DNA of 64,000 nt from Flavobacterium acetivorans (GTDB taxonomy: Bacteria; Bacteroidota; Bacteroidia; Flavobacteriales; Flavobacteriaceae). The position numbers were made by a program, and so were the translations under genes. Positions 1-64,000 of this stretch are shown here, piece after piece (position 1 is the stretch's first letter; each line of letters opens with the position of its first letter). Location: positions 2,852,001-2,916,000 of the forward strand of contig NZ_CP087132.1 in the NCBI RefSeq assembly GCF_020911885.1, given 5' to 3'. Below the pieces are notes generated by a model. The model made no database searches. It had not been told where the DNA came from and was given only the letters and a program-made list of their open reading frames with translations.

Positions 1-981
1 ATAATCCAAGGTGCGGCCAATGTTTCGGTCTAATGAAACTGCCGTACTCAAATAATCGCGCATGTAGCGCTGAAATTTCCATTCGGTCAATTCTTTTCCT
101 TTTAAATTACGAGCTTTCAAATCGGCTGCTATGGGCAAATAATAGGCGTCAAACTTTTTACGCTGCTCGGCATTCATTCTGGAAACCGTTCCTTCCTGAT
201 TAGCGGCGGCTTCGTCCTCAAAAACTTTAAGATCATATCCCATCACCATGGTTTCGGCAATAGACATATCCTGCACTTTGGCCGCTTCCCGATTTTTGTA
301 AGCATCATAGAAATTATGAGGCAAAGGAAAAGTAACATCGTCAAATTTCCCCATATCCTGAGTATCCGGTATCCAAGTACGGTGAGTGGCTTTATGTCCT
401 ATAACCAGACAAAAAGGTTTGTCTTTGTCTCGATTGTCCAACCAATTTTCGGAAACATCTTCGACTATATCCGAGACATAGCCTTCGGTGCGTTTTTTAG
501 TACCGTCCATCATGTGGAAATCCGGATTGTAGTACTGGCCTTGCCCGGGTAAAATTTGCCAATAATCAAAACCTTGGGGGTCTGTTTCCAGATGCCATTT
601 TCCAATCCAAGCCGTTTCATAGCCGGAGCCTTTTAGTTGCTTGATAAAGCTATCCTGACTTCCGTCAAAACGCGAATTTTCATTGTCTTTAAATCCGTTT
701 TTATGGCTGTATTTGCCCGTTAGAATCACCGCGCGGCTCGGTCCGCAAATCGAATTGGTCACATAGCCTTTATTGAACAGAACCCCTTCGCGGGCAATAC
801 GGTCAATATTGGGCGTTGGTTTCATGGTATTGCCATAGGCCCCAATGGCCTGAAAGGCATGGTCATCCGAAATGATAATGACAATATTGGGTCTTTTTGC
901 TGTCTTATTTTGGGCCGATAGCTGAACGCAAAAACTACAGGATAAGGCAAGCACTATTGCTGGTATATTAAATCTTTTCAT
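1..981 (-). CDS. Secreted sulfatase, family S1 (3' end beyond window)
   Basis: Only the first 327 codons are in the window; the gene runs off the left edge. The start ATG is at 981 and is followed by a signal peptide (about residues 1-24, ending LSAQ), so the enzyme is exported. The metal-binding SDDH motif is near residue 38. The sulfatase signature C-G-P-S-R is at residues 79-83, where Cys79 would be converted to formylglycine by an anaerobic-type or FGE maturase. The stretch around residues 84-120 (TGKYSHKNG, then a GKWHL motif) resembles GlcNAc-6-O-sulfatase-like S1 enzymes, but subfamily assignment is inference. It starts 2 bp after the GH2 gene ends, so it is the last of three genes in a GH20-GH2-sulfatase operon. 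The role is probably removal of sulfate from a GlcNAc/Gal-containing glycan before or between glycosidase steps. Confidence 0.9.
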   Translation of the reverse strand, partial: MKRFNIPAIVLALSCSFCVQLSAQNKTAKRPNIVIIISDDHAFQAIGAYGNTMKPTPNIDRIAREGVLFNKGYVTNSICGPSRAVILTGKYSHKNGFKDNENSRFDGSQDSFIKQLKGSGYETAWIGKWHLETDPQGFDYWQILPGQGQYYNPDFHMMDGTKKRTEGYVSDIVEDVSENWLDNRDKDKPFCLVIGHKATHRTWIPDTQDMGKFDDVTFPLPHNFYDAYKNREAAKVQDMSIAETMVMGYDLKVFEDEAAANQEGTVSRMNAEQRKKFDAYYLPIAADLKARNLKGKELTEWKFQRYMRDYLSTAVSLDRNIGRTLDY

Positions 982-983
982 TT

Positions 984-3431
984 CTATTTATTTTTCATCG
1001 TTATTGAAACGGCTGCCGCTTGCACCCCTTCGGCTGCGGCTGTAAGGTTAAATTCACCTTCTTTATCCATAGACTGCAAAATGATTTGGCATTTTCCATT
1101 AAATAAAGAACGCTTCCAGTTGCCGTCCATGCATTTATCAGCTTCGTGTGAGCTTGGATCGCCATTACCCACCCCTAAGACAGTAGCATTGCCTTTTAAG
1201 TTAAATTGAATCAAATTCATCGCATCAGGAATCTCTCTGCCTTGTTTGTCCAGAACGCTTACATTGATAACCGAGACATCATTTCCGTCAGCCTTTATAG
1301 CTTGGCGGTCCGGAGTCAAGACAATTTGGTATGGGGCTGTAGTGGTTTCGACAGCGGTGCGGATTATTTTGCCATTTTTCAAGCCAACTGCTTCTAATTT
1401 GCCCGGCTCGTAAATAACGTCCCATTCTAAATGGCTGTTGCGTGGCATGGTTTTCTTACCTAAGCTTTTACCATTTAAAAACAGTTCCACTTCATCGGCA
1501 TTAGTATTGCACCATACATTTACCTTATCTCCCGCTTTGTGGCCGTTCCAGTGCGGATAAATTTTGATAACGTCTTTATCCGTCCACCAGCTTTGGTAGT
1601 AATAGTAGGTGTTTTTAGGGAATCCGCAAACATCCATTATCCCAAAATGGGAATTAACATTCGGCCAAGTAAAGGGAGTTGGTTCCCCACGGTAATCAAA
1701 ACCGGTCCAAACAAAACCGCCCATCAGCCAAGGTCTGTCCACGGTAAACTTCCACCATTCTTCGGCTCTTTGTCCCCAGCCCGGTTTGTTCATATCATAA
1801 TCCGGAAGATAGCCTTTTATCGAATCTTTGGCATACATTCCTCTGGAGCTTACCATAGAAGACACCTCGCTAAAAACCATCGGTTGTGTAGGATGTTCTT
1901 TGTGGTAATCGTCTAATTCTTTGATGTGGTAGTTAAAACCTCTCACATCCATTTCCTGGTTGATTCCTTTGAAATTGATTCCGTTATTTCCACCATACGT
2001 ACTCAAACGTGAAGGATCTAATTCTCTTTGACGTTGTACCAAGGTATGCGCCATGCGTCTGCCCAAATCGGTGTTTTGAACTCCTGTTTCCTCGTTTCCA
2101 AGGCTCCAAAGCATGATGCTGGCGTGGTTGCGGTCTCTTAAAATCAATTTTTCAAATTGCTCGTAATATTCTTTTCCGGTACCAATTACGCGAATTTCAT
2201 CCATCACCATCATACCCAGCTTATCACAGGCTTCCAAAACTGATTTTGAAGGCGGATTATGACTGCAACGGTAGGCATTGACTCCCATTTCTTTTAGAAG
2301 TTTTATTCTGTAAAATACTAAAGCATCCGGCACGGCCGATCCAACGCCTGCGTGATCCTGATGCACACACATCCCTTTTATCTTCATCGATTCTCCGTTT
2401 AGAGAAAATCCTGTAGTAGCGTTATAATCAAAAGTTCGAACTCCAAATTCTGTTGAAAGAGTATCAATTATTTTCCCATCTTTTTTTACGATCGATACTA
2501 ATCGATATAAATTAGGCGTGTTAAGACCCCACAATAGCGGATTTTTGATAGAAAAATTCTGTTCAACTTGTTGGGTTTCGTTGTTTTTTATCTTTAATTT
2601 CTCTGTTCTAGTTGGGGTAACTTTTGTCCCTTTGGCATCCATCACATAAGAAGATACCGTACATTCTGCAGTTTTACCTTCTTGATTTTTTACTGTTGTT
2701 TGAGCAATTACTTTTGCTTGTGATTTCTCTACTTTCGCATACACATAAACGCCGTATTCCGGTATGTGAACGGGAGTAAAAGTTTCTAAAGCTACATTTC
2801 TATAGATACCCGCTCCTTCATAAAACCAGCCTTCATACTGAGTCGCATCAACGCGAAGAACGATTAAGTTCTCTTTATCAAATTCGATAAAATCTGTGAT
2901 ATCGAAAGAGCTTTCGGTATAGCCACCAAAATTGCCTCCAATGTAATTGTTATTCACCCATAATTTAAAATCGCGGTACACCCCTTCAAATCGAAGTACA
3001 AAACGTTGTCCTTCTTTTTCTTTATCTACATTAAAACGCTTTCTGTACCAGCCCACGCTGTTCTCCGGGTAAAAACCACCAACAGGTCTGTAACCATGAC
3101 TTTGAACGTCAAAATGTTTATGGTATTCAAAAGGAAGTTCAACTGCCCAATCATGAGGCACATTTACCGTGCGCCATTTGCTATCGTCAAATTTTGGACT
3201 TACAGCCCCGCCACCACCACCGGCGATTGTAAAATTACGAACAATCCCATAATCAAAATCTTTAGCCGGATTATTGGCACTTCCCAAATGGAATTTCCAG
3301 TTTTTATTTAAGGAAACTGCTTGTCTCGATTGTGAAGTACTGCTTTGCTGGGCAGAAATAGTATGCACTGACAGGGCTAATATCCATCCCCAAAGTAGCA
3401 ATCGGTAGTCTTTTTTTAATGAAATAGTCAT
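984..3431 (-). CDS. Glycoside hydrolase family 2, beta-galactosidase-like
   Basis: This is an 815-residue exported enzyme with a signal peptide of about 27 residues (ending TISAQ). An N-terminal jelly-roll sugar-binding domain lies at about residues 40-230 and an Ig-like domain at about 230-340. The TIM barrel follows, with the acid/base motif LWSLGNEE and a downstream nucleophile Glu in MVFSEVSS. The C-terminal third contains Ig-like modules often seen in Bacteroidota beta-galactosidases. GH2 also contains beta-glucuronidases and mannosidases; the overall layout favours beta-galactosidase, but specificity cannot be fixed by eye. It lies 44 bp after the GH20 gene and 2 bp before the sulfatase, as the middle gene of one operon. 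Confidence 0.88.
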   Translation of the reverse strand: MTISLKKDYRLLLWGWILALSVHTISAQQSSTSQSRQAVSLNKNWKFHLGSANNPAKDFDYGIVRNFTIAGGGGGAVSPKFDDSKWRTVNVPHDWAVELPFEYHKHFDVQSHGYRPVGGFYPENSVGWYRKRFNVDKEKEGQRFVLRFEGVYRDFKLWVNNNYIGGNFGGYTESSFDITDFIEFDKENLIVLRVDATQYEGWFYEGAGIYRNVALETFTPVHIPEYGVYVYAKVEKSQAKVIAQTTVKNQEGKTAECTVSSYVMDAKGTKVTPTRTEKLKIKNNETQQVEQNFSIKNPLLWGLNTPNLYRLVSIVKKDGKIIDTLSTEFGVRTFDYNATTGFSLNGESMKIKGMCVHQDHAGVGSAVPDALVFYRIKLLKEMGVNAYRCSHNPPSKSVLEACDKLGMMVMDEIRVIGTGKEYYEQFEKLILRDRNHASIMLWSLGNEETGVQNTDLGRRMAHTLVQRQRELDPSRLSTYGGNNGINFKGINQEMDVRGFNYHIKELDDYHKEHPTQPMVFSEVSSMVSSRGMYAKDSIKGYLPDYDMNKPGWGQRAEEWWKFTVDRPWLMGGFVWTGFDYRGEPTPFTWPNVNSHFGIMDVCGFPKNTYYYYQSWWTDKDVIKIYPHWNGHKAGDKVNVWCNTNADEVELFLNGKSLGKKTMPRNSHLEWDVIYEPGKLEAVGLKNGKIIRTAVETTTAPYQIVLTPDRQAIKADGNDVSVINVSVLDKQGREIPDAMNLIQFNLKGNATVLGVGNGDPSSHEADKCMDGNWKRSLFNGKCQIILQSMDKEGEFNLTAAAEGVQAAAVSITMKNK

Positions 3432-3475
3432 GTTTTATTTAATATATAGTTTTAGTTATTTTTCCAAATTAAATC

Positions 3476-5161
3476 TTAAGGATTCAGTTCTGATGTAAAT
3501 ACGACAACCCCCAGATCTCCCAGCCTTTTTGAATGCGAATGCGCCTTGCTTTTGAATTTGTTCCAATTCTTGTTCTCTAGAGGCGACCATAAAACTTCTG
3601 ACAAGGCCAGCATGCGCGGCATGGTCATTTGTTGTAGATGAGGCACTGAAGAAATAAATTCGGTCCAAATACAGCCCTGAGATCCCAGTACAAAACGGGA
3701 CTCGGCAGCTGTTAATTCCTTTGGTATCGGTTCGTAATCGTATACTTTCTGTAGCGTATTAATTGTGAATTTTGCAGCAAGTGGTTGTTGAACAGCCAGG
3801 GTATCGGCCTGATATCTATTAAAATAAAGTACCCTAGAGGGTGTCATTATTACATCGTGCTGGAGTTTGGCCGCTTCAATTCCGCCTTTCTCCCCACGCC
3901 AGCTCATTACTGTAGCATTAGGTGCTAATCCTCCTTCGAGTATTTCATCCCATCCAATCATTTTTCTGCCTTTGGCTGTTATGAACTTGCCTATTCTTTT
4001 TATGAAATAACTTTGCAATTCCTTTACGTTTTGCAGCCCTTCTGTTTTCATCCTTTGTTGGCATAAAGCACAGTTCTCCCAACATTTTTTATCTACTTCG
4101 TCGCCCCCGATATGAATATAAGTGGATGGGAAAAGTTGCATTACTTCTTGCAATACGTCCTGCAGGAAGGTAAAGCTTTGTTCCTTTCCGGCACAAAAAT
4201 TAGCTTCGGCGCCCGGAAGGGGGCCTTGGGATCTTCTCACCTCTTGCGGATTTCCTGTACAGCCCAATTCCGGATAGGCAGCCAGGGCTGCATCTGAATG
4301 TCCTGGCATCTCAATTTCCGGCACTACCGTCACATTTCTTGCCGCGGCATAGGCCACAATTTCCTTCACTTGCTCTTGGGTATAATAGCCCCCATAAGAA
4401 AAGGGTTCTCCTGTTAAGCTCTGATCGACTTTATAGAAAATACTTCCCGGAATCTCTTTCCTCCAAGCCCCTACCGAAGTCAGTTTAGGGTATTTTTTTA
4501 TTTCCAATCTCCAACCCTCGGCATCTGCCAAATGCCAGTGAAAAACATTCATTTTATAAGCGGCTAATAAATCAATATAATTCTTTACTGCCTCTGCCGA
4601 GAAAAAATGACGGCTTACATCCAGCATCATCCCGCGCCATTGAAAGCGAGGATAATCGGTAATTTTAAGACAAGAAACTTTTAAAGCTTCATTGGTTCGA
4701 ATTGCCGGCAAGGTCTGCAACAAAGTCTGAATCCCATAAAAAATTCCCTTTTCGGTATTGGCCGAAATCACAATTCCCTTTTCGGTAACCGTTAGATTAT
4801 AGCCTTCTTTTCCGATTCCTTCCGACTTTGAAATCATTAGTTTGATTGAAGTCTTTGCTGCTTTATTGCTTATTTTTAATTTGGCTCCCGATAAAGATTC
4901 GATCGCACTAGACAGAAATTTTGCTTGTTTGGAGAGTTCCGGCTGCTTTGAACTGAAATAGATCTGAACCGAAGGAGCTATCGAAAAACTTCCTTCAAAA
5001 AGCTGCATCTGCACCGGTTCCGGAATAATCTTTAGCTTCCCGCTTGGATCCTTGGGATTAAAACTATTTTCTTTCTCTCCAAAAGGGAGTTCTTTAGAAT
5101 AAGCATTGACAGTGATCGCCAAAATAAAGCACAAGAGCACTCTTTTTACATTAATTTTCAT
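3476..5161 (-). CDS. Beta-N-acetylhexosaminidase, GH20
   Basis: The protein has 561 residues and an export signal in the first 21 residues. A GH20b-type N-terminal domain spans about residues 40-165, then the catalytic barrel. The catalytic Asp-Glu pair lies in HIGGDEVDKKCW, the substrate-assisted pair typical of GH20. WHLADAEGWRLEI and the late WTEF motif are also family hallmarks. It should release terminal beta-GlcNAc or GalNAc. It is the first gene of the operon with GH2 and sulfatase. The combination of GlcNAc, Gal and sulfate activities points to keratan-sulfate-like or sulfated N-acetyllactosamine/mucin-type glycans (inference). The C-terminus is compact, with no added carbohydrate-binding module. 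Confidence 0.92.
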   Translation of the reverse strand: MKINVKRVLLCFILAITVNAYSKELPFGEKENSFNPKDPSGKLKIIPEPVQMQLFEGSFSIAPSVQIYFSSKQPELSKQAKFLSSAIESLSGAKLKISNKAAKTSIKLMISKSEGIGKEGYNLTVTEKGIVISANTEKGIFYGIQTLLQTLPAIRTNEALKVSCLKITDYPRFQWRGMMLDVSRHFFSAEAVKNYIDLLAAYKMNVFHWHLADAEGWRLEIKKYPKLTSVGAWRKEIPGSIFYKVDQSLTGEPFSYGGYYTQEQVKEIVAYAAARNVTVVPEIEMPGHSDAALAAYPELGCTGNPQEVRRSQGPLPGAEANFCAGKEQSFTFLQDVLQEVMQLFPSTYIHIGGDEVDKKCWENCALCQQRMKTEGLQNVKELQSYFIKRIGKFITAKGRKMIGWDEILEGGLAPNATVMSWRGEKGGIEAAKLQHDVIMTPSRVLYFNRYQADTLAVQQPLAAKFTINTLQKVYDYEPIPKELTAAESRFVLGSQGCIWTEFISSVPHLQQMTMPRMLALSEVLWSPLENKNWNKFKSKAHSHSKRLGDLGVVVFTSELNP

Positions 5162-5517
5162 CTTTATTGTTCTAGTATTAATAGTTCCTTAGTCCAGAGC
5201 ATTCACTTGGCTTCCATTGTGAAATTTCCTCATTGCTTTTTAAGATAAAGCAAAGCTTCTCCTATTTCAAAGTTAAACATTCGAACTGGCGAAAAAGGCA
5301 TTCTAATGGTTACAACTATGTTACATTGACCCTACATTTAAGTTACATTAACTTACAAAAAACAATAAAAAACACTGATAACTAAACCATTAAGGTGTAA
5401 AAAAGGGGTACAACAGCACTCTTAGCAGGCCAAAGCATCAACAATAATTTTGCATTAGCATCGTATAAAACATAGCCCATTTAGAAGATCACTATTGAGT
5501 AATCTCAGGTTCCCCAG
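5162..5517. promoter_or_regulatory. Intergenic region upstream of the GH20 operon
   Basis: About 355 bp lie between the GH20 start and the end of the regulator gene. No ORF of interest is visible. On the minus strand a TAACTTTG octamer (plus-strand positions 5268-5275) fits the Bacteroidota -7 consensus TAnnTTTG about 105 bp before the GH20 start. No convincing -33 TTTG was seen at the right distance. The region also contains clustered TTACATT/TAACTT repeats (5317-5355) that could be operator sequence for the adjacent LuxR-type regulator. This is a weak, visual call. Confidence 0.35.
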
Positions 5518-8500
5518 CTATTTTAATTCATCGGCAGCCAGGTCTAGCATAAAGTTTTTTACCGATTCACCAGTTGGTATATTCAATTTTTTACGCAATC
5601 GATGTCTCGCCACTTTTATGGAGGTTAGCGAAATTCCAAAAAGCGTTGCCATATGCTGGGAAGAAAAATCAATCAAAATTAAAGTACACAATCTTATTTC
5701 GCGTTCGCTTAAAGCAGGATATTGTCGTTTTAATTCCTTAATAAAGGTAGGATGTACTTGATTAAAAAGCGTATAAAAGCTTTCCCAGTCAGCATCAAGA
5801 ATAAAACTGTCATTTATATGATCCACTATAGCCTCCAAATTGTTTCTGTCTATTGTTTTACTCTTCAATTCGGTTTTGAGTTTGTCTTTGATATCATTGA
5901 GCAAATTGTTTTTGTGCATGCTTCGCAATGAATTGTTAGTAAGTTCGTTTATTTTGAAGTTTAACTCATCTTGCAATTTTTTCTGTCTTAAGCCTTGATT
6001 TTGTTTTTCAATTTCTAACATTGAAATCTTGCCCTGCGATATTCTCTGCTCCTGCTCTTTGACCTCAATGGTCTTCAAGTCGAGAAGTTTCTGAAGCTTT
6101 ATCTTTTGTTTTTCGATTACAGAAGTCCTTAGGCGGTAGACTACTACAAACATTGAAATAACAACAAGCAGCAGCAGGCCCCTTACTAAAGGTCTTTGCC
6201 AAAAGGAAGGTTTGACAATGATATACAAAGTCGTGTATTTACTATCCCATAATTTGGAATTATTAGTTGCTCTCACCCTTAATTGGTATTTTCCCGGATC
6301 TAAATTAGAGAAGGATATTTTGTTTTGACCTCCCAGGTTTTGCCAGTTGTCATCCAGTCCAACCATCAGAAACTGATACTCAATACTACTCTTTGAATAC
6401 AATTCAGAGGAAGCAAAGTTAATATTCAATAGTTTGGTGTCCGGTTTGACCACCACTGTATCGTTTGCAAATTCAGAGAACGAATAAATCGATTCCTTTT
6501 CCCCGTTGACTGCTTTAATTGAAGTAAAATAAACTGGGGGGCAATAGTTTTTGAACTGTAATTTATCCGGTTTAAAATAGGATAAGCCAAATACTCCCGC
6601 CATTATTATTTTACCGCTCGAATCTAAACTCGCGGCACCACCATTAAACGGAAATATGCCCTCAGAGATCCCATAATTAGTGATCTCCCCTTTCGAATCC
6701 ATTTTTGTTAATCCCGCATTTGTGCTGAGCCAAATATTCTTTTGATGGTCTTTTAAAATCCCGCGTATTATTCCTCCTTTGATTTTATTTCCACTGGCCA
6801 GCCTTTCAAATTTTCCCGTTTCCTTCACATATTTATTCAAACCATGGCCGTAGGTACCTACTAAAATTGATGAATCCTGGCTTTCTCCTATTGACAATAT
6901 ACTGCTACTGCTCAAAGAGTGAACCTCCTTATCCTTGTGTTTGTAGGTTCTCATCACAAAACCCTTGTCTTTTTTTTCATATTTAAAAAGACCATCAGTA
7001 GTTCCGACCCACATATTGCCTTTGGTATCTTTGTACAAACAAATTATCTGATTGGAATTGGAAGATTGCTTGGTTAATAGCTGTATTAATTTCAAATCTT
7101 TGTTAAAAATACTGATTCCTTTTCTGTGGCCTACCCATATATTCCCCTGATCATCATGGGTTATTGAAAAAACCCCTTTAAAGTCTTTGCCTTGCTTGAA
7201 GTCTATAAATCTATCCTGTTTTAAATCATATATATTAACTCCTTCTCTCAGGGTTCCCACCCATATTCTTTTATTATTATCTTCAAATAGGGAAAGCACT
7301 ATATTTCCTCTAAATCCCGAATCGGATCCCTTAGCTGAAAATATCGTTAATGACTTCGTTTTTGGGTTGTATCTTCGAAGTCCCGTTCTTCCTGCCGATA
7401 ACCAGATGTTCTTATAACTGTCCTCCATTACTCTGGATCCTTGGGGATCTTGCGTTAAAAATTTCAAATTTTTGGCGGGCACATTTTGTATTTTATAATT
7501 ATTTCGAAACATGGATATTCCACCATGTACCGTCCCTAATAGGATGACATTATTTAGTCCCGGTTGTATGTCGATTATTGAATTATCCGATATTGAAAAC
7601 TCATTACCAAAGTCGTAGGTATAATAATTAAAAACTTCTTTGTCTTGAGCGTATAAATTAAGACCGCCACCATCTGTTCCAATCCACAGATTCTTTCCTT
7701 CGGCATAGAGCTTCGTCACTATATTATTATTGATGGATTGTTGCGGAGCATTATCCTCTTTATAAAAATGTTTCGTTGTTTTATTATCAATGTTATAGCG
7801 AAAGAGTCCGTTGCCATTGGTAGCTACCCATAAATTACCAAAATTATCCATAGCCAAATCATTTATTAAGAGTCCATTTCCTGATTTTACAAAAGCGGAT
7901 TCACTAATCACATCATTTTTCATGATTAATACTTCTCCTCTATCAGTAGCCAGCCAAAATGTAGCATCCGGTCCTTTTACTATTTTAGTAAGGTTCCCAT
8001 ATTTTTTAGGTTTGTTTAAAAATTGAATTGAACTGTCAATGACTCTGGCTTTGCGGTCTATTTTCAGCTTCACCAAAAAATCATTTGCTCCGCTTATTAA
8101 AAGTTCATTTTGCTTGGTGCTAACTATACAAAAGACATTAGAAGCGAACAATTTGTTCCGTTTTTTGTGATTGGATTTTAATTTCACAAAGCTGTCCTTG
8201 TTCTTATCAAAGACATAAATTCCGTGCTGGGTGGCTGCCCAAATATTTCTATTTTTGTCTTCAAAAAACTGATTTATATTATTGTTTTGACCTACATGAT
8301 ATACTTTAGCTGTTTCCCCATCAAAGCTGTTAATTGCAATTTTGTTTGCTACCCAAAGTCTTCCATTGTCATCTTGCATGACAGCTGTAACCCCATTTTC
8401 TGATAATCCTTGTTGGGAAGTAACGCGCTTAAACCTTAAAATATTGGTTTGTGCGTGCAGCGGTGCTTGCTGTAATAGAAAGATACAAAACAGCAAACCT

Positions 8501-8523
8501 ATTAATCTTAATCGTATTATCAT
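5518..8523 (-). CDS. Periplasmic-propeller sensor with LuxR-type HTH (PUL regulator)
   Basis: This 1001-residue protein has a signal peptide, followed by many two-component-regulator-propeller repeats (recurring IWVGT/LWVATN-type strands from about 35 to 680). A Y_Y_Y domain is at about 690-755 and one membrane helix is near 775-795. A long coiled coil (about 800-880) precedes a C-terminal LuxR-like helix-turn-helix (about 935-990, LSEREIRLCTLI...TSIKVARHRLRKKL). It lacks the histidine kinase and receiver domains of hybrid two-component PUL regulators, so it is a membrane-spanning one-component type. Its position between the glycosidase operon and the divergent susCD pair suggests that it senses an oligosaccharide and controls both. 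This role is inferred from context. Confidence 0.85.
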   Translation of the reverse strand: MIIRLRLIGLLFCIFLLQQAPLHAQTNILRFKRVTSQQGLSENGVTAVMQDDNGRLWVANKIAINSFDGETAKVYHVGQNNNINQFFEDKNRNIWAATQHGIYVFDKNKDSFVKLKSNHKKRNKLFASNVFCIVSTKQNELLISGANDFLVKLKIDRKARVIDSSIQFLNKPKKYGNLTKIVKGPDATFWLATDRGEVLIMKNDVISESAFVKSGNGLLINDLAMDNFGNLWVATNGNGLFRYNIDNKTTKHFYKEDNAPQQSINNNIVTKLYAEGKNLWIGTDGGGLNLYAQDKEVFNYYTYDFGNEFSISDNSIIDIQPGLNNVILLGTVHGGISMFRNNYKIQNVPAKNLKFLTQDPQGSRVMEDSYKNIWLSAGRTGLRRYNPKTKSLTIFSAKGSDSGFRGNIVLSLFEDNNKRIWVGTLREGVNIYDLKQDRFIDFKQGKDFKGVFSITHDDQGNIWVGHRKGISIFNKDLKLIQLLTKQSSNSNQIICLYKDTKGNMWVGTTDGLFKYEKKDKGFVMRTYKHKDKEVHSLSSSSILSIGESQDSSILVGTYGHGLNKYVKETGKFERLASGNKIKGGIIRGILKDHQKNIWLSTNAGLTKMDSKGEITNYGISEGIFPFNGGAASLDSSGKIIMAGVFGLSYFKPDKLQFKNYCPPVYFTSIKAVNGEKESIYSFSEFANDTVVVKPDTKLLNINFASSELYSKSSIEYQFLMVGLDDNWQNLGGQNKISFSNLDPGKYQLRVRATNNSKLWDSKYTTLYIIVKPSFWQRPLVRGLLLLVVISMFVVVYRLRTSVIEKQKIKLQKLLDLKTIEVKEQEQRISQGKISMLEIEKQNQGLRQKKLQDELNFKINELTNNSLRSMHKNNLLNDIKDKLKTELKSKTIDRNNLEAIVDHINDSFILDADWESFYTLFNQVHPTFIKELKRQYPALSEREIRLCTLILIDFSSQHMATLFGISLTSIKVARHRLRKKLNIPTGESVKNFMLDLAADELK

Positions 8524-8864
8524 AACTTATGCTTTTAGCCTTTTTTTTAATTAACAGCTGTAAATTTAAACATGTAACCCCAAAGTTTCATTGATGTAAC
8601 CTTTTTGTATCCCCACAATATTAATACTAATTTAACATCTCTTTTAAATTTGTAATAATAATTTCTAAAGTAAAAAACTTATGTGCTAAAAATTAGTGGA
8701 AATAAATTTTAGTCCTTATCAGATGCCTAGAAATTGTATAACAGAAAAAACATAGTACACAGGAAGTTAGATCAAGTATAAATCTTTTCGATTGCTTCTT
8801 GCGATTTTAACCATTTTTAATAACCAATTACAATTATTTTTTTAACTAACTTAATCACAATTTT
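8524..8864. promoter_or_regulatory. Divergent intergenic region before susC
   Basis: There are 341 bp between the divergent regulator and the susC-like gene, with no coding potential. TAAATTTG at 8645-8652 on the plus strand matches the Bacteroidota -7 consensus TAnnTTTG, giving a long leader of about 200 nt to the susC start. No clear -33 TTTG is present at the expected spacing, so the call is tentative. Confidence 0.35.
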
Positions 8865-11800
8865 ATGAGCAAAAGAAGTTTGATACTATCATTTCTTTTT
8901 ATTATCATGGCTAGCAGTACTTTGTTGGCACAAATAAAAGTGGTAACCGGGAAGGTTACGGATGAGAAGGGATCGCCTATACCCGGCGTAAATGTTCAGA
9001 TTAAAAATACCTCTAAAGGGACGTCAACTGATTTTGACGGGAAATACAAATTAGAAGCCAAAAAAGGTGATGTATTGGTTTTTGCTTATTTAGGCTTTAG
9101 CAATCAACAAAAGACATTGGGTACAGATCAGGTGATCAACGTATCCCTTATAGAAGATGCCCAACAATTAGATGATGTTGTTGTGGTGGGCTATGGTTCT
9201 ATGCGTAAAAAAGACCTGACTGGGGCTATTGTTTCGTTAAAGCCAAACCGAGATGAAGCTGCAATTGCCACGTCTATTGATGATTTACTGCAAGGAAAAG
9301 TGGCTGGTGTCAGTATATCGACAGGAGGTTCTACTCCCGGATCGGCTGGTTCAATCACTATTCGTGGCGCTAATTCCTTGCAAGGAGACAGTCAGCCTCT
9401 ATATGTAATTGATAATGTTCCGCAATCCTCAACTTCACAAGGTATGCGCAATTCCAGTGGCGATTATCAGCCTTCTCTGGATCCGTTGGCCGGTATCAAT
9501 CCGAATGACATTGAAGACATTCAAATTCTAAAAGATGCTTCTGCAACGGCTATTTATGGTTCCCGTGGTGCCAATGGTGTTATTTTAATTACTACTAAAA
9601 GAGGTAAAGCCGGTAAGGCCACGATTCGTGTTAGTGCAAATTTTTCTATGGCTGAAGCCGCAAAATTTATCGATCTCATGAATCTTAGAGAATATGGAAC
9701 TTACTGGAATACTAAATTTCCAACTGATCAAAGATTTCTGATTGGTGAGGACATCAAATACGTCTATACGGGTGTAGATGAAAATGGTGTAAATGTTAGC
9801 AAAGAATCCGCCATTAGCAATAGAGACTGGCAAAAAGAGGTAACAAGGGCGGCCTTATCTCAAGATTATAATTTAAATATCAATGGAGGATCTGAAAAAG
9901 TAAAATACAGCTTTTCTTCTTCATTTAAAAATGTGGAAGGTATTGTTAAAAATACCGGTTTGAAACATGGAGATTTTCGCCTTAACTTAAATACAGATCT
10001 TACCGACAAACTTTCAGTAGGTTTCCAGCTTAGCGGATTCCTGAGAAAAAACAATATGATGTCTGGCGGTAATACTACCGGTAGAGTTTCGGGAGCTATT
10101 ATTCCTACAGCGATCAATACTGCTCCCTATTTTAGACCTACAGATGATGTTACTTTTGCAAACGATGTAGACAGTAGAGGTACCGTATTAAGTTGGCTTA
10201 CCGACTATGACGACATTAACAATGAACAGCGTTTTACTGGCTCTTTCAATGCTGATTACAAAATTAGCAAAAACCTAAAATATACTTTTAGAACTGGAGG
10301 AAACTTAAACAATGTGGAAAAAACAAACTGGTATGATTTGGGATTGTACAATGGTTTTCTTTACAATGGTCAATTGACCCAAGACAAATTAAAACGCAAC
10401 AACTACAATGTTGAAAATCTTTTGTTCTATAATCAATCCTTTGGAGCAGCACGTATAGATGCTACTGCAGGAGCAACCTATGATGTTTACAGCTTGTCCA
10501 GTACGGCTGCACTGGGAAGAAATTTTCCTTATAAAAATTTACGTACCAATGGATTGCATACGGCTACGACGCAACAAATTTTAAGCCCAGGCCAAAGTGA
10601 TTACCAATTATTATCCTATTTGGCGCGATTGAATGCTTCATTTTATAATGGGAAATATGTGGTTACTGCTACTATGCGTGCAGACGGAACCAGCAAATTC
10701 AGTCCTGAAAATAAATGGGGTTATTTTCCGTCATTTGCTTTAGCATGGAATGTGGCTCAAGAAAACTTTGTATCGAACCACGCCAGTTGGTTGTCTCAAT
10801 TTAAGCTACGTACGGGATATGGAGAAACAGGAAGTCAAAATATCAGTCCCTACTCCACTGTGTTTGGCTATGGCGCTATAGGTGCAGGATATGCAACAAC
10901 TACAGGAGCGATCATCCAAGGTTTAGGGGTGAGTGGTATCAGTAATCCTGATTTGAAATGGGAAAGTACGGCATCTATTAATGGAGGGCTTGACTTTGGA
11001 TTATTTCAGGATCGAATTTCAGGATCGGTAGATGTTTATAACAAAACAACTAAAGACTTATTAGTCAACATTTCTTTACCTGGTTCTACTGCTTTCAGTT
11101 CGATAACGGTTAACAGAGGTGAAGTTCAAAACAAGGGGGTTGAACTTTTATTAAATGTTGATCTTATTCGTAAAAAAGATTTTAAATGGACTCTTGGCGG
11201 TAATATTGCCTTCAACCAATCTACGATTAATAAAATAGGAAATACTCCGGGTGTATATGGTTCTTTAGGAACCGTAACCGCCTTTTTGGGGAACACCGCA
11301 GGAGACCACTTTGGTCAGGCCAATATCTTTATGGAAGGCGAAGCGCCGGGTCTTTTTTACGGCTTTAAAACGGATGGTATCGTACAACAGAATGACACTT
11401 ATGTAGTAGGTGCTCCTTTTGGAATTTCATCTGCTCCAGGAAATCTTAAAGTAGTCGATGTCAATGGTGACGGTGTGGTAAACTTATCTGACAAAACCAT
11501 TATTGGTGATCCCAATCCAGACTATACATATGGCTTTCAATCCAGTCTCAATTACAAGCAATTGCGCTTTTCGACTTCATTTTCAGGAGTACAGGGAGGT
11601 GATATCTTTAATGCCAACAACCGCTATACTAACTTAGCGAATATTCAAAGTGGGGACAGAAACAGGAAACCAGAAGCTGTTGCCAATGCTTGGACCCCTA
11701 GCAACCCATCTAATGTGTATCCTTCTCTTGACAGTAATATTGCTAATGGACATATTTATGACCGCTATCTTGAAGACGGCAGTTACTTAAGATGTACCGA

Positions 11801-12023
11801 TATCACTCTGGGGTATACATTCCAGTCTGCTATTGCCAGACAGCTAGGCTTGAGTGGTTTAGACCTTTTTGCCTCTGCAAAAAATGTTTTCACAATAAGC
11901 AACTACAGTGGTTATGACCCTACTAGCAGATCTTTCAACTTTGATCCGTTACGAAGAGGATTTGATCTGTATTCATTCCCCGCACAAAGACAAATTATTC
12001 TAGGTGTAAATTTAACTTTTTAA
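8865..12023 (+). CDS. SusC/RagA-family TonB-linked outer-membrane transporter
   Basis: The protein has 1052 residues. A signal peptide (about 1-22, ending LLAQ) is followed by a CarboxypepD_reg-like domain (VTGKVTDEKGSPIPGVNVQI). Next come the LDDVVVVGYG segment typical of SusC proteins, a plug domain (about 115-230, ending AIYGSRGANGVILITTK) and a long beta-barrel ending in the terminal F (LGVNLTF). It imports oligosaccharides across the outer membrane with the SusD-like lipoprotein encoded 11 bp downstream. Divergent transcription from the sensor/regulator and the nearby GH20-GH2-sulfatase operon make it the uptake module of this polysaccharide utilisation locus. Confidence 0.96.
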   Translation: MSKRSLILSFLFIIMASSTLLAQIKVVTGKVTDEKGSPIPGVNVQIKNTSKGTSTDFDGKYKLEAKKGDVLVFAYLGFSNQQKTLGTDQVINVSLIEDAQQLDDVVVVGYGSMRKKDLTGAIVSLKPNRDEAAIATSIDDLLQGKVAGVSISTGGSTPGSAGSITIRGANSLQGDSQPLYVIDNVPQSSTSQGMRNSSGDYQPSLDPLAGINPNDIEDIQILKDASATAIYGSRGANGVILITTKRGKAGKATIRVSANFSMAEAAKFIDLMNLREYGTYWNTKFPTDQRFLIGEDIKYVYTGVDENGVNVSKESAISNRDWQKEVTRAALSQDYNLNINGGSEKVKYSFSSSFKNVEGIVKNTGLKHGDFRLNLNTDLTDKLSVGFQLSGFLRKNNMMSGGNTTGRVSGAIIPTAINTAPYFRPTDDVTFANDVDSRGTVLSWLTDYDDINNEQRFTGSFNADYKISKNLKYTFRTGGNLNNVEKTNWYDLGLYNGFLYNGQLTQDKLKRNNYNVENLLFYNQSFGAARIDATAGATYDVYSLSSTAALGRNFPYKNLRTNGLHTATTQQILSPGQSDYQLLSYLARLNASFYNGKYVVTATMRADGTSKFSPENKWGYFPSFALAWNVAQENFVSNHASWLSQFKLRTGYGETGSQNISPYSTVFGYGAIGAGYATTTGAIIQGLGVSGISNPDLKWESTASINGGLDFGLFQDRISGSVDVYNKTTKDLLVNISLPGSTAFSSITVNRGEVQNKGVELLLNVDLIRKKDFKWTLGGNIAFNQSTINKIGNTPGVYGSLGTVTAFLGNTAGDHFGQANIFMEGEAPGLFYGFKTDGIVQQNDTYVVGAPFGISSAPGNLKVVDVNGDGVVNLSDKTIIGDPNPDYTYGFQSSLNYKQLRFSTSFSGVQGGDIFNANNRYTNLANIQSGDRNRKPEAVANAWTPSNPSNVYPSLDSNIANGHIYDRYLEDGSYLRCTDITLGYTFQSAIARQLGLSGLDLFASAKNVFTISNYSGYDPTSRSFNFDPLRRGFDLYSFPAQRQIILGVNLTF

Positions 12024-12034
12024 TACAATAAGTC

Positions 12035-13807
12035 ATGAAAATGAAATTCAATATAATCGGCTTAATGCTTGTTTTGGTGTCCATTATCAGCACCTCCTGT
12101 TCTTTAGAAGAAGATCCAAAATACAGTTTAAATTCGGCCACTGTTTTTAACGATGAAAGCACTGCCGAAGCAGTTATCATGCAAAATTACGGTTGGTTAG
12201 CCAGTTCAGCGCTTTACGGTCAGTTTATACATGAAATCACCATAGCCAACGGAATCTATTGGTCGAAAACCGATGGTGATCGTCTTGAAAAATCAATCAA
12301 ATATGATTATTACCAAGAACATCCCCTCTTGAACTCGATGTGGACCGGCTTTTATAGAGTCATTTCAGAAGGTACCTATTTAGCAAAAGGATTGGAAGCG
12401 TCCAGCCTCCCTCCAGCCTATAAAACAAGAGGAATTGCCCATGCTCGATTTTTAAGAGGATTTGCTTACTTTCAATTGGCTAATTTGTTTGGGAAAGCAG
12501 CCATAATTACAGAACCGCTATCGTCTACCAACTTACACACGGCCTTAAGCACAAGAGCTCAGGTGTATGATCAGGCATTGAGTGATTTAGTATTTGCAGC
12601 AGAAAACCTACCCGCAATTGAAAGCATGAAAGGTTTGGCTACCAAAGATGCTGCCAATGCGTTTATTGCCAAATGTTATTGGATGATGGCCAACCAATCG
12701 CAAGCAGAAGGAAAAGACGCCACTGCTTTGTATACTTTGGCAAAAACCTATGGCGATAAGGCCATTGGAAAATTTACATTGGCTCCTAAATTTGCTGATT
12801 TATGGGTTAGTCACAGTAATTCTACAGAATCTATATTCCAAATTAATTTTACTGATGCTATCGGTGTCAATCTACGCACTTCGTTTAATTTTGGTCCTAC
12901 AGCTGGCTCCTTTGGTAGAATTGCAGCCGCTCAGCCTTCTTTTGGAAATATCAAAATAGACAGGGCCTTCTATGATTTGCATCGCGGCACTTACCCTGAC
13001 GATCCCCGTATGGCCTCTACCTATTTATCGAGATGGGTAAACAATACTTCGGCTGCAACGCAAAATCAAACCTATTTTGCTTATCCTTTGTATAATACCG
13101 GCACAGCGACTGCGCCAGTTGTGTATGATATGTATGCTTCGGCGCCTCGTAAATCTGGTGATAGCCCAACTAATCCAGATTACGACTTTGCTACCGGTAC
13201 TAGCCTGCCTAATGGTCTTAGAGCTCTTTGGAACAACACCTCTGCTGGTGATAGAAATATCAATCCATTGAATCATAAGATGCTCTCCACAGTAATGGCG
13301 AATGCCCAGTACGATCCTAAAAACTTAATTATCTTCCGTTATGCTGACTTGCTTTTGTTGATGGCTGATGTTGAAAATGAATTAGGGAATAGCGGCCAGG
13401 CACTTAGCTACCTAAACCAAGTTTTAGATCGTGCCCGAAATTCAGTAGCAGGAGCTATTTATCCTCAAGTTCAAACTGCGCTGAGTAAAGATGCGATGCG
13501 TGATAAAATCTTTTTTGAACGAATGTTTGAATTGGCCGGAGAGCCTAATTTGTTTGAAGATATCCGTCGCAGAGGAACAGCTTATTTGAAAAAAGTAATG
13601 GAAATTCATAACAACAGTAAAAATGTTCAATACAGATACAATCTTGAAACCAGCAATTCCGTTGGAGGGCTATACAGGGATTATATCATCAATAATGGTG
13701 TTCTTACTGAAGATTTCTTAAAAAAGAATTTATTGCTTCCAATACCTTTAGATGAGATCAACAATAATGACAAAGTATTTCCGGAAGATCAAAATTTTGG
13801 GTATTAA
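12035..13807 (+). CDS. SusD/RagB-family outer-membrane glycan-binding lipoprotein
   Basis: The protein has 590 residues and a lipoprotein signal with Cys at about residue 22 (ISTSC). An N-terminal TPR-rich SusD region (RGIAHARFLRGFAYFQLANLFG) is followed by a C-terminal SusD domain with RYADLLLLMADVENE and FFERMFELAGE-type helices. It forms the lid of the SusC transporter encoded immediately upstream. The two genes are separated by 11 bp and are surely co-transcribed. A strong terminator follows at 13847-13879. Length is in the usual SusD range. Confidence 0.95.
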   Translation: MKMKFNIIGLMLVLVSIISTSCSLEEDPKYSLNSATVFNDESTAEAVIMQNYGWLASSALYGQFIHEITIANGIYWSKTDGDRLEKSIKYDYYQEHPLLNSMWTGFYRVISEGTYLAKGLEASSLPPAYKTRGIAHARFLRGFAYFQLANLFGKAAIITEPLSSTNLHTALSTRAQVYDQALSDLVFAAENLPAIESMKGLATKDAANAFIAKCYWMMANQSQAEGKDATALYTLAKTYGDKAIGKFTLAPKFADLWVSHSNSTESIFQINFTDAIGVNLRTSFNFGPTAGSFGRIAAAQPSFGNIKIDRAFYDLHRGTYPDDPRMASTYLSRWVNNTSAATQNQTYFAYPLYNTGTATAPVVYDMYASAPRKSGDSPTNPDYDFATGTSLPNGLRALWNNTSAGDRNINPLNHKMLSTVMANAQYDPKNLIIFRYADLLLLMADVENELGNSGQALSYLNQVLDRARNSVAGAIYPQVQTALSKDAMRDKIFFERMFELAGEPNLFEDIRRRGTAYLKKVMEIHNNSKNVQYRYNLETSNSVGGLYRDYIINNGVLTEDFLKKNLLLPIPLDEINNNDKVFPEDQNFGY

Positions 13808-13846
13808 TTTGGTATTAAACTTAATAAGTACATTTATTATTTCTAT

Positions 13847-13879
13847 AAAAGAGGCTGTCCGAAAAGGACAGCCTCTTTT
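13847..13879 (+). terminator. Rho-independent terminator after susD
   Basis: The 14-bp perfect stem is AAAAGAGGCTGTCC with its complement, around a GAAA tetraloop, closing in a T-run. It lies 40 bp after the susD stop and ends the susCD operon. Confidence 0.9.
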
Positions 13880-14000
13880 GGTTTCAAAACTTTCTCTCCT
13901 AGAGTAAGAATCTCGATTTGCAAATAAAAGCTGTAACTTGAGCACTAAAAGCTATTTAAGCTCTTCATTTTCCTCGATGAGTGTCCGCTTAGCGGACTAG

Positions 14001-14350
14001 TAATTCAGTATTGGCACACAGATGAAACGGATTAGGCGGATTGTCGCTGATTTTTTTTTAGATAGAAATCCGTTTTTATCAGTTTAGATTCGCGTTATTC
14101 GTGTTCCGTTTTTCTAGTAATTCAGTATTGGCACACAGATGACACAGATCAGGCGGATTGTCGCTGATTTTTTTAGATAGAAATCCGTTTTTATCAGTTT
14201 AGATTCGCGTTATCCGTGTTCCGTTTTTCTAGTAATTCAGTATTGGCACACAGATGACACAGATCAGGCGGATTGTCGCTGATTTTTTTAGATAGAAATC
14301 CGTTTTTATCAGTTTAGATTCGCGTTATCCGTGTTCCGTTTTTCTAGTAA
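14001..14350. repeat. Tandem array of about 115-bp non-coding repeats (3 copies plus a stub)
   Basis: Units begin TAATTCAGTATTGGCACACAG at 14001, 14118 and 14233, with a truncated fourth start at about 14348. The periods are 117, 115 and 115 bp. Copies 2 and 3 are almost identical; copy 1 differs by a few bases. Each unit holds an AT-rich core with GATTTTTTT and ends CGTGTTCCGTTTTTCTAG. No ORF continues across the units. The 13880-14000 stretch before it holds nothing recognisable. Confidence 0.9.
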
Positions 14351-14359
14351 TACAATATT

Positions 14360-14535
14360 GTGGGTTATGGGTTATGGGTTGTCAGTTTTCGGTCATCGAT
14401 AGACGGGCAACGGTTATGGGTTATGAGTTGTGGGTTGTGGGTTGTAAGTTGTCGGTTATGGGTTGTCAGTTTTCGGTCATCGATAGACGGGCAACGGTTA
14501 TTGGTTGTGAGTTGTGGGTTGTGAGTTGTGAGATG
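14360..14535. repeat. Degenerate 7-bp repeat tract (TSRGTTN heptads)
   Basis: A run of heptamers of the form T-[C/G]-[A/G]-G-T-T-N (TGGGTTA, TGGGTTG, TGAGTTG, TCAGTTT and so on) is interrupted by two copies of a segment containing CATCGATAGACGGGCAACGG. The same heptad family recurs at 22446, 23112, 32451 and 43725. It is non-coding. Confidence 0.8.
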
Positions 14536-14680
14536 GTTGAGTGCTTTGAAGACTGCGCTCGGGTTGATACAAATTTTCTGAAAAAGCTGTTCGCATTTCC
14601 TGAAAATTTACTACCTATGACGTTTTGATACAATAGGGGCTTCGACAGGCTCAGCCTGACAGGATGAATGTCATCTTATA

Positions 14681-14966
14681 TTGCTTTTTTGTAAAAAATT
14701 ATGCCTCGAACTGACGAAAAATCATCATTAAAAACTAATTACAGCCAAGGCGTTATTTGAATTTATTCTACTCTGTCTCGATACGATTTTCTATCGAAAA
14801 TCACTACCATTGACGTTTTTTACATTGAAGCCTCTCGACTCCGCTCGAGGTGACACTGAGGATATCATATCAAATTGCTTTTTTTGTAAAAAAATTATGC
14901 CTCGAACTGACGAAAAATCATCATTAAAAACTAATTACAGCCAAGGCGTTATTTGAATTTATTCTA
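14681..14966. repeat. Pair of about 90-bp direct repeats
   Basis: Positions 14681-14770 and 14875-14966 are near-identical. They run from TTGCTTTTTTGTAAAAAA through GCCTCGAACTGACG to GAATTTATTCTA. Between them are short segments of the 'cttcgac..gctcagcctgacaggatg' and 'cctctcgactccgctcgagg' type common in Flavobacterium intergenic DNA. The second copy runs 8 bp into the 3' end of the minus-strand PepSY-like gene and supplies its stop codon. Confidence 0.85.
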
Positions 14967-15378
14967 GCAGGACTGTTCCATCTTCTTTAAAAGTAACGGT
15001 TTTATTCTCTGAACCTTTTTTAAGATCCAGTTCGTATAATTTTCCCTGTTTTGCAGTTTCTTTTTCTTCGGCTTCTTTTAATTTCCATGCCGGAAATTCC
15101 AGCCTGATTGCAGCAAGAACGGATTGAGGCAGCGCTCTGGGTTTTATATTTTTTTCCGTTTCTAACCAGGTTCCGTCTTGATTGAATTCTGCTGAAATTT
15201 TACTTCCTTTCCACTTAAATTCTGCTTCCCATTCCAGGGGCCCTTCCATATCCCAACTCACTTTTGTGGCATTGGGGAATTTTTTCTCCAATGCATCGGT
15301 AACTGTTTTTGGTGGCGCTTGAGCAAATGAACCGCTAGCTATCAGCGTAGCTGCTATCAGTATACTATTCTTTTTCAT
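14959..15378 (-). CDS. PepSY-like periplasmic protein
   Basis: This 139-residue protein has a clear signal peptide (about 1-19, ending SFAQA). Two weak PepSY-like repeats follow, each with a FPxA.kvsWd/FPAWKL core and an Asn/Asp-Gly-Thr hairpin (FNQDGTW, FKEDGTV). This matches the PepSY-like (former DUF2874) family of small Bacteroidota exported proteins. The precise function of the family is unknown. Its last codons and stop come from a dispersed repeat, so the extreme C-terminus may not be ancestral. Confidence 0.75.
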   Translation of the reverse strand: MKKNSILIAATLIASGSFAQAPPKTVTDALEKKFPNATKVSWDMEGPLEWEAEFKWKGSKISAEFNQDGTWLETEKNIKPRALPQSVLAAIRLEFPAWKLKEAEEKETAKQGKLYELDLKKGSENKTVTFKEDGTVLLE

Positions 15379-15841
15379 TTTTCCAGTATTAAAATATAAA
15401 GTTAGAAATTATCCGGTTATTTCACTCCTGATTCCTTTTTAAACTGCCAAAAATAAGATCTCCTAAACTAACTTATTTTATTTTTTATTTAAGTGATCGC
15501 TTCTTTTCTGATCCCATCTTCCTTATTAGCCATTGACATTAAAAAAAACAGAAATTCCCGTAAAGAAATTATCATTATCTTTAATATGGGAACGAAGTTA
15601 CAAAATTGTCCCTTTGGTTATTTCAAAAAAACTGGAAACTGTAATGATTTTTGCAGGTTTTATTCTGACAAAAGGCCGAGGTATTTCAGTTGAAAATGCA
15701 ATCCATTACTGATTGTACTGCTCTATATCCTTACTGCTGCGCTTCAGAAAGTTTGTTTTTTTAAAAAAAAACACGCCCCTGTCCATCGGAAGTAAATGCT
15801 TTGAAAAACAGTATCTTAGTACAACGCTACACTTTAGAATT
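15379..15841. other. Intergenic, no feature recognised
   Basis: About 460 bp of AT-rich sequence lie between the divergent PepSY-like gene and the lipoprotein gene. Short open frames here have no start context or recognisable product. No repeat family of the window and no clear promoter could be assigned. Confidence 0.5.
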
Positions 15842-16459
15842 ATGAAAATTTCACTCTTTTTTATCCTTCTCTTGACAGTAGCCTCCTGCGCCACAAAAAA
15901 GTATATCGATAAGCAAGGACTGGCTAAAGGAATAAAATCTGCAACCGAAGAAACTTATGTCGTAGTCGACGATCAGAAAAGGCTTGTACAAAAAAAGCAA
16001 ATGATTTTTACCCGAAATGGTCGCATCAAATATTCCAAAACTGTTGATGCTTCAGGCCATCTTGTGCAAGAAACCAAAAAAAAATTATGGTTTGTGGTGG
16101 AAATCTATCCCGACAAAGAGGCTTATTATTGCAAAACGCGTTGGAAGCCTAAACAAAGAGAACGTATCAGTTGCTACACTAAGAAACAATATAAACAAAA
16201 TGAAGCCATTTATCATTATAATACCGATGGAACTATTGCTAAAATAGTTGATCATTTTGCCCCTTTCCACACTAGGTATTTCTATTATACTAACAAAGAG
16301 CGCTCTAAAATTGTCATCAGAGACAAAAATGAGGCACTTATTGACGAGGTCCTGCTATACTGTGTGACCAAAGATGAGAAAGGGAATTGTTTAAAAGAAA
16401 TACGGATTTCGACTAAAACAGATACTAAAGAAGAAACCCTTTTGTATCCTATCTATTAG
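15842..16459 (+). CDS. Lipoprotein of unknown function
   Basis: The ATG at 15842 is preferred over an upstream in-frame start because it begins a typical lipoprotein signal (MKISLFFILLLTVASC, with Cys16 as lipidation site). The mature protein of about 190 residues is basic. It contains short beta-hairpin-like repeats ending in N-G-R or D-G-T turns (TRNGRIKYS, YNTDGTIAKIV), reminiscent of surface repeat proteins, but it matches no family I recognise. It stands alone, with no operon partner. Confidence 0.6.
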   Translation: MKISLFFILLLTVASCATKKYIDKQGLAKGIKSATEETYVVVDDQKRLVQKKQMIFTRNGRIKYSKTVDASGHLVQETKKKLWFVVEIYPDKEAYYCKTRWKPKQRERISCYTKKQYKQNEAIYHYNTDGTIAKIVDHFAPFHTRYFYYTNKERSKIVIRDKNEALIDEVLLYCVTKDEKGNCLKEIRISTKTDTKEETLLYPIY

Positions 16460-16706
16460 CAATTTAGAGTCAGGAGCATACTATTATGCGGCTTGTTGCC
16501 ATTAATGGAATCGCTGTCTCTAAAATTAATTCTTGTACTACCCCTTTTCGCTGTTGCTTTTAATTTTGGTAGCAATAGTTATTTTTAAATTAATCCGTTC
16601 ATCGAGGCTGTTTTTTTTAATGTTTTAGCTTTTGCCCAGATAGAACGTTTAAAACTGAATTTGCAAGATTAAATTATTTTTTATCCAAACGAATACAGTC
16701 TAAAGA

Positions 16707-17006
16707 ATGTACTTTATTGAAAAGACGACGGAATTTGATAAGTGGTTTAAGAAATTGAATGACTTTAGAGCAAAAGCAAAAATTTTGTTTCGACTTCAAA
16801 AGTTAGAAAAGGACGAACACTTTGGAGATTGCGAACCTGTTGGAGATGGAATTAGAGAACTAAAAATCAACTACGCAAAAGGTTAGAGAGTTTATTTCAA
16901 AGAAATTGACGGGAAAGTTATTATTCTACTTATTGGAGGAGATAAATCTACTCAACAAAAAGACATTGAAAAAGCAAAAGAAATTTGGAAAAAATTAAAA
17001 AAATAG
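16707..17006 (+). pseudogene. RelE/ParE-superfamily (HigB-like) toxin, broken by a nonsense codon
   Basis: The frame encodes a classic addiction-module killer protein: it starts MYFIEKTTEFDKWFKKL, continues DGIRELKINYAKG and ends VIILLIGGDKSTQQKDIEKAKEIW. A TAG at 16884-16886 interrupts it after residue 59. The family consensus there is G-Y-R-V-Y, and the sequence reads G-stop-R-V-Y, so a single Tyr codon (TAT/TAC) to TAG change explains it. The rest of the frame stays open to the natural stop at 17004, so the change looks recent. A sequencing error or suppression cannot be excluded. The antitoxin starts 3 bp later and is intact. Confidence 0.85.
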
Positions 17007-17009
17007 AAA

Positions 17010-17294
17010 ATGGAAACGTCAAAATTTGATATTGCAGATTACTTGGACAGCAACGAAATGATTGCTGAATATCTAAATACCGTTTTGGAAGAAGGCAATG
17101 ATGCTGAAATTGTTACTGCAATTGGACATATTGCAAAAGCAATTGGTATGACCAAAATTGCAGAAGAAACTAGAATGAGCAGACCAAGTTTGTACAAAGC
17201 ATTGTCGGAAGGATCCAAACCACAATTTTCAACGATAATGAAAGTTTTGAAAGCAATTGGAGGACAAATACATATAAATCCATTAACCTCATAA
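17010..17294 (+). CDS. Addiction-module antidote protein, HigA-like HTH
   Basis: The 94-residue protein has a helix-turn-helix at about residues 50-85 (TKIAEETRMSRPSLYKALSEG). It matches the putative addiction module antidote family paired with RelE/ParE-type killers (HI1419/HI1420-type pairs). It would neutralise the toxin encoded 3 bp upstream and repress the operon. The toxin is interrupted by a stop codon, so the antitoxin may be an orphan able to protect against a related incoming toxin (inference). The pair is followed 11 bp downstream by an attC-like element, so it may be a cassette. Confidence 0.88.
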   Translation: METSKFDIADYLDSNEMIAEYLNTVLEEGNDAEIVTAIGHIAKAIGMTKIAEETRMSRPSLYKALSEGSKPQFSTIMKVLKAIGGQIHINPLTS

Positions 17295-17305
17295 AAAAAA
17301 CGAAC

Positions 17306-17866
17306 GCACAACAGCTAAGTTCGTTGCGTGCACAGCACAAACACCCGAGTTCCGATACTTATCGGGACGAAGGGACGAAGTTATGAAATGCGCCCGAGAT
17401 TTTCAGTCCCGATAGCTATCGGGAGCAACTATTGAGGTTTGATTTTTTTGTTTCTTTTTTTATCAAGAAAAAAAGAAACAATAGTTATCAGTTATTAGTT
17501 CTCCGATAGCAATTGGGATGTTTTTTAACCACATAGAAGAATAGTTTTATAGAGACGTTTCACTTAGTTTCAGTAAATCATAGGTTTGTGTGCCGAGTCC
17601 CGATACTAATCGGACGAAGTAATGAACCCGCGGTTGAACGGAACTGGAAGTTGTGCAAAGGGGTGCGATTTTCGGTTTACCCCTTCTCTAAAGGGAGCCG
17701 AAAATGAGGACGCATGTCTTCTAACACTTGAAAAAACTATCTTATCAAGAGAAATTCCGGTGATGTGTTGTATTCTAAAAATAAGAATAATCTTCTTTTT
17801 ATATTAGTATTTTGTTATATTTGAGGGTAATGTAATGGAGGTTTTTTTAAGAGGCTGCCGTTATGC
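17306..17866. repeat. attC-like element A1 with internal palindromes and promoter motif
   Basis: It begins GCACAACAGCTAAG after the antitoxin and ends GGCTGCCGTTATGCC at 17860-17867. It shares its 5' part (AACAGCTAAGTTCGTTGCGTGC), a hairpin ATTTTCGG...CCGAAAAT (17668-17705), a TTATATTTG promoter motif (TATATTTG 17816-17823) and a GGAGGTTTTTT tail with elements at 48-62 kb. It also contains the palindrome TCCCGATAGCTATCGGGA (17407-17424). An AT-rich insertion at about 17430-17520 makes it longer than other copies. The first bases after the core, TTATGCC, are complementary to GGCATAA at the end of the next gene. Confidence 0.65.
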
Positions 17867-18537
17867 CTTATTTTGAAATGAAAGAAACTACAGAAAAATA
17901 TTCGACAGAAGAAGTTCTTGGAATTTTCAAAGAACAACACAGACTTTGCAGTCCGCTTGACTGCGAAGCAGACTCTTGGGCAGAAATAACAGCCGAAATG
18001 ACAATCAGAGAATGGAGATGGGCTAGAGACTTATTAGGATGGAAAGAACTAAGTGAATTTCTTAATCAAGAATTCCGAATTAATATACCCGAAAAAGAAT
18101 GGTTTGACACTTTAGAACCAGCAAAAAACAGAAAACTAATTGATGTTTGTAAACTAATTTCCAATCATGCTTTAAAAGACAGTTACGAACCAAAGAAACT
18201 ATTTGGACAACCTTGTATTAAAGCAGGTGTATTTTTGACGATAAAAAGAAACTTAAAACAAAAAGGTGTGAATGTTTCAGAACTCAAGCCTTCTTCAAGT
18301 TTGACTGAATATATGGATAAATATTTTTCACCTGTTTTGGAAGAAATTACTTTGACAGGCACAAGACCAATAGAAAAAATTGAAACAAAAATAAGAGCCA
18401 AAACTAGAACGAAAGGATTTTGGAACTCAATAAACATTTTTAAACCTGAAAGACAAGAATTAGTAATCGGCGAAGTAAAAACTTTCCGAGATTTAGTGGA
18501 AAAAATAATTGAGGAGAAAAAGAAAAACAAGGCATAA
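17863..18537 (+). CDS. Hypothetical protein, cassette gene
   Basis: The protein is up to 224 residues, soluble, lysine-rich and unrecognised. The first ATG (17863) lies inside the attC-like core GTTATGCC; an in-frame ATG at 17878 (MKETTEKYS) is an equally good start. The stop codon TAA (18535-18537) lies inside GGCATAAT, the sequence complementary to the cassette start. The reading frame therefore fills the whole cassette from one recombination boundary to the other, with no spare sequence. It has no signal peptide or membrane segment. The N-terminal half is acidic and Trp-rich (EWRWARDLLGW) and the C-terminal half is basic. Function is unknown. Confidence 0.65.
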   Translation: MPYFEMKETTEKYSTEEVLGIFKEQHRLCSPLDCEADSWAEITAEMTIREWRWARDLLGWKELSEFLNQEFRINIPEKEWFDTLEPAKNRKLIDVCKLISNHALKDSYEPKKLFGQPCIKAGVFLTIKRNLKQKGVNVSELKPSSSLTEYMDKYFSPVLEEITLTGTRPIEKIETKIRAKTRTKGFWNSINIFKPERQELVIGEVKTFRDLVEKIIEEKKKNKA

Positions 18538-18650
18538 TAGTCAGAGTTTCGTTGGCCATTTGACTTAATTTGAAAATGGTTTTGTACTTGGAAAATTAGT
18601 GTTTAACCGAAAAATTATGGCCTACTAAGACCGACTATCGTCTACTGGTA
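18531..18650. repeat. attC-like element A2 (decayed)
   Basis: GGCATAATAG at the gene end is followed by GAGTTTCGTTGGCCATTTGACTTAATTTGAAAATGGTTTTGTACTTGGA. The segment from GCCATTTG onward matches the 5' half of the element at 57.75-57.88 kb. The 3' half and the GTT core are not recognisable, so this copy looks degraded. Confidence 0.5.
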
Positions 18651-18663
18651 AAAATTAAAATAA

Positions 18664-19848
18664 ATGAAACAGCTACAGAAACTGCTTATTCTATTTACTT
18701 TTTTTTCTACAGCTGTTTACGGACAGGGTTCTTTGCTATGGGAATTTTCAACTGCAGCAGGTGTTTATTCATCTCCTGCTGTAGATAATAGTACACTATA
18801 CATCGGAAGTAACGATTCATGTTTGTATGCTTTAGACAAGAAAAACGGCAGTTTGAAATGGAAGTTTAAAACGAGAGGAGCCATTAAATCTCAACCTTTG
18901 TTATATAAAGATTCTGTGATTTTTAATAGTACCGATGGATTAGTATATTCTATTGACAAAAACAATGCAAAAGTGCAATGGACATTTAAAACAAATGGGG
19001 AAAAAAGACTTGACATCTGGGACTATTACCTTTCATCTCCAGTTTATTCAGACAATAAGATATTTATTGGAAGTGGTGACGGAAATATATATGCAATTGA
19101 ACCAAATAGTGGCACGTTAATTTGGAAATTTACAACAGATGGTATTGTTCATGCTACTCCATTAATTCACAATAAGGTAGCGTATGTAGGTAGTTTTGAC
19201 GGGTTCTTTTATGCAATAAATACTGAAAATGGAGAATTAGTTTGGAAATTTAAAACCGTTGGCGATACTTATTTTCCTAAAGGTGAAATTCAGAGAGCTG
19301 CTGCTATTTATAAGAATTCTGTAATTTTTGGCAGTAGAGATTTTAACATTTATGCCTTAGATATTGAAACAGGAAGAGGATTGTGGAATATGAAAGAGAA
19401 AGGAGGCTGGGTTATTGCTACACCTCTTATTGTTGATGATGTGGTTTATTTTGGAACCTCAGATTCACACAGATTTTGTGGTTTATCTGCAGAAACCGGT
19501 TATGAAAAATGTTCCTACCCTTTAAATATGCGAGTATTTGGGAAAGCTATATATTTTGAAAATAATATTTATTTCGGTTGTTTTAATGGAAAATTGTATA
19601 TGCTTAATCCGTCTAAAGGAAAATTAGAACAAGTTTTTCAAACTCAGGCTAGCAAGAAAAATTTCCATCTGGTATATAATGAAAATGATGATTTTCGAAC
19701 CGATTTTGAATTATATGGAAAGGACATGGAAGGTTCTGAGAAAACAATTCTTGAACTAGGAGCACTTCTATCAACCCCTATAATTGATAATGGAATTATT
19801 TATTTTGGTGATGCCAATGGACTTATTTATGCATATAAACTTAAATAA
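18664..19848 (+). CDS. Secreted PQQ-like beta-propeller protein
   Basis: The protein has 394 residues with a signal peptide (about 1-20, ending VYGQ). At least eight PQQ-type blades follow, with the motif A-L-D/E-x-x-x-G-x-x-x-W-x-F/F-K-T (YALDKKNGSLKWKFKT, YAINTENGELVWKFKT). This fold is shared by BamB and many PQQ-binding-like proteins. There are no dehydrogenase active-site residues to suggest PQQ-dependent catalysis, so it is more likely a structural or binding propeller in the periplasm or at the surface. It lies between two decayed attC-like elements together with the next propeller gene. Confidence 0.8.
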   Translation: MKQLQKLLILFTFFSTAVYGQGSLLWEFSTAAGVYSSPAVDNSTLYIGSNDSCLYALDKKNGSLKWKFKTRGAIKSQPLLYKDSVIFNSTDGLVYSIDKNNAKVQWTFKTNGEKRLDIWDYYLSSPVYSDNKIFIGSGDGNIYAIEPNSGTLIWKFTTDGIVHATPLIHNKVAYVGSFDGFFYAINTENGELVWKFKTVGDTYFPKGEIQRAAAIYKNSVIFGSRDFNIYALDIETGRGLWNMKEKGGWVIATPLIVDDVVYFGTSDSHRFCGLSAETGYEKCSYPLNMRVFGKAIYFENNIYFGCFNGKLYMLNPSKGKLEQVFQTQASKKNFHLVYNENDDFRTDFELYGKDMEGSEKTILELGALLSTPIIDNGIIYFGDANGLIYAYKLK

Positions 19849-20023
19849 ATGAACTTTTCCTAAGAAAGTATATACAAAATAGGTGAAATAGAAGAAAACT
19901 TAGCGGTTTGAAAAGTTTATAATTCGAAATCACCTATTTAGTACATAATAAACACTTTGCGTTATTATTAACTAAGAATTATGAAGAACTCTAGCAAACA
20001 AATTATCAAACAGACTTATAACT

Positions 20024-20953
20024 ATGCTGAAAATTAGATTCATAATTGTACTTGTTTTTATTTCAAACGGGCTATGGGCTCAGAGTACCAATGAGGTCGT
20101 ACAATTTAGTACTGCCTTAAACCAATATGTAAGTGTACGCGATTTTACTATGTCGGCAGACGGCAATGAAGTTTTTTTTACAATCCAAAGTCCTTTTCAG
20201 GAAATTTCTCAAATTGCCTGTATCAAAAAAGAAAAAAAAGGATGGACAAAACCGGAATTGATGCCGTTTTCTGATTCATATATGTATTTAGAACCTTTTT
20301 TATCAGCGGATGGTCAACGGCTGTTTTTTGTTTCTGACAGACCTTTACATGATACTGATACCGTAAAAAAAGATTTTGACATTTGGTATGTTCAACGAAA
20401 TAAGTCAGGCGAAAAATGGTCACAACCCATCAATATAGGAAAACCAATTAATTCTGATTTGGATGAATTTTATCCCTCCCTTAGTGGCAATAACGACCTC
20501 TATTTCACAATGGAATCCCCTAAGGGATTAGGAAAAGATGATATTTATTTTAGTCGTTGGGACAACGGCAAATACACTGAGCCTATACTTCTGGACGAAA
20601 ACATCAATAGTAGCGGCTACGAATTTAATGCTTTTATTTCTAAGAAAGAAGATTTGCTACTATTTACAAAGTACAACGAAAAAGACGGTTACGGTAGTGG
20701 CGATCTATATGTTTCAAAAAAAGATGCCAACGGAATATGGGGAAAAGCTAAAAACATAGGAGAACCCATTAATTCAAAATATATGGATTATTGCCCTTTT
20801 TATGACGAGCAAAACCAAATGTTATATTTCACAAGTAAAAGAAATGAAATTAGGCCCAGAGAATTTAAAACTGTTTCCGATTTGCAGCTATACCTATCTG
20901 CAAGCAATAATGGCTTAAGTAAAATTTATAAAACTAAATTAGAACTGGAATAA
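20024..20953 (+). CDS. Secreted WD40-like (PD40/TolB-type) beta-propeller protein
   Basis: The protein has 309 residues with a signal peptide (about 1-20, ending LWAQ). It consists of PD40 repeats with S-x-D/N-G-x-x-x-F/Y-F-x-S motifs (SADGQRLFFVSDRP, SGNNDLYFTMESP, YDEQNQMLYFTSKR). Such repeats occur in TolB-like and OmpA-fused Bacteroidota proteins; no OmpA domain is present here. It follows the PQQ-type propeller on the same strand after 175 bp. Function is unknown beyond a likely periplasmic binding role. Confidence 0.78.
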   Translation: MLKIRFIIVLVFISNGLWAQSTNEVVQFSTALNQYVSVRDFTMSADGNEVFFTIQSPFQEISQIACIKKEKKGWTKPELMPFSDSYMYLEPFLSADGQRLFFVSDRPLHDTDTVKKDFDIWYVQRNKSGEKWSQPINIGKPINSDLDEFYPSLSGNNDLYFTMESPKGLGKDDIYFSRWDNGKYTEPILLDENINSSGYEFNAFISKKEDLLLFTKYNEKDGYGSGDLYVSKKDANGIWGKAKNIGEPINSKYMDYCPFYDEQNQMLYFTSKRNEIRPREFKTVSDLQLYLSASNNGLSKIYKTKLELE

Positions 20954-20989
20954 TAAACAGTAAGCTCTCGGTTAGACGGCTCTGCCAAT

Positions 20990-21060
20990 AGCGGACAGAG
21001 TCCTTCTAAAAATAAGAATAATCTTCTTTTTATATTAGTATTTTGTTATATTTGGCTTTA
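20990..21060. repeat. attC-like element A3 remnant with promoter motif
   Basis: AATAGCGGACAGAGTCC is followed by the conserved core CTAAAAATAAGAATAATC...TATATTAGTATTTTGTTATATTTGG, nearly identical to the promoter-bearing part of the elements at 17.8, 51.3 and 60.05 kb. TATATTTG is at 21047-21054. The hairpin half and the GTTRRRY core are missing. Confidence 0.55.
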
Positions 21061-21155
21061 GTTTAAAGTTCTCTTTTTTTTAAGAAACAAGCTTTATATA
21101 AGACATTTTAAAAGCTAAGGAGTATTAGAAATTTAAAAAAATTAAAAGCAAAAAA

Positions 21156-21509
21156 ATGAAGAATCCTATCTGTGTATTTATTAGCTTTATTATTATTATT
21201 TACTTTTCAACCATAAGCTGCGAGAAAGAAGATCATTCTGACCGAACAGTAGTAGTAACGGCAACCGTATATCACAAATATATTGATTACACTATTTTCC
21301 CTGGCACTACAACAATAAAAGGAATTAAAATTAAAGAAACTAATTCGACTGAATGGATCAGTTTACCTGAAATTGAAAAATTTGATTACGTTGAAAATCA
21401 TGAATATCAAGTAAGACTTCAAAAAACATATTTAGTAAATCCTCCACAAGACGGAAGCAATATTGTTTATAAATTAGACGAAATACTATCTAAAACTCCA
21501 AAACCTTAA
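21156..21509 (+). CDS. DUF4377-type lipoprotein
   Basis: The protein has 117 residues. A hydrophobic N-terminus ends ISCEKE, so Cys23 is the likely lipidation site. The C-terminal part (EWISLPEIEKFDYVENHEYQVRLQ, split here by eye into W..I..F.Y..G-like strands, then NPPQDGSNIVYKL) fits the DUF4377 pattern seen in small lipoproteins and META/HslJ-associated proteins. Its function is unknown. The promoter motif of element A3 lies about 100 bp upstream. Confidence 0.7.
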   Translation: MKNPICVFISFIIIIYFSTISCEKEDHSDRTVVVTATVYHKYIDYTIFPGTTTIKGIKIKETNSTEWISLPEIEKFDYVENHEYQVRLQKTYLVNPPQDGSNIVYKLDEILSKTPKP

Positions 21510-21684
21510 ATAATAACTCCATTTATTTACAAGGGAAGTAGGAATCGCCGAGCGACTCACTTTCTAATTAGTTTAAAATTTAGTCTAGCGGTTTTAATGC
21601 TGGAGGGTTCGGTGCTTACTCTAAAAACACTGACCAAACGAAATAGAAACAAAAAAATATTCTTAACTATTAAATATTTAAAAA

Positions 21685-22104
21685 ATGGCAAAACAAATTT
21701 TTATCAATTTAGCAGTAAAAGATCTACAAAAATCTATGGCCTTTTATACTGCATTAGGGTTTGCAAACAATCCTCAATTTTCAGACGAGACCGCAAAGTG
21801 TATGGTTTGGAGCGAAACTATTTTTGTAATGCTTCTGACGCACGAAAAATTTGCGAGTTTTGCTAGCAAACCCATTGCTGACACTAAATCCAAATTGGCA
21901 GGGCTTTTTTCACTATCGACCAACAGCATTGACGAATTAAATCATATCATGACCAATGGATTGAAAGCCGGTGGAATAGAACCTAACGAAATGCGGGATC
22001 ATGGCTTTATGCAGGAGCGAACTATTGAAGATTTTGATGGGCACACCTGGGAAATTTTTTATATGGATATGACTCAGTTTCCAATAGAACAAAAGGCAGA
22101 ATAA
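21685..22104 (+). CDS. VOC-family (glyoxalase/bleomycin-resistance fold) protein
   Basis: The protein has 139 residues and two beta-alpha-beta-beta-beta modules. It starts with IFINLAVKDLQKSMAFYTALGF and ends with the second-half motif DFDGHTWEIFYMDM, where the Glu before the terminal strand is a usual metal ligand. The lactoylglutathione-lyase-like subgroup is common in Bacteroidota and often of unknown substrate. It could be a metal-dependent lyase, dioxygenase or antibiotic-binding protein. It is a single gene with no operon partner. Confidence 0.85.
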   Translation: MAKQIFINLAVKDLQKSMAFYTALGFANNPQFSDETAKCMVWSETIFVMLLTHEKFASFASKPIADTKSKLAGLFSLSTNSIDELNHIMTNGLKAGGIEPNEMRDHGFMQERTIEDFDGHTWEIFYMDMTQFPIEQKAE

Positions 22105-22170
22105 CAACAAGAGAGCGGCTAGCGCTAATCTTGATATCTAAATTGAATAACTTTTTTTAAAATTTAAATT

Positions 22171-22389
22171 ATGATGAAATTTTGGTTAATTGCAATTTTG
22201 ATCTTTATTATTTCAACATATATACTGTCGAAATTTACTTTAGAATCAAACAGGAAAGAAACTGGTGAAAGAATTTGGAGATTTGGAAATGGGCGGTCTA
22301 CTTATTGGCGTATTCTTACTTTGTGCAGTTTTGGAATAACTGTTGTAATAATGCTTATTATGCATTGGATAGGAATTCCTATTCTGTAA
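22171..22389 (+). CDS. Small two-helix membrane protein
   Basis: The protein has 72 residues with hydrophobic helices at about residues 4-22 and 48-70, flanked by a basic, Arg-rich loop. It is preceded by an AT-rich leader and starts ATGATG at 22171. No family is recognised. Coding is supported by the two clean helices and the open frame. Confidence 0.5.
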   Translation: MMKFWLIAILIFIISTYILSKFTLESNRKETGERIWRFGNGRSTYWRILTLCSFGITVVIMLIMHWIGIPIL

Positions 22390-22445
22390 AAAAACAAAAA
22401 TATTTTAAATTAGCAGTTTAAGCCCAAAGCCGCTTTAGTAGGGTT

Positions 22446-22533
22446 ATCAGTTGTGGGTTGTGGGTTGTGGGTTTTGGGTTGTGGGTTGTGGGTTGTGGGT
22501 TGTGAGTTGTGGGTTGTGAGTCCCAATAGTTAT
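22446..22533. repeat. Heptad repeat tract (TGTGGGT type)
   Basis: About a dozen near-perfect 7-bp units (TGGGTTG, TGGGTTT, TGAGTTG) sit in the gap between the membrane protein gene and the SRPBCC gene. It is the same family as the tract at 14360. Confidence 0.85.
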
Positions 22534-22583
22534 CTGGATGAGTCATGAGTGGTCAGTTCCGAGAGTTATGTTTTTTGGGGCAT

Positions 22584-23033
22584 TTAGGCATCCGGAATTT
22601 GTGGTTCCACTAATTTTGCCAATTTCTCTAATGATTCCTGCCAACCTAAATAACACATTTCTGTTGGTATAACCGAAGGGATTCCTTCTTGGATAATTTT
22701 AAGTTCTGTACCGCAAGACAGCTTTTTGAGCCAAACTGAAGTGAGCATTTCACCAGGCAAATTCGGGTCATCAAATTTGTCTGTATATTTAATAAACTCA
22801 TTTGGCTTCAATTCCCTATATGTTCCGCCAAAGGAGTGTCCCTTTCCTGTAGAAAAATTAATAAAAGACATGCTGTAGTTCCCTCCTATTTTTACATCCA
22901 TACTATGAACAACACATAAAAAACCGTATGGGGGAATCCATGATGCCATCGCATTTGCATCAGTAAACGCACGATAAATTTTCTCGGGAGCGGCTTTAAG
23001 TACTCGGTGTAATGAAACGCTATTATTTTCCAT
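22584..23033 (-). CDS. SRPBCC (AHSA1-like) domain protein
   Basis: The protein has 149 residues covering a single START/Bet-v1-like domain. The N-terminal HRVLKAAPEKIYRAFTDANAMASWIPP, the central GGTYRELKPNEFIKYTDKF and the C-terminal helix GWQESLEKLAKLVE are typical of the activator-of-Hsp90-ATPase-1-like family. Members bind hydrophobic ligands, and their biological roles are mostly unknown. It is on the minus strand, alone, with repeat tracts on both sides. Confidence 0.88.
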   Translation of the reverse strand: MENNSVSLHRVLKAAPEKIYRAFTDANAMASWIPPYGFLCVVHSMDVKIGGNYSMSFINFSTGKGHSFGGTYRELKPNEFIKYTDKFDDPNLPGEMLTSVWLKKLSCGTELKIIQEGIPSVIPTEMCYLGWQESLEKLAKLVEPQIPDA

Positions 23034-23111
23034 ATTATTGATTTTGGATTAGTGATTATTCATGAAGGGGCTTACTTGAAAGATTAAAGATAAAAAATAA
23101 TATTGAATGTT

Positions 23112-23270
23112 TTGTCGGTTGTCGGTTGTCGGTTGTGAGTTGTGAGTTGTGAGTTGTGGGTTATCAGTTATGGGTTTTGGGTTTTGGGTTTTGGGTTTTG
23201 GGTTTTGGGTTTTGGGTTGTGAGATGTGAGTTGTCGGTTGTGAGTTGTGGGTTGTGGGTTTTGGGCCCCG
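23112..23270. repeat. Heptad repeat tract with (GGGTTTT)6 G-quadruplex candidate
   Basis: The units stay in strict 7-bp register through TCGGTTG, TGAGTTG, TGGGTTA and TCAGTTA. Between 23172 and 23216 there are seven GGG runs, each separated by TTTT, which is a textbook pattern for G-quadruplex formation on the plus strand. Confidence 0.9.
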
Positions 23271-23362
23271 ATAGATTCTGTGTTGATTTCCTAATAAATC
23301 TAAATTTTATTTTTATCGGGATAGGGATCGGTGGACGGTGGACTGACAACGATTTTAGGTCA

Positions 23363-23485
23363 ATGGACTATACTGTATTGCTATGGAATAATGAATTTCT
23401 CAGTTTATATCAAATGGAAAGTCAACAAACACAAGGGCGGATAAGGGCTATTTACCAGATGCTTTTTCAAATGGCATCCGGTAAT
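23363..23485 (+). pseudogene. Truncated duplicate of the AraC-family gene 5' end
   Basis: These 123 bp are identical to the first 123 bp (41 codons) of the AraC-family gene starting at 33005. A related upstream leader (GGTGGAC repeats, then GACTGACAACG) also precedes both copies. After GGTAAT the sequences diverge completely. The copy cannot encode a regulator, since the AraC HTH is missing. Confidence 0.92.
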
Positions 23486-23540
23486 TTTTCTTTTTTGAAA
23501 GTCCTAAATACCACTTCACTTTTTAAGGATCAACGAAAAG

Positions 23541-24461
23541 CTATCTTTCATATCCTTTACCAAAACGATAATTAAGTATAATACCATGAGTATTGATATT
23601 ATTATATTCTTTTAGGGCATAACTGTAATTATATAATAGCTTAAAATTAGTACCTAAATGAAATCCTGCCAATAAATTAACCGTTTCACTAGTACGATAT
23701 CCTGCTCCAAATTCTACCATATTTAAATAATTGACCATCAAATTAAGATCAACCTGAAGTGGCGCCCCAGAAACATATTTAACTAACATACTTGGATTAA
23801 TCAACACTTCTTCAAATTGATTCGTAAAAAAACGATAGCCGAAATAACTATAAATAGGATTTTTAAAATTAATATTTGTTTCTGATGATAATGAATTTCC
23901 TAATATGTTTGGAGCAGAAATACCGGCATAAATACGATCTTTATTATACAAAAGTCCAACTCCAATAGTAGGAACAAAAGCATTAATATTGCGTTGAAAT
24001 TCAGGATCATTTTCGATACCCAAACTCAATAGATCTTCATTATAAAATGTTCCTCCAGCACTTATACCAAAGGATATGATATTAGGATCATAAGCCCACC
24101 AGCGTCCTTGGCCGTACTCTGAATCAAAAAAAATCTTATAAGAGTAAGCGGCAAAAAAACTAGTAGCAGTTGTAACTCCTATTTCATCGGATGAAACTCC
24201 AGCCGCTAATCCCAAATGCTTGGAGCGCAGTGGCGCATTAACCGTTAACCCAATGTTTTTGGGACTTCCTTCAACAGCATTAAAAAAACCAGAATTTATA
24301 AAAGTAAGATCAGCATCTTGATAATAACCCGCATGTGCTGGATTAATAACCACAGTATTATAACTATAATTAGCAAATACTGGTGTTTGTTGTGCAAAAA
24401 TTAAACTGAGTTGCATTGTAAACAAAACTACAATAGTAGGTGTGAAATATTTATGAATCAT
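23541..24461 (-). CDS. Type IX secretion system membrane protein, PorP/SprF family
   Basis: The protein has 306 residues, with a signal peptide (ending IFAQ) and an outer-membrane beta-barrel pattern. Hallmarks are the N-terminal Y.YN..VINPAHAGY motif and the late FGAGYRTSETVNLLAGFHL strand pair. SprF-type proteins cooperate with T9SS in secreting or anchoring a large adhesin usually encoded next door. That fits here: the gene lies 3 bp after the giant type-B T9SS substrate on the same strand, so the pair is one operon. Confidence 0.92.
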   Translation of the reverse strand: MIHKYFTPTIVVLFTMQLSLIFAQQTPVFANYSYNTVVINPAHAGYYQDADLTFINSGFFNAVEGSPKNIGLTVNAPLRSKHLGLAAGVSSDEIGVTTATSFFAAYSYKIFFDSEYGQGRWWAYDPNIISFGISAGGTFYNEDLLSLGIENDPEFQRNINAFVPTIGVGLLYNKDRIYAGISAPNILGNSLSSETNINFKNPIYSYFGYRFFTNQFEEVLINPSMLVKYVSGAPLQVDLNLMVNYLNMVEFGAGYRTSETVNLLAGFHLGTNFKLLYNYSYALKEYNNINTHGIILNYRFGKGYER

Positions 24462-24464
24462 TAT

Positions 24465-27400
24465 TTATCGTTTTAATACCAGAAATCCCTTGGTCTTTTT
24501 AAGATAATTTGTACCTTTTATTTTAATGTCAAAAAAGTAAGTACCCTCAGGAAGCACATCGGCTCCCATGGTTCTTTTTCGATTGGCAATACCACTAAAA
24601 ACATTCGTAGTATTATTATAATTTTTGATTTGAAAAACCAAATCGCCCCATCGGTTGTAAATAAAAACCTCATTATCAGGATATTTTTCTATAGTATCAA
24701 TTTCCCAGAAATCATTTATACCATCCTCATTTGGGGAAAAACCATATTTTGTATCGTCATTTAGATCTGGTTCAACAAATACGGTAATAGTATCTTCTGC
24801 AAGGCAACCGTCAGCATTCATGAAACTAACCGTATATGTGGTTGTTCCCACAGGGCTGACCACAGGATTTGGAATAAACAAATCACTCAATCCGACAGCT
24901 GCATTCCAGGTATAACTTCCCACTTCAGATGCTATGGCATTAAGCTGCACAGTTTCTCCTTCTTTTATATAGACGTCGGATCCAGCATCTACTGAAACTA
25001 TATTTTTGGATACTACAAAATCATATTTTGCGCTATTTCCACTAGTATCACTAGCTTCAACCGTTACCACTATTTCATCCACAAAAGCACTTCCCGCTAC
25101 TGGATTTTGTGTAATTGTCAATAGCACATCGCAATTGTCTGTTGCCGAAATTAAAGTAGTGTAATCAGGAATTGTCGCATCACAAGATACTGTTTGGTTG
25201 CCAATACCAGTAATTACAGGCGCTGTGGTATCAGCAATGATTACTTCTTGGTTTTGAGTAGAGGTATTTATTCCGTCAGTATAGGTCCACACCACTGTTG
25301 TAGAGGCTGTAATTGGGAAAGTCGTAGTCGTTGTTCCTATTATCGTTCCCAAACAATTATCAGTAGCGGTTGGAGCGGTCAAACTTATTACTTCGCATTG
25401 CTCGGTACTAGTTGGCAATGCAACCAAATCGGCAACAGGAGCCATTGTATCAGCTATTACTACTTCTTGATTTTGGGTACTTGAATTCGTTCCATCGGTA
25501 TATGTCCAAACTACCGTTGTAGAGGCTGTAATCGGGAAAGTTGTAACAGTTGTTCCTATTATCGTTCCCAAACAATTATCAGTAGCGGTTGGCGCAGTCA
25601 AACTTATTACTTCGCATTGCTCGGTACTAGTTGGCAACATAGCCAAATCGGCAACAGGAGCTGTGGTATCAGCGATTACTACTTCTTGGTTTTGAGTAGA
25701 AGTGTTTATTCCGTCAGTATAGGTCCAAACAATTGTTGTAGAGGCTGTAATTGGGAAAATTGTAGTCGTTGTTCCTATTATCGTTCCCAAACAATTATCA
25801 GTAGCGGTTGGGGCAGTCAAACTTATTAGTTCACATTGCTCGGTACTAGTTGGCAACATAGCCAAATCGGCAACAGGCGCTGTGGTATCAGCTATGATTA
25901 CTTCTTGGTTTTGAGTAGAAGTGTTTATTCCGTCAGTATAGGTCCAAACAATTGTTGTAGAGGCTGTAATTGGGAAAGTCGTAGTCGTTGTTCCTATTAT
26001 CGTTCCCAGACAATTATCAGTAGCGGTTGGCGCGGTCAAACTTAATACTTCGCATTGCTCGGTACTAGTTGGCAACATAGCCAAATCGGCAACAGGCGCT
26101 GTGGTATCAGCTATGATTACTTCTTGGTTTTGAGTAGAAGTGTTTATTCCGTCAGTATAGGTCCAAACAATTGTTGTAGAGGCTGTAATTGGGAAAGTCG
26201 TAGGCGTTGTTCCTATTATCGTTCCCAGACAATTATCAGTAGCGGTTGGCGCGGTCAAACTTAATACTTCGCATTGCTCGGTACTAGTTGGCAACATAGC
26301 CAAATCGGCAACAGGCGCTGTGGTATCAGCTATGATTACTTCTTGGTTTTGAGTAGAAGTGTTTATTCCGTCAGTATAGGTCCACACCACTGTTGTAGAG
26401 GCTGTAATAGGGAAAGTCGTAGTCGTTGTTCCTGTTATCGTTCCTAAACAATTATCAGTAGCGGTTGGCGTGGTCAAACTTATTACTTCGCATTGCTCGG
26501 TACTAGTTGGCAACATAGCCAAATCGGCAACAGGCGCTGTGGTATCTTCTACAGTAACTGTTGCTGTTGCATCTGAAGAATTCCCATTGACATCAGTAAC
26601 CGTAAGTATAACTGTATTAGCGCCTATATTCGAACAATCAAATGTGGTTGTATCTAAAACTAATGTGTCAATTGCACAATTGTCTGTCGAGCCATTATCA
26701 ACTTGAGAAGCGGTTATAGTTGCGTTTCCTGTTGCATCTAACTGAACAGTGATGTCTTGAGTTAAAACTGTTGGATTTATGATATCGGGCGTGACTATAA
26801 TTGTAAAATCTTGTTTAATTACACATCCATTATCATCTGTTACAGTCACTTCATAGGTTCCTTCGGTTAAATTATCCGCTTGGTTTGTTGTTGAAGTAAT
26901 ACCATTGTTCCAAACAAAACTATAAGGAGCTACACCACCTGTAATAGTTGCTCTTGCTGAACCGGTTGCTGCACCTTGACATAATAGGTCTACCTGTGTT
27001 GGAACACTGTTTAATGCTGTTTGAATATTAGATATTGTTAAATCACTATAATTACTACAACTTCCGTTGGTTATTGTCCATCTTAGTACATAGGTAGTTC
27101 CCGGATTTCCGCTAAAGAAAGTTTCTGCCTCATTAACATCAGAAATTGTCCCTCCAGTACCACTTACAATACTCCAGCTTCCCACACCTAGTTCGGGAAC
27201 ATTTCCTGAAATTTCGATAGCGGCACATTTATCATTAACAATTTGCGCTTGAGATGCAGATACAAGACATAAATTAGCTGCATCAGAAAAAACTTCACCG
27301 CAAATAAAATCAGACTGATTAATTACTACTCGATAGCTGTAATCATGATAAGATGAAGTACTATTATTTAAAACTAAAGTTGGCGTTGTTGTGCCTGAAT

Positions 27401-30400
27401 AGATGGATGCGTCTACTAAATCATTCCAAGTATTTCCTTGGTCAGCACTATACTGCCATTGGTATAATGTTGTACCAGAACCGGCTGTTATACTTACATT
27501 ATAACTTACACTTCCCGATACATCTGAAACAGCATCCTCGGGTTGTGCCGTAATAGTACTACTACTTCCTGGTTTTCTAACGTTTGGATTAGTTCCTGAA
27601 TAATTTGCCCCAATTACTTTTCCATCTGAATCAACTGCTGGAGGATTCCCATTACCATATATCATATTTCCATCAGTGCCTTCAGCAGTTTTAGTATTAT
27701 ACGCTTCATTGGCATCGCTACAACCGTCGTTATCACTATCTAAATCAAAATGATCAAAAACTCCATCTCCGTCTGTATCAATGTCCGATAAATTAACAGG
27801 ATTAGCTGTTCCTAAATTATAACTGCCTATTGATGGTGATGTTGCATTCGATATAGCAGGTCCTGTACCAGTATATGCAGATAGAATAGGCACTTGATTT
27901 GTAGTTGAATTAACCGTTATTGATTGCCCAGCTACTATATTTGTTATTTTTGCGAGTGAAGTTGATGGATCAGAAGGAAAAGGAACCCAAGCTGTAACCG
28001 CTGCTCCATTTATGCGTATTAAAGAAGTACTCGCTGTATTTACTATTAAAGATAAAATATTTGAAGAAGTCATAGAACTCGGTATAGTAAAATTAAAGCT
28101 GGTAACTGCTTTGTTCACATCCAATACTTTTAACCATGAAGGATCATAATCATTAGGTGTTAATTGCCAAACAGTAGCCTTTTTATTTGTTTCAAGTACT
28201 TTAAGATCATTTACACCTATGTTGAAATTATAAACATCGCCCGAGTTAACCAAAGTACTAATTAAAACACCGTCGATTCTTAGCTCTGTATTAGGTTCTT
28301 CAGCCATTACATAGGTAGTATTCGAATTATTATTTGGAATGTAATGTTTTGTTCCCAAAAGATTTTGAGGGGAAAGCATTTCATTTATATTGTCACATGA
28401 TCCACCAGAAGAATTAGCACAGGCATTAGCTGCGATAACGGCTATATTATCAGATGCCGAAATTGTCCATCCAGTCATAGAGGCAGTGCCTGATGTCTGT
28501 ACATAAGTTTGTCCGGCATTTAATATGAAACTCTTTTGCACAATGCCTTGTTGGTTTTTAATTATAATTTCATTATTGTTTATATTACTGAAAAGCATTG
28601 CGTAATTATTTCTAATTGCTCCAGGGTGGCTAATTATACGATACTCATTACCCCATAACTTTTCTGGTAAAACAACCCATGCATCACTTGAAGCTCCACT
28701 ACCTTTTACCTCCTGTACAATAGTAATCGGGCTGCTAGCCTGCAATTCCATGGTTTTATTGGTCTGGATTATATTGTCATTTAACGTTGGAAGTTTAATA
28801 TTTGGAACACTAATGGTTAATGCACCACTAACTGGTATTGTATAAGTAGTATTATCAAATAAAATTTGTGTACTTGCTTCGCCAGAAATATTCAAATACC
28901 AAGAATCATTAGTATAATCTAAAGTTGGCGGAGCAAATAAATTAAAAGTCGTAGCTGTGTTAGAAACACCCCTTTCTTCATCATCTAAAATACCATCATT
29001 ATCATCGTCTAAATCGGCGCTGTTAATTACACCATCACAATCATAATCCTGATTAGGAGCGGTACCCCAGTTGGTACACGGATTACTGTTCGAATCTAGC
29101 TGAACGGTTACGGCCGTCCGTGGTGATTCGCAACCACCATTGTTTTCACTTACGTAATACGTTTGCCCATTGTTTAAGACTGTTCCGGGTGATAAAGGAA
29201 AAGGAGCACTACTACTGATATACCATTTAGGATTAGCTGCAGTTGTTGTTAAAGTGGCTAAAGTTGCATTTATATTGGTATATACTTGAGGTGAAGCAAT
29301 TACAGGTGAATTAGGAACAGTGTTTAATGAAACCAGTACAGGAACTCTTTCGATACTTTCTTTTCCGTTTAAGGTTTGACTTGCATAATAAGTAGTATTA
29401 TCGGTCAAAAAAGTAGTATTTATCAAAGCATTTCCGCCTGTTGCGACAACATACCACTTTATATTTGCCCCCTGTACAGAAAGATTGTTTAACGTAGCAT
29501 TTGAATTGAGACAAAAACCTTGATTTGCTGCTGCTGCTGTTGGAGCTGGAACTATTGTAAAGACCACTTTACTCCAGTTACTTTCCTCATTAGTACTACA
29601 CAAAGCCTTAACATAATAGCTTAGTTCAGTATTTAAAGGAATATCACTGTATGTTTTACTTACAAGTCCAGCAGCAATGTTTCCTGATTCTACTAAACCA
29701 GAACTGCCGCTCCCAGATAAGCCTGAAGTCCGTAATTCATAGAAATAGCCGTTTAAAGCATTTTGGTGGTTACTCCAGTTGAAAGTTACATTTCCATTTG
29801 TGCTATTTGCTACTATTACATTTTGAGGTCTATGGCAATTTATTAGCGTCCCGGTAAACTGAATTTGAGCAATTGTTTGCTGAGAATAATTAAAACTAGC
29901 TGCCAAATTGTTAATATCAACTGCTGTATAACCAAAAGCCAATAATCCCCTACTTCCAAAAGTTGTGGGCATGTAGGATGAAAAAGAGGGGGCTGAGGTT
30001 CCTACTACATTTTGTAAAACAGCTACGACCAAATTTTCAGAGGCATTGTAATTAAAACTTGTAGGTAAATCAATCGTTATCCATTGATTATCTTGTGTAA
30101 TAGTCACTATTCCAGAATAAACTTGCGTAAGATTAGCTACAGGAATAAAATCGGAATCGGAAGAAAATGATGTTTTGGTTGTATGCCCCAAGTAAACCGA
30201 CCAATTATTAAAAGTAGATGCGTTTACAGCTCCGCTAGTAATTTTCCATTTAATTTGTGTAATCGGTCCAGTTACTCCCTCCTCTGCCTGATACTCGCTT
30301 GCCAGAACAATTTGCTGTGTATAACTATATCCTTGCCTATCATAACAGGGGAAAACATTATTGATAATAGCCCCACCAACTGCACCAATATGAATTTGAG

Positions 30401-30452
30401 CATATAAAGTGTAAAAGGATAAATAAAAAAATAATAGTAGAATTTTTTTCAT
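24465..30452 (-). CDS. Giant secreted protein with HYR-like repeats and type-B T9SS C-terminal domain
   Basis: The start is set at 30452, where MKKILLLFFYLSFYTLYAQ forms a normal signal peptide; the longer open frame to 30533 has no signal at its N-terminus. This gives about 1,995 residues. Order: signal, a beta-rich head, a fibronectin-III-like region (about 205-310), and Ig-like segments. Two calcium-binding thrombospondin-type stretches rich in DxDxDG follow (NSADLDDDNDGILDD and DTDGDGVFDHFDLDSDNDG). Then come a SprB-type repeat (about 1150-1230), HYR-like modules and six nearly identical 73-residue repeats. The C-terminal gliding-motility-associated domain (YGFSPNEDGINDFWEI...YNRWGDLVF) is a type-B sorting signal. 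It is probably a surface adhesin exported with the adjacent PorP/SprF protein. Confidence 0.9.
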   Translation of the reverse strand: MKKILLLFFYLSFYTLYAQIHIGAVGGAIINNVFPCYDRQGYSYTQQIVLASEYQAEEGVTGPITQIKWKITSGAVNASTFNNWSVYLGHTTKTSFSSDSDFIPVANLTQVYSGIVTITQDNQWITIDLPTSFNYNASENLVVAVLQNVVGTSAPSFSSYMPTTFGSRGLLAFGYTAVDINNLAASFNYSQQTIAQIQFTGTLINCHRPQNVIVANSTNGNVTFNWSNHQNALNGYFYELRTSGLSGSGSSGLVESGNIAAGLVSKTYSDIPLNTELSYYVKALCSTNEESNWSKVVFTIVPAPTAAAANQGFCLNSNATLNNLSVQGANIKWYVVATGGNALINTTFLTDNTTYYASQTLNGKESIERVPVLVSLNTVPNSPVIASPQVYTNINATLATLTTTAANPKWYISSSAPFPLSPGTVLNNGQTYYVSENNGGCESPRTAVTVQLDSNSNPCTNWGTAPNQDYDCDGVINSADLDDDNDGILDDEERGVSNTATTFNLFAPPTLDYTNDSWYLNISGEASTQILFDNTTYTIPVSGALTISVPNIKLPTLNDNIIQTNKTMELQASSPITIVQEVKGSGASSDAWVVLPEKLWGNEYRIISHPGAIRNNYAMLFSNINNNEIIIKNQQGIVQKSFILNAGQTYVQTSGTASMTGWTISASDNIAVIAANACANSSGGSCDNINEMLSPQNLLGTKHYIPNNNSNTTYVMAEEPNTELRIDGVLISTLVNSGDVYNFNIGVNDLKVLETNKKATVWQLTPNDYDPSWLKVLDVNKAVTSFNFTIPSSMTSSNILSLIVNTASTSLIRINGAAVTAWVPFPSDPSTSLAKITNIVAGQSITVNSTTNQVPILSAYTGTGPAISNATSPSIGSYNLGTANPVNLSDIDTDGDGVFDHFDLDSDNDGCSDANEAYNTKTAEGTDGNMIYGNGNPPAVDSDGKVIGANYSGTNPNVRKPGSSSTITAQPEDAVSDVSGSVSYNVSITAGSGTTLYQWQYSADQGNTWNDLVDASIYSGTTTPTLVLNNSTSSYHDYSYRVVINQSDFICGEVFSDAANLCLVSASQAQIVNDKCAAIEISGNVPELGVGSWSIVSGTGGTISDVNEAETFFSGNPGTTYVLRWTITNGSCSNYSDLTISNIQTALNSVPTQVDLLCQGAATGSARATITGGVAPYSFVWNNGITSTTNQADNLTEGTYEVTVTDDNGCVIKQDFTIIVTPDIINPTVLTQDITVQLDATGNATITASQVDNGSTDNCAIDTLVLDTTTFDCSNIGANTVILTVTDVNGNSSDATATVTVEDTTAPVADLAMLPTSTEQCEVISLTTPTATDNCLGTITGTTTTTFPITASTTVVWTYTDGINTSTQNQEVIIADTTAPVADLAMLPTSTEQCEVLSLTAPTATDNCLGTIIGTTPTTFPITASTTIVWTYTDGINTSTQNQEVIIADTTAPVADLAMLPTSTEQCEVLSLTAPTATDNCLGTIIGTTTTTFPITASTTIVWTYTDGINTSTQNQEVIIADTTAPVADLAMLPTSTEQCELISLTAPTATDNCLGTIIGTTTTIFPITASTTIVWTYTDGINTSTQNQEVVIADTTAPVADLAMLPTSTEQCEVISLTAPTATDNCLGTIIGTTVTTFPITASTTVVWTYTDGTNSSTQNQEVVIADTMAPVADLVALPTSTEQCEVISLTAPTATDNCLGTIIGTTTTTFPITASTTVVWTYTDGINTSTQNQEVIIADTTAPVITGIGNQTVSCDATIPDYTTLISATDNCDVLLTITQNPVAGSAFVDEIVVTVEASDTSGNSAKYDFVVSKNIVSVDAGSDVYIKEGETVQLNAIASEVGSYTWNAAVGLSDLFIPNPVVSPVGTTTYTVSFMNADGCLAEDTITVFVEPDLNDDTKYGFSPNEDGINDFWEIDTIEKYPDNEVFIYNRWGDLVFQIKNYNNTTNVFSGIANRKRTMGADVLPEGTYFFDIKIKGTNYLKKTKGFLVLKR
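25230..26541 (-). repeat. Six 219-bp in-frame tandem repeats inside the giant adhesin gene
   Basis: The landmark CTCGGTACTA occurs at 25401, 25620, 25839, 26058, 26277 and 26496, always exactly 219 bp (73 codons) apart. Units are about 95% identical at DNA level. Each encodes a HYR-like module beginning DTTAPVADLAMLPTSTEQCE with two conserved Cys (EQC and DNC). Such arrays expand and contract by recombination. Confidence 0.95.
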
Positions 30453-30655
30453 AAAGTTAATTAGGTGTAGTAGGTCATAAAACGACAAAAATAGAACTAC
30501 ACTTTTATATTTGAAAAAAATATAGGGGGACAAATAGGGGACATTTTTACCTTAAATAAAAGAAAAACAAGCGATAAACTAATAAATATCTACGTTTAGA
30601 ATTGTTTTTTATTATTTTTACCGCTTACAACTGAGAACTCCCATAAACAAAATTG

Positions 30656-32389
30656 ATGCTTTCCAGAAAAATATATCTTCTTGTTTTATTCTTTTTTTCG
30701 CTTGCAGGAACAACACAAAATGCGCCTATAAAAATCCCTTCTTTAGTCCATCCGATAAAAAAAATAGAAGCTATGCTGCTTCAGGAAAAGTCTTTTGAAA
30801 ACGATACTTTAGCATTAAAAAAATACCTAAAGCCATTAAAGAGCACTAAAGAATTAGCCGTTCTTTATAATGCCCTTCTTGCTAATGGTTACAGTAATTG
30901 CTTAAATAAAACCAACCCAAAAAGCGAATTTCATTACTTACAATCCATAAAAAAAGCAAACGAATTAAAAAATAAATCTCTTGAAATCTGGACACAGCTC
31001 AATTACATAATGTATCTGTATCATCATAAAGAATATGTAACAATGACACCTTTGCTGTTAAAAATGATGGAACGATTAGAAAAAGTGGCTCCTGAGCAGT
31101 TAATTCTACCTGGAGAATCTTTCAAGAAAATAGGCTGGATAATGCAAACCCTAGCCGATTATGATAATGCCTTTCATTATTTGAATCTGGCAAAGAAACA
31201 TACACCACAAAAGACGGCTGAATATGCTGCTATTTTAGATGCTATTGGCCTAAATTATTTTCGGGTGGGAAATCTGAAAGAAGCGGAGTCTTATTTTCAA
31301 AGAACAGCGCTTCTGGCAACACAAATTAAAGACGAGGTTCGCTACGCCAAAGCAATAGGGAATTTGGCACTCGTAAACCAGCAAAAAGGCAATATCAAAG
31401 GAGCTATTGCTTTGCTTTCTAAAGACATTCGCATTTCTGAAAAGGGAAAAAGTAATCAAAACACGATGTACGCCTCTATCCTATTGGCTGAAATGTATTT
31501 GGCCGACAAAGATTGGCACAAAGCCAAAGAAACACTAGAAAAAGCAGAAAAGATAGCGTATTCTAAATCGTATTTTAAAAAATCAGAATTGAAAATCATC
31601 AAACTGAAATTGGCAATTCTGCAACATCAAAACAAAACCGATAACGAATTAGTCCTCCTGAGAAGAATGATGGTTTTGGAAGATTCTTTGAAAAATAAAG
31701 ATGGTGACATAGCCATAAACAACTCCTATTGGTTGGTTCAAAAAACAAAATTCAATCAAAAATTAAACAAAGCTGAGGATCAGCTTAAAAACGAATCCGA
31801 GAGGAAAAACATTTACGCTATACTAATAATATTAATTCTTTTGTTAGTCTTTTTCTTTTATCAAAACACGAAAAAAGAATTAAAGACTAAGCAACTAGAA
31901 CACCAACAAAATATTCTTGAACTAGAATTAGATAAAATAAAAACAGAACAAAAACTATCAGAAGCTAATGAAAGTTTAAATGCTCAAGTGGATTATCTGA
32001 AAGAAAAGAATGTGCAAATCAAAAAACTGAAATTCGAAATAGATCAGATCAAACAGTCCTCTTCTGATTCCAGTTTAGAAAAGAAAACCGGAAAACTAAA
32101 CAATTTGTTAGAATCACACTTGATGACTGAGAGCAACTGGAATACTTTTAGAAGAGAATTTCAAAAAGAGCATCCTGAATACTATCGTTTGCTAGAAGAT
32201 TTTCCTGAAATTACCAATTCAAACAAAAGAATGCTGCTCTTGCAAAAACTAGAATTTAATAATCAAGAAATTGCAGATTTACTTGGAGTCACGCCCGATG
32301 CTATAAAAAAATCAAAGCAACGCCTCAAAAAAAAGCTTGGAACTAAGTTTACTATTCTTTTCAATACAGAAAAAATGATCCAATCTTAA
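30656..32389 (+). CDS. TPR-containing LuxR/HTH regulator, one-component
   Basis: The ATG at 30656 is chosen over a TTG three bases upstream. The 577-residue protein has an export/anchor signal (about 1-22), TPR repeats (about 90-330) and one membrane helix (about 385-402, IYAILIILILLLVFFFY). A long coiled coil follows (about 405-470). The C-terminal HTH (about 525-570, LEFNNQEIADLLGVTPDAIKKSKQRLKKKL) would bind DNA. The layout matches Bacteroidota regulators that sense periplasmic cues through TPRs. It is divergent from the adhesin gene and is a reasonable candidate regulator of that operon. TATATTTG at 30506-30513 is a possible -7 element. Confidence 0.8.
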   Translation: MLSRKIYLLVLFFFSLAGTTQNAPIKIPSLVHPIKKIEAMLLQEKSFENDTLALKKYLKPLKSTKELAVLYNALLANGYSNCLNKTNPKSEFHYLQSIKKANELKNKSLEIWTQLNYIMYLYHHKEYVTMTPLLLKMMERLEKVAPEQLILPGESFKKIGWIMQTLADYDNAFHYLNLAKKHTPQKTAEYAAILDAIGLNYFRVGNLKEAESYFQRTALLATQIKDEVRYAKAIGNLALVNQQKGNIKGAIALLSKDIRISEKGKSNQNTMYASILLAEMYLADKDWHKAKETLEKAEKIAYSKSYFKKSELKIIKLKLAILQHQNKTDNELVLLRRMMVLEDSLKNKDGDIAINNSYWLVQKTKFNQKLNKAEDQLKNESERKNIYAILIILILLLVFFFYQNTKKELKTKQLEHQQNILELELDKIKTEQKLSEANESLNAQVDYLKEKNVQIKKLKFEIDQIKQSSSDSSLEKKTGKLNNLLESHLMTESNWNTFRREFQKEHPEYYRLLEDFPEITNSNKRMLLLQKLEFNNQEIADLLGVTPDAIKKSKQRLKKKLGTKFTILFNTEKMIQS

Positions 32390-32450
32390 ATTGGAGTTCT
32401 TGTTGCCTAATCCCCAACTTTTCTTGATCCTGAAACTTACTTCTACGTGA

Positions 32451-33000
32451 GATGTGAGATGTGAGTCGTGAGTTGTGGGTTATCAGTTATGGGTTTTGGG
32501 TTATCAGTTATGGGTTTTGGGCCCCGATAGTTATCGGGATGGGTTTTGGGTTGTGAGATGTGTCCTTCGGCAAGCTCAGGATGACTGTGAGTTGTGGGTT
32601 ATCAGTTATGGGTTATGGGTTTTGGGTTTTGGGTTTTGGGTTTTGGGTTGTGAGTTGTGGGTTGTGAGTTGTGGGTTTTGGGTTGTGTCCTTCGGCAAGC
32701 TCAGGATGACTGTGAGATGTCGGTTGTGAGTTATCAGTTGTCAGTTTTCGGTGGACGGTGGACGGTGGACTGACAACGATTGATGGTGATTATGTGCAAA
32801 ACGGTTAATAATAGCAAAATACTCCCGATTGGATAAGTAATACTCCCGATTGGATAACTATGCTCATGATTTGACATCTTTATATTTAGTATTTTTATCG
32901 GTGTTGTGAGACGTGAATCGTGAATCGTGAGATGTCGGTTGTGGGTTGTGAGTTGTCAGTTTTCGGTGGACGGTGGACGGCGGACTGACAACGGTTGACG
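32451..33000. repeat. Long heptad-repeat and dispersed-repeat region
   Basis: The region contains two long TSRGTTN heptad tracts. Two copies of TCCTTCGGCAAGCTCAGGATGACTG lie at about 32562 and 32688. The palindrome CCCGATAGTTATCGGGA is near 32523, and GGTGGACGGTGGAC repeats lie just before the AraC gene. GGG runs at 32610-32647 spaced by four bases form a second G-quadruplex candidate. It is non-coding; open frames across it only reflect the absence of stops in the heptads. Confidence 0.85.
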
Positions 33001-33004
33001 GTCA

Positions 33005-33952
33005 ATGGACTATACTGTATTGCTATGGAATAATGAATTTCTCAGTTTATATCAAATGGAAAGTCAACAAACACAAGGGCGGATAAGGGCTATTTACCAG
33101 ATGCTTTTTCAAATGGCATCCGGTAATCTGGTATTTCGGATTGTGGAAAGCGGCGAAGGGGATGAAATAGGAAAGATTGAAAAAAAACTGAATAAGATTG
33201 CCGGCAAAATTCAGGCTGTGGTTTTGAGGACAGCTCATTTTGCCCCCCTTCATCAATTTGATAATATCTGTCATCCGGTATTTGTTCTGAGCGAGAGCCA
33301 TGTCCTGCAAGGCTTCAATGAATATGTAGTACAGCTTTTCAAATACAAGCCTGAAGAACTTATTGATACCAAGTTTAAAAAACTGATTGCCTCTCAATCT
33401 ATGGCCAGCTGGAAAGATTTAAAGCGGCGACTGAGATCAGACCGCGTTCTTGACGCCAGATCACAGCTGTTACTGCTAAACCGCGAACAACAGCTGCTTC
33501 CCTCCTTCTGCATCGTTTCAAGACTGCATCATAGCAATATCATCGTGGTTAGTTCTATAGCCATTTCACCGGAAGAGCCAGAGTATTTCAACAGTGAACA
33601 GCTGGCCCACACCATAAAGAATGACAGCGAAATGCTGGCTCTACAAAAACTGCGGAGCTATATTTTAGACCATTTGGATGAGCCCCTTCCGAGCCTGAAA
33701 AATTTGGCAGCCCTCCTGGCCTCTGAAGAACACAAGCTCAAGACGGGCTTTCGAAAATATTACAATACAAGCGTCTACAGCTTCTACAATATGGAGCGGC
33801 TTAAAAAATCCCAATTCCTTATTCAGCAAACCAGGATCCCTCTGAAGGAAATTGCTTTTATGTGTGGCTTCACCCTGTACCACAACTTTTACAGGGCATT
33901 TAAAAAGCATTTTGGTTATGCTCCAAGTCATTTAAGCCGCCCATCAGACTAA
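33005..33952 (+). CDS. AraC-family transcriptional regulator with PAS-like domain
   Basis: The protein has 315 residues. The C-terminal AraC HTH pair spans about residues 215-310 (LKNLAALLASEEHKLKTGFRKYY, then IPLKEIAFMCGFTLYHNFYRAFKKHFGYAPS). A PAS-like middle region is at about 85-190. The N-terminal 41 residues are encoded by a segment duplicated at 23363. It precedes the MauE/DUF6520 genes by 105 bp on the same strand and faces the convergent susC-susD-peptidase operon. AraC proteins of this type are often found beside MauE/DUF6520/SusCD loci in Bacteroidota, so it probably regulates this locus (inference). Confidence 0.88.
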   Translation: MDYTVLLWNNEFLSLYQMESQQTQGRIRAIYQMLFQMASGNLVFRIVESGEGDEIGKIEKKLNKIAGKIQAVVLRTAHFAPLHQFDNICHPVFVLSESHVLQGFNEYVVQLFKYKPEELIDTKFKKLIASQSMASWKDLKRRLRSDRVLDARSQLLLLNREQQLLPSFCIVSRLHHSNIIVVSSIAISPEEPEYFNSEQLAHTIKNDSEMLALQKLRSYILDHLDEPLPSLKNLAALLASEEHKLKTGFRKYYNTSVYSFYNMERLKKSQFLIQQTRIPLKEIAFMCGFTLYHNFYRAFKKHFGYAPSHLSRPSD

Positions 33953-34057
33953 AATCGCCTTTTTTTACGACCTCTTCCTTTTTGTATAGTTAAAATACTG
34001 ATTTGTATACTAATAGCATTTTATATTATAGAATTTTACAATATAAAATCTAAGGAA

Positions 34058-35593
34058 ATGAAAATCAAGGCGAACATAAAACAAAACTACATCGACATTA
34101 TAAGCTATTTGTTTATTGTGCTATTTACCTATGCGGCAGTGAATAAACTGTTGGATTTTGAGAATTTTCAGGTGCAGCTGGGGCAATCGCCTTTGTTGAG
34201 TGCGTTTGCAGGATGGGTTTCTTGGGGAGTGCCTATTGTAGAACTTATAATTGCGTTACTGCTGGTTTTCCCAAAATACCGTCTTGCAGGACTCTTAGCC
34301 GCTTTTAGCTTGATGGTTATGTTCACAGCCTACATCATTATCATTTTAAACTTCAGTTCTTTTGTTCCCTGTTCTTGTGGTGGGATTTTGGAGAAGATGA
34401 GTTGGACACAACATCTGGTTTTTAATATTGCTTTTATACTATTGGCGGCAGCGGGTATCCTGATACTGCGCCGTGGTGTGCCTGAGGGACGCCTAATTTC
34501 AACGCCCGCTGCTCTCGCCAATACTTTTTCATTATCCCTTTTTTTTAGCATTGGCATCGTTGTAATGTTGTTTATGTGGTCAGAAGATATTATTCATCAC
34601 CGTAATAATTTTATCAGAAGGTTTCCACATCATCCTACCACTTTAATACATCAATCAGATCTAAAGCTTAATTCGTATTATATAGCAGGATTAGATTCTA
34701 GCCATATTTATCTTGGTAATTTTACAGCGCCTCTTCATTTAAGAGTTTTAGATCGCTCACTAAATACTATAAGGGAGAATGAAGTAGCACTTTCCAACCT
34801 TAATTTGGCGTTTCGTTCACCTAGAATTCATGTTTTCTCAAATGAATATTACTTTGTAGATGGCACTGTACCAGTTATTTTTAATGGCAAGGCCGAAGAA
34901 TCACAAACAGTTCAAAACCCTACAAAAGCTTTTTTCTCATTAGCTATTCCCGTTGACCCGAAAACATTTGTGATCCGAGCTCGTGACAGTAAAACTAATG
35001 AGCATATATTGGGAATTCTATCAATAGGAGACTCTGCAAATGTGAAATTATCTAAGGATTTATTGGTAAAACAGATTGATGGAATTTTTGATACTGATGG
35101 GATGTTACTCTACAATGAGCAACTTAAAAAAATAATATACATCTACTACTATCGCAATCAATTTATTGTTACCAATGATAAGTTAAAAGATGGTTTTACT
35201 GGGAATACAATCGACACTATAAGTAAGGCTCAAATTAAGATCAGTTATGTTTCTTCTAAGAAAGCAAGTAAATTTTCGAGCCCTCCATTAGTGGTAAATA
35301 AAAAAGCCACTACGTTTGGGAAATACCTCTTTGTACATTCGGGTTTAATGGGAAAATTTGAACCCGAAAATACCTGGAAAAAATCCTCAGTAATTGATGT
35401 TTATGATTTGGTAAAAAAAACGTATGCATTTAGTTTCTATATTTCTAACAGAGGTAAAGATCAGCTGTCGGACTTTAGGGTTTATGGAGATAAGCTTGTC
35501 TGTCTGATAGGAAACCATATTACGATTTATAAGTTGGATGGTCTGGCATTTGACTCCTCGAAGGCAAATGATTTTAAAATAAATCCAAAATAA
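34058..35593 (+). CDS. MauE/DoxX-family redox-associated membrane protein with periplasmic domain
   Basis: The protein has 511 residues. The first about 145 residues form a four-helix MauE/DoxX-like domain with a CSCGG motif in a loop (residues 108-112), plausible for disulfide or thiol chemistry. A fifth helix (about 165-185) leads to a periplasmic region of about 325 residues with beta-propeller-like strands but no recognised family. MauE proteins help make disulfides in methylamine dehydrogenase. In Bacteroidota the fused type lies next to small Cys-containing DUF6520 genes, as here 77 bp downstream, so it may act on that peptide's cysteines (inference). Confidence 0.8.
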   Translation: MKIKANIKQNYIDIISYLFIVLFTYAAVNKLLDFENFQVQLGQSPLLSAFAGWVSWGVPIVELIIALLLVFPKYRLAGLLAAFSLMVMFTAYIIIILNFSSFVPCSCGGILEKMSWTQHLVFNIAFILLAAAGILILRRGVPEGRLISTPAALANTFSLSLFFSIGIVVMLFMWSEDIIHHRNNFIRRFPHHPTTLIHQSDLKLNSYYIAGLDSSHIYLGNFTAPLHLRVLDRSLNTIRENEVALSNLNLAFRSPRIHVFSNEYYFVDGTVPVIFNGKAEESQTVQNPTKAFFSLAIPVDPKTFVIRARDSKTNEHILGILSIGDSANVKLSKDLLVKQIDGIFDTDGMLLYNEQLKKIIYIYYYRNQFIVTNDKLKDGFTGNTIDTISKAQIKISYVSSKKASKFSSPPLVVNKKATTFGKYLFVHSGLMGKFEPENTWKKSSVIDVYDLVKKTYAFSFYISNRGKDQLSDFRVYGDKLVCLIGNHITIYKLDGLAFDSSKANDFKINPK

Positions 35594-35670
35594 TATACTA
35601 CGTAGTTTCAGGGTTGAGGCTGAAAACCTGTAGAAAAGAGTAAGCCGTTTAATTAATTATAATTTATAAA

Positions 35671-35940
35671 ATGATGGAAGCAAAAATCAAAAAAATCGGT
35701 TTTCCAATTGCTCTGGCTTTAATAGCTGTAGCAGGAGCATTTGCAAGCAACCTTTCCAGCAAAAACAATTCTAGTTTGGCTGATAAGATAGGTTATCGTC
35801 TTGTAGGTACTGTTTGTACTCCAACATCGGTAGGATGTTCTGATATCGAATCACCAATAATGTGTACAGATATCAATGACAATCAACTTTATGATTGGAA
35901 TGGGACTTCATGTCCTTCTGAATTGTACCATAAATTCTGA
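35671..35940 (+). CDS. DUF6520-family small exported Cys-containing protein
   Basis: The protein has 89 residues. A hydrophobic N-terminus (IGFPIALALIAVAGAFA) acts as signal, followed by a mature part of about 60 residues with four Cys (VCTP, GCSD, MCTD, SCPS). This is the pattern of DUF6520, a Bacteroidota-restricted family without known function. It lies directly after the MauE/DoxX gene and before a strong terminator. The four cysteines and the MauE partner suggest a disulfide-bonded secreted peptide. No modifying enzyme for a classical RiPP is nearby. Confidence 0.75.
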   Translation: MMEAKIKKIGFPIALALIAVAGAFASNLSSKNNSSLADKIGYRLVGTVCTPTSVGCSDIESPIMCTDINDNQLYDWNGTSCPSELYHKF

Positions 35941-35951
35941 TTCTAAATTTA

Positions 35952-35986
35952 CAATGCTGGATATTTTTGGTATCCAGCATTGTTTT
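35952..35986. terminator. Bidirectional terminator between convergent operons
   Basis: CAATGCTGGATA and TATCCAGCATTG form a 12-bp perfect stem around a TTTTTGG loop. A T6 run follows on the plus strand, and A-rich sequence flanks the other side. It serves both the DUF6520 gene and the convergent peptidase gene, whose stop codon it borders. Confidence 0.88.
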
Positions 35987-38596
35987 TTAATCTAATCCTG
36001 TGTTGATTGGAAAAGGAATTTCTTTTAGATAATAATCAAACCAGATTTTAATTTTTTCGGTTAGGTCTTTCTGAAAGTAAGGTCTTGTCAATGCATGTCC
36101 TTCCTCAGGATAGAGGAGCATTATGTGCTTTTTCTTTAAGCTCCTCATAGCCATATGCAATGCCATAGTTTGCTGAGGATCTACCTGATTGTCGTTCTTC
36201 CCCGTCCAGCTTAGTATCGGTATTGTTATATCCTGTGCATAGCGAATTGGAGAGTTTTCAATAAAACCTTTGTAATCTTGATACAATGATTTCCCCATCC
36301 TCTTTTGATGTGTTTGGTAACGCCACATTTGAGAGCGGCCTGACTTATTTACACTTAATGAATTGCTAACTAAATCCGTATAAGCGGCACCAGCTACGGC
36401 GGTGGCAAATAACTTTAACTGTGTTGCAATAAAAGAGCTTTCATATCCCCCGAAAGAATGTCCTATAAGTCCAATGTGTTTCTCTTCAATCTTGCCTTTG
36501 TCCACTACTTCATTGACTGCGGCTTCAACGCAATCTAGAGCAGAATATCCCGGCCTTCCTTCTTTATATACAATATCAGGATACAATACAAAATAGCCGT
36601 CCGCGGTGTAATTAGCAGGGTTAAATCCATCAGTATTGTACAAAGTGGGAGTATGATAATGATGAAGTAGATGGGATAGTTCTTCATAAATATAAACAAT
36701 CATGGGATATTTTTTTCCGTTCTGATATCCAGCAGGATATTGAAGAACCCCCTGAAGATTTATGCCATCTCTATTTTTGTAAGCAATTAATTCAGCTTTT
36801 GTCCATTCAAATTTATCCTGATGACTATTGGTTTTTGCCACTATCTTTTGCACTGGGGTATGGTCTAAATATATAATTTGTGGTGGTACGTCTGCTTTCT
36901 CTTCAACAAGGATATATTGGTCTTTTTGCGATGCTTTTTTGATCCGATTCAGTTTAGCATGTTTAAAGATCATCTTAGAAAGCTTGTCCTTGATTGTCCA
37001 TCTGTAATAACCACTGGCTTTATTTGCAGTATTAAAGGCTTCCAGTATTAGACCATTTTTCAAATCAAAGTTTGTACCTATTAAATCATAGGATTTAAAA
37101 GTCTGCTGGTTCCGATCAATATTTGTGCACACTCTGAAACGTATTTTATCAGCACTAGCATTGGTCAGCCTTTGTTGTCTTTTACCATCGGGCGTGATCA
37201 GCCATATATCATATTGAGTATAAAGTATCAGGAATTGGCTGTCTTGTGACCAACCTGCAAATCCATATGAGGGCGGATCCTCACCAGGATAATGATTTGT
37301 ATTCTCTATATCAGTGAGTTTATCCGTTACCAAAGTATGCTTATCAAGCTCCATATCGTATATCCACCAATTTTTATCCCTATAATAGTTTAAATATCTG
37401 CTGTTAGGAGCCATTCCTAGTCGTTCCAATTTTCGAGACTGTTTTTCTAAAATCAAATTTCTTTTTCCTGAATTTAAATTAGTAATCCATAAATCAGCAG
37501 GACCGGCTATTTCATTTTGAGGTTCATATTGATTTGGATTGAAAATAATAGCTTTATTTCTATCTGCAGTTAGATAGACAGAAGGGAATTCATTGGTATT
37601 AACTTGAGCTGTCTTTCCTGAATCAGGCCACCAGACGGTCAATTTAGGCCTGCTATTGGATTTTCCTTCCACTAATTCCCTTTGGTACTCTAATTTATTA
37701 GCAGTGTTCCATACTTCTACTCCCTGCTTGGGTTCCCTACTTTCTTCATCGGATGCAGTATAAAAGAATATTCTTTTATCATCCGGGGCGATTAGCAATG
37801 GTGTAAAAGATGGATTGTACAATACTTTTTGCCTTCCCGTGCTTGTCTGCCGGTTGATTGGATTCAGACAATGAATTTCTTCCTTTCCTAGAATTCCCTT
37901 TATAAAGTAAATTTTATAGTCAGTATTGAGTGGATCCTCTTCAAGCAAAGTTATTGCTGTACCTTCATCATTCCAAATGATATTCTTTCTTGTTGCAGAA
38001 GCCGGTTCCAAAAGTGTTCTACCAGTATTTTCTTTGCTGGTGACGAATAGATGTATTGCGTTGTTATGGGTTATGTATACAATGTTTTTTTTATCGGGAC
38101 TTATTACCGCTTCTTTTATGTTTCGGATTTTGTAATCTGTTTTATTTTTCAAATCCAGAATAAGTAAATCTTGTGTTTGTATACTATCTAACAATAAGAC
38201 AAGAAATTTTCCATCTACAATGAAATCAGCTTTTATGACAGAATCAATTCGTTTATGTTCATCTGTGCTTGTGTTTTGAAGCAGTACTGTTTTCTTTTGA
38301 TTCACGATAAACCATTGATTATTTTCGCTGAAAACAATACTATTAGCTTGAGGAAAGCAATATTGTTTCATTGTGCTTGTATTCTTTACAAACATGCTGT
38401 CTTTTTTCAAATCGTATACTAGCTTGTAGGAAATCCATTTTCCATTCGGCGCTATATTTTCTTGCGTTATTGTACTCCATTTGCCATAGTCTTGGGAAGT
38501 CAATTTTGATTTGACTATGTTCTGGCTAGACATCAATTGGAATGAAAATAGGATAATAGTAGATGCCAGTATTATTTTTAATAGACTTGTCCTCAT
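35987..38596 (-). CDS. S9-family prolyl-oligopeptidase-like peptidase, exported
   Basis: The protein has 869 residues. A signal peptide (about 1-24, ending LMSSQ) is followed by a propeller-like N-terminal region and a C-terminal alpha/beta-hydrolase. The nucleophile is in GHSFGGYESSF, the Asp in WTGKNDNQVDP and the His in EGHALTRP, giving a complete catalytic triad. It should cleave short peptides in the periplasm. It is the last gene of the susC-susD-S9 operon, 1 bp after susD, so it probably digests peptides imported by that SusCD pair. The MauE-DUF6520 operon is convergent to it. Confidence 0.92.
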   Translation of the reverse strand: MRTSLLKIILASTIILFSFQLMSSQNIVKSKLTSQDYGKWSTITQENIAPNGKWISYKLVYDLKKDSMFVKNTSTMKQYCFPQANSIVFSENNQWFIVNQKKTVLLQNTSTDEHKRIDSVIKADFIVDGKFLVLLLDSIQTQDLLILDLKNKTDYKIRNIKEAVISPDKKNIVYITHNNAIHLFVTSKENTGRTLLEPASATRKNIIWNDEGTAITLLEEDPLNTDYKIYFIKGILGKEEIHCLNPINRQTSTGRQKVLYNPSFTPLLIAPDDKRIFFYTASDEESREPKQGVEVWNTANKLEYQRELVEGKSNSRPKLTVWWPDSGKTAQVNTNEFPSVYLTADRNKAIIFNPNQYEPQNEIAGPADLWITNLNSGKRNLILEKQSRKLERLGMAPNSRYLNYYRDKNWWIYDMELDKHTLVTDKLTDIENTNHYPGEDPPSYGFAGWSQDSQFLILYTQYDIWLITPDGKRQQRLTNASADKIRFRVCTNIDRNQQTFKSYDLIGTNFDLKNGLILEAFNTANKASGYYRWTIKDKLSKMIFKHAKLNRIKKASQKDQYILVEEKADVPPQIIYLDHTPVQKIVAKTNSHQDKFEWTKAELIAYKNRDGINLQGVLQYPAGYQNGKKYPMIVYIYEELSHLLHHYHTPTLYNTDGFNPANYTADGYFVLYPDIVYKEGRPGYSALDCVEAAVNEVVDKGKIEEKHIGLIGHSFGGYESSFIATQLKLFATAVAGAAYTDLVSNSLSVNKSGRSQMWRYQTHQKRMGKSLYQDYKGFIENSPIRYAQDITIPILSWTGKNDNQVDPQQTMALHMAMRSLKKKHIMLLYPEEGHALTRPYFQKDLTEKIKIWFDYYLKEIPFPINTGLD

Positions 38597-38597
38597 T

Positions 38598-39983
38598 TTA
38601 ATATCCCTGATTTTGTGGTTGCAAATTGGTATTTAACAGCAGTTCTGATTCTGGTAATGGAAGTAAGCTATCTGAATTTTGCCATGCTGGTTTTATTGGA
38701 GCCAATACCTTAGCTGCCTGCTTGGTTCTTTCAAGATCAAACCAACGATGCCCCATTTCGGTAAAAAACTCTAAGCTTCTTTCTTGAAGAATATCCTGTA
38801 ACAAATCTTGCTGGGTGGTCGCTGAATTATCGATTAATCCTGCACGATTCCTCACTTTGTTAAGGTCTTTTTGCGCATCGATGAGATTGTTTTGATGAGC
38901 TCTCGCTTCAGCACGAATGAGATACTGCTCTTCCAGCCTGAATATAATGGAGTATTCCTGTGCAACGCCAGTATTTATATTCTGCTTGTACTTGTAGGGA
39001 TGGTGCCATGTATTATTGCCAGTAGTTACACTTTTGAGCCAATGTTGCTTACGAAGATCGTTATTTTCAAAAGCATTTATCAGATTTTTACTAACGGCAA
39101 CAACTGCTGGCGGACCACTTGTAAAAATAAAATAACGAGCCTCAATAGTATTTGCCCCAGCTATACCGGAATGCAGCTGCCATATTGTAGAGGAACTATT
39201 TTTTAAGAAGACCATATTAAGATCTCGTTCCATGCTATACAATGCGGTATTGTTTAAAACAGCTGTTGCTTCCCATTCAGCCATCTCCCATTGCCGCTGA
39301 TATAAATATACTCTTGCCAGTAGAGCCTGTGTTGTTGCCTTGTTGACTCTAACCCTATTGGCTCCCAGATACTGATTAGGAAGAAGTTCCTTCGCTTCCT
39401 TCAGATCGTTCCTAATCTTATCGTACAAGATTTTAGAAGGCATTCGAAAAGCCTGAGAATTAATCAGGTAATCAGTAGTCGTAATATAAGGGATGTCACC
39501 ATATAGATTAGTCAGGTAGAAATGCAACAAAGCTCTTATAAATAATGCCTCACCTCTTAATCTATCCCTTATTATACTATTAATGCCAGAAGAGTTTGAC
39601 AGTCCTTCCAAAAGAGCATTGGTCGCATAAATCTGGGAATAACCGTTTCTCCAAAGGGATGCTATATAGTCATTAGACGGCATCAATGTATGATTGAAAA
39701 AACCATCCATCGGAGAAGTTGCAGCTCCATAATAAACAAGTTCATCAGAATACAATCCCATTAGCTGGCTGAGCCCATCCGCATTTCCTGAAATTAATCC
39801 GTTTTCACGTATTTTGGCATAAATGTTCATTAATGCTGCAGTTGCTGTCACTTCATCCTGATAAACCGCTTCTCCGGTTAATTGTGTTTGAGGCAGGTTT
39901 ACTTCTGTAAAATCATCACAAGCACAGCCTGTTATTCCGATGATTATCATCCATAAAAACTTTAAATTTTGTGTCTTTTTCAT
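38598..39983 (-). CDS. RagB/SusD-family lipoprotein
   Basis: The protein has 461 residues, with a lipoprotein signal whose lipobox is IGITGC. SusD features include RGEALFIRALLHFYLTNLYGDIPYI, a TPR-like middle (RVNKATTQALLARVYLYQRQ) and the C-terminal EQYLIRAEARAHQN and GHRWFDLERTKQA helices. It is the partner of the SusC-like protein encoded 180 bp upstream. The absence of carbohydrate enzymes and presence of an S9 peptidase favour a peptide-binding, RagB-like role. Confidence 0.93.
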   Translation of the reverse strand: MKKTQNLKFLWMIIIGITGCACDDFTEVNLPQTQLTGEAVYQDEVTATAALMNIYAKIRENGLISGNADGLSQLMGLYSDELVYYGAATSPMDGFFNHTLMPSNDYIASLWRNGYSQIYATNALLEGLSNSSGINSIIRDRLRGEALFIRALLHFYLTNLYGDIPYITTTDYLINSQAFRMPSKILYDKIRNDLKEAKELLPNQYLGANRVRVNKATTQALLARVYLYQRQWEMAEWEATAVLNNTALYSMERDLNMVFLKNSSSTIWQLHSGIAGANTIEARYFIFTSGPPAVVAVSKNLINAFENNDLRKQHWLKSVTTGNNTWHHPYKYKQNINTGVAQEYSIIFRLEEQYLIRAEARAHQNNLIDAQKDLNKVRNRAGLIDNSATTQQDLLQDILQERSLEFFTEMGHRWFDLERTKQAAKVLAPIKPAWQNSDSLLPLPESELLLNTNLQPQNQGY

Positions 39984-40163
39984 AAATCTTAAATTTATTT
40001 GTTAGATGCTCTATATGATATCTTTCGTCAGTTCGCCAGCTCGGGTCGCCTTTTTACTTATCGGTATTGATCTCGCACTATTTTTTTTAATTGGTGTTTG
40101 ATGCTGATTCAACTGCTTGCGCAAACTTTTTGATAATGACGGTTTCATATGAGGTTGTTTTTA

Positions 40164-43100
40164 TTAAAAATCAAGTTGTACTCCCATAGTATATTGTCGG
40201 AGCGGTGGTAGGAATGAAGTAGATTGGTTTTCCGGATCTGCCCCCTTGTAATTGGTAATAGTCAACAGATTTTGTCCTTGTAGGTATATTTTTCCTGAAA
40301 AAGATTTTATCTGTTTTGAAGGTATCTTATAGGCGATGCTAATGCTTTTTAAGCGAGCAAAAGAGGCATCACTAAAAGCGGCATTGCTGCTGATATATCT
40401 ATAATAGGCATCAACAGCTGCTGAATTAGCTCCCGTACCATAAAGTTGTATTTCCGAATTGTTACCGTTAGCCGGCCAATGATTAAGGGCATACAGAGGC
40501 ATGTTTGACATCACGCCTGCGAAGCCCATGGCATATTTGTAATTTCGCCCCTCCTGTTTTACGAATTGGAAAAGAAAATCCATTTCCCAACTTTTATAAT
40601 TGATAAGGTTTCCAATGCCACCGAACCATTTTTGAGATACATCATTGATGAATTGGCGGTCTGAAGGAGCACTAATTTGTCCATCATTGTCATAATCTTT
40701 AAATGTATAGATACCGCTAGAAGGGTCGATACCTAAATAATGAAAGCCTTTCAAAATGTTAACCGATTCACCAATTACATAGGTATTGGCATAAGTTGAC
40801 TTTTCCAGACCTTTAAATTCCAGAAGTTTGTTTTTTGGGATGCTCAGGTTGAAAGTAGTTAACCAAGAGGAATTTTTATTCTTGAAGTTAACTGTCCGAA
40901 GATCTCCCTCGATTCCTGTGTTTTGTATGGTCGCATCCAGATTGGCCTGCATTAAAGAAAATCCTGTTGTTGCTGGTAATGGAATTCCAACCAACTGATT
41001 AGAGGAACGATTACGGTACCAGGCGGCTGTTAAAAATATCCTATCTTTTAGAAGTCCCAATTCAAGAGCTAACTCTAATTTCTTATTGGTTTCCCATCCA
41101 AAATGGGGATTGAATAGCCGTGTTGGTTGCAATCCAGTGACGCCATTATAGCTGTTGTTACTTATCGAATAAGTATCCAGAAACTGATAATCGCCTATCT
41201 GATCACTACCGGTAGTTCCGTAACTCCCCCTTAGTTTTCCAAAATTCAACCAAGGAGTATGTCTAACAACAAAATCTTCATTTGAAAACAACCAGGCTGC
41301 ACCAACAGCTCCAAAACCTGCGAAGCGATTTCCTAAACCAAAACGGCTGGAACCATCACGTCTCCCGGTCAGGTTTATGATGTATTTGTCCTTTAGACTA
41401 TAATTTATCCTTCCAAAAAATGCCTGATATCTGTATTCTGAAATTTGATTATTGGTAACTCTTAGCGTTGTGGCGGCTCCAAGACTATTGATTAGGCTGT
41501 TACTGGCAAAGCCAGTTCCTAAGATAGAATAGCGATCACTTTTTTCTGATTGAAAAGTACTTCCCAATAGTATACTTAATGTATTTTCCGACCATTGGTT
41601 TGTCCAGTTAATTTGTGGCTCTATAATCCATGAACTGCGTGTCCCATTGTTGAGCAAGAGTGTTGCACTGGCGCTTGTAACTCCATAAATAGGATTATAT
41701 ATCGTAGAAGGCGTTGTTCTGGTTTCCTTTAATTGGCTGTCATTATAACCCAGACTGGTTTTGAATTCTAAACTTGGCAACAGCTTATATGCTATCACTG
41801 AATTTGCAATGAGGCTAGCGGTATTGTTCTCGTATTGGCTTAAGGAATTGGCTAATGGATTCTGGAAAGTGCCATTTTCCCAATTAAGACTACCATCATC
41901 TTTATATAACGAAGGAGCATTGGGTGCTAATTTGTAAACCTGCGATGTAAGGTCGCTTGCCTTAATGGTATTTTTGTTGTTTGAATAGCTGACTGAAAGA
42001 TTAACATTGAATTTTTCATCATCGGAACGGTGCGTCAAATTACTGTGCACCATTGCCTTGTTGTAATGGTCATCCCCTGGAAAAACAGTCGTCTCCTTAT
42101 GGTATGTTCCGCTAATCAAATATTGTGTTGAAGTACTCCCTCCAGATAAGGTTGCCTGCAAATTGTTAAAGAAAGCAGTATTTCCTATAAGTTCCTTTCT
42201 CCAGTCTGTATAACGGGTTTTATCCCAAGTTCCATTTATGTCATAGGCATTGGCAGGGTATGAAGTAATACCATCATTGGCAAAGGCCTCCTTACGCATT
42301 TTAAGATATTCTCCAGTATTCATCATTTTCATGCCAGCTGTTACTTTTCCGATACTGCTATAGCTATGAATGCTTAACTTTGTTTGACCTCCGATTCCTC
42401 TTTTTGTGGTAATCAATATTACGCCATTGGCTCCCCTAGAACCGTAAATAGCAGTAGCATCGGCATCCTTTAGCACTTCGATACTGGCGATATCAGAAGG
42501 ATTGATGCTGTTTAACGGACTGAAAGTGCCTGCCAATATAGCTCCAGAAGTTTGGCTGTCGCCTAATGATTGAGAATTGTATGGTACACCATCAACGATA
42601 TATAAAGGAGAATTCCCTTCTGCCCGCAGACTGTTGATACCCCTGATTTGGACATTAAATCCTCCACCCGGCGCTCCTGTAGTTTGGCTAATACTCACCC
42701 CTGCCATCCTCCCCTGCATAGCTGCCAGCACATTAGTTACCGGTTGGGTCTCGATGTCTTTGGCCGTGATTCGGGCAATACTTCCGGTACGTTCCTTTTC
42801 TTTGACGGAATAGTAGCCGGCATTGATGCGGACTTCCTGCAAGGAGGTGATGTCTTCCTGCAATTGGATGTGGATGTTTTTGCGGTAGTTTATGGGGATT
42901 ATGGCTGTTTTATAACCGATATAGCTTACGACTAAGGTGTCATTGGCTTTTGCTTCGAGGATGAATTTCCCATCAAAATCGGACAGGACGGCAAAATTGA
43001 CGCGGTTTTTTATGGCGATGGTCACGCCGGGCAAGGGGTTTTTACCATCTGTTATGGTACCGCTTATTTGGTTTTGCTGTCGTTCAGACAGCTGTGGCCT

Positions 43101-43202
43101 CAGTAGCTTATTGGCTCGGGCTGGACTGCTGCTTAGTAGGAACCCGATAAGGATCAGGTAACATAAAGCGGAAGCTGTGTTGTGGAATGAATAATTTTGC
43201 AT
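40164..43202 (-). CDS. SusC/RagA-family TonB-linked outer-membrane transporter
   Basis: The protein has 1012 residues. The signal peptide is followed by a CarboxypepD_reg-like domain (ISGTITDGKNPLPGVTIAI), the plug (about 125-235, ending ATAIYGSRGANGVILITTK) and a barrel ending MGVQLDF. The usual VVVGYG box is replaced by EVRINAGYYSVKEKERTGS, a variant common in peptide-type SusC proteins linked to AraC/MauE/DUF6520 loci (inference). It is first in the operon with susD and the S9 peptidase. Confidence 0.94.
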   Translation of the reverse strand: MQNYSFHNTASALCYLILIGFLLSSSPARANKLLRPQLSERQQNQISGTITDGKNPLPGVTIAIKNRVNFAVLSDFDGKFILEAKANDTLVVSYIGYKTAIIPINYRKNIHIQLQEDITSLQEVRINAGYYSVKEKERTGSIARITAKDIETQPVTNVLAAMQGRMAGVSISQTTGAPGGGFNVQIRGINSLRAEGNSPLYIVDGVPYNSQSLGDSQTSGAILAGTFSPLNSINPSDIASIEVLKDADATAIYGSRGANGVILITTKRGIGGQTKLSIHSYSSIGKVTAGMKMMNTGEYLKMRKEAFANDGITSYPANAYDINGTWDKTRYTDWRKELIGNTAFFNNLQATLSGGSTSTQYLISGTYHKETTVFPGDDHYNKAMVHSNLTHRSDDEKFNVNLSVSYSNNKNTIKASDLTSQVYKLAPNAPSLYKDDGSLNWENGTFQNPLANSLSQYENNTASLIANSVIAYKLLPSLEFKTSLGYNDSQLKETRTTPSTIYNPIYGVTSASATLLLNNGTRSSWIIEPQINWTNQWSENTLSILLGSTFQSEKSDRYSILGTGFASNSLINSLGAATTLRVTNNQISEYRYQAFFGRINYSLKDKYIINLTGRRDGSSRFGLGNRFAGFGAVGAAWLFSNEDFVVRHTPWLNFGKLRGSYGTTGSDQIGDYQFLDTYSISNNSYNGVTGLQPTRLFNPHFGWETNKKLELALELGLLKDRIFLTAAWYRNRSSNQLVGIPLPATTGFSLMQANLDATIQNTGIEGDLRTVNFKNKNSSWLTTFNLSIPKNKLLEFKGLEKSTYANTYVIGESVNILKGFHYLGIDPSSGIYTFKDYDNDGQISAPSDRQFINDVSQKWFGGIGNLINYKSWEMDFLFQFVKQEGRNYKYAMGFAGVMSNMPLYALNHWPANGNNSEIQLYGTGANSAAVDAYYRYISSNAAFSDASFARLKSISIAYKIPSKQIKSFSGKIYLQGQNLLTITNYKGADPENQSTSFLPPLRQYTMGVQLDF

Positions 43203-43490
43203 AATATTGGTTTAGTTTAATGAAACGTTAGTTTTGTTCTTCCATAGCCTTCTGTACTTATGCGCTAACACTGGACAGGAGGCTTTTGTTGTTTAAAGTT
43301 TTTATTCTATCATAGAAGTATATTTTAGTTAAAAATTGTTATTTGTTCTTTTGCCCGCGCGGCAGTCTGGCTCCTTCGCTAAAACAGTCCACCGGACTGT
43401 TTTTTAACGCTTGGCCCTATCGCCCAAAAAAGAACCAAAAAATGCTAGCCTGACTATTTTTATCCTGAAAATCTTCGAACGGCTTTTGCT
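43203..43490. promoter_or_regulatory. Upstream region of the susC-susD-S9 operon
   Basis: Between the susC start and the first repeat no ORF is supported. The region should contain the operon promoter on the minus strand, but no TAnnTTTG octamer with proper spacing was found by eye. A CAGTCCACCGGACTG palindrome lies at about 43386-43400. Confidence 0.35.
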
Positions 43491-43620
43491 ATCGCGACCC
43501 CAGCCGCTCGTGCTATGCACTCGACTCGGGGGTCACTCCCTTCGGCCAAGGCTTAAATCCATTCTTCGATTTTCTGGGATAAAAATAGAAGGGCGGTTTA
43601 AGGATCCTAGTTCTTGCCTC
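43491..43620 (-). repeat. Inverted copy of the GC-rich module found in type-B attC-like elements
   Basis: Read on the minus strand it gives CCGCCCTT...CCAGAAAATC...GAGTGACCCCCGAGTCGAGTG...GAGCGGCTGGGGTCGCGATAG. This is the module found at about 47105-47220, 53833-53940 and 62600-62712 in plus orientation. It marks the left edge of the repeated-element territory and is the only copy facing the other way. Confidence 0.8.
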
Positions 43621-43724
43621 TATATTGTTCAACCATAAATCCAAAGGCATATCAATGTTATAAAAGCTAGTATTAATGCGGCTTGTATTTGTTTGTAATA
43701 TTTCATGTTATTTAGTAGGTTTTC

Positions 43725-44140
43725 GGTTGTCGGTTCTCGGTTGTCCGTTTTCTGTTATCAGTTTTCGTTTTTGGGTTTTGAGTTCGTTTTGTGGTTAGCT
43801 AAAACATCCTGCACCATTAATAAATTCAAATTAAATTAATGAGATCATGTGCTCAAAGGATCGTGCGGTGCAGGAGTTTTTTAGTTAGCTGTTATCGGTT
43901 ATCAGTTGTCGGTTTTCGGTTGATTTCCGTCACTTCGAGTGATTTTATAAAATAGCGATAGCCTTTTTATAAAATAGTATCGAGAAGGCGGTTATCAGTT
44001 ATCGGTTGTTGGTTGTCGGTTATCAGTCCCGATAGCTATCGGGATCGGTTGATTTCCGTTGAGCTCCGTCACTTCGAGTGATTTTATAAAATAGCGATAG
44101 CCTTTTTATAAAATTATATCGAGAAGGCGGTTCTCGGTTC
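43725..44140. repeat. Heptad tract with an internal about 80-bp direct repeat
   Basis: TCGGTTG/TCAGTTT-type heptads surround two copies of a segment (about 43921-43990 and 44050-44131). Each copy contains CACTTCGAGTGATTTTATAA and GCGATAGCCTTTTTATAAAA, then ATCGAGAAGGCGG. The palindrome TCCCGATAGCTATCGGGA is at 44027-44044. It is non-coding. Confidence 0.85.
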
Positions 44141-44146
44141 AAATTT

Positions 44147-44415
44147 GGCATAGGGATTCCTGACCGGTTCAAAAAGTGTATTTTCCTGACTGGGATTATG
44201 TGGTTTAGTGACAGTAACCACGTTTAAAGCAAGGCGTTGTTTTTTTTAGGGGGGCTTTGTTATTTTATTCATGGGCTTTTATAGTTAATGGTTAATAGTG
44301 AGTAGTTAATCGTTTAAAGTTGGCATAGGTATTGCAGACCAGTTTAGAAAAGGGTATTTTCCAGACTGGGATCTTGTGGTTTAGTTATATAAACCACGCT
44401 TAACGCTAGGCGTTG
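44147..44415. repeat. Two diverged copies of an about 95-bp unknown repeat
   Basis: GGCATAGGGATTCCTGACCGG... (from 44147) and GGCATAGGTATTGCAGACCAG... (from 44323) align over about 95 bp. Both contain GTATTTTCC-GACTGGGAT and TGTGGTTTAGT, then AACCACG and AGGCGTTG. The copies differ at many positions, so the duplication is old. I do not recognise the element. Confidence 0.7.
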
Positions 44416-44554
44416 GCTGTTTTAGGTGTGTAATTGTATTTTGGTCATAGGCATACGGGTTTTAGCGGGTTAAACTGCTGCGAGACTATGAAAATGAAGA
44501 AGCGGTGCTAAGAATGAAGTTGAGTGATGCCTAACTATTGGCCAAAAAAAAATG

Positions 44555-44697
44555 GCATGGAACTCAGCTTATCGTATCAGAGGTACTGGTATACCGGGGA
44601 ACAATAAGTGAGCCCACGCCATGGGACGTGAGCATCTTACTTATCTTCTCGTTCCTTTAAATTACCAGTTTTCTGATACGAGATTCAAAGCGAATGC
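44555..44697. ncRNA. Candidate structured RNA or folded DNA element (about 143 nt rod)
   Basis: Nested complementary arms form a long imperfect hairpin. GCAT (44555) pairs with ATGC (44694-44697). CGTATCAG (44573-44580) pairs with CTGATACG (44673-44680). ACTGGTA (44585-44591) pairs with TACCAGT (44663-44669). GGAAC (44598-44602) pairs with GTTCC (44651-44655). TAAGTGAG (44605-44612) pairs with CTTACTTA (44636-44643), and CCC..GGG closes the tip. On the plus strand it is followed by AATTTTTT, as in an intrinsic terminator. It could be a 6S-like or other small RNA. No family is assigned. Confidence 0.5.
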
Positions 44698-44825
44698 TTC
44701 AATTTTTTATATGAAGAGTCGCAAAATTACATTTTTACATGTAATTGTTAAACAAAGATAGAAAATATTTTATTCAATACAAATTTGTATCGAATAATTT
44801 AAATTATTTTCTCAAATTTTACTAA

Positions 44826-45203
44826 ATGTTAGAAATTAATAAATTAAGACTTCAACTTATTAATATCCAGATAGGGTGTATATTTAGGTATGCTAGGTTA
44901 AAAAGAGGCATTTCTCAAGATGATTTAGGTTTGTTAATTGGATATTCCTCCACTATGATTGGAAGAGTAGAACGTTTTGAGAATTTTAGTGGCTGGGACA
45001 AAATTTATACAATTTCTGAGGAGTTAAATGAAAATTTCGACAAACTATTTATTTTAAAAACCGAATCGGAACTACTAGATATAGTTAGTGAGTCATTTAA
45101 ATTGGAAGATAGGCTCAATCAAGATAAAATTGATTACTATGATTTTCTCAAAAAGACAATAAAAAACAACTTTACTTTATTGACAAAATTTAAAGATGCC
45201 TAG
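44826..45203 (+). CDS. XRE-family helix-turn-helix protein
   Basis: The protein has 125 residues. An HTH at about residues 18-70 (FRYARLKRGISQDDLGLLIGYSSTMIGRVER) resembles Cro/C1-type DNA-binding domains. The C-terminal half is acidic and helical without a recognised domain. It is short, follows a structured element and precedes the first attC-like element of the right-hand array, so it could control neighbouring genes. A terminator stem overlaps its stop codon. Confidence 0.75.
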   Translation: MLEINKLRLQLINIQIGCIFRYARLKRGISQDDLGLLIGYSSTMIGRVERFENFSGWDKIYTISEELNENFDKLFILKTESELLDIVSESFKLEDRLNQDKIDYYDFLKKTIKNNFTLLTKFKDA

Positions 45204-45216
45204 GCATCTTTTTTTA
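45192..45216 (+). terminator. Terminator overlapping the XRE gene stop
   Basis: The palindrome AAAGATGCCTAGGCATCTTT is followed by a T-run. The TAG stop codon (45201-45203) lies at its centre. Equivalent GAGGC..GCCTC + T-run stems begin the same stretch at about 54113 and 62936. Confidence 0.85.
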
Positions 45217-45426
45217 TGCTCTATAATCAGGTTTTACTAGCGGTAAGACTACTGAAATACAAACTCACATAACTACGAAAAGTCTGCAACAAATAAAAAG
45301 TTCTCCGATAATTTGTAATAAAAATATTATTTATATATTTGGCAATAATGCGCTATTCAATAGTGATTATCTACTCTATTTTGGGTGTATAGCCGCTATA
45401 AGGTAGCGAGTATATACAAGTTAGGC
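45217..45426. repeat. attC-like element B1 (3' part of type B)
   Basis: It runs from TATGCTCTATAATCAGG to the core GTTAGGC at 45420-45426. It shares TACTAGCGGTA-GACTACTGAAATAC, a promoter and the GCTATA..TAGCGAGTATA arms with elements B6 and B12. Only the 3' half of the full type-B element is present. Confidence 0.7.
45312..45341 (+). promoter_or_regulatory. Bacteroidota-type promoter in element B1
   Basis: TTTG (45312-45315), 18 nt, then TATATTTG (45334-45341): this fits the Bacteroidota sigma-factor consensus (-33 TTTG, -7 TAnnTTTG). The start codon of the next gene is about 125 bp downstream, and the sequence between is the remainder of the element. The same TTTG-N18-TATATTTG occurs in element B6. 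Confidence 0.75.
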
Positions 45427-45464
45427 ACAATGCTAAAAAAACTCAACTAACATAACAATATTAT

Positions 45465-46901
45465 ATGAATGAAACTTTAGAGAAAATAGCTAACAATTGG
45501 AAACTAGAAGCAAAGCTTGAAGACAATAATAAGTATTTCTATTATTCAAGCGAAGTTGACAACATCATAAAAAAAGACAAATGCTACATAATAGGAAGAA
45601 AGGGATCGGGAAAATCAGCTATTTGTGAATACTTGATAAAACGAAAAGAACATAATGTTTTTTCAACAAAATTAAGTTTCAAAAACTTCCCTTTTAATGA
45701 GTTATATGGACTTGACAATCAAAAGTACACAGCTCCAAATCAATATATAACGCTTTGGAAGTACTTGATTTATTCAAATGTTTGTAGGCTGATGACAGCA
45801 AATGAAAACATTGATCAACAAATAAGAACCGAACTATCTAAATTATACCCGAAAAATGACGTAAAATCATTAGCTAGGACTATTAGTAATTGGACAAGTG
45901 CTGAATTTGGTGCTACAGTTCTTGGAAATGGAGGCTCATTAAAATTATCTAAAGAAAATAATGCTAATCCAATACCCTGGATAGACAAAGTAAATATTCT
46001 TGAAGATATAATCTTAAACTATTGTGATGATTCTGAGTATTACATTGTTTTTGATGAACTTGATGAGGATTATCGTCAAATTTCGAATGAACCAGATTCT
46101 CAACAGTATGTTTTTTTATTAACTAGTTTATTCAAGGCAGTTCAAGATATTAAATCAACATTTTTAGATACTCACAAAAAAGTAAAGCCTGTTGTTTTTT
46201 TAAGAGATGATATTTATTCTTTAATTAAAGACTCTGATAAAAACAAATGGCGTGACTATAAAATTGATGTTGAATGGAACGAAAAGAAACTTAAAGACCT
46301 ATTAGCTTTTAGAATTTCAAAAGATTTTAATGAAAATATACTTCCACTCCCCTTTCAATCGGCTTGGGACAAAATTTTTCATCGTGAAACTATTGGTTTT
46401 GGAAACAAACAAGAGAAAAAAATACATTCCTTTGAATTTATAGCAAGAAGCACTCAATTAAGACCAAGAGATTTTATTCAATACATACAAGGTTGTTCTG
46501 AAGAAACAAACAACAAAAGATTCAATTTTATTAGAGAAGGTAACATAAAATTTGTAGACCGTGCTTTTTCAAATTATTTACGTGATGAAATTGTTGATGA
46601 AGTTTTTCCTGTACTTCCTGAAATTGAAGAATATATTCAAATATTTGCAAACATTAGAAAGTGGAACTTTACACTACAAGAATTTACAAATGAGTATAAT
46701 AAGTATCTAAAAGCAGGGACAATTAAGGAAAAAAACATAGATTATGTTCTTGACACATTATATAATTTCAGCGTCATTGGAAACCAAAATAAGCATAAAA
46801 AAGAAATTTTTTATTTTAAGTATATGCACACAAATATGACATTTAACAGAACTGAGAACATTGTAATTCACAGAGGACTTTTCAAAGCATTGCAATTATA
46901 A
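45465..46901 (+). CDS. P-loop ATPase, Sll1717-type (defence-associated candidate)
   Basis: The protein has 478 residues. Walker A is GRKGSGKSA (about residues 44-52). Walker B-like YYIVFDELDED lies at about 192-202, followed by a sensor-like VVFLRDDIYSLI (about 246). The C-terminal half is a helical region with RPRDFIQYIQGC. This fits the P-loop ATPase, Sll1717 family, common in defence islands but without a settled mechanism. It is the only gene of its cassette, which begins GTTAGGCACA at 45420 and ends TGCCCCTAAC at 46912-46921. It has no signal peptide, so it is cytoplasmic. Confidence 0.75.
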   Translation: MNETLEKIANNWKLEAKLEDNNKYFYYSSEVDNIIKKDKCYIIGRKGSGKSAICEYLIKRKEHNVFSTKLSFKNFPFNELYGLDNQKYTAPNQYITLWKYLIYSNVCRLMTANENIDQQIRTELSKLYPKNDVKSLARTISNWTSAEFGATVLGNGGSLKLSKENNANPIPWIDKVNILEDIILNYCDDSEYYIVFDELDEDYRQISNEPDSQQYVFLLTSLFKAVQDIKSTFLDTHKKVKPVVFLRDDIYSLIKDSDKNKWRDYKIDVEWNEKKLKDLLAFRISKDFNENILPLPFQSAWDKIFHRETIGFGNKQEKKIHSFEFIARSTQLRPRDFIQYIQGCSEETNNKRFNFIREGNIKFVDRAFSNYLRDEIVDEVFPVLPEIEEYIQIFANIRKWNFTLQEFTNEYNKYLKAGTIKEKNIDYVLDTLYNFSVIGNQNKHKKEIFYFKYMHTNMTFNRTENIVIHRGLFKALQL

Positions 46902-46914
46902 CACGAAGTACTGC

Positions 46915-47816
46915 CCCTAACAGCTAAGTTTTCGTTGCGTGCGTAGCACGAACAATGAAGGCTGTGTTGAACGGAACCGGTCACTGGTAGGTACTATGGA
47001 GTTATCGTAAAATTTTTAGAGGGATTTTGAAGAGGATTTAGTGTCCTCTTTTTTTTGGAGTAGTTTGAGCTTGGTTTTAATGTGTTTTCCCTCATTTCCG
47101 TTTTACCCCCGCCCTTATATTTTTAGACCAGAAAATCCGGGCAAGGATTTGAGCGTTGGCCGGCGGGAGTGACCCCCCGAGTCGAGTGTGAAACACGAGC
47201 GGCTGGGGTCGCGATAGGGAAATGCGCCCGAGATTTTCGGGATCAAAATATTGAGGCTTGATTTTTTTGTTACTTTTTTTATCAAGGAAAAAAGTAAAAA
47301 TAGCTGCTATCCCCTACTCGTTCTAATATGTACGTCAAGCCATCCCTTATGGGGTTTACGATAAATGAATAAGAAGAATTTTATGAGGCCATTGCGTCTC
47401 TTTTTTTATGGCCTATAATCAGGATTTCTAGCAGTACAGCATTGAAATACAAACCCATACATGTATTTGAAGGGCAATTTGCAGGGGAGCCTTACAGTGT
47501 TGGTAGCGCTCAATCCGTTATGCGACAAGCGTTAAAAAAATCTGGATTATCTAAAAGCGATACAGTACATACCTTACGTCATAGTTTTGCAACTCATTTA
47601 TTAGAAAATGGAACAGATATTAGATACATTCAAAAATTCCTAGGGCATGTCAGTATCAAAACCACCACCATCTATACCCATATTTCAAAAATAGCCACTG
47701 ATAAAATCTTAAGTCCATTGGATCGTTTAGTTGATGAAAATAACAAGAAAAAACTGAATGAATAGTAGAAAACATCCAAAAAGATGTATATATTTGATGT
47801 TATAGGCAAGTTAGCA
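46915..47816. repeat. attC-like element B2 (type B, contains recombinase fragment)
   Basis: It starts CCCTAACAGCTAAG directly after the ATPase gene. It carries CGTTGCGTGCGTAGCACGAAC and GTGTTGAACGGAACCGG, then the GC-rich module (about 47105-47220). Next come an AT-rich stretch and TTCTAGCAGTACAGCATTGAAATAC, which runs into the recombinase fragment (47442-47765). TATATTTG is at 47789-47796 and the core GTTAGCA at 47810-47816. The other type-B elements have a short non-coding segment in place of the recombinase. Confidence 0.7.
47442..47765 (+). pseudogene. C-terminal fragment of a tyrosine recombinase/integrase
   Basis: The 107 residues cover only the C-terminal catalytic part of a XerC/XerD/IntI-like enzyme. 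[12 protein letters not shown] carries the Arg and His box, [10 protein letters not shown] the second His, and IYTHISK the Tyr nucleophile. The N-terminal core-binding domain and the first catalytic Arg are missing. The frame is open upstream only to a stop at 47370 and has no ATG start (TTG at 47442). FEGQ near the start is typical of the family. It is probably a remnant of the enzyme that moved the surrounding cassettes, but it could be from an unrelated element. It is unlikely to be active. Confidence 0.85.
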
Positions 47817-47851
47817 GTAATTTTAAAATTCGCGACCAAAACTAAACTTAA

Positions 47852-48730
47852 ATGAAAATATTTATATCTCATAGTAGCAAAGACAAAAAATTTGTTAGAC
47901 ATTTAAAGGATTGTTTACTAGAAAACACAATTGAGACGTGGATCGATGAAGACCAACTTGATTTTGGCGATAGTTTAGTAAACAAACTAGAAAATGCCCT
48001 AGAAGAAACTTCTCACCTAGTGATAATCCTATCTCCTGCATCGATTGAATCTGACTGGGTAAATTTTGAGTTAAAAAAAGCACTCGAAAATCAGCGAACT
48101 GGATTAATACAAAAGATTATTCCTATCAAATATAGAGAATGCAAAATTCCAGATGAATTATCAGACTTGCTATATGCAGATTTATCAAATGAAGTTGTTC
48201 TTCCAACTGATAACAATAGAGTTAAATTTATTTCAAATGGTTTTGATATTTTTTTCTTGAACTTGGTAAGAGCCATTAAAAATTCAGCAAAAATCATTAA
48301 CCAAGATGAGAAAAAAGAAATTATTAAATCGATAAAATCATCCGAAAAGGAAATAGAAATACATTCTAATTTAATTCACAGAGGAAATTATGAATTGGTT
48401 GGTTATGCGACACTTGAAGCGCGAATTAAATACCAAAATCTTATATTAAAATCAAACCCTCAATTTGAGGATATTGATGATATAAGACCAATACTTTTAC
48501 CATTAAGTTTGAAGAAAATATTCACTCCTAAAATAGGGGACAAAATTGAGGTTGAACATGAATTGCCTTTCCCAACTTATGGGCATTTCGCTGGCTATCG
48601 AATTGATGATTTAAAAATCACAATAGATAAAAGAACTCGAAATGGAGCGGATATTGATGCAAGACACTTCTATCAAGTGGAAATCGATCCAGAAAAGAAT
48701 TTAATAAAATTTGTGAATAAGATTAGATAA
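47852..48730 (+). CDS. TIR-domain protein with unknown C-terminal domain
   Basis: The protein has 292 residues. A TIR domain is at residues 1-135 (MKIFISHSSKDKKFVRHL, ETWIDEDQLDFGDSL, the catalytic-type Glu in SIESDWVNFELKKAL). Bacterial TIR domains with this layout often hydrolyse NAD+ in anti-phage defence. The linker is helical. The C-terminal about 110 residues (from GNYELVGYATLEARIKYQ) form a beta-rich domain I do not recognise, which could be the sensor. It has no signal peptide. The single-gene cassette runs from GTTAGCA (47810) to CCGCTAAT (48739-48746). Confidence 0.85.
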   Translation: MKIFISHSSKDKKFVRHLKDCLLENTIETWIDEDQLDFGDSLVNKLENALEETSHLVIILSPASIESDWVNFELKKALENQRTGLIQKIIPIKYRECKIPDELSDLLYADLSNEVVLPTDNNRVKFISNGFDIFFLNLVRAIKNSAKIINQDEKKEIIKSIKSSEKEIEIHSNLIHRGNYELVGYATLEARIKYQNLILKSNPQFEDIDDIRPILLPLSLKKIFTPKIGDKIEVEHELPFPTYGHFAGYRIDDLKITIDKRTRNGADIDARHFYQVEIDPEKNLIKFVNKIR

Positions 48731-48740
48731 AAAAACACCC

Positions 48741-49024
48741 GCTAATAAGCAAGACTTCATGCGGTCTGCAAGACCCAGCAAGAAGTCGCTTATGAACGGA
48801 ACTGCAGGTAGTTAAAAGTGAATGCAAATTTCGGTTTATCCCTTCCCTAAAGGGAGCCGAAAATGAGGGCGTGTGTCTTCTAAACTTGAAAAGCGCATTT
48901 GCTGCCGGGAAATTCCGGTGAGCTGTTACATTCTTAAATATACAACTTTTCTTTCTTTTATTTTATATTAAGTGTTATATTTGAAAGAAATAAACGGAAA
49001 TTTTTTCACAGACTGACGTTAGGC
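48741..49024. repeat. attC-like element B3 (type A)
   Basis: GCTAATAAGCAAGACTTC opens the element and pairs with the GAAGTCGCTTAT segment near 48790. Next is the hairpin ATTTCGG...CCGAAAAT (48827-48864), then TATATTTG (48976-48983), the tail ACGGAAATTTTTTCACAGAC and the core GTTAGGC at 49018-49024. Confidence 0.7.
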
Positions 49025-49057
49025 AACATTTTAAACGAACATCTTGAGTAAAAAAAC

Positions 49058-50476
49058 ATGAATGGATTTAGACTTTATAGTTTAGAAATAGACAACAAAT
49101 TAATTAGTACTGAAAGAATTGGATTAATTAATGACTTTGAATCTAGCGAATCTAATGACAACTATTTCTCTTTAATAATTGGTAATAATGGAACTGGAAA
49201 AAGTAGAATTTTAAGTGAAATAGCAAGATTTTTTAATAGTTGGAATACAAATACAAACCAACATTATTTATTTAAAGATTCTCATTTTGAATTCAATAAA
49301 ATTCCATCTAAAATAATTGCTATAACAAATAGTATATCTGACAAATTCCCAGTTGACCAAAGTTTTAGACCATCCTTACACTTATCACACGAAATATATT
49401 ACAAAGATTTTAAATACAATTATTTAGGCACAAGAAATAGTGTTAATAGCTTTTCAAATCGAGCATTAATGAATCGAGCTCTTGAAATAGTATTTGAAAG
49501 CTATTCTCAACTTGATGTTTCAAGAAATTATAGACACATTTTTGACTATTTAGAATATGAGCCAATAATTAAGTTGAATTACAAATTTTTACGTTCATTT
49601 TTTGAAACAATTAATGATGTAACTCCAAACTCGTTAGTAAGTTATGTAGAGAAATCCAATTCTAATCGCTTTTCTTACATGAGTGAGACCCTTTTAAATG
49701 TTATTAAACAAAGAGCAATCGAAATCTGTGATTTCATCAAAGATAAATTGCACAATGAAACTAGAGTACATGAGTTGACAATCAATTTTTCAGAAAAAAA
49801 TATCGGTAGAATACGAATAGATAATTCACTATATAGCGAAAATGTTTATGAGTATGAAATAATAAGTATTTTAAGGAAAATTGGATTAATACGAACATTC
49901 GAAATTCAAGTATTTAAAAAAGGTGGGATGCCCTTTAATTTTAGAGAAGCTAGTTCAGGTGAAGCTAATATATTATCCACATTGTTATCACTTATCCCAT
50001 TATTAAAAGATGATAGTTTAATTTTAATTGATGAACCTGAAATAAGTTTACATCCTCAATGGCAAACAAAATATATAGATTTGCTTAATAAAATCTTAGA
50101 AAATGTTGCTGGTTGTCATGTAATAATAGCTTCACATTCACCTTTTTTAGCATCCGATTTAAAACCAAATAACTCATCAGTCATATCTTTAAGAAATAGA
50201 AAAGGTATAATTTATTCTAAAACAATCGATAAATCAACCTATGGATGGTCTGCAGAAGATATTTTATTAAATGTCTTTGAAATGCAATCCACTCGTAATT
50301 TTGATCTTTATGAAAATGTTTCCAAAGCACTTGTTTTATTAGCAAACAATGATAGATCAGATCATGAATTGCTTAGAATTCAAAATAAATTACGAGAATT
50401 TTATCCTTCTATTTTGGATAAAGACCCTATGAAATCCGTTATTAAAGCTATATTTCAAGCAAATTCTAATGAGTAA
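49058..50476 (+). CDS. Septu-like AAA/ABC ATPase (PtuA-type)
   Basis: The protein has 472 residues. Walker A is IIGNNGTGKS (about residues 42-51), the ABC-type signature SSGEANILS lies near 305, Walker B SLILIDEPEISLHP near 324 and the switch His in IIASHSPFLA near 350. This layout (SMC/OLD/RecF-like ATPase without a TOPRIM domain) is that of PtuA, the ATPase of Septu anti-phage systems. Its stop overlaps the start of the HNH gene by 8 bp (50469-50476), giving strict co-expression, as in ptuAB. Other ATPase-HNH pairs exist, so the Septu name is by likeness. Confidence 0.82.
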   Translation: MNGFRLYSLEIDNKLISTERIGLINDFESSESNDNYFSLIIGNNGTGKSRILSEIARFFNSWNTNTNQHYLFKDSHFEFNKIPSKIIAITNSISDKFPVDQSFRPSLHLSHEIYYKDFKYNYLGTRNSVNSFSNRALMNRALEIVFESYSQLDVSRNYRHIFDYLEYEPIIKLNYKFLRSFFETINDVTPNSLVSYVEKSNSNRFSYMSETLLNVIKQRAIEICDFIKDKLHNETRVHELTINFSEKNIGRIRIDNSLYSENVYEYEIISILRKIGLIRTFEIQVFKKGGMPFNFREASSGEANILSTLLSLIPLLKDDSLILIDEPEISLHPQWQTKYIDLLNKILENVAGCHVIIASHSPFLASDLKPNNSSVISLRNRKGIIYSKTIDKSTYGWSAEDILLNVFEMQSTRNFDLYENVSKALVLLANNDRSDHELLRIQNKLREFYPSILDKDPMKSVIKAIFQANSNE

Positions 50477-51086
50477 TAGAATTTTAATCCCATATAATTT
50501 CACAATATTAGAGACATCAATAATTGCTCAATATTTTAGTAGTCATTCTGATTGGACAAAACCAGTATTTGATCCAATAAAAGTTAATATTATTTCTCAT
50601 TTGAGAACACAGCAAAATAATAGGTGTTGCTATTGTAAATATCAACTTGGTTTTGACATTAAACAAGTAGACATAGAACATATCGTTCCAAAGTCAGAAT
50701 ATGAAATTTTTACTTTTAAAGCTATAAACTTGGCATTAAGTTGTCCTGCTTGCAACACTAAGAAAAGTACTAAACCAGTTTTAAACAGTAGTATTGTAAA
50801 TTATCCTTTGAACGGCACAAATTTTAAGATAATTCACGCTCATTATGACGACTATTCAAATCATATTGATATTTTCAATGATTGTGTATTCGTAGCAAAA
50901 ACATCAAAAGGAAGTGAAACTATAACTTTTTGTGAATTATTTCGATTAAGTACAGTGGAGCAAAGAGCTAAAGCTTACCAAAAGACAAGTCCAACCTACC
51001 TAGAACAACTAGTTGGAGATTTAAAAAATGGAAATCCTCAAATTAAAAAAGAATTGATTGATATAATAAAAGATGCAATACGTTAA
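50469..51086 (+). CDS. Septu-like HNH nuclease (PtuB-type)
   Basis: The protein has 205 residues. An HNH endonuclease domain is at about residues 50-105 (CCYCK, then VDIEHIVPKS with the catalytic His, then Asn in INLALSCPACNTKK). The two Cys pairs form the structural zinc site. The C-terminal half is helical and may contact the ATPase. It is translationally coupled to the ATPase gene through an 8-bp overlap. Together they form a two-gene cassette between GTTAGGC (49018) and TGTTAAC (51097). Confidence 0.82.
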   Translation: MSNRILIPYNFTILETSIIAQYFSSHSDWTKPVFDPIKVNIISHLRTQQNNRCCYCKYQLGFDIKQVDIEHIVPKSEYEIFTFKAINLALSCPACNTKKSTKPVLNSSIVNYPLNGTNFKIIHAHYDDYSNHIDIFNDCVFVAKTSKGSETITFCELFRLSTVEQRAKAYQKTSPTYLEQLVGDLKNGNPQIKKELIDIIKDAIR

Positions 51087-51096
51087 AAAAAACGTT

Positions 51097-51401
51097 TGTT
51101 AACAGCTAAGGGTTCGTTGGGCTTGAAAAGCCAGCGATGAAGCCTGTGTTGAACGGAACCGGAGGTTGTGAATGGTGAAAAGTAAGTTGTGAAAAGTGAG
51201 TGGGATTTTCGGTTTACCCCTTCCCTAAAGGGAGCCGAAAATGGAAACGTATGCCTTCTAAACTTGAAAAGCCTATTTTATCAAGAGAAATTCCGGTGAT
51301 GTGTTGCCTTCTTAAAAATAAGAATAATCTTCTTTTTAAATTAGTATTTTATTATATTTGAGGGTAATGAAACGGAGGTTTTTCAGAGGTTGACGTTAGC
51401 A
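51097..51401. repeat. attC-like element B4 (type A, best-preserved)
   Basis: It starts TGTTAACAGCTAAGG-TTCGTTGGGCTTGAAAAG and GTGTTGAACGGAACCGGAGG. The hairpin ATTTTCGG...CCGAAAAT follows at 51205-51242, then GAAATTCCGGTGATGTGTTG and the promoter core with TATATTTG at 51353-51360. The tail AACGGAGGTTTTTCAGAGGTTGAC leads to the core GTTAGCA at 51395-51401. The outer ends GTTTGTTAAC and GTTAGCAAAC are complementary except for one base. Confidence 0.75.
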
Positions 51402-51426
51402 AACATTTAAAACAAAGAATACGCAT

Positions 51427-52728
51427 ATGAGAATATTTATTTCAGCTATTACATATTTTATATTATTTCAAACATACGCTCAAGATGATAAAGCTGTAAG
51501 TTGGATTAATGAAAATGCAATTAAAATTGAAGATGCAAATCCAGATACGAACCTTACAATATTCAATAATAACATCCCTCAAAAGTTTGCTGATGCAAAA
51601 ATTTTCGGATTCGGAGAAACTACTCATCAAGGGAAAGAATTTTTCGATATAAAGGCTAAATTCTTCAAATATTTGGTTGAAACCCAAAATATCAAAGTGT
51701 TTATTATGGAGGATTCATACACTTCTGAAGCTGGAATAAACGAATGGATTAGTGGTGGGAAAGGAAATGCAGAAACTATTGCTAACAATTTTAGCATCGG
51801 ATTTTGGTATTGCAAAGAAGTGGTCAATCTTTTGGAATGGATGAGAAATTATAACCTTAATAAAACTAAGGACGAGCAAATTCGCTTTTATGGTATGGAC
51901 ATTCAAAACGTAAAAAAAATCAATCAGGAAATACGAAGTTTAGTAAAAAAATATAATATTCCTGTAAGCGAAGAACTTCTTTTAGTAGTTGACAATTGTG
52001 TAGAAAAAAAAGTGGAATACGGTGTGTCAACAGATTGGGCAGAAATTCAAACTCCAAAGCTAAATGAAATTGAGAGTATTTTACTTGATTTTAGAAAAGC
52101 TATCAAAAACGAGAATATTGATGAGTTCAATTCAGCAATCAGAGCCTTGAATTATTTATCACAATATACCTACTACGTACAAAATTATTCTAGTAAAGTT
52201 AGAGATTTGAAAATGTTTGAAAATGCTAAATGGATAATAGAAAATAAATCAAAAAATGGGAAAGCTTTTATTTGGGCTCATAATGCACATATTGATTATA
52301 AAGGATTTGATAATCCTGGGAGACGAAACAGTGTTGATAATTTAGGAAAACATTTGAAAGAATATTATAAAAACGATTACTATAGTGTTGGGTTTGATTT
52401 TGGCACAGGTACACAAGCTGGTTATTTTTCCAACAAGGGCGAAAAGCCTAGTTGGAATAAAGTTGAATTAGATAGACCATATTCCAAAACTTATGCCGAA
52501 ACACTTATTGAAGCAAAGGACGAAATTTACTTTATTGATATGTCTAAAGCTTTAGATGGTAGTTCCTCTAATTTCTTCAAAAAGAAATCTAAACAAATAT
52601 TTGCAGGTGGCGGAGGTTTCAATCCAAGTAAAAAACATTTGTATCAAAAAAAGTTTTCAGAAATGTTTGATGGATTAATCTTTGTAAAAAATATTACACT
52701 TCCTACTAATAATTGGTTTGCCAAATAA
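51427..52728 (+). CDS. Erythromycin-esterase-family protein, exported
   Basis: The protein has 433 residues, with a signal peptide (about 1-18, ending TYAQ). Erythromycin esterase motifs are GFGETTHQGKEFF (about residue 60), MEDSYTSE, RFYGMDIQ and WAHNAHID (about residue 287), where the paired His residues are expected active-site elements. The family includes EreA/EreB macrolide esterases, but most members have unknown substrates, so resistance is only a possibility. It is the single gene of its cassette. ereA genes also occur as cassettes in classical integrons, which makes the setting notable. Confidence 0.85.
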   Translation: MRIFISAITYFILFQTYAQDDKAVSWINENAIKIEDANPDTNLTIFNNNIPQKFADAKIFGFGETTHQGKEFFDIKAKFFKYLVETQNIKVFIMEDSYTSEAGINEWISGGKGNAETIANNFSIGFWYCKEVVNLLEWMRNYNLNKTKDEQIRFYGMDIQNVKKINQEIRSLVKKYNIPVSEELLLVVDNCVEKKVEYGVSTDWAEIQTPKLNEIESILLDFRKAIKNENIDEFNSAIRALNYLSQYTYYVQNYSSKVRDLKMFENAKWIIENKSKNGKAFIWAHNAHIDYKGFDNPGRRNSVDNLGKHLKEYYKNDYYSVGFDFGTGTQAGYFSNKGEKPSWNKVELDRPYSKTYAETLIEAKDEIYFIDMSKALDGSSSNFFKKKSKQIFAGGGGFNPSKKHLYQKKFSEMFDGLIFVKNITLPTNNWFAK

Positions 52729-52733
52729 ACGTT

Positions 52734-52924
52734 TTACAACAGCTACGACAACAGATTTGGGCAATTGGCCTAATGGGAAGTTGGTTTGCCTCCGGCCGGT
52801 TCGGCTTTCAGCCTCGGGTTGTATTTGGAAGTTTTGCTTCGTCTGTTCGCTATCGCTCGGGTGGCAAATCCGAATAATAGACGTAGTTTAATCCCAAACC
52901 CGCTGTAGTGCCGGAACGTTATAG
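52734..52924. repeat. attC-like element B5 (type C)
   Basis: TTACAACAGCTACGACAACAGATTTGGG at the left pairs with CCCAAACCCGCTGTAGTG at the right (about 52893-52911), and the core GTTATAG follows at 52918-52924. Internal GGCAAATCCGAATAAT and GGCCTAATGGGAAGTTGG segments are shared with B7 and B8. The loop contains an additional GC-rich insert at about 52790-52860. Confidence 0.8.
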
Positions 52925-52949
52925 AGCATTTAAAAGACAAAAACAAACA

Positions 52950-53543
52950 ATGAAACACTTAGCAACAGTATTTTTCCTTTTTTTGACAATCTTTGCAAAA
53001 GGACAAGACTTTAAAACGCTTAACGAAACAAATAGCGGTGACACAATATCTTCTGAAGAAGGAATTATTTATGGAAATTTTATTCAGAGACTTGGATTTA
53101 GTAGTGGCGGATTTCCACAAGATATTCGACTAATAAATATTGAGACTAAGGAAATTTTGGCATTTAGGGTTAAACCTACCTATAAATCAGCAAAAGAAAA
53201 TACATTCATGTATTTTATTAAACCTGGTAAATATGCAATACTTAATTATTGGTGGACAAAAAGTACATGGTACGGGGGGAAATTTTTTACCGAACCAATT
53301 TTTAAAAATATTGACGTAACCGACAATTTTGAGCAAAAAATCAAATCAGGACAAATAAACCAAAATGAATTAGAACAATTCACGTTTGAAATAACAAAAA
53401 ATTCATTAAACTATCTTGGAACTTGGCATTTTGACAAAGGATTTGTTTCTTTTACTGATGACAAAATACAATTTGATAACTTAGTAAAAAGTAAGTTCAA
53501 AAAACTTGATTTTTCAACAGCAACAACTATTCTTCCAAAATAA
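52950..53543 (+). CDS. Exported protein of unknown function
   Basis: The ATG at 52950 is preferred over an upstream in-frame start because it opens a clear signal peptide (MKHLATVFFLFLTIFAKGQ). The mature protein of about 178 residues is rich in aromatic beta-strands (YFIKPGKYAILNYWW), suggesting a small beta-sandwich as in carboxypeptidase-regulatory-like proteins. No family is recognised. It is the only gene of a cassette whose two ends are perfect 10-bp complements (GTTATAGAGC at 52918 and GCTCTATAAC at 53559). Confidence 0.65.
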   Translation: MKHLATVFFLFLTIFAKGQDFKTLNETNSGDTISSEEGIIYGNFIQRLGFSSGGFPQDIRLINIETKEILAFRVKPTYKSAKENTFMYFIKPGKYAILNYWWTKSTWYGGKFFTEPIFKNIDVTDNFEQKIKSGQINQNELEQFTFEITKNSLNYLGTWHFDKGFVSFTDDKIQFDNLVKSKFKKLDFSTATTILPK

Positions 53544-53558
53544 TGGCAGAAAATAAAC

Positions 53559-54340
53559 GCTCTATAACAGCTACTCCTATGTAAAGCATCATAAAGTTAT
53601 TCACAACTTTTGAGAGGGTTATATGTTGGTTATTTTTCGAGTATAAAATTTCGCTCCAGCGGCTTGTTGGAAAAGTTGGAAACCAACTTTTTGCTTGTAA
53701 TAGGCTTAGGCAGCAGCACTAACAATGTAAGCTGTATAGAAAGGAACCAAAAGCTGTGGAAAGTGAGTGGGATTTTCGGTTTACCCCTTCCCTAAAGGGA
53801 GCCGAAAATTTAAGACGTGATTTCTTTTAAGCCGCCCTTATATTTTAGACCAGAAAATCCGGTCAAGGATTTGAGCGTTGGCCGGCGGGAGTGACCCCCG
53901 AGTCGAGTGTGAAACACGAGCGGCTGGGGTCGCGATAGGGAAAACCGTCCGAAGATTTTCAGGACAAAAATATTCAGGCTTGATTTTTTTGTTACTTTTT
54001 TTATCAAGAAAAAAAGTAAAAATAGCTGCTATCCCCTACTTGTTCTAATATGTATGTCAAGTCATCCCTTATGGGGATTACGATAAATGAATAAGAAGGA
54101 TTTTGAGAAGCCATTGCGCCTCTTTTATTATGCTTTATAATTAGGATTACTAGCAGTAAAACTACTGAAATTTACACCAATGTAGATACGAAAAGTCTGT
54201 GAAAAAATAAAAGCTTTTTAATAATTTGTAATAAAAATATTATTTATATATTTGATAAAATGTGCTACTTTATAGCGCCAATCTACCCAATTTTGGGTGT
54301 ATATGCGCTAGTTTATAGCGAGTATAAACGAGTTAGCGAT
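53559..54340. repeat. attC-like element B6 (type A/B hybrid)
   Basis: GCTCTATAACAGCTAC (53559-53574) opens the element. It holds the hairpin ATTTTCGG...CCGAAAAT (53772-53809) and then the GC-rich module (about 53833-53940). The AT-rich stretch (TTTTTTGTTACTTTTTTTATC) comes next, then a terminator-like AGCCATTGCGCCTCTTTTATTA and the promoter-bearing segment. Arms with TATAGCG precede the core GTTAGCG at 54332-54338. The first 9 bases GTTAGCGAT are complementary to the restored end of the next cassette. Confidence 0.7.
54225..54254 (+). promoter_or_regulatory. Bacteroidota-type promoter in element B6
   Basis: TTTG (54225-54228), 18 nt, then TATATTTG (54247-54254). Sequence and spacing are the same as in element B1, and the spacer AT-tract is almost identical. 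It would transcribe the MutS-like gene from about 54261, leaving a leader of about 215 nt. Confidence 0.75.
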
Positions 54341-54477
54341 CATTGCTCCGTGGAAATCGACAAATTTACGTTAATGAGAAAGAAAAAATGAAACCTAATC
54401 TGCTTCTAAGCTACTGACGAAAATCGAGCGCAATTAATTGCACCCAACGGGTTTAAGTATATTATAAAACATTAATT

Positions 54478-55755
54478 ATGAGTGATATTCAAGATTTAAA
54501 TATAAAAAAAGAAGTATTACCTATTTTTGATTATTCTCTAAATTCATTCACTAGAAATAAAATCCTTAATTTATTAGAAACATCTCTTATAAGCGAAAGT
54601 CAAATTATTGAACGGCAAGATATTCTTAAAAGTTTCATTACTAATATAGAGCTATTTAAAAAATATTCATATACTGTTCTATATTTAAATGAAGTTCATT
54701 TTTTTCTAAATAATTTTAAAATCGAGCAGGTTGAAAGGAAATATCTTTTGTTTTTTAGCCCTAGTACAGACGAGATGTTTTTGAACAATAAAATCCATCA
54801 ATTAATATTGTTTTTTCATAGGCTTGAATCTATTTGCTTTTTAAGACTTAATTTAAGAGATTTCCCTGAAACATATAGAACCGATTTAAAAAGAATTTTA
54901 ACTTTTCTTTCTTTTTTCCAGTTAAATAAATATGAAAAAATTATTAGAGAGAAGAAGTGGAAAAATAAGGATAGTAAAGAAATAATAGCTATAATTTTAA
55001 AACAACAGTCAGAAAATAGGATCCAAACTTTTTGGCAAGATCTTTTTTTGTTTGAAAGCTATTTATCTATTAGTAGAGCTATTGTCGATAAAAACTTTGT
55101 TTTCCCTACTTTTGAAAAAAACAGTATAACTCTTAATGATTTTTATCATCCGCTAATTAAAAATCCGATTAAATATAGCTTTACATCTTCCACTAATGTT
55201 ATTATATTGAATGGACCAAACATGTCAGGAAAATCAACTTTCTTGAAATCCGTTAGCTTATGTGTATATTTAGGAAATCTTGGTTTTGGAATTCCAGCAT
55301 CAACAGCGAAAATTCCATTTTGTACTGATTTTTCAATAGGAATTAGTAAGCGTGATGATATTTTAAGTGGTTACAGTCTTTTTATGACAGAAATCATGAG
55401 TCTTAAAAATATTCTTTTGAAAGCAGTCGAAGGAAAAAGATGTTTTGTTGTTTTTGATGAACTTTTTAGCGGAACAAATATTGAAGATGCCTTGGAAATA
55501 TGCACCACCACAATAAATGGTGTTAGTTTTTATTCTAATTCATTTTTTTTTATTTCTACACACATTCAAGAACTAAAAAATCTTACTAGTACTAATATTT
55601 CAACTTATTATTTAGACTGTGAGATAATTAATAATACACCTACTTTTACATATAAACTAAAAAAAGGGTGGTCAGAAATTAAGGTTGGAAGAATTTTATT
55701 TGAAAAAGCAGGTTTAAATAAACTATTAAATTCTAAAATTGAATCTATAATATAA
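54478..55755 (+). CDS. MutS-like ATPase lacking the mismatch-recognition domain
   Basis: The protein has 425 residues. The C-terminal half is a MutS domain V: Walker A LNGPNMSGKSTFLKS (about residue 245), the DDILSGYSLFMTE region, Walker B VVFDELFSGTN (about 325) and STHIQEL (about 360). The N-terminal half corresponds to the helical core/lever region only; MutS domains I and II are absent, as in MutS2-type and other MutS-related proteins. No Smr nuclease domain is present. It may recognise branched DNA rather than mismatches. It is the only gene of its cassette and unusually AT-rich. Neighbours suggest a defence or recombination role, which is inference. Confidence 0.8.
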   Translation: MSDIQDLNIKKEVLPIFDYSLNSFTRNKILNLLETSLISESQIIERQDILKSFITNIELFKKYSYTVLYLNEVHFFLNNFKIEQVERKYLLFFSPSTDEMFLNNKIHQLILFFHRLESICFLRLNLRDFPETYRTDLKRILTFLSFFQLNKYEKIIREKKWKNKDSKEIIAIILKQQSENRIQTFWQDLFLFESYLSISRAIVDKNFVFPTFEKNSITLNDFYHPLIKNPIKYSFTSSTNVIILNGPNMSGKSTFLKSVSLCVYLGNLGFGIPASTAKIPFCTDFSIGISKRDDILSGYSLFMTEIMSLKNILLKAVEGKRCFVVFDELFSGTNIEDALEICTTTINGVSFYSNSFFFISTHIQELKNLTSTNISTYYLDCEIINNTPTFTYKLKKGWSEIKVGRILFEKAGLNKLLNSKIESII

Positions 55756-55845
55756 TTTGAATTCATTGTTGTCCGATAAAAAATTTCAGAAGGTTAATTT
55801 TTCTATATATTTAAGTGCTTAACTAGTGTGTCACAACAATCGCTA

Positions 55846-57750
55846 ATTGAGTAGACGGCTCCGCCCCTAATGGAACGGAGTGCGCCTCTCACACCACCGA
55901 GCGTACGGGTCACGTACTCGGCGGTTCGCAAAGAGATGGATTAAGTGAGATGTAAACATCGGTCAATGATTGATACCCTTTTTGTTTTAAGCGTTTCAAG
56001 GTTATGGTAGTTCCCAAGATTGGACTCTGAGCAATTGCCCAACCACCTTTGCGAGTTCGACTCCATGCATAGGCGTGGTCTTGATCAATTCCTAATCGAA
56101 TTAGGTTTTTCCTTTTCCTCTCAGGTTTCTTCCAATCGTGCCAAATGCAGTATCGAAGTCGGTTTCTGAGCCAGCCATCTATATCCCGTAATTTCCCCAT
56201 GATACTCGTTCCTCGAAAATAGTTTAACCATCCTCGTTGGATTTCGTTTATCTTGATAATACGGTCTTCTAGTTTGACTGGTGCAGTTTTGCGGCTAATA
56301 CTTTTGAGCTTTTCTTTTAGTTTCTTCCAAGCCTTTTCTACTACTACCAACTGGTATTGGTTTTTGCTCCCTTTTTGATACGTAGGTACAAACCCAAATC
56401 CCAACAAGCTAAAGTTCACAGGACGTCTAATCCCGCTTTTATCAGCATTGATGGTAAGTTTGAGCTTCGTTTTCAAGAATTTGGCAATGACAACTGCCGT
56501 GGCTTTCGCCTGATTCTGCGATTTAGAGTAGATACTGAAATCATCGGCATAACGTACAAATTTTAGTTTACGTCTTGTCATTTCTTTGTCCAACTCATTG
56601 AGCAGGATATTAGACAATAACGGACTCAAGGGAGAACCTTGCGGAACGCCTTTTCTTCGTTTTTGTAGTTTGCCGTTAATCAGTATCGGTACTCGCAACC
56701 ATTTACGCATCAGGCGCATCGTGGTTTTGCATTTCACTTTTTGGTACACCAAATTCAACAGCAAGCAATGGTCAACTTCATCAAAGAAATTTTTCAGGTC
56801 AATGTCCACAATGTGGTTCAATCCCTGATGGATGTATTCCCTCGCTTGCCCAACGGCTTGTCGGGAGTTTTTGCTGGGTCTAAATCCAAAACTGTTAGTA
56901 CTGAATTCGGGTTCAAATAGTGGCGCTATAACCTGTGCTACGGCTTGTTGGAACACTCGATCGGTAGTGGTGGGAACTCCCAAAAGTCGTGTTTTTCCGT
57001 TGCCCTTGGGAATCTCAATGCCCAAAATGGCTTGTGGCAAGTAGTTTCCCTCTCTGACGGCTTCGAGCAATTGGTCTTTCCTTTGGGGAAATAGCATTTT
57101 AAGTTGACTTGTTTTTATACCATCAACTCCTGCGCTTCCTTTGTTGGAAATCACTTGCTCTACTGCTTTTTGCAGATTGTAAGGATGTACTACGCTCTCA
57201 ATCATTTTGTTGTTTTAATCGTTTAACCTGTTCTTGTTTTTCAGGGCTATAACTTGCGTTATTCCGTTGAAAATTAAGAACCATTTTGCGTTCGGTCCTT
57301 CCTTGTTTGTGAGTCCTATGCGGTATCTATTCGCAACTCGTTGCCCCAAGTACTATGACCTCTGCTGACTTCTTGACATAACCAACTCGTGGTTGCCAAG
57401 ACCTCCCCTGGTAAGAACTTTTTCCTTTGTCCAATCTCTGCGGCATCTACTGAAATACGATTTTGGTAACCTTCGGACGTTGCAATGGTGTGCTTGCTTA
57501 TCCTCGTATAACAGCCTCTTATGCCGTTTCTGTTCGTCAGTACCGGACTTTGTCGTTTCGCTTCCTTCAGTTCTGGTTTCACAACTAACAACCTTGCGAC
57601 GTACTAATGATTCGGGGTTTCAATCCGCTCATAAGGGACTTACACCCTCTGGAAAAATAACACTCTGCAAGTTTGATTTATAATCCGAAATTTGTATTTT
57701 TCAATTTTTAATCGAGCTTACAGAGTGTGTCCTGCTCATGCAGGGCACAC
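55846..57750 (-). mobile_element. Complete group II intron (1,905 bp) inserted in element B7
   Basis: On the minus strand the intron begins GTGTGCCCTGCATGAGC (consensus GUGYG, position 57750) and ends CGTCTACTCAAT (AY, position 55846). A domain V-like hairpin (GCCGAGTACGTGACCCGTACGCTCGGTGG) lies about 55 bp before the 3' end, and a domain VI-like stem (CTCCG...CGGAG) follows. Domain I-type sequence (GTGTAAGTCCCTTATGAGCGG) is near 57640. One ORF, the reverse transcriptase, lies inside. Both boundaries are fixed because excision restores the host element. It is inserted between T and T of the bottom-strand core (GTGTGT/TAGCGAT) and faces opposite to the cassette genes, as known for introns that target integron attC sites. 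Confidence 0.9.
55910..57205 (-). CDS. ltrA: Group II intron reverse transcriptase/maturase
   Basis: The 431-residue protein has RT domains with IPKGNGKTRLLGVPT, GFRPSKNSRQAV, the catalytic VRYADDFSIY and VPQGSPLSPLLSN. A maturase X domain (about residues 290-370, EIQRGWLNYFRG) and a C-terminal RTRKGGWAIAQSPILGTTI follow. No HNH endonuclease domain is present, so mobility would rely on the RT and ribozyme with nicking at replication forks or folded DNA. Length and absence of the endonuclease fit introns that invade hairpin-forming targets such as terminators and attC sites. It starts 545 bp from the 5' intron end and stops 64 bp before the 3' end. Confidence 0.93.
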   Translation of the reverse strand: MIESVVHPYNLQKAVEQVISNKGSAGVDGIKTSQLKMLFPQRKDQLLEAVREGNYLPQAILGIEIPKGNGKTRLLGVPTTTDRVFQQAVAQVIAPLFEPEFSTNSFGFRPSKNSRQAVGQAREYIHQGLNHIVDIDLKNFFDEVDHCLLLNLVYQKVKCKTTMRLMRKWLRVPILINGKLQKRRKGVPQGSPLSPLLSNILLNELDKEMTRRKLKFVRYADDFSIYSKSQNQAKATAVVIAKFLKTKLKLTINADKSGIRRPVNFSLLGFGFVPTYQKGSKNQYQLVVVEKAWKKLKEKLKSISRKTAPVKLEDRIIKINEIQRGWLNYFRGTSIMGKLRDIDGWLRNRLRYCIWHDWKKPERKRKNLIRLGIDQDHAYAWSRTRKGGWAIAQSPILGTTITLKRLKQKGYQSLTDVYISLNPSLCEPPST

Positions 57751-58085
57751 ACACACGCTACAAGCAATTTGGGCATTTGGCTTAATTTAAAGATGGTTTT
57801 GTATTTGGAATATTTGGCAAATCCGAAGAATGGTCTTAATTTAGTCCCAAACTACTTGTAGCGCGGGGACGTTATGCGGGAGTTGTGCGAAATTCGCAGA
57901 CATAATCAATCCGAAAATAAACATTTGGTTCCGCAAGAAGTATACAAAGCAGAAGCGTGAAAGTTAGAACTTGCCAGCAGAAACTTGAAAAGTTGAAACC
58001 TAAAAAGTAGAAATGTAAAAATCGGAATTTTGACAAAACAACACAATTTAGATTTAGCAGAAAATAATTTTTTAGTGTTTGAAAT

Positions 58086-58457
58086 ATGAAACGGATATTA
58101 GCATTTGGATTTTTAAATAGTATAATACAAACTGTATTTTATTCCTTCCTCCTTGCATTAGTTTATTTAACGATAACGCCAAATCAAAAACTAGTTATAG
58201 GAACTATATTTCCTTTTATTATACTGGCTTTTTTCATCATCGTATTAATTCAAAACGTGTTAACTTCAATATTGAACAGAAAAACATTTACTTGGATATT
58301 TTTTATCTTGTCGGTAGGATTATTTTCGTTACCTATTTTTAATCCATTTAGAATTTTGATTTCGTTGTTGTTTTGTTTACTAATCGTTTTGATTTTATTA
58401 ATCCCTATGTTTATTAAGAAGAAGTTTATAGCAATTGAAACGAAAAAAAGGGAATGA
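58086..58457 (+). CDS. Small integral membrane protein, cassette gene
   Basis: The protein has 123 residues and four strongly hydrophobic segments (about 4-26, 34-58, 68-86, 90-112), ending in a basic tail (KKKFIAIETKKRE). No family is recognised. It is the only gene of a cassette with perfect 10-bp complementary ends (GTTATGCGGG at 57871, CCCGCATAAC at 58552). The leader between the core and the ATG is 208 bp with no extra ORF. Confidence 0.6.
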   Translation: MKRILAFGFLNSIIQTVFYSFLLALVYLTITPNQKLVIGTIFPFIILAFFIIVLIQNVLTSILNRKTFTWIFFILSVGLFSLPIFNPFRILISLLFCLLIVLILLIPMFIKKKFIAIETKKRE

Positions 58458-58551
58458 AATTAGCTGAGATTTGGGCAAGAATTGGGTTTTGTGCCTGCCG
58501 AAAATAGGCTGAAAATCGATTAATAATTGGAAATATCAGCTAGAAACAACC

Positions 58552-58687
58552 CCCGCATAACACACGCTACAAGCAATTTGGGTTTTAGGCTTAATGGGAA
58601 GTTGGTTTTGTTTTTCGGATGATTTGGCAAATCCGAAGAATGGGCTTAATTCAACCACAAACCCGCTGTAGTGCCAGAATGTTGTAT
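58552..58687. repeat. attC-like element B8 (type C, intact)
   Basis: CCCGCATAACACACGCTACAAGCAATTTGGG opens the element (quoted as two joined motifs). The right arm CACAAACCCGCTGTAGTGCC pairs with the left arm, and the core GTTGTAT is at 58681-58687. Inner segments GGCTTAATGGGAAGTTGG and GGCAAATCCGAAGAATGGGC form the loop. At about 130 bp it is the most compact complete copy and a good reference for the type. Confidence 0.85.
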
Positions 58688-58705
58688 GCTATTTTAACAC
58701 AAAAA

Positions 58706-59125
58706 ATGAAAAAACACATCATATTGTCATTATTTTTTTTATTTGTACTACTACTTTCTTCTTGTGAAAAAGTTTATATTACTAAACTTAGAAATTCTAC
58801 GGAAACAGACTTAGTTTTAGAAATAATTCTTGATAAAGATTCTGTAAATAAATATAATAACCACCTAAAAGAATCTACAATAATTAGTTTTAATAATGGT
58901 GGTAAGCTTATAAAAATTGATTCGACAAATTATATTGCGACTTTCTTACTCAAATCTAAAGAAGAATATGCTTTCGAAGGCGGATTAGGTAAAAAACCTA
59001 AATTCACGGAAATTTCTAAAATTAATATTTATGGAAAAGAAACTTTGAGAATGAATTCTAGAGCAGAAATGTTTAAAAACTTTGAAGAAGAAAGTAATCG
59101 ACAATATGTCCTAGAAGTTAAATAA
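58706..59125 (+). CDS. Small lipoprotein, cassette gene
   Basis: The ATG at 58706 begins a lipoprotein signal (MKKHIILSLFFLFVLLLSSC, Cys20); upstream in-frame starts lie within the attC-like element and are rejected. The mature protein of about 120 residues is rich in Lys/Glu and Asn and predicted to form alternating strands (TDLVLEIILDKDSVNKY). It is not recognised. Cassette limits are 58681 and about 59139. Confidence 0.65.
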   Translation: MKKHIILSLFFLFVLLLSSCEKVYITKLRNSTETDLVLEIILDKDSVNKYNNHLKESTIISFNNGGKLIKIDSTNYIATFLLKSKEEYAFEGGLGKKPKFTEISKINIYGKETLRMNSRAEMFKNFEEESNRQYVLEVK

Positions 59126-59130
59126 AAAAG

Positions 59131-59167
59131 GTATACAACGGAGGTTTTTTATAGACTAACGTTAGGC
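59131..59167. repeat. attC-like element B9 (minimal, 3' tail only)
   Basis: GTATACAACGGAGGTTTTTT then ATAGACTAAC and the core GTTAGGC (59161-59167). This is the same tail as in B10 (ACAACGGAGGTTTTTTCACAGACTGAC) without the hairpin and promoter. The cassette starting GTTGTATGC ends GTATACAAC, a 7- of 9-base complement, although part of that is the shared tail. Confidence 0.6.
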
Positions 59168-59192
59168 GAACTTTAATACTGAACGATAGTCT

Positions 59193-59930
59193 ATGAACTT
59201 AGTGATATTAATATTGATTTTTTCATTAATCCTAATTTGGGGATTATTCAGAACCAAAATCAAAGGAGTTATTGGAGAGAAAACTATTTCTTCAATCTTA
59301 TATTTTTTAGATAAATCTAAGTATAAAGTCATTAATAATATTGTTTTAAAAACAGGTGAAATAACTTCACAAATTGACCATGTAGTAATTTCTGATTTTG
59401 GAATATTCGTTATTGAAACAAAAAATTACAAAGGCTGGATTCTTGGAGGTGAAAACTCGGAATATTGGACTCAAGTTATATACAAACGTAAAGAAAAACT
59501 TTATAACCCAATACGACAGAACTTAGGTCATATAAGAGCTTTAAAAAACTGTCTTACTGAATATCCAAATTTAGAATATAAGTCTATTATTGTTTTTTCC
59601 ACAAAAGCAAAAATCAAAGTAAATACAATAACTGATGTAGTAAATTCATATCGACTCATAGCAACGATTAAAAGATACTCATGTGAAAACCTCATAGAAA
59701 CTGAAAAAGAGAATATCTTCCAAAAAATCAATGCATTAAATTTGATTGATACATATGACAAACGCCAACATAATAAATCAATTAAACAAAGAATTCAAAA
59801 ACGAGAGAATTCTATTCGAGAAAATCAATGTCCTCAATGTGGCGACAACTTAATAGTTCGCAATGGAAAATTTGGAAAATTTTTAGGTTGTGAATCCTAC
59901 CCGCAATGTAAATTCATTAGAAATATTTGA
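59193..59930 (+). CDS. NERD-domain protein with C-terminal topoisomerase-type zinc finger
   Basis: The protein has 245 residues. One N-terminal membrane helix (about 1-19) is followed by a NERD domain (about 28-140: GEKTISSIL, QIDHVVISDFGIFVIETKN with the D-(x)n-E-x-K nuclease core). A helical linker leads to a four-Cys zinc finger (about 208-242: CPQCG...LGCESYPQC) of the topoisomerase I type. NERD proteins are nuclease-like and appear in DNA processing and defence contexts. The membrane anchor suggests it acts on DNA at the inner membrane. It is the only gene of its cassette (start GTTAGGCGAA, end TTCGCCTGGC). Confidence 0.85.
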   Translation: MNLVILILIFSLILIWGLFRTKIKGVIGEKTISSILYFLDKSKYKVINNIVLKTGEITSQIDHVVISDFGIFVIETKNYKGWILGGENSEYWTQVIYKRKEKLYNPIRQNLGHIRALKNCLTEYPNLEYKSIIVFSTKAKIKVNTITDVVNSYRLIATIKRYSCENLIETEKENIFQKINALNLIDTYDKRQHNKSIKQRIQKRENSIRENQCPQCGDNLIVRNGKFGKFLGCESYPQCKFIRNI

Positions 59931-59940
59931 TTACATAAAC

Positions 59941-60119
59941 TTCGCCTGGCTGGCGCATCTTGCTTGTGTTGATATTCCGTACAAAGGTCGCCTTTGATAA
60001 CGGGAAATTCCGGTGATGTGTTGCATTCTTAAAAATAAGAATAATCTTCTTTTTATATAGGGATTTTGTTATATTTGAGGGTAATACAACGGAGGTTTTT
60101 TCACAGACTGACGTTAACT
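59941..60119. repeat. attC-like element B10 (type A, hairpin lost)
   Basis: TTCGCCTGGC (59941-59950) is complementary to the cassette start over 7 bases. After GGTCGCCTTTG come GAAATTCCGGTGATGTGTTG and the promoter core with TATATTTG at 60070-60077. The tail ACAACGGAGGTTTTTTCACAG ends at the core GTTAACT (60113-60119). Confidence 0.75.
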
Positions 60120-60190
60120 GTACGTTTCGTAAGACGTCAAACATACCATCACGATTAGTAATATTAGAATAATGCTTAAGTCTTAAAGTT

Positions 60191-61150
60191 ATGAGAAAGG
60201 CTAGAATTAGTGGAACTGATGAGATTGTCCAAGCAGACGATCTACTCAAATTTTATCCAAATTACAACGACCTTATATTTGTTTGTATCGACGAAAAATG
60301 TTCTGTTCGAATGGCTCCAGCATGCATAAAGAAAAAAGATCACAGGAAGCCTCATTTCAAAAAATACAGAAATCAGGAACATATTGAAACCTGTGAATAT
60401 GCCAAATTAAGCAAACTCTATCACCAAGGAAAAAATCAAAAACTGAATAAAACAGAAATCAAAAAAATTGGTTATCCGTCGGTTTTTATTTTAAACGAAG
60501 ATAAACTTGAGGAACCGACAACATTTCAAGCCAAATATGGTAATGATGATGGTGTAACTGGTCGCGGTGACGGAATTACTAAAGTTTACGAGTTCGATGG
60601 CGAAAACGTAAAATTTGACAAAAGCAATAGAGTTCAAGGTATCGATAGAATCGTAGATTGGTATTTAGGGTTTCCTCACAATAGGGATGTGGAAATAGAG
60701 ATAAATAGCGGAAGAATTCAATACCGTTATTTCTTTAAACATATAAAAGATTTCACAGATCCAGCAAACTTGCAAAATGAACGAATATTTTATGGCAGAA
60801 TAATGTTATCAGAAATGAATAGAAATGTTTTTGATCGATATACAGAAAACGTTTTTTTTAAATTATTAGGTTACAAAGATAAAAACGAAAAAAATGTGTC
60901 CAACTATTCTGTGAAGATAGATAAGAATTCCATATCTAAACATAGTTTATCAAGACTCAAAAACAGATATAACCACTTGTTTGAAAGGGCATTTACGGAA
61001 CATAAAAATAAAACGAGTGAACAAAATATAGGGCTATATCTCTTCGTCTATGGAAAACTTGATGAACATAATGACACTTTGTTAAATGTCAAACGACAAT
61101 ACATTACATTTAGGCATGATGAAGTTAGAAAAACAATTATTGAAGAGTAA
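60191..61150 (+). CDS. CoiA-like zinc-binding protein of unknown function
   Basis: The protein has 319 residues. The N-terminal about 70 residues carry a putative zinc site resembling the N-terminus of competence protein CoiA and related nucleases (CIDEKC, KKDHRKPHFKKYRN, HIETCEYAK). The rest is a mixed alpha/beta region with no motif I can assign; GDGITKVYEFDGENVKF and REVEIEIN-like strands could hide a divergent nuclease core. No signal peptide is present. It is the only gene of a cassette starting GTTAACTG and ending CAGTTAAT (7 of 8 complementary). Confidence 0.6.
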   Translation: MRKARISGTDEIVQADDLLKFYPNYNDLIFVCIDEKCSVRMAPACIKKKDHRKPHFKKYRNQEHIETCEYAKLSKLYHQGKNQKLNKTEIKKIGYPSVFILNEDKLEEPTTFQAKYGNDDGVTGRGDGITKVYEFDGENVKFDKSNRVQGIDRIVDWYLGFPHNRDVEIEINSGRIQYRYFFKHIKDFTDPANLQNERIFYGRIMLSEMNRNVFDRYTENVFFKLLGYKDKNEKNVSNYSVKIDKNSISKHSLSRLKNRYNHLFERAFTEHKNKTSEQNIGLYLFVYGKLDEHNDTLLNVKRQYITFRHDEVRKTIIEE

Positions 61151-61202
61151 ACAATTACACAACAGTATTAAAAAGAAAGTATAAATTAAAAAACAAAACC
61201 TG

Positions 61203-61369
61203 CAGTTAATAGTTAGCGTTGCGTGCGCAGCAAGAATAATGAAACTCGGGTTGAACCGAACTGGAGGTGGTTTATAAAGAGGATAATTATAGCTTAAATC
61301 GCCTATATTTACTTTCTAATTAACAAAAATCAGTTCGTTTAGAGGTTTTTAGATGATCTGAGGTTAGTG
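61203..61369. repeat. attC-like element B11
   Basis: CAGTTAATAGTTAGCGTTGCGTGCGC opens it, then GAAACTCGGGTTGAACCGAACTGGAGG as in other elements. The middle is short and AT-rich. It ends GAGGTTTTTAGATGATCTGAG and the core GTTAGTG (61363-61369). There is no TATATTTG motif or CCGAAAAT hairpin in this copy. Confidence 0.65.
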
Positions 61370-61443
61370 GTAATGGTTGGAAATCGGTTCGAACAGACAA
61401 ACAAGACTGAAAAAACATAAATTTGTAGCATATAAAAATAAAA

Positions 61444-62427
61444 ATGGACAAACGATTTACGGACATCATTCAACTTATTAAGCAATCTCGGACGAATGCT
61501 ATTAGAGCCGTAAATGCCGAACTGATTAACCTCTATTGGAACATAGGAGAATATATCAGTAAGAAGATTGAACAGTCGCAATGGGGCGGCTCTGTGGTAA
61601 CAGAGTTGGCTAAATACATTCAACAAAATGAGCCTGAAATAAAAGGCTTCTCCGATAAGAATATTTGGAGAATGAAACAGTTTTACGAGACTTATAAGGA
61701 CTTTTCAAAACTCGCAACGCTGTTGAGAGAAATTAGTTGGTCTCATAATTTGGCAATATTTTCAAGGTGCAAAACTGCTGAAGAAAGAGAATTTTATTTG
61801 AAACTATCCAAACAAGAACGTTACAGTGTCAGAGAACTCGACCGACAAATTTCGGCTAGCCTTTTCGAGCGTACAATTATAGGCAATTCAAAACTCTCGA
61901 CAGCGTTGAGAGAAAGTAATAACGAACTAACAAACACTTTTAAAGACAGTTATGTGTTTGAGTTTTTGGGTTTACCTGAGACGCACAGCGAAAATGATTT
62001 ACAACGAGGACTGGTAAGACAAATGAAGAATTTCATACTTGAACTTGGAAAAGACTTCTTATTCATAGGTGAAGAATACAAGTTGCAAGTTGGTAACAGC
62101 GATTTTTTCATCGACCTACTTTTCTATCACCGTGGATTACAATGCTTAGTTGCATTTGAACTCAAAGCAGACATGTTTAAGCCAGACCATTTAGGACAAC
62201 TGAACTTCTACTTGGAAGCATTAGACCGAGACATAAAGAAACCAAATGAAAATCCGAGTATAGGAGTTTTATTGTGTAAGGACAAAGATAGTGAAGTTGT
62301 CGAGTATGCTTTAAGCAGAAGCCTCTCTCCAACAATGGTTTCAGAGTATAAAACACAACTTCCTGACAAAAAAATATTGCAACAAAAATTACACGAGCTG
62401 TTCGACAATGAAACAGATGAAAAATAA
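61444..62427 (+). CDS. DUF1016/PDDEXK nuclease-domain protein (YhcG type)
   Basis: The protein has 327 residues. A DUF1016 N-terminal domain is at about residues 5-140 (LINLYWNIGEYISKKI, WGGSVVTELAKY, GFSDKNIWRMKQFY). A PDDEXK nuclease domain follows at about 160-320 (DFFIDLLFYHRGLQCLVAFELKAD, with the Asp and the Glu-x-Lys core, then GQLNFYLEALD). The family is widespread in genomic islands and in integron cassettes and is thought to act on DNA. The length is normal for the family and the protein is complete. Confidence 0.92.
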   Translation: MDKRFTDIIQLIKQSRTNAIRAVNAELINLYWNIGEYISKKIEQSQWGGSVVTELAKYIQQNEPEIKGFSDKNIWRMKQFYETYKDFSKLATLLREISWSHNLAIFSRCKTAEEREFYLKLSKQERYSVRELDRQISASLFERTIIGNSKLSTALRESNNELTNTFKDSYVFEFLGLPETHSENDLQRGLVRQMKNFILELGKDFLFIGEEYKLQVGNSDFFIDLLFYHRGLQCLVAFELKADMFKPDHLGQLNFYLEALDRDIKKPNENPSIGVLLCKDKDSEVVEYALSRSLSPTMVSEYKTQLPDKKILQQKLHELFDNETDEK

Positions 62428-62429
62428 AA

Positions 62430-63168
62430 CCACTACTGCCAATAGCCAGAGTTCGTTGGGCTTGAAAAGTCAATAATGAAACTCCTATTGAACGGAACCA
62501 GAAGTTGTGAGTCGTGAGAAGTGAATGGTGAGTGGGATTTTCGGTTTACCCCTTTCCGCCGCGGCGGAAGCCGAAAATGAGGGTGTAATTGTTTTTTAAG
62601 CCGCCCTTATATTTTTAGACCAGAAAATCCGGGCAAGGATTTGAGCGTTGGCCGGCGGGAGTGACCCCCCGAGTCGAGTGTGAAACACGAGCGGCTGGGG
62701 TCGCGATAGGGAAACCGAAACGCAGTGAGGTTCATCGAACACCAATAACAATAAGGGATTAGTGAGATAAATGCGCCCGAGATTTTCGGGATCAAAATAT
62801 TGAGGCTTGATTTTTTTGTTACTTTTTTTATCAAGGAAAAAAGTAAAAATAGCTGCTATCCCCTACTCGTTCTAATATGTATGTCAAGCCATCCCTTATG
62901 GGGTCTATTATAAATGAGTAAGAAGAATTTCAAGAGGCCATTGCGCCTCTTTTATTATGCTCTATAATTAGGTATTACTAGCGGCAAACTACTGAAATAC
63001 CAACCTATGTAAGTACGAAAAGTATCCAACAAATAGAAAGCCCGTTTGATAATTTGTAAGAAAAATTGAATATATTTGAAATATAATAATGTAGGAGGTT
63101 TATCACTACAATCTAAACAAAATTAGGTGTATAATAGCGACCACGTTATTACTATACACTAGTTATAA
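62430..63168. repeat. attC-like element B12 (type A/B hybrid, altered hairpin)
   Basis: It begins around CCACTACTGCCAATAGCC and carries GTTCGTTGGGCTTGAAAAG and ATTGAACGGAACC. The hairpin at 62537-62578 has an inner palindrome TTCCGCCGCGGCGGAA in place of the usual TCCCTAAAGGGA. The GC-rich module (about 62600-62712), an insert not seen elsewhere (CGAAACGCAGTGAGGTTC, about 62715) and the AT-rich stretch follow. Terminator-like GAGGCCATTGCGCCTCTTTTA precedes a TATATTTG segment (63071-63078) and the core GTTATAA (63162-63168). Confidence 0.65.
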
Positions 63169-63193
63169 ACAATTATAAAAAAAGAATATAGTC

Positions 63194-63976
63194 ATGAAAG
63201 TATTTATTAGTTGGTCTGGTGAAAGGAGCCGAAAAGTAGCAGAATTACTTGACGACTGGTTGCAATGTGTAATTCAAGCTGCAGAGCCATGGATGTCAAG
63301 TAAAGACATTGATAGAGGTGCATTATGGTTTACTGAAATTTCAGACCAGCTTGCTGGAACGGGAATTGGAATTGTTTGCTTGACAAAGGAAAACAAAGTT
63401 AAACCATGGATTTTATTTGAAAGCGGTGCTCTAGCAAAAGGAATTTCTTCTAATAGGGTTTGTACATTATTAATTGATTTAAAACCGACAGATGTTGAAA
63501 ACCCTCTAGCTCAATTTAACCATACAAAACCAAACAGAACAGGACTTTGGGAATTAGTTAGAACTATTAATGTTGCTCTAAAAGAAGAATCTTTAAAAGA
63601 AAGTATTTTAGAAAAAGTATTTGATACTTACTGGCCTCAATTTGAAGAGACTTTTAAACTTATTATTAAAGAAACCCCCGAAATGGAGGTAGAAGAAGTA
63701 AGAAGTGAAAATGACATACTGATTGAATTACTTTCTTCTGTTAGAGGAATGGATAGAAGAATGAGAATGGTTGAAAACAGAGAAATACATAATCTCAATA
63801 ACCGTGAATTGGATATAAACAGAAGACGTCCAAGAGCTTCGGAAGCTGAAAAAATGATTATAGAAATGCTTGATTCTAATATGTCACCAGAAATTGTTCA
63901 AGAAATTATGGATGACAGAAGAGTTCCATTAACTTTTATAAAAGAAACGATTGAAAATTATTTAAAGAATAAATAA
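63194..63976 (+). CDS. TIR-like domain protein with C-terminal helical region
   Basis: The protein has 260 residues. The N-terminal about 140 residues look like a TIR-superfamily domain: MKVFISWSGERSRKVAELL, WMSSKDIDRGALWFTEI, IGIVCLTKENKVKPWILFESGAL with the Glu of FESGA at the catalytic position. The middle is a coiled coil. The C-terminal segment (EAEKMIIEMLDSNMSPEIVQEIMDDRRVP) resembles a small helical oligomerisation or adaptor domain. It is related to nucleotide-binding TIR proteins of bacterial immunity. The cassette starts GTTATAAAC (63162) and is followed by ACTGTTTAACAGCTAG at 63976. Confidence 0.8.
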   Translation: MKVFISWSGERSRKVAELLDDWLQCVIQAAEPWMSSKDIDRGALWFTEISDQLAGTGIGIVCLTKENKVKPWILFESGALAKGISSNRVCTLLIDLKPTDVENPLAQFNHTKPNRTGLWELVRTINVALKEESLKESILEKVFDTYWPQFEETFKLIIKETPEMEVEEVRSENDILIELLSSVRGMDRRMRMVENREIHNLNNRELDINRRRPRASEAEKMIIEMLDSNMSPEIVQEIMDDRRVPLTFIKETIENYLKNK

Positions 63977-63978
63977 CT

Positions 63979-64000
63979 GTTTAACAGCTAGAGTTTCGTT
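63979..64000. repeat. attC-like element B13 (start only, cut by window end)
   Basis: GTTTAACAGCTAGAGTTTCG repeats the opening of other elements (AACAGCTAAGxTTCGTTG). It shows that the array continues beyond the window. Confidence 0.7.

Follow-up and report, generated by a model that had tools for sequence, protein, structure and literature searches.

A decayed cassette array in Flavobacterium acetivorans and a probable Bacteroidota integron family whose recombinase lacks the IntI-specific insertion

Introduction

IntI integrons and CALINs are composed of tandem cassettes, mostly of one gene or gene pair each. In IntI integrons the cores are RYYYAAC/GTTRRRY, the junction is G/TT, the attC sites fold into hairpins, attI lies beside the integrase gene, and group II introns insert at GT/T of R''. 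Pairing in the classical attC covers about 7 nt. The IntegronFinder 2.0 paper states that, for Bacteroidetes, an earlier study by its authors had yielded In0 alone, integrases that lack cassettes, and it adds one complete integron, that of Salinibacter ruber (PMC9024848). In the flavobacterium Riemerella anatipestifer, homology-independent uptake of aph(3')-IVb has been described; the unit, which consists of 27 bp, the gene and an attC-like 3' stretch of 140 bp, was taken up in one piece with no flanking homology; no integron was found by the authors, nor did they name a recombinase (PMC13148043).

Here we describe a cassette array in a window of F. acetivorans DNA (the whole stretch analysed, 64,000 nt) and the Bacteroidota integron family of which it is a decayed member. 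This family has all the traits of IntI integrons listed in the first two sentences above, and the R. anatipestifer uptake unit may be comparable to its cassettes in make-up, with the attC-like 3' stretch of 140 bp, and in its integration as a whole. No published account of the Bacteroidota platform was found in the open-licence literature, a scope outside which preprints and most subscription journals lie.

Results

The cassette array

Between 45 and 64 kb the accepted genes are on the plus strand, and the one-strand layout given in the first-pass annotation holds apart from one exception, the open reading frame of a group II intron (55910-57205, minus strand). The remaining minus frames of the open reading frame list are short and overlap plus genes or elements. 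The related non-coding elements that had been noted between the genes were found again on the window sequence; they start with ..AAC/AAT followed by AGCTA.. or by ACACGCTAC and end in GTTRRRY, and the units from 45 kb onward start with G/TTRRRY (Table 1). Most of the elements are composites of a short hairpin of ~60 bp, repeats, a TAnnTTTG-type promoter box and then G/TT. Several of the cassette genes resemble phage-defence genes.

Table 1. Features of the cassette array and its platform in the window
Feature	Position	Strand	Remarks
attI-like leader	45300..45419	+	Read by eye: TATATTTG promoter box, hairpin, ..GTATATACAAG, then G/TTAGGC; resembles leaders behind intact ~345-395-aa integrases
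Cassette 1	45420..46921	+	Start GTTAGGC; ORF 45465-46901, Sll1717-family P-loop ATPase; R'' ends 46921
Integrase remnant	47442..47765	+	C-terminal 107 codons of ~590-aa tyrosine recombinase; TIGR02249 positions 242-315, 98.5 bits
attI-like site	47766..47812	+	-7 box TATATTTG; ends ..AAG/TT; similar stretch in relatives
Cassette 2	47810..49018	+	TIR-domain gene 47852-48730; R'' (CTAAT) ends 48746; composite element to 49018
Cassette 3	49018..51395	+	PtuA/PtuB-like (Septu) pair 49058-50476, 50469-51086; element 51101-51395
Cassette 4	51395..52918	+	Erythromycin-esterase-like gene 51427-52728; attC-like element 52738-52918
Cassette 5	52918..54332	+	ORF ending 53543; start GTTATAGAGC pairs with end GCTCTATAAC, 11/12; composite element 53566-54332
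Cassette 6	54332..57871	+	MutS-like gene 54478-55755; attC split by intron; pairing read by eye
Group II intron, 1905 nt	55846..57750	-	RT/maturase 55910-57205; at GT/T of attC R'' (bottom strand)
attC	57739..57880	+	Model R1, 59.5 bits
Cassette 7	57871..58681	+	ORF 58086-58457; start GTTATGCGGG pairs with end CCCGCATAAC, 11/12
attC	58549..58690	+	Model R1, 37.9 bits
Cassette 8	58681..59161	+	ORF 58706-59125; R'' ends 59139
Cassette 9	59161..60113	+	NERD-nuclease/Zn-ribbon gene 59193-59930; R'' mutated (GGC); pairing 11/12
Cassette 10	60113..61363	+	PD-Lambda-4_B-like gene 60191-61150; R'' (AAT) ends 61210
Cassette 11	61363..63161	+	YhcG-type PDDEXK nuclease gene 61444-62427; R'' (AAT) ends 62443; composite element
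Cassette 12	63162..64000, continues beyond window	+	TIR-TM gene 63194-63976; R'' 63983-63985; start read by eye

The start of a window unit is complementary to its own end, which is a hallmark of cassettes. Over 12 positions, the mean match between a unit's start and the reverse complement of its own end was 8.15, as compared to 4.28 for the ends of other units (156 control pairs from 13 units, of which one lies beyond the window), and 0 of the 200,000 permutations equalled the observed value, with the units c6 and c12, which the script had mislocated, kept at scores 2 and 3. Cassettes of the relatives show end pairing that, unlike that of IntI integrons, extends ~15 nt, position 11 being a constant non-match. 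There, 132 of 137 attC hits were used (truncated or repeated ones were dropped), which gave 112 cassettes, 108 of them with readable R''. Because 37 of these had been chosen by a walk that selects on pairing itself, the count was repeated on the remaining 71 model-defined cassettes, in which start/R'' agreement was 85-97% at positions 4-9 and 85-89% at positions 12-15; between different cassettes of one array (662 pairs) it was 34-68% and 33-65%, respectively.

The attC hairpin and its distribution

The arrays behind the integrases of relatives contain covarying hairpins of ~140 bp. An automatic walk along these arrays ran beyond their true extent, and ten of its 54 candidate sites, which had no arms, were discarded by hand; alignment A1 contains 39 of the 44 kept sites, five being omitted as duplicates or odd types. 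Among the 39 sites 91.7% of cells were paired, and the covariation score was 0.587 versus 0.155 when shuffled and at most 0.139 when slid. The relatives' sites thus have a conserved hairpin with variable sequence, and two sites of the window fit it well. These two were matched by the covariance model, which was built solely from other genomes (Table 1), and a third match at 18551-18635 was partial (E 0.014). Most of the window elements were missed by the model (2 of ~12 found), and the Rfam search of the window gave no attC match, two intron families being the sole results.

In 28 integrase loci the 137 attC hits, 39 of which are the model-building sites, were all on the integrase strand; seven of these loci had no hit, some of them having little or distant downstream sequence. 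A second size class of homologues, from which no site was used in model building, had 111 attC hits behind 14 of 16 integrases, the other two loci having none. The first-pass annotation stated that Bacteroidota are not known as rich hosts of integrons and suggested a covariance model search of their genomes. On this point it needs correction, since matches to the attC model are frequent in the phylum: the model matched 141 of 296 Bacteroidota genomes (the genome of the window included, at most 10 candidates scored per genome, five of the 141 resting on E between 1e-6 and 1e-4) versus 0 of 10 others.

The integrase remnant and attI

As had been proposed, the array has no functional integrase of its own, the gene being reduced to a remnant of 107 codons. 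The remnant and its attI (47442-47812) were absent from the first-pass annotation. Among 299 genomes searched, that of the window included, at least 27 others of the genus contain the closest homologues of the remnant, frames of 560-620 aa with which it is 65-90% identical. In intact members the integrase gene shares the strand of the cassettes and directly precedes attI; unlike in IntI integrons, it is oriented toward the array, with attI adjoining its stop codon. The same attI was found behind the stop codon of 25 of the 27 integrase genes of 560-620 aa, and the sequence beyond it differs among all 24 of these 25 loci that have enough downstream sequence. An attI beside an integrase gene, with first cassettes that differ at the junction, is thus present in the relatives, and the window retains the remnant plus attI. 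The intact Bacteroidota integrases are about 345-620 aa long, often with an N-terminal extension of ~300 aa that sets them apart from IntI, and R, K, H, R, H and Y, which we take to be the catalytic residues, are invariant in the aligned sets.

Cassette sharing and junctions

One cassette occurs in two species (genomes G552 and G461) with 99.2% identity, and genome G345 has a cassette in two copies that are 100% identical; the edges of these copies are 2-24 bp off the junctions. Two Chryseobacterium plasmids on one backbone, with integrase regions 95.8% identical, part exactly at the AAG/TT of attI, in agreement with the predicted gain and loss of units at G/TT. Many similar stretches end away from junctions, e.g., the internal copies of L118, L111/L112 and an IS91-type unit, and whole-cassette units are just part of the sequence sharing between arrays. 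The cassettes might be moved in trans by the tyrosine recombinase of an IS91-type two-gene unit, or by XerC/XerD, and not by the platform integrase, given that F. acetivorans has two copies of a unit of IS91-type transposase and tyrosine recombinase beside attCs and that genome G410 has a unit of 75% identity within a cassette. However, arrays stand directly behind platform integrases, with attI at or near the integrase stop codons, and we consider movement in trans quite unlikely. The IS91-associated recombinases of 330-340 aa were also rejected as the missing platform integrase, because they sit with IS91-type transposases.

The group II intron

One attC of the window is interrupted by a group II intron, a location that the first-pass annotation had missed; the protein encoded by the intron was assigned by RT/maturase family membership. 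Two further copies, besides the one at 55846-57750, occupy the same position in other attCs, and all three copies found in the examined stretches of the F. acetivorans genome sit at GT/T within R'', on the bottom strand of attC, which is where IIC-attC introns have been reported to insert (PMC7923331). Dispersed intergenic repeats, such as terminators or REP-like palindromes without a role in recombination, would account for the long repeats within composite elements (47109-47423, 53830-54145 and 62601-62972) and for parts of these elements that recur elsewhere in the F. acetivorans genome, but plain repeats are contradicted by the unit-specific start/R'' pairing. The cassette sharing and exact junctions in relatives and the intron targeting also speak against them, and we give this explanation next to no probability.

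The recombinase as compared to IntI and Xer

The array could also be an ordinary decayed IntI integron (CALIN) from another phylum, which would explain the common core G/TTRRRY/RYYYAAC and the hairpin logic; moreover, of the NCBIfam models TIGR02249 fits the 590-aa integrase best (217 bits), and in the PDB the top match of this integrase is IntI4 (2a3v). However, the Bacteroidota integrases miss the curated TIGR02249 cut-off of 265 bits (217.2, 208.8 and 198.5 bits), and at E 1e-60 this model matched 0 of 299 family genomes, whereas the positive control gave matches in 6 of 6 IntI genomes, none of them with E above 1e-134. The IntI insertion of ~41 aa before the HxLRH box is absent, the distance from the K motif to HxLRH being 65-66 aa versus 107-108 aa in IntI (where the motif was found), and the alignment of the Bacteroidota integrase to 2a3v shows a break in the region of the IntI additional domain. 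In the tree the Bacteroidota integrases fall outside the IntI clade of 19 (SH-aLRT 100), and the attC model gave 0 hits on 18 IntI-bearing loci. Membership of the platform integrase in IntI was rejected on the cut-off, the absent insertion and the position in the tree, and a CALIN of IntI origin is very improbable.

The Bacteroidota integrases share the C-terminal catalytic domain and the spacing from the K motif to HxLRH with XerA/XerC-like recombinases (NF040815), and the 395-aa form L106 exceeds the NF040815 cut-off (221.6 vs 220); unlike those recombinases, they adjoin attI and cassette arrays. A single clade of IntI and the attC-bearing Bacteroidota proteins, which would also suit a CALIN, was not rejected (p-AU 0.267). 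The AU test contained 25 attC-bearing Bacteroidota rows (L143, L146, L155, L157, L160, L172 and L174, which carry attCs, were grouped here), 19 IntI rows and 21 rows from outside the Bacteroidota; of the initial 79 rows, 14 had been dropped, namely one Xer row of F. acetivorans and 13 Bacteroidota or unplaced rows without confident attC. It is likely that, among integron recombinases, the Bacteroidota integrases form an ancient sister branch that lacks the IntI domain. It is rather doubtful that integrons arose twice, with cassette capture by attC hairpins evolving in a Xer-like lineage of Bacteroidota independently of IntI. Under such an origin the IntI additional domain would not be essential to the integron mechanism, and the system would be the so far unexplained route through which single resistance and defence genes enter flavobacteria; this is made less probable because one clade with IntI is not rejected.

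Discussion

The region is very probably an integron cassette array, whose platform, the remnant and attI, belongs to a Bacteroidota integron family with a recombinase that lacks the IntI-specific insertion. The first reading of the locus as a cassette array is supported by the G/TT boundaries, the shared and duplicated cassettes, the divergence at the G/TT of attI and the covarying hairpin, the strain-type comparisons coming from relatives. Single-strand recombination, circular intermediates and promoter activity are predicted from the sequences; excision and insertion of cassettes by the integrase is likewise predicted, the shared and duplicated cassettes being indirect evidence on it. The recombinase would bind the folded bottom strand of the attC hairpin and join it at G/TT to the double-stranded attI or to another attC, and free circular cassettes would be captured beside the promoter box of attI and then expressed. 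The array of F. acetivorans would be frozen, unless a recombinase acts in trans, because its integrase gene has lost all but the last 107 codons.

If this reading is true, a phylum thought to be nearly free of complete integrons has such sites in about half of the sampled genomes, and they would have escaped notice because neither the integrase nor attC conforms to the usual definitions. The need for the IntI additional domain in the recombination of folded attC would become directly testable. The family would offer an explanation for the homology-free uptake of a single gene in a flavobacterium (PMC13148043), and would give access to a large reservoir of cassette genes; in the window, several of these are phage-defence-like.

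Results

Between 45 and 64 kb of the window, the non-coding elements between genes are mutually related, and the first-pass annotation had placed every gene here on the plus strand, which holds for the accepted genes but fails for one group II intron ORF. Every unit opens with G|TT, and its first bases, reverse-complemented, recur at the unit's own end directly before the element, where AAC or a mutated triplet is followed by AGCTA.. or ACACGCTAC. Integrons show such complementarity because the attC of a circular cassette pairs R'' with an R' built from the cassette's own start. Over 12 positions, own start and own end matched at a mean of 8.15, against 4.28 for other units' ends, and 0 of 200,000 permutations reached the observed own-pair sum (13 units, one outside the window; 156 control pairs). 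Most of the elements are composites of a short hairpin ending GTTGAACGG, repeats, a promoter box and G|TT; the pairing rule puts the cassette start at this distal G|TT, though the short hairpin resembles a separate attC. Long repeats (>300 bp, two adjoining families) lie inside the composites. By eye, attI-like leaders occur at 45.3, 54.2 and 63.1 kb, and outside the window at 64.3 kb, similar to those behind integrases of about 345-420 aa. Several cassettes have defence-model matches, to PtuA/PtuB (Septu), TIR, PD-Lambda-4_B, PDC-S02 (YhcG nuclease) and TIR-TM.

Coordinates of platform, repeat, defence and IS91-type features
Feature	Sequence	Coordinates	Basis
Integrase remnant	window	47442-47765	TIGR02249
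attI-like stretch behind remnant	window	47766-47812	
Long repeats	window	47109-47423, 53830-54145, 62601-62972	
Defence-matching cassette genes	window	49058-51086, 47852-48730, 60191-61150, 61444-62427, 63194-63976	defence models
IS91-type two-gene unit	L009	8957-11294	
IS91-type two-gene unit	L010	10070-12156	
IS91-type two-gene unit	L108	2324-4915	
IS91-type two-gene unit	L266	8002-9944	

In relatives, cassettes downstream of integrases were walked by the pairing rule, and 39 attC sites were then aligned. In the resulting hairpin 91.7% of cells are paired, 18 of 22 pairs have changed on both sides, and covariation is 0.587 versus 0.155 when shuffled and at most 0.139 when slid. The layout is R'' - A - 11-bp stem - small internal loop - 7-bp stem - variable loop, with about 5 nt from L' to R'. 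The covariance model of this hairpin (R1) gave 137 matches over 28 loci (274 kb), all on the integrase strand and none at 7 of the 28; 39 of these are the sites of the model's own alignment, and one place is counted double (L090 within L126). In 108 model-defined cassettes, agreement between own start and own R'' was far over control. For 71 cassettes outside the pairing walk, with 662 same-array pairs as control, it was 85-97% versus 34-68% at positions 4-9, 66% versus 51% at position 10, 3% versus 1% at position 11 and 85-89% versus 33-65% at positions 12-15. The pairing therefore extends over some 15 nt and is interrupted by a fixed mismatch at position 11, which is A in the start of 44/44 walked cassettes. 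The median cassette is 749 bp long (n=112).

The remnant ORF in the window has the integron-integrase model TIGR02249 as its best model (positions 242-315, 98.5 bits) and is the top single TIGR02249 stretch of its genome, in which no match reaches the model's cut-off; two ORFs of 330-340 aa with identical scores, adjoining IS91-type transposases, hold two weaker stretches apiece. Homologues at E <= 1e-18 occur in 182 of 299 genus genomes (own included, other recombinases counted too), and the closest are open frames of 564-621 aa in at least 27 genomes besides the window's own. Behind 25 of 27 such long-form genes, at most 78 nt from the stop codon, lies an attI-like stretch ending AC(A/T/G)AG|TT, usually with a TAnnTTTG box; of the two exceptions, one contig ends too early and the site of L098 seems to lie further downstream. 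The sequence beyond attI differs among all 24 long-form loci with enough sequence there. Because the same attI-like stretch follows the remnant as follows the intact genes of relatives, the window platform (integrase gene and attI) is a truncated copy of the long-form platform. The remnant starts exactly where one long-repeat copy ends, a position suggesting that the gene lost its 5' part by repeat recombination. By eye, the 590-aa integrase (loci L078-L104) carries an N-terminal extension of ~300 aa that looks like three repeats of one motif, present once in the 395-aa form.

Among the matches listed, weaker homologues, mostly of ~345-420 aa, outnumber the long forms in the genus. At 16 short-form loci picked for ample downstream sequence, R1 found arrays at 14 (111 matches, one on the opposite strand overlapping a plus match) and no match at L254 and L263. 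The attI lies 87-148 nt behind the stop codon in the six of these 16 where the platform ORF was located by script (one attI by eye). R1 sites stand behind the recombinase in F. enshiense DK69, F. aciduliphilum, Flavobacterium sp. BFFFF1, F. odoriferum, Arundinibacter roseus, Algibacter onchidii and Aquiflexum sp., and weak ones (23-28 bits) in a Prolixibacteraceae MAG. At E <= 1e-4, R1 matched 141 of 296 Bacteroidota genomes (own included) in 79 of 139 genera, falling to 124 genomes at 1e-8 and 102 at 1e-10; the window's genome has 8 sites at E <= 0.1. No match was obtained in 10 genomes outside the phylum, on 21 non-Bacteroidota loci (within 28 further recombinase loci), or on 18 loci chosen by IntI, which may or may not hold canonical attCs. 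Lone strong matches in small genomes (2.2-2.6 Mb) of another family of the phylum (L227, L242, L243) are possibly single mobile cassettes.

Discussion

Comparison of relatives points indirectly to cassette movement. Two species (G552, G461) have a 1525-bp cassette in common at 99.2% identity, the match edges lying 13-24 bp beyond the junctions, where the adjoining attCs resemble each other, and G345 carries a 1149-bp cassette twice, 100% identical, the match ending 2 bp from the junctions; tandem relatives are present in G537 (97.9%) and G314 (79.9%). Many further similar stretches in the same comparison stop within cassettes. Two Chryseobacterium plasmids have a common backbone and integrase regions 95.8% identical across 1190 bp; the identity spans the stop codon and attI leader and halts at CATATAAACAAG|TT, with unrelated sequence beyond. 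On one plasmid R1 locates three attCs behind the integrase, on the other it locates none. Of the plasmid-borne Chryseobacterium platforms L265 and L266, one is annotated 'site-specific tyrosine recombinase/integron integrase'.

The group II intron, present in three 1905-nt copies in the examined stretches of the window's genome, has the junctions ..GTAGCGTGTGT|GTGTGCC .. CTACTCAAT|T.. in all three; each copy interrupts R'' at GT/T, read on the bottom strand. Since the reported insertion point of IIC-attC introns is TTGT/T within the attC R'' (PMC7923331), these sites are treated as attC by an independent mobile element. A two-gene unit of IS91-type transposase and tyrosine recombinase also adjoins attCs in this genome; a unit 75% identical to it occurs within a cassette of G410, and another behind the integrase on the L266 plasmid.

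The additional domain has served as a criterion for intI, with carriers including the Bacteroidetes/Chlorobi group (Nemergut et al. 2008, PMC2426708). The 590-aa protein stays below the TIGR02249 cut-off (217.2 bits, cut-off 265). The K motif and HxLRH are 65-66 aa apart in Bacteroidota rows (66 by residue numbers in L078), whereas 107-108 aa separate them in 13 non-Bacteroidota IntI rows, as measured where the motif was found (in about one third of rows it was not), and the alignment to the IntI structure 2a3v breaks at this segment. TIGR02249 matched 0 of 299 family genomes at E <= 1e-60 and, at E <= 1e-40, 0 of 4 Bacteroidota integron genomes and 6 of 6 IntI genomes as positive control. Among 79 recombinases placed in a tree, 19 IntI form a single clade (SH-aLRT 100), outside which the Flavobacterium 590-aa proteins and the Prolixibacteraceae protein form another (99); one clade of the 19 IntI with 25 attC-bearing Bacteroidota, against 21 others, was not rejected (p-AU 0.267). 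By the usual criteria, the Bacteroidota recombinase is not an IntI.

The anatomy suggests that cassettes may be captured at attI beside the promoter, the array then extending away from the integrase, and the hairpin implies that recombination would be single-stranded. Reviews count Bacteroidota among integron-bearing phyla (PMC8618304, PMC9668308), and no account of this platform was found in the open-licence literature searched. A 2026 paper on Riemerella describes homology-independent uptake of a gene with a 140-bp attC-like tail, naming no integrase (PMC13148043); by its published description, that uptake unit fits the cassettes presented here.
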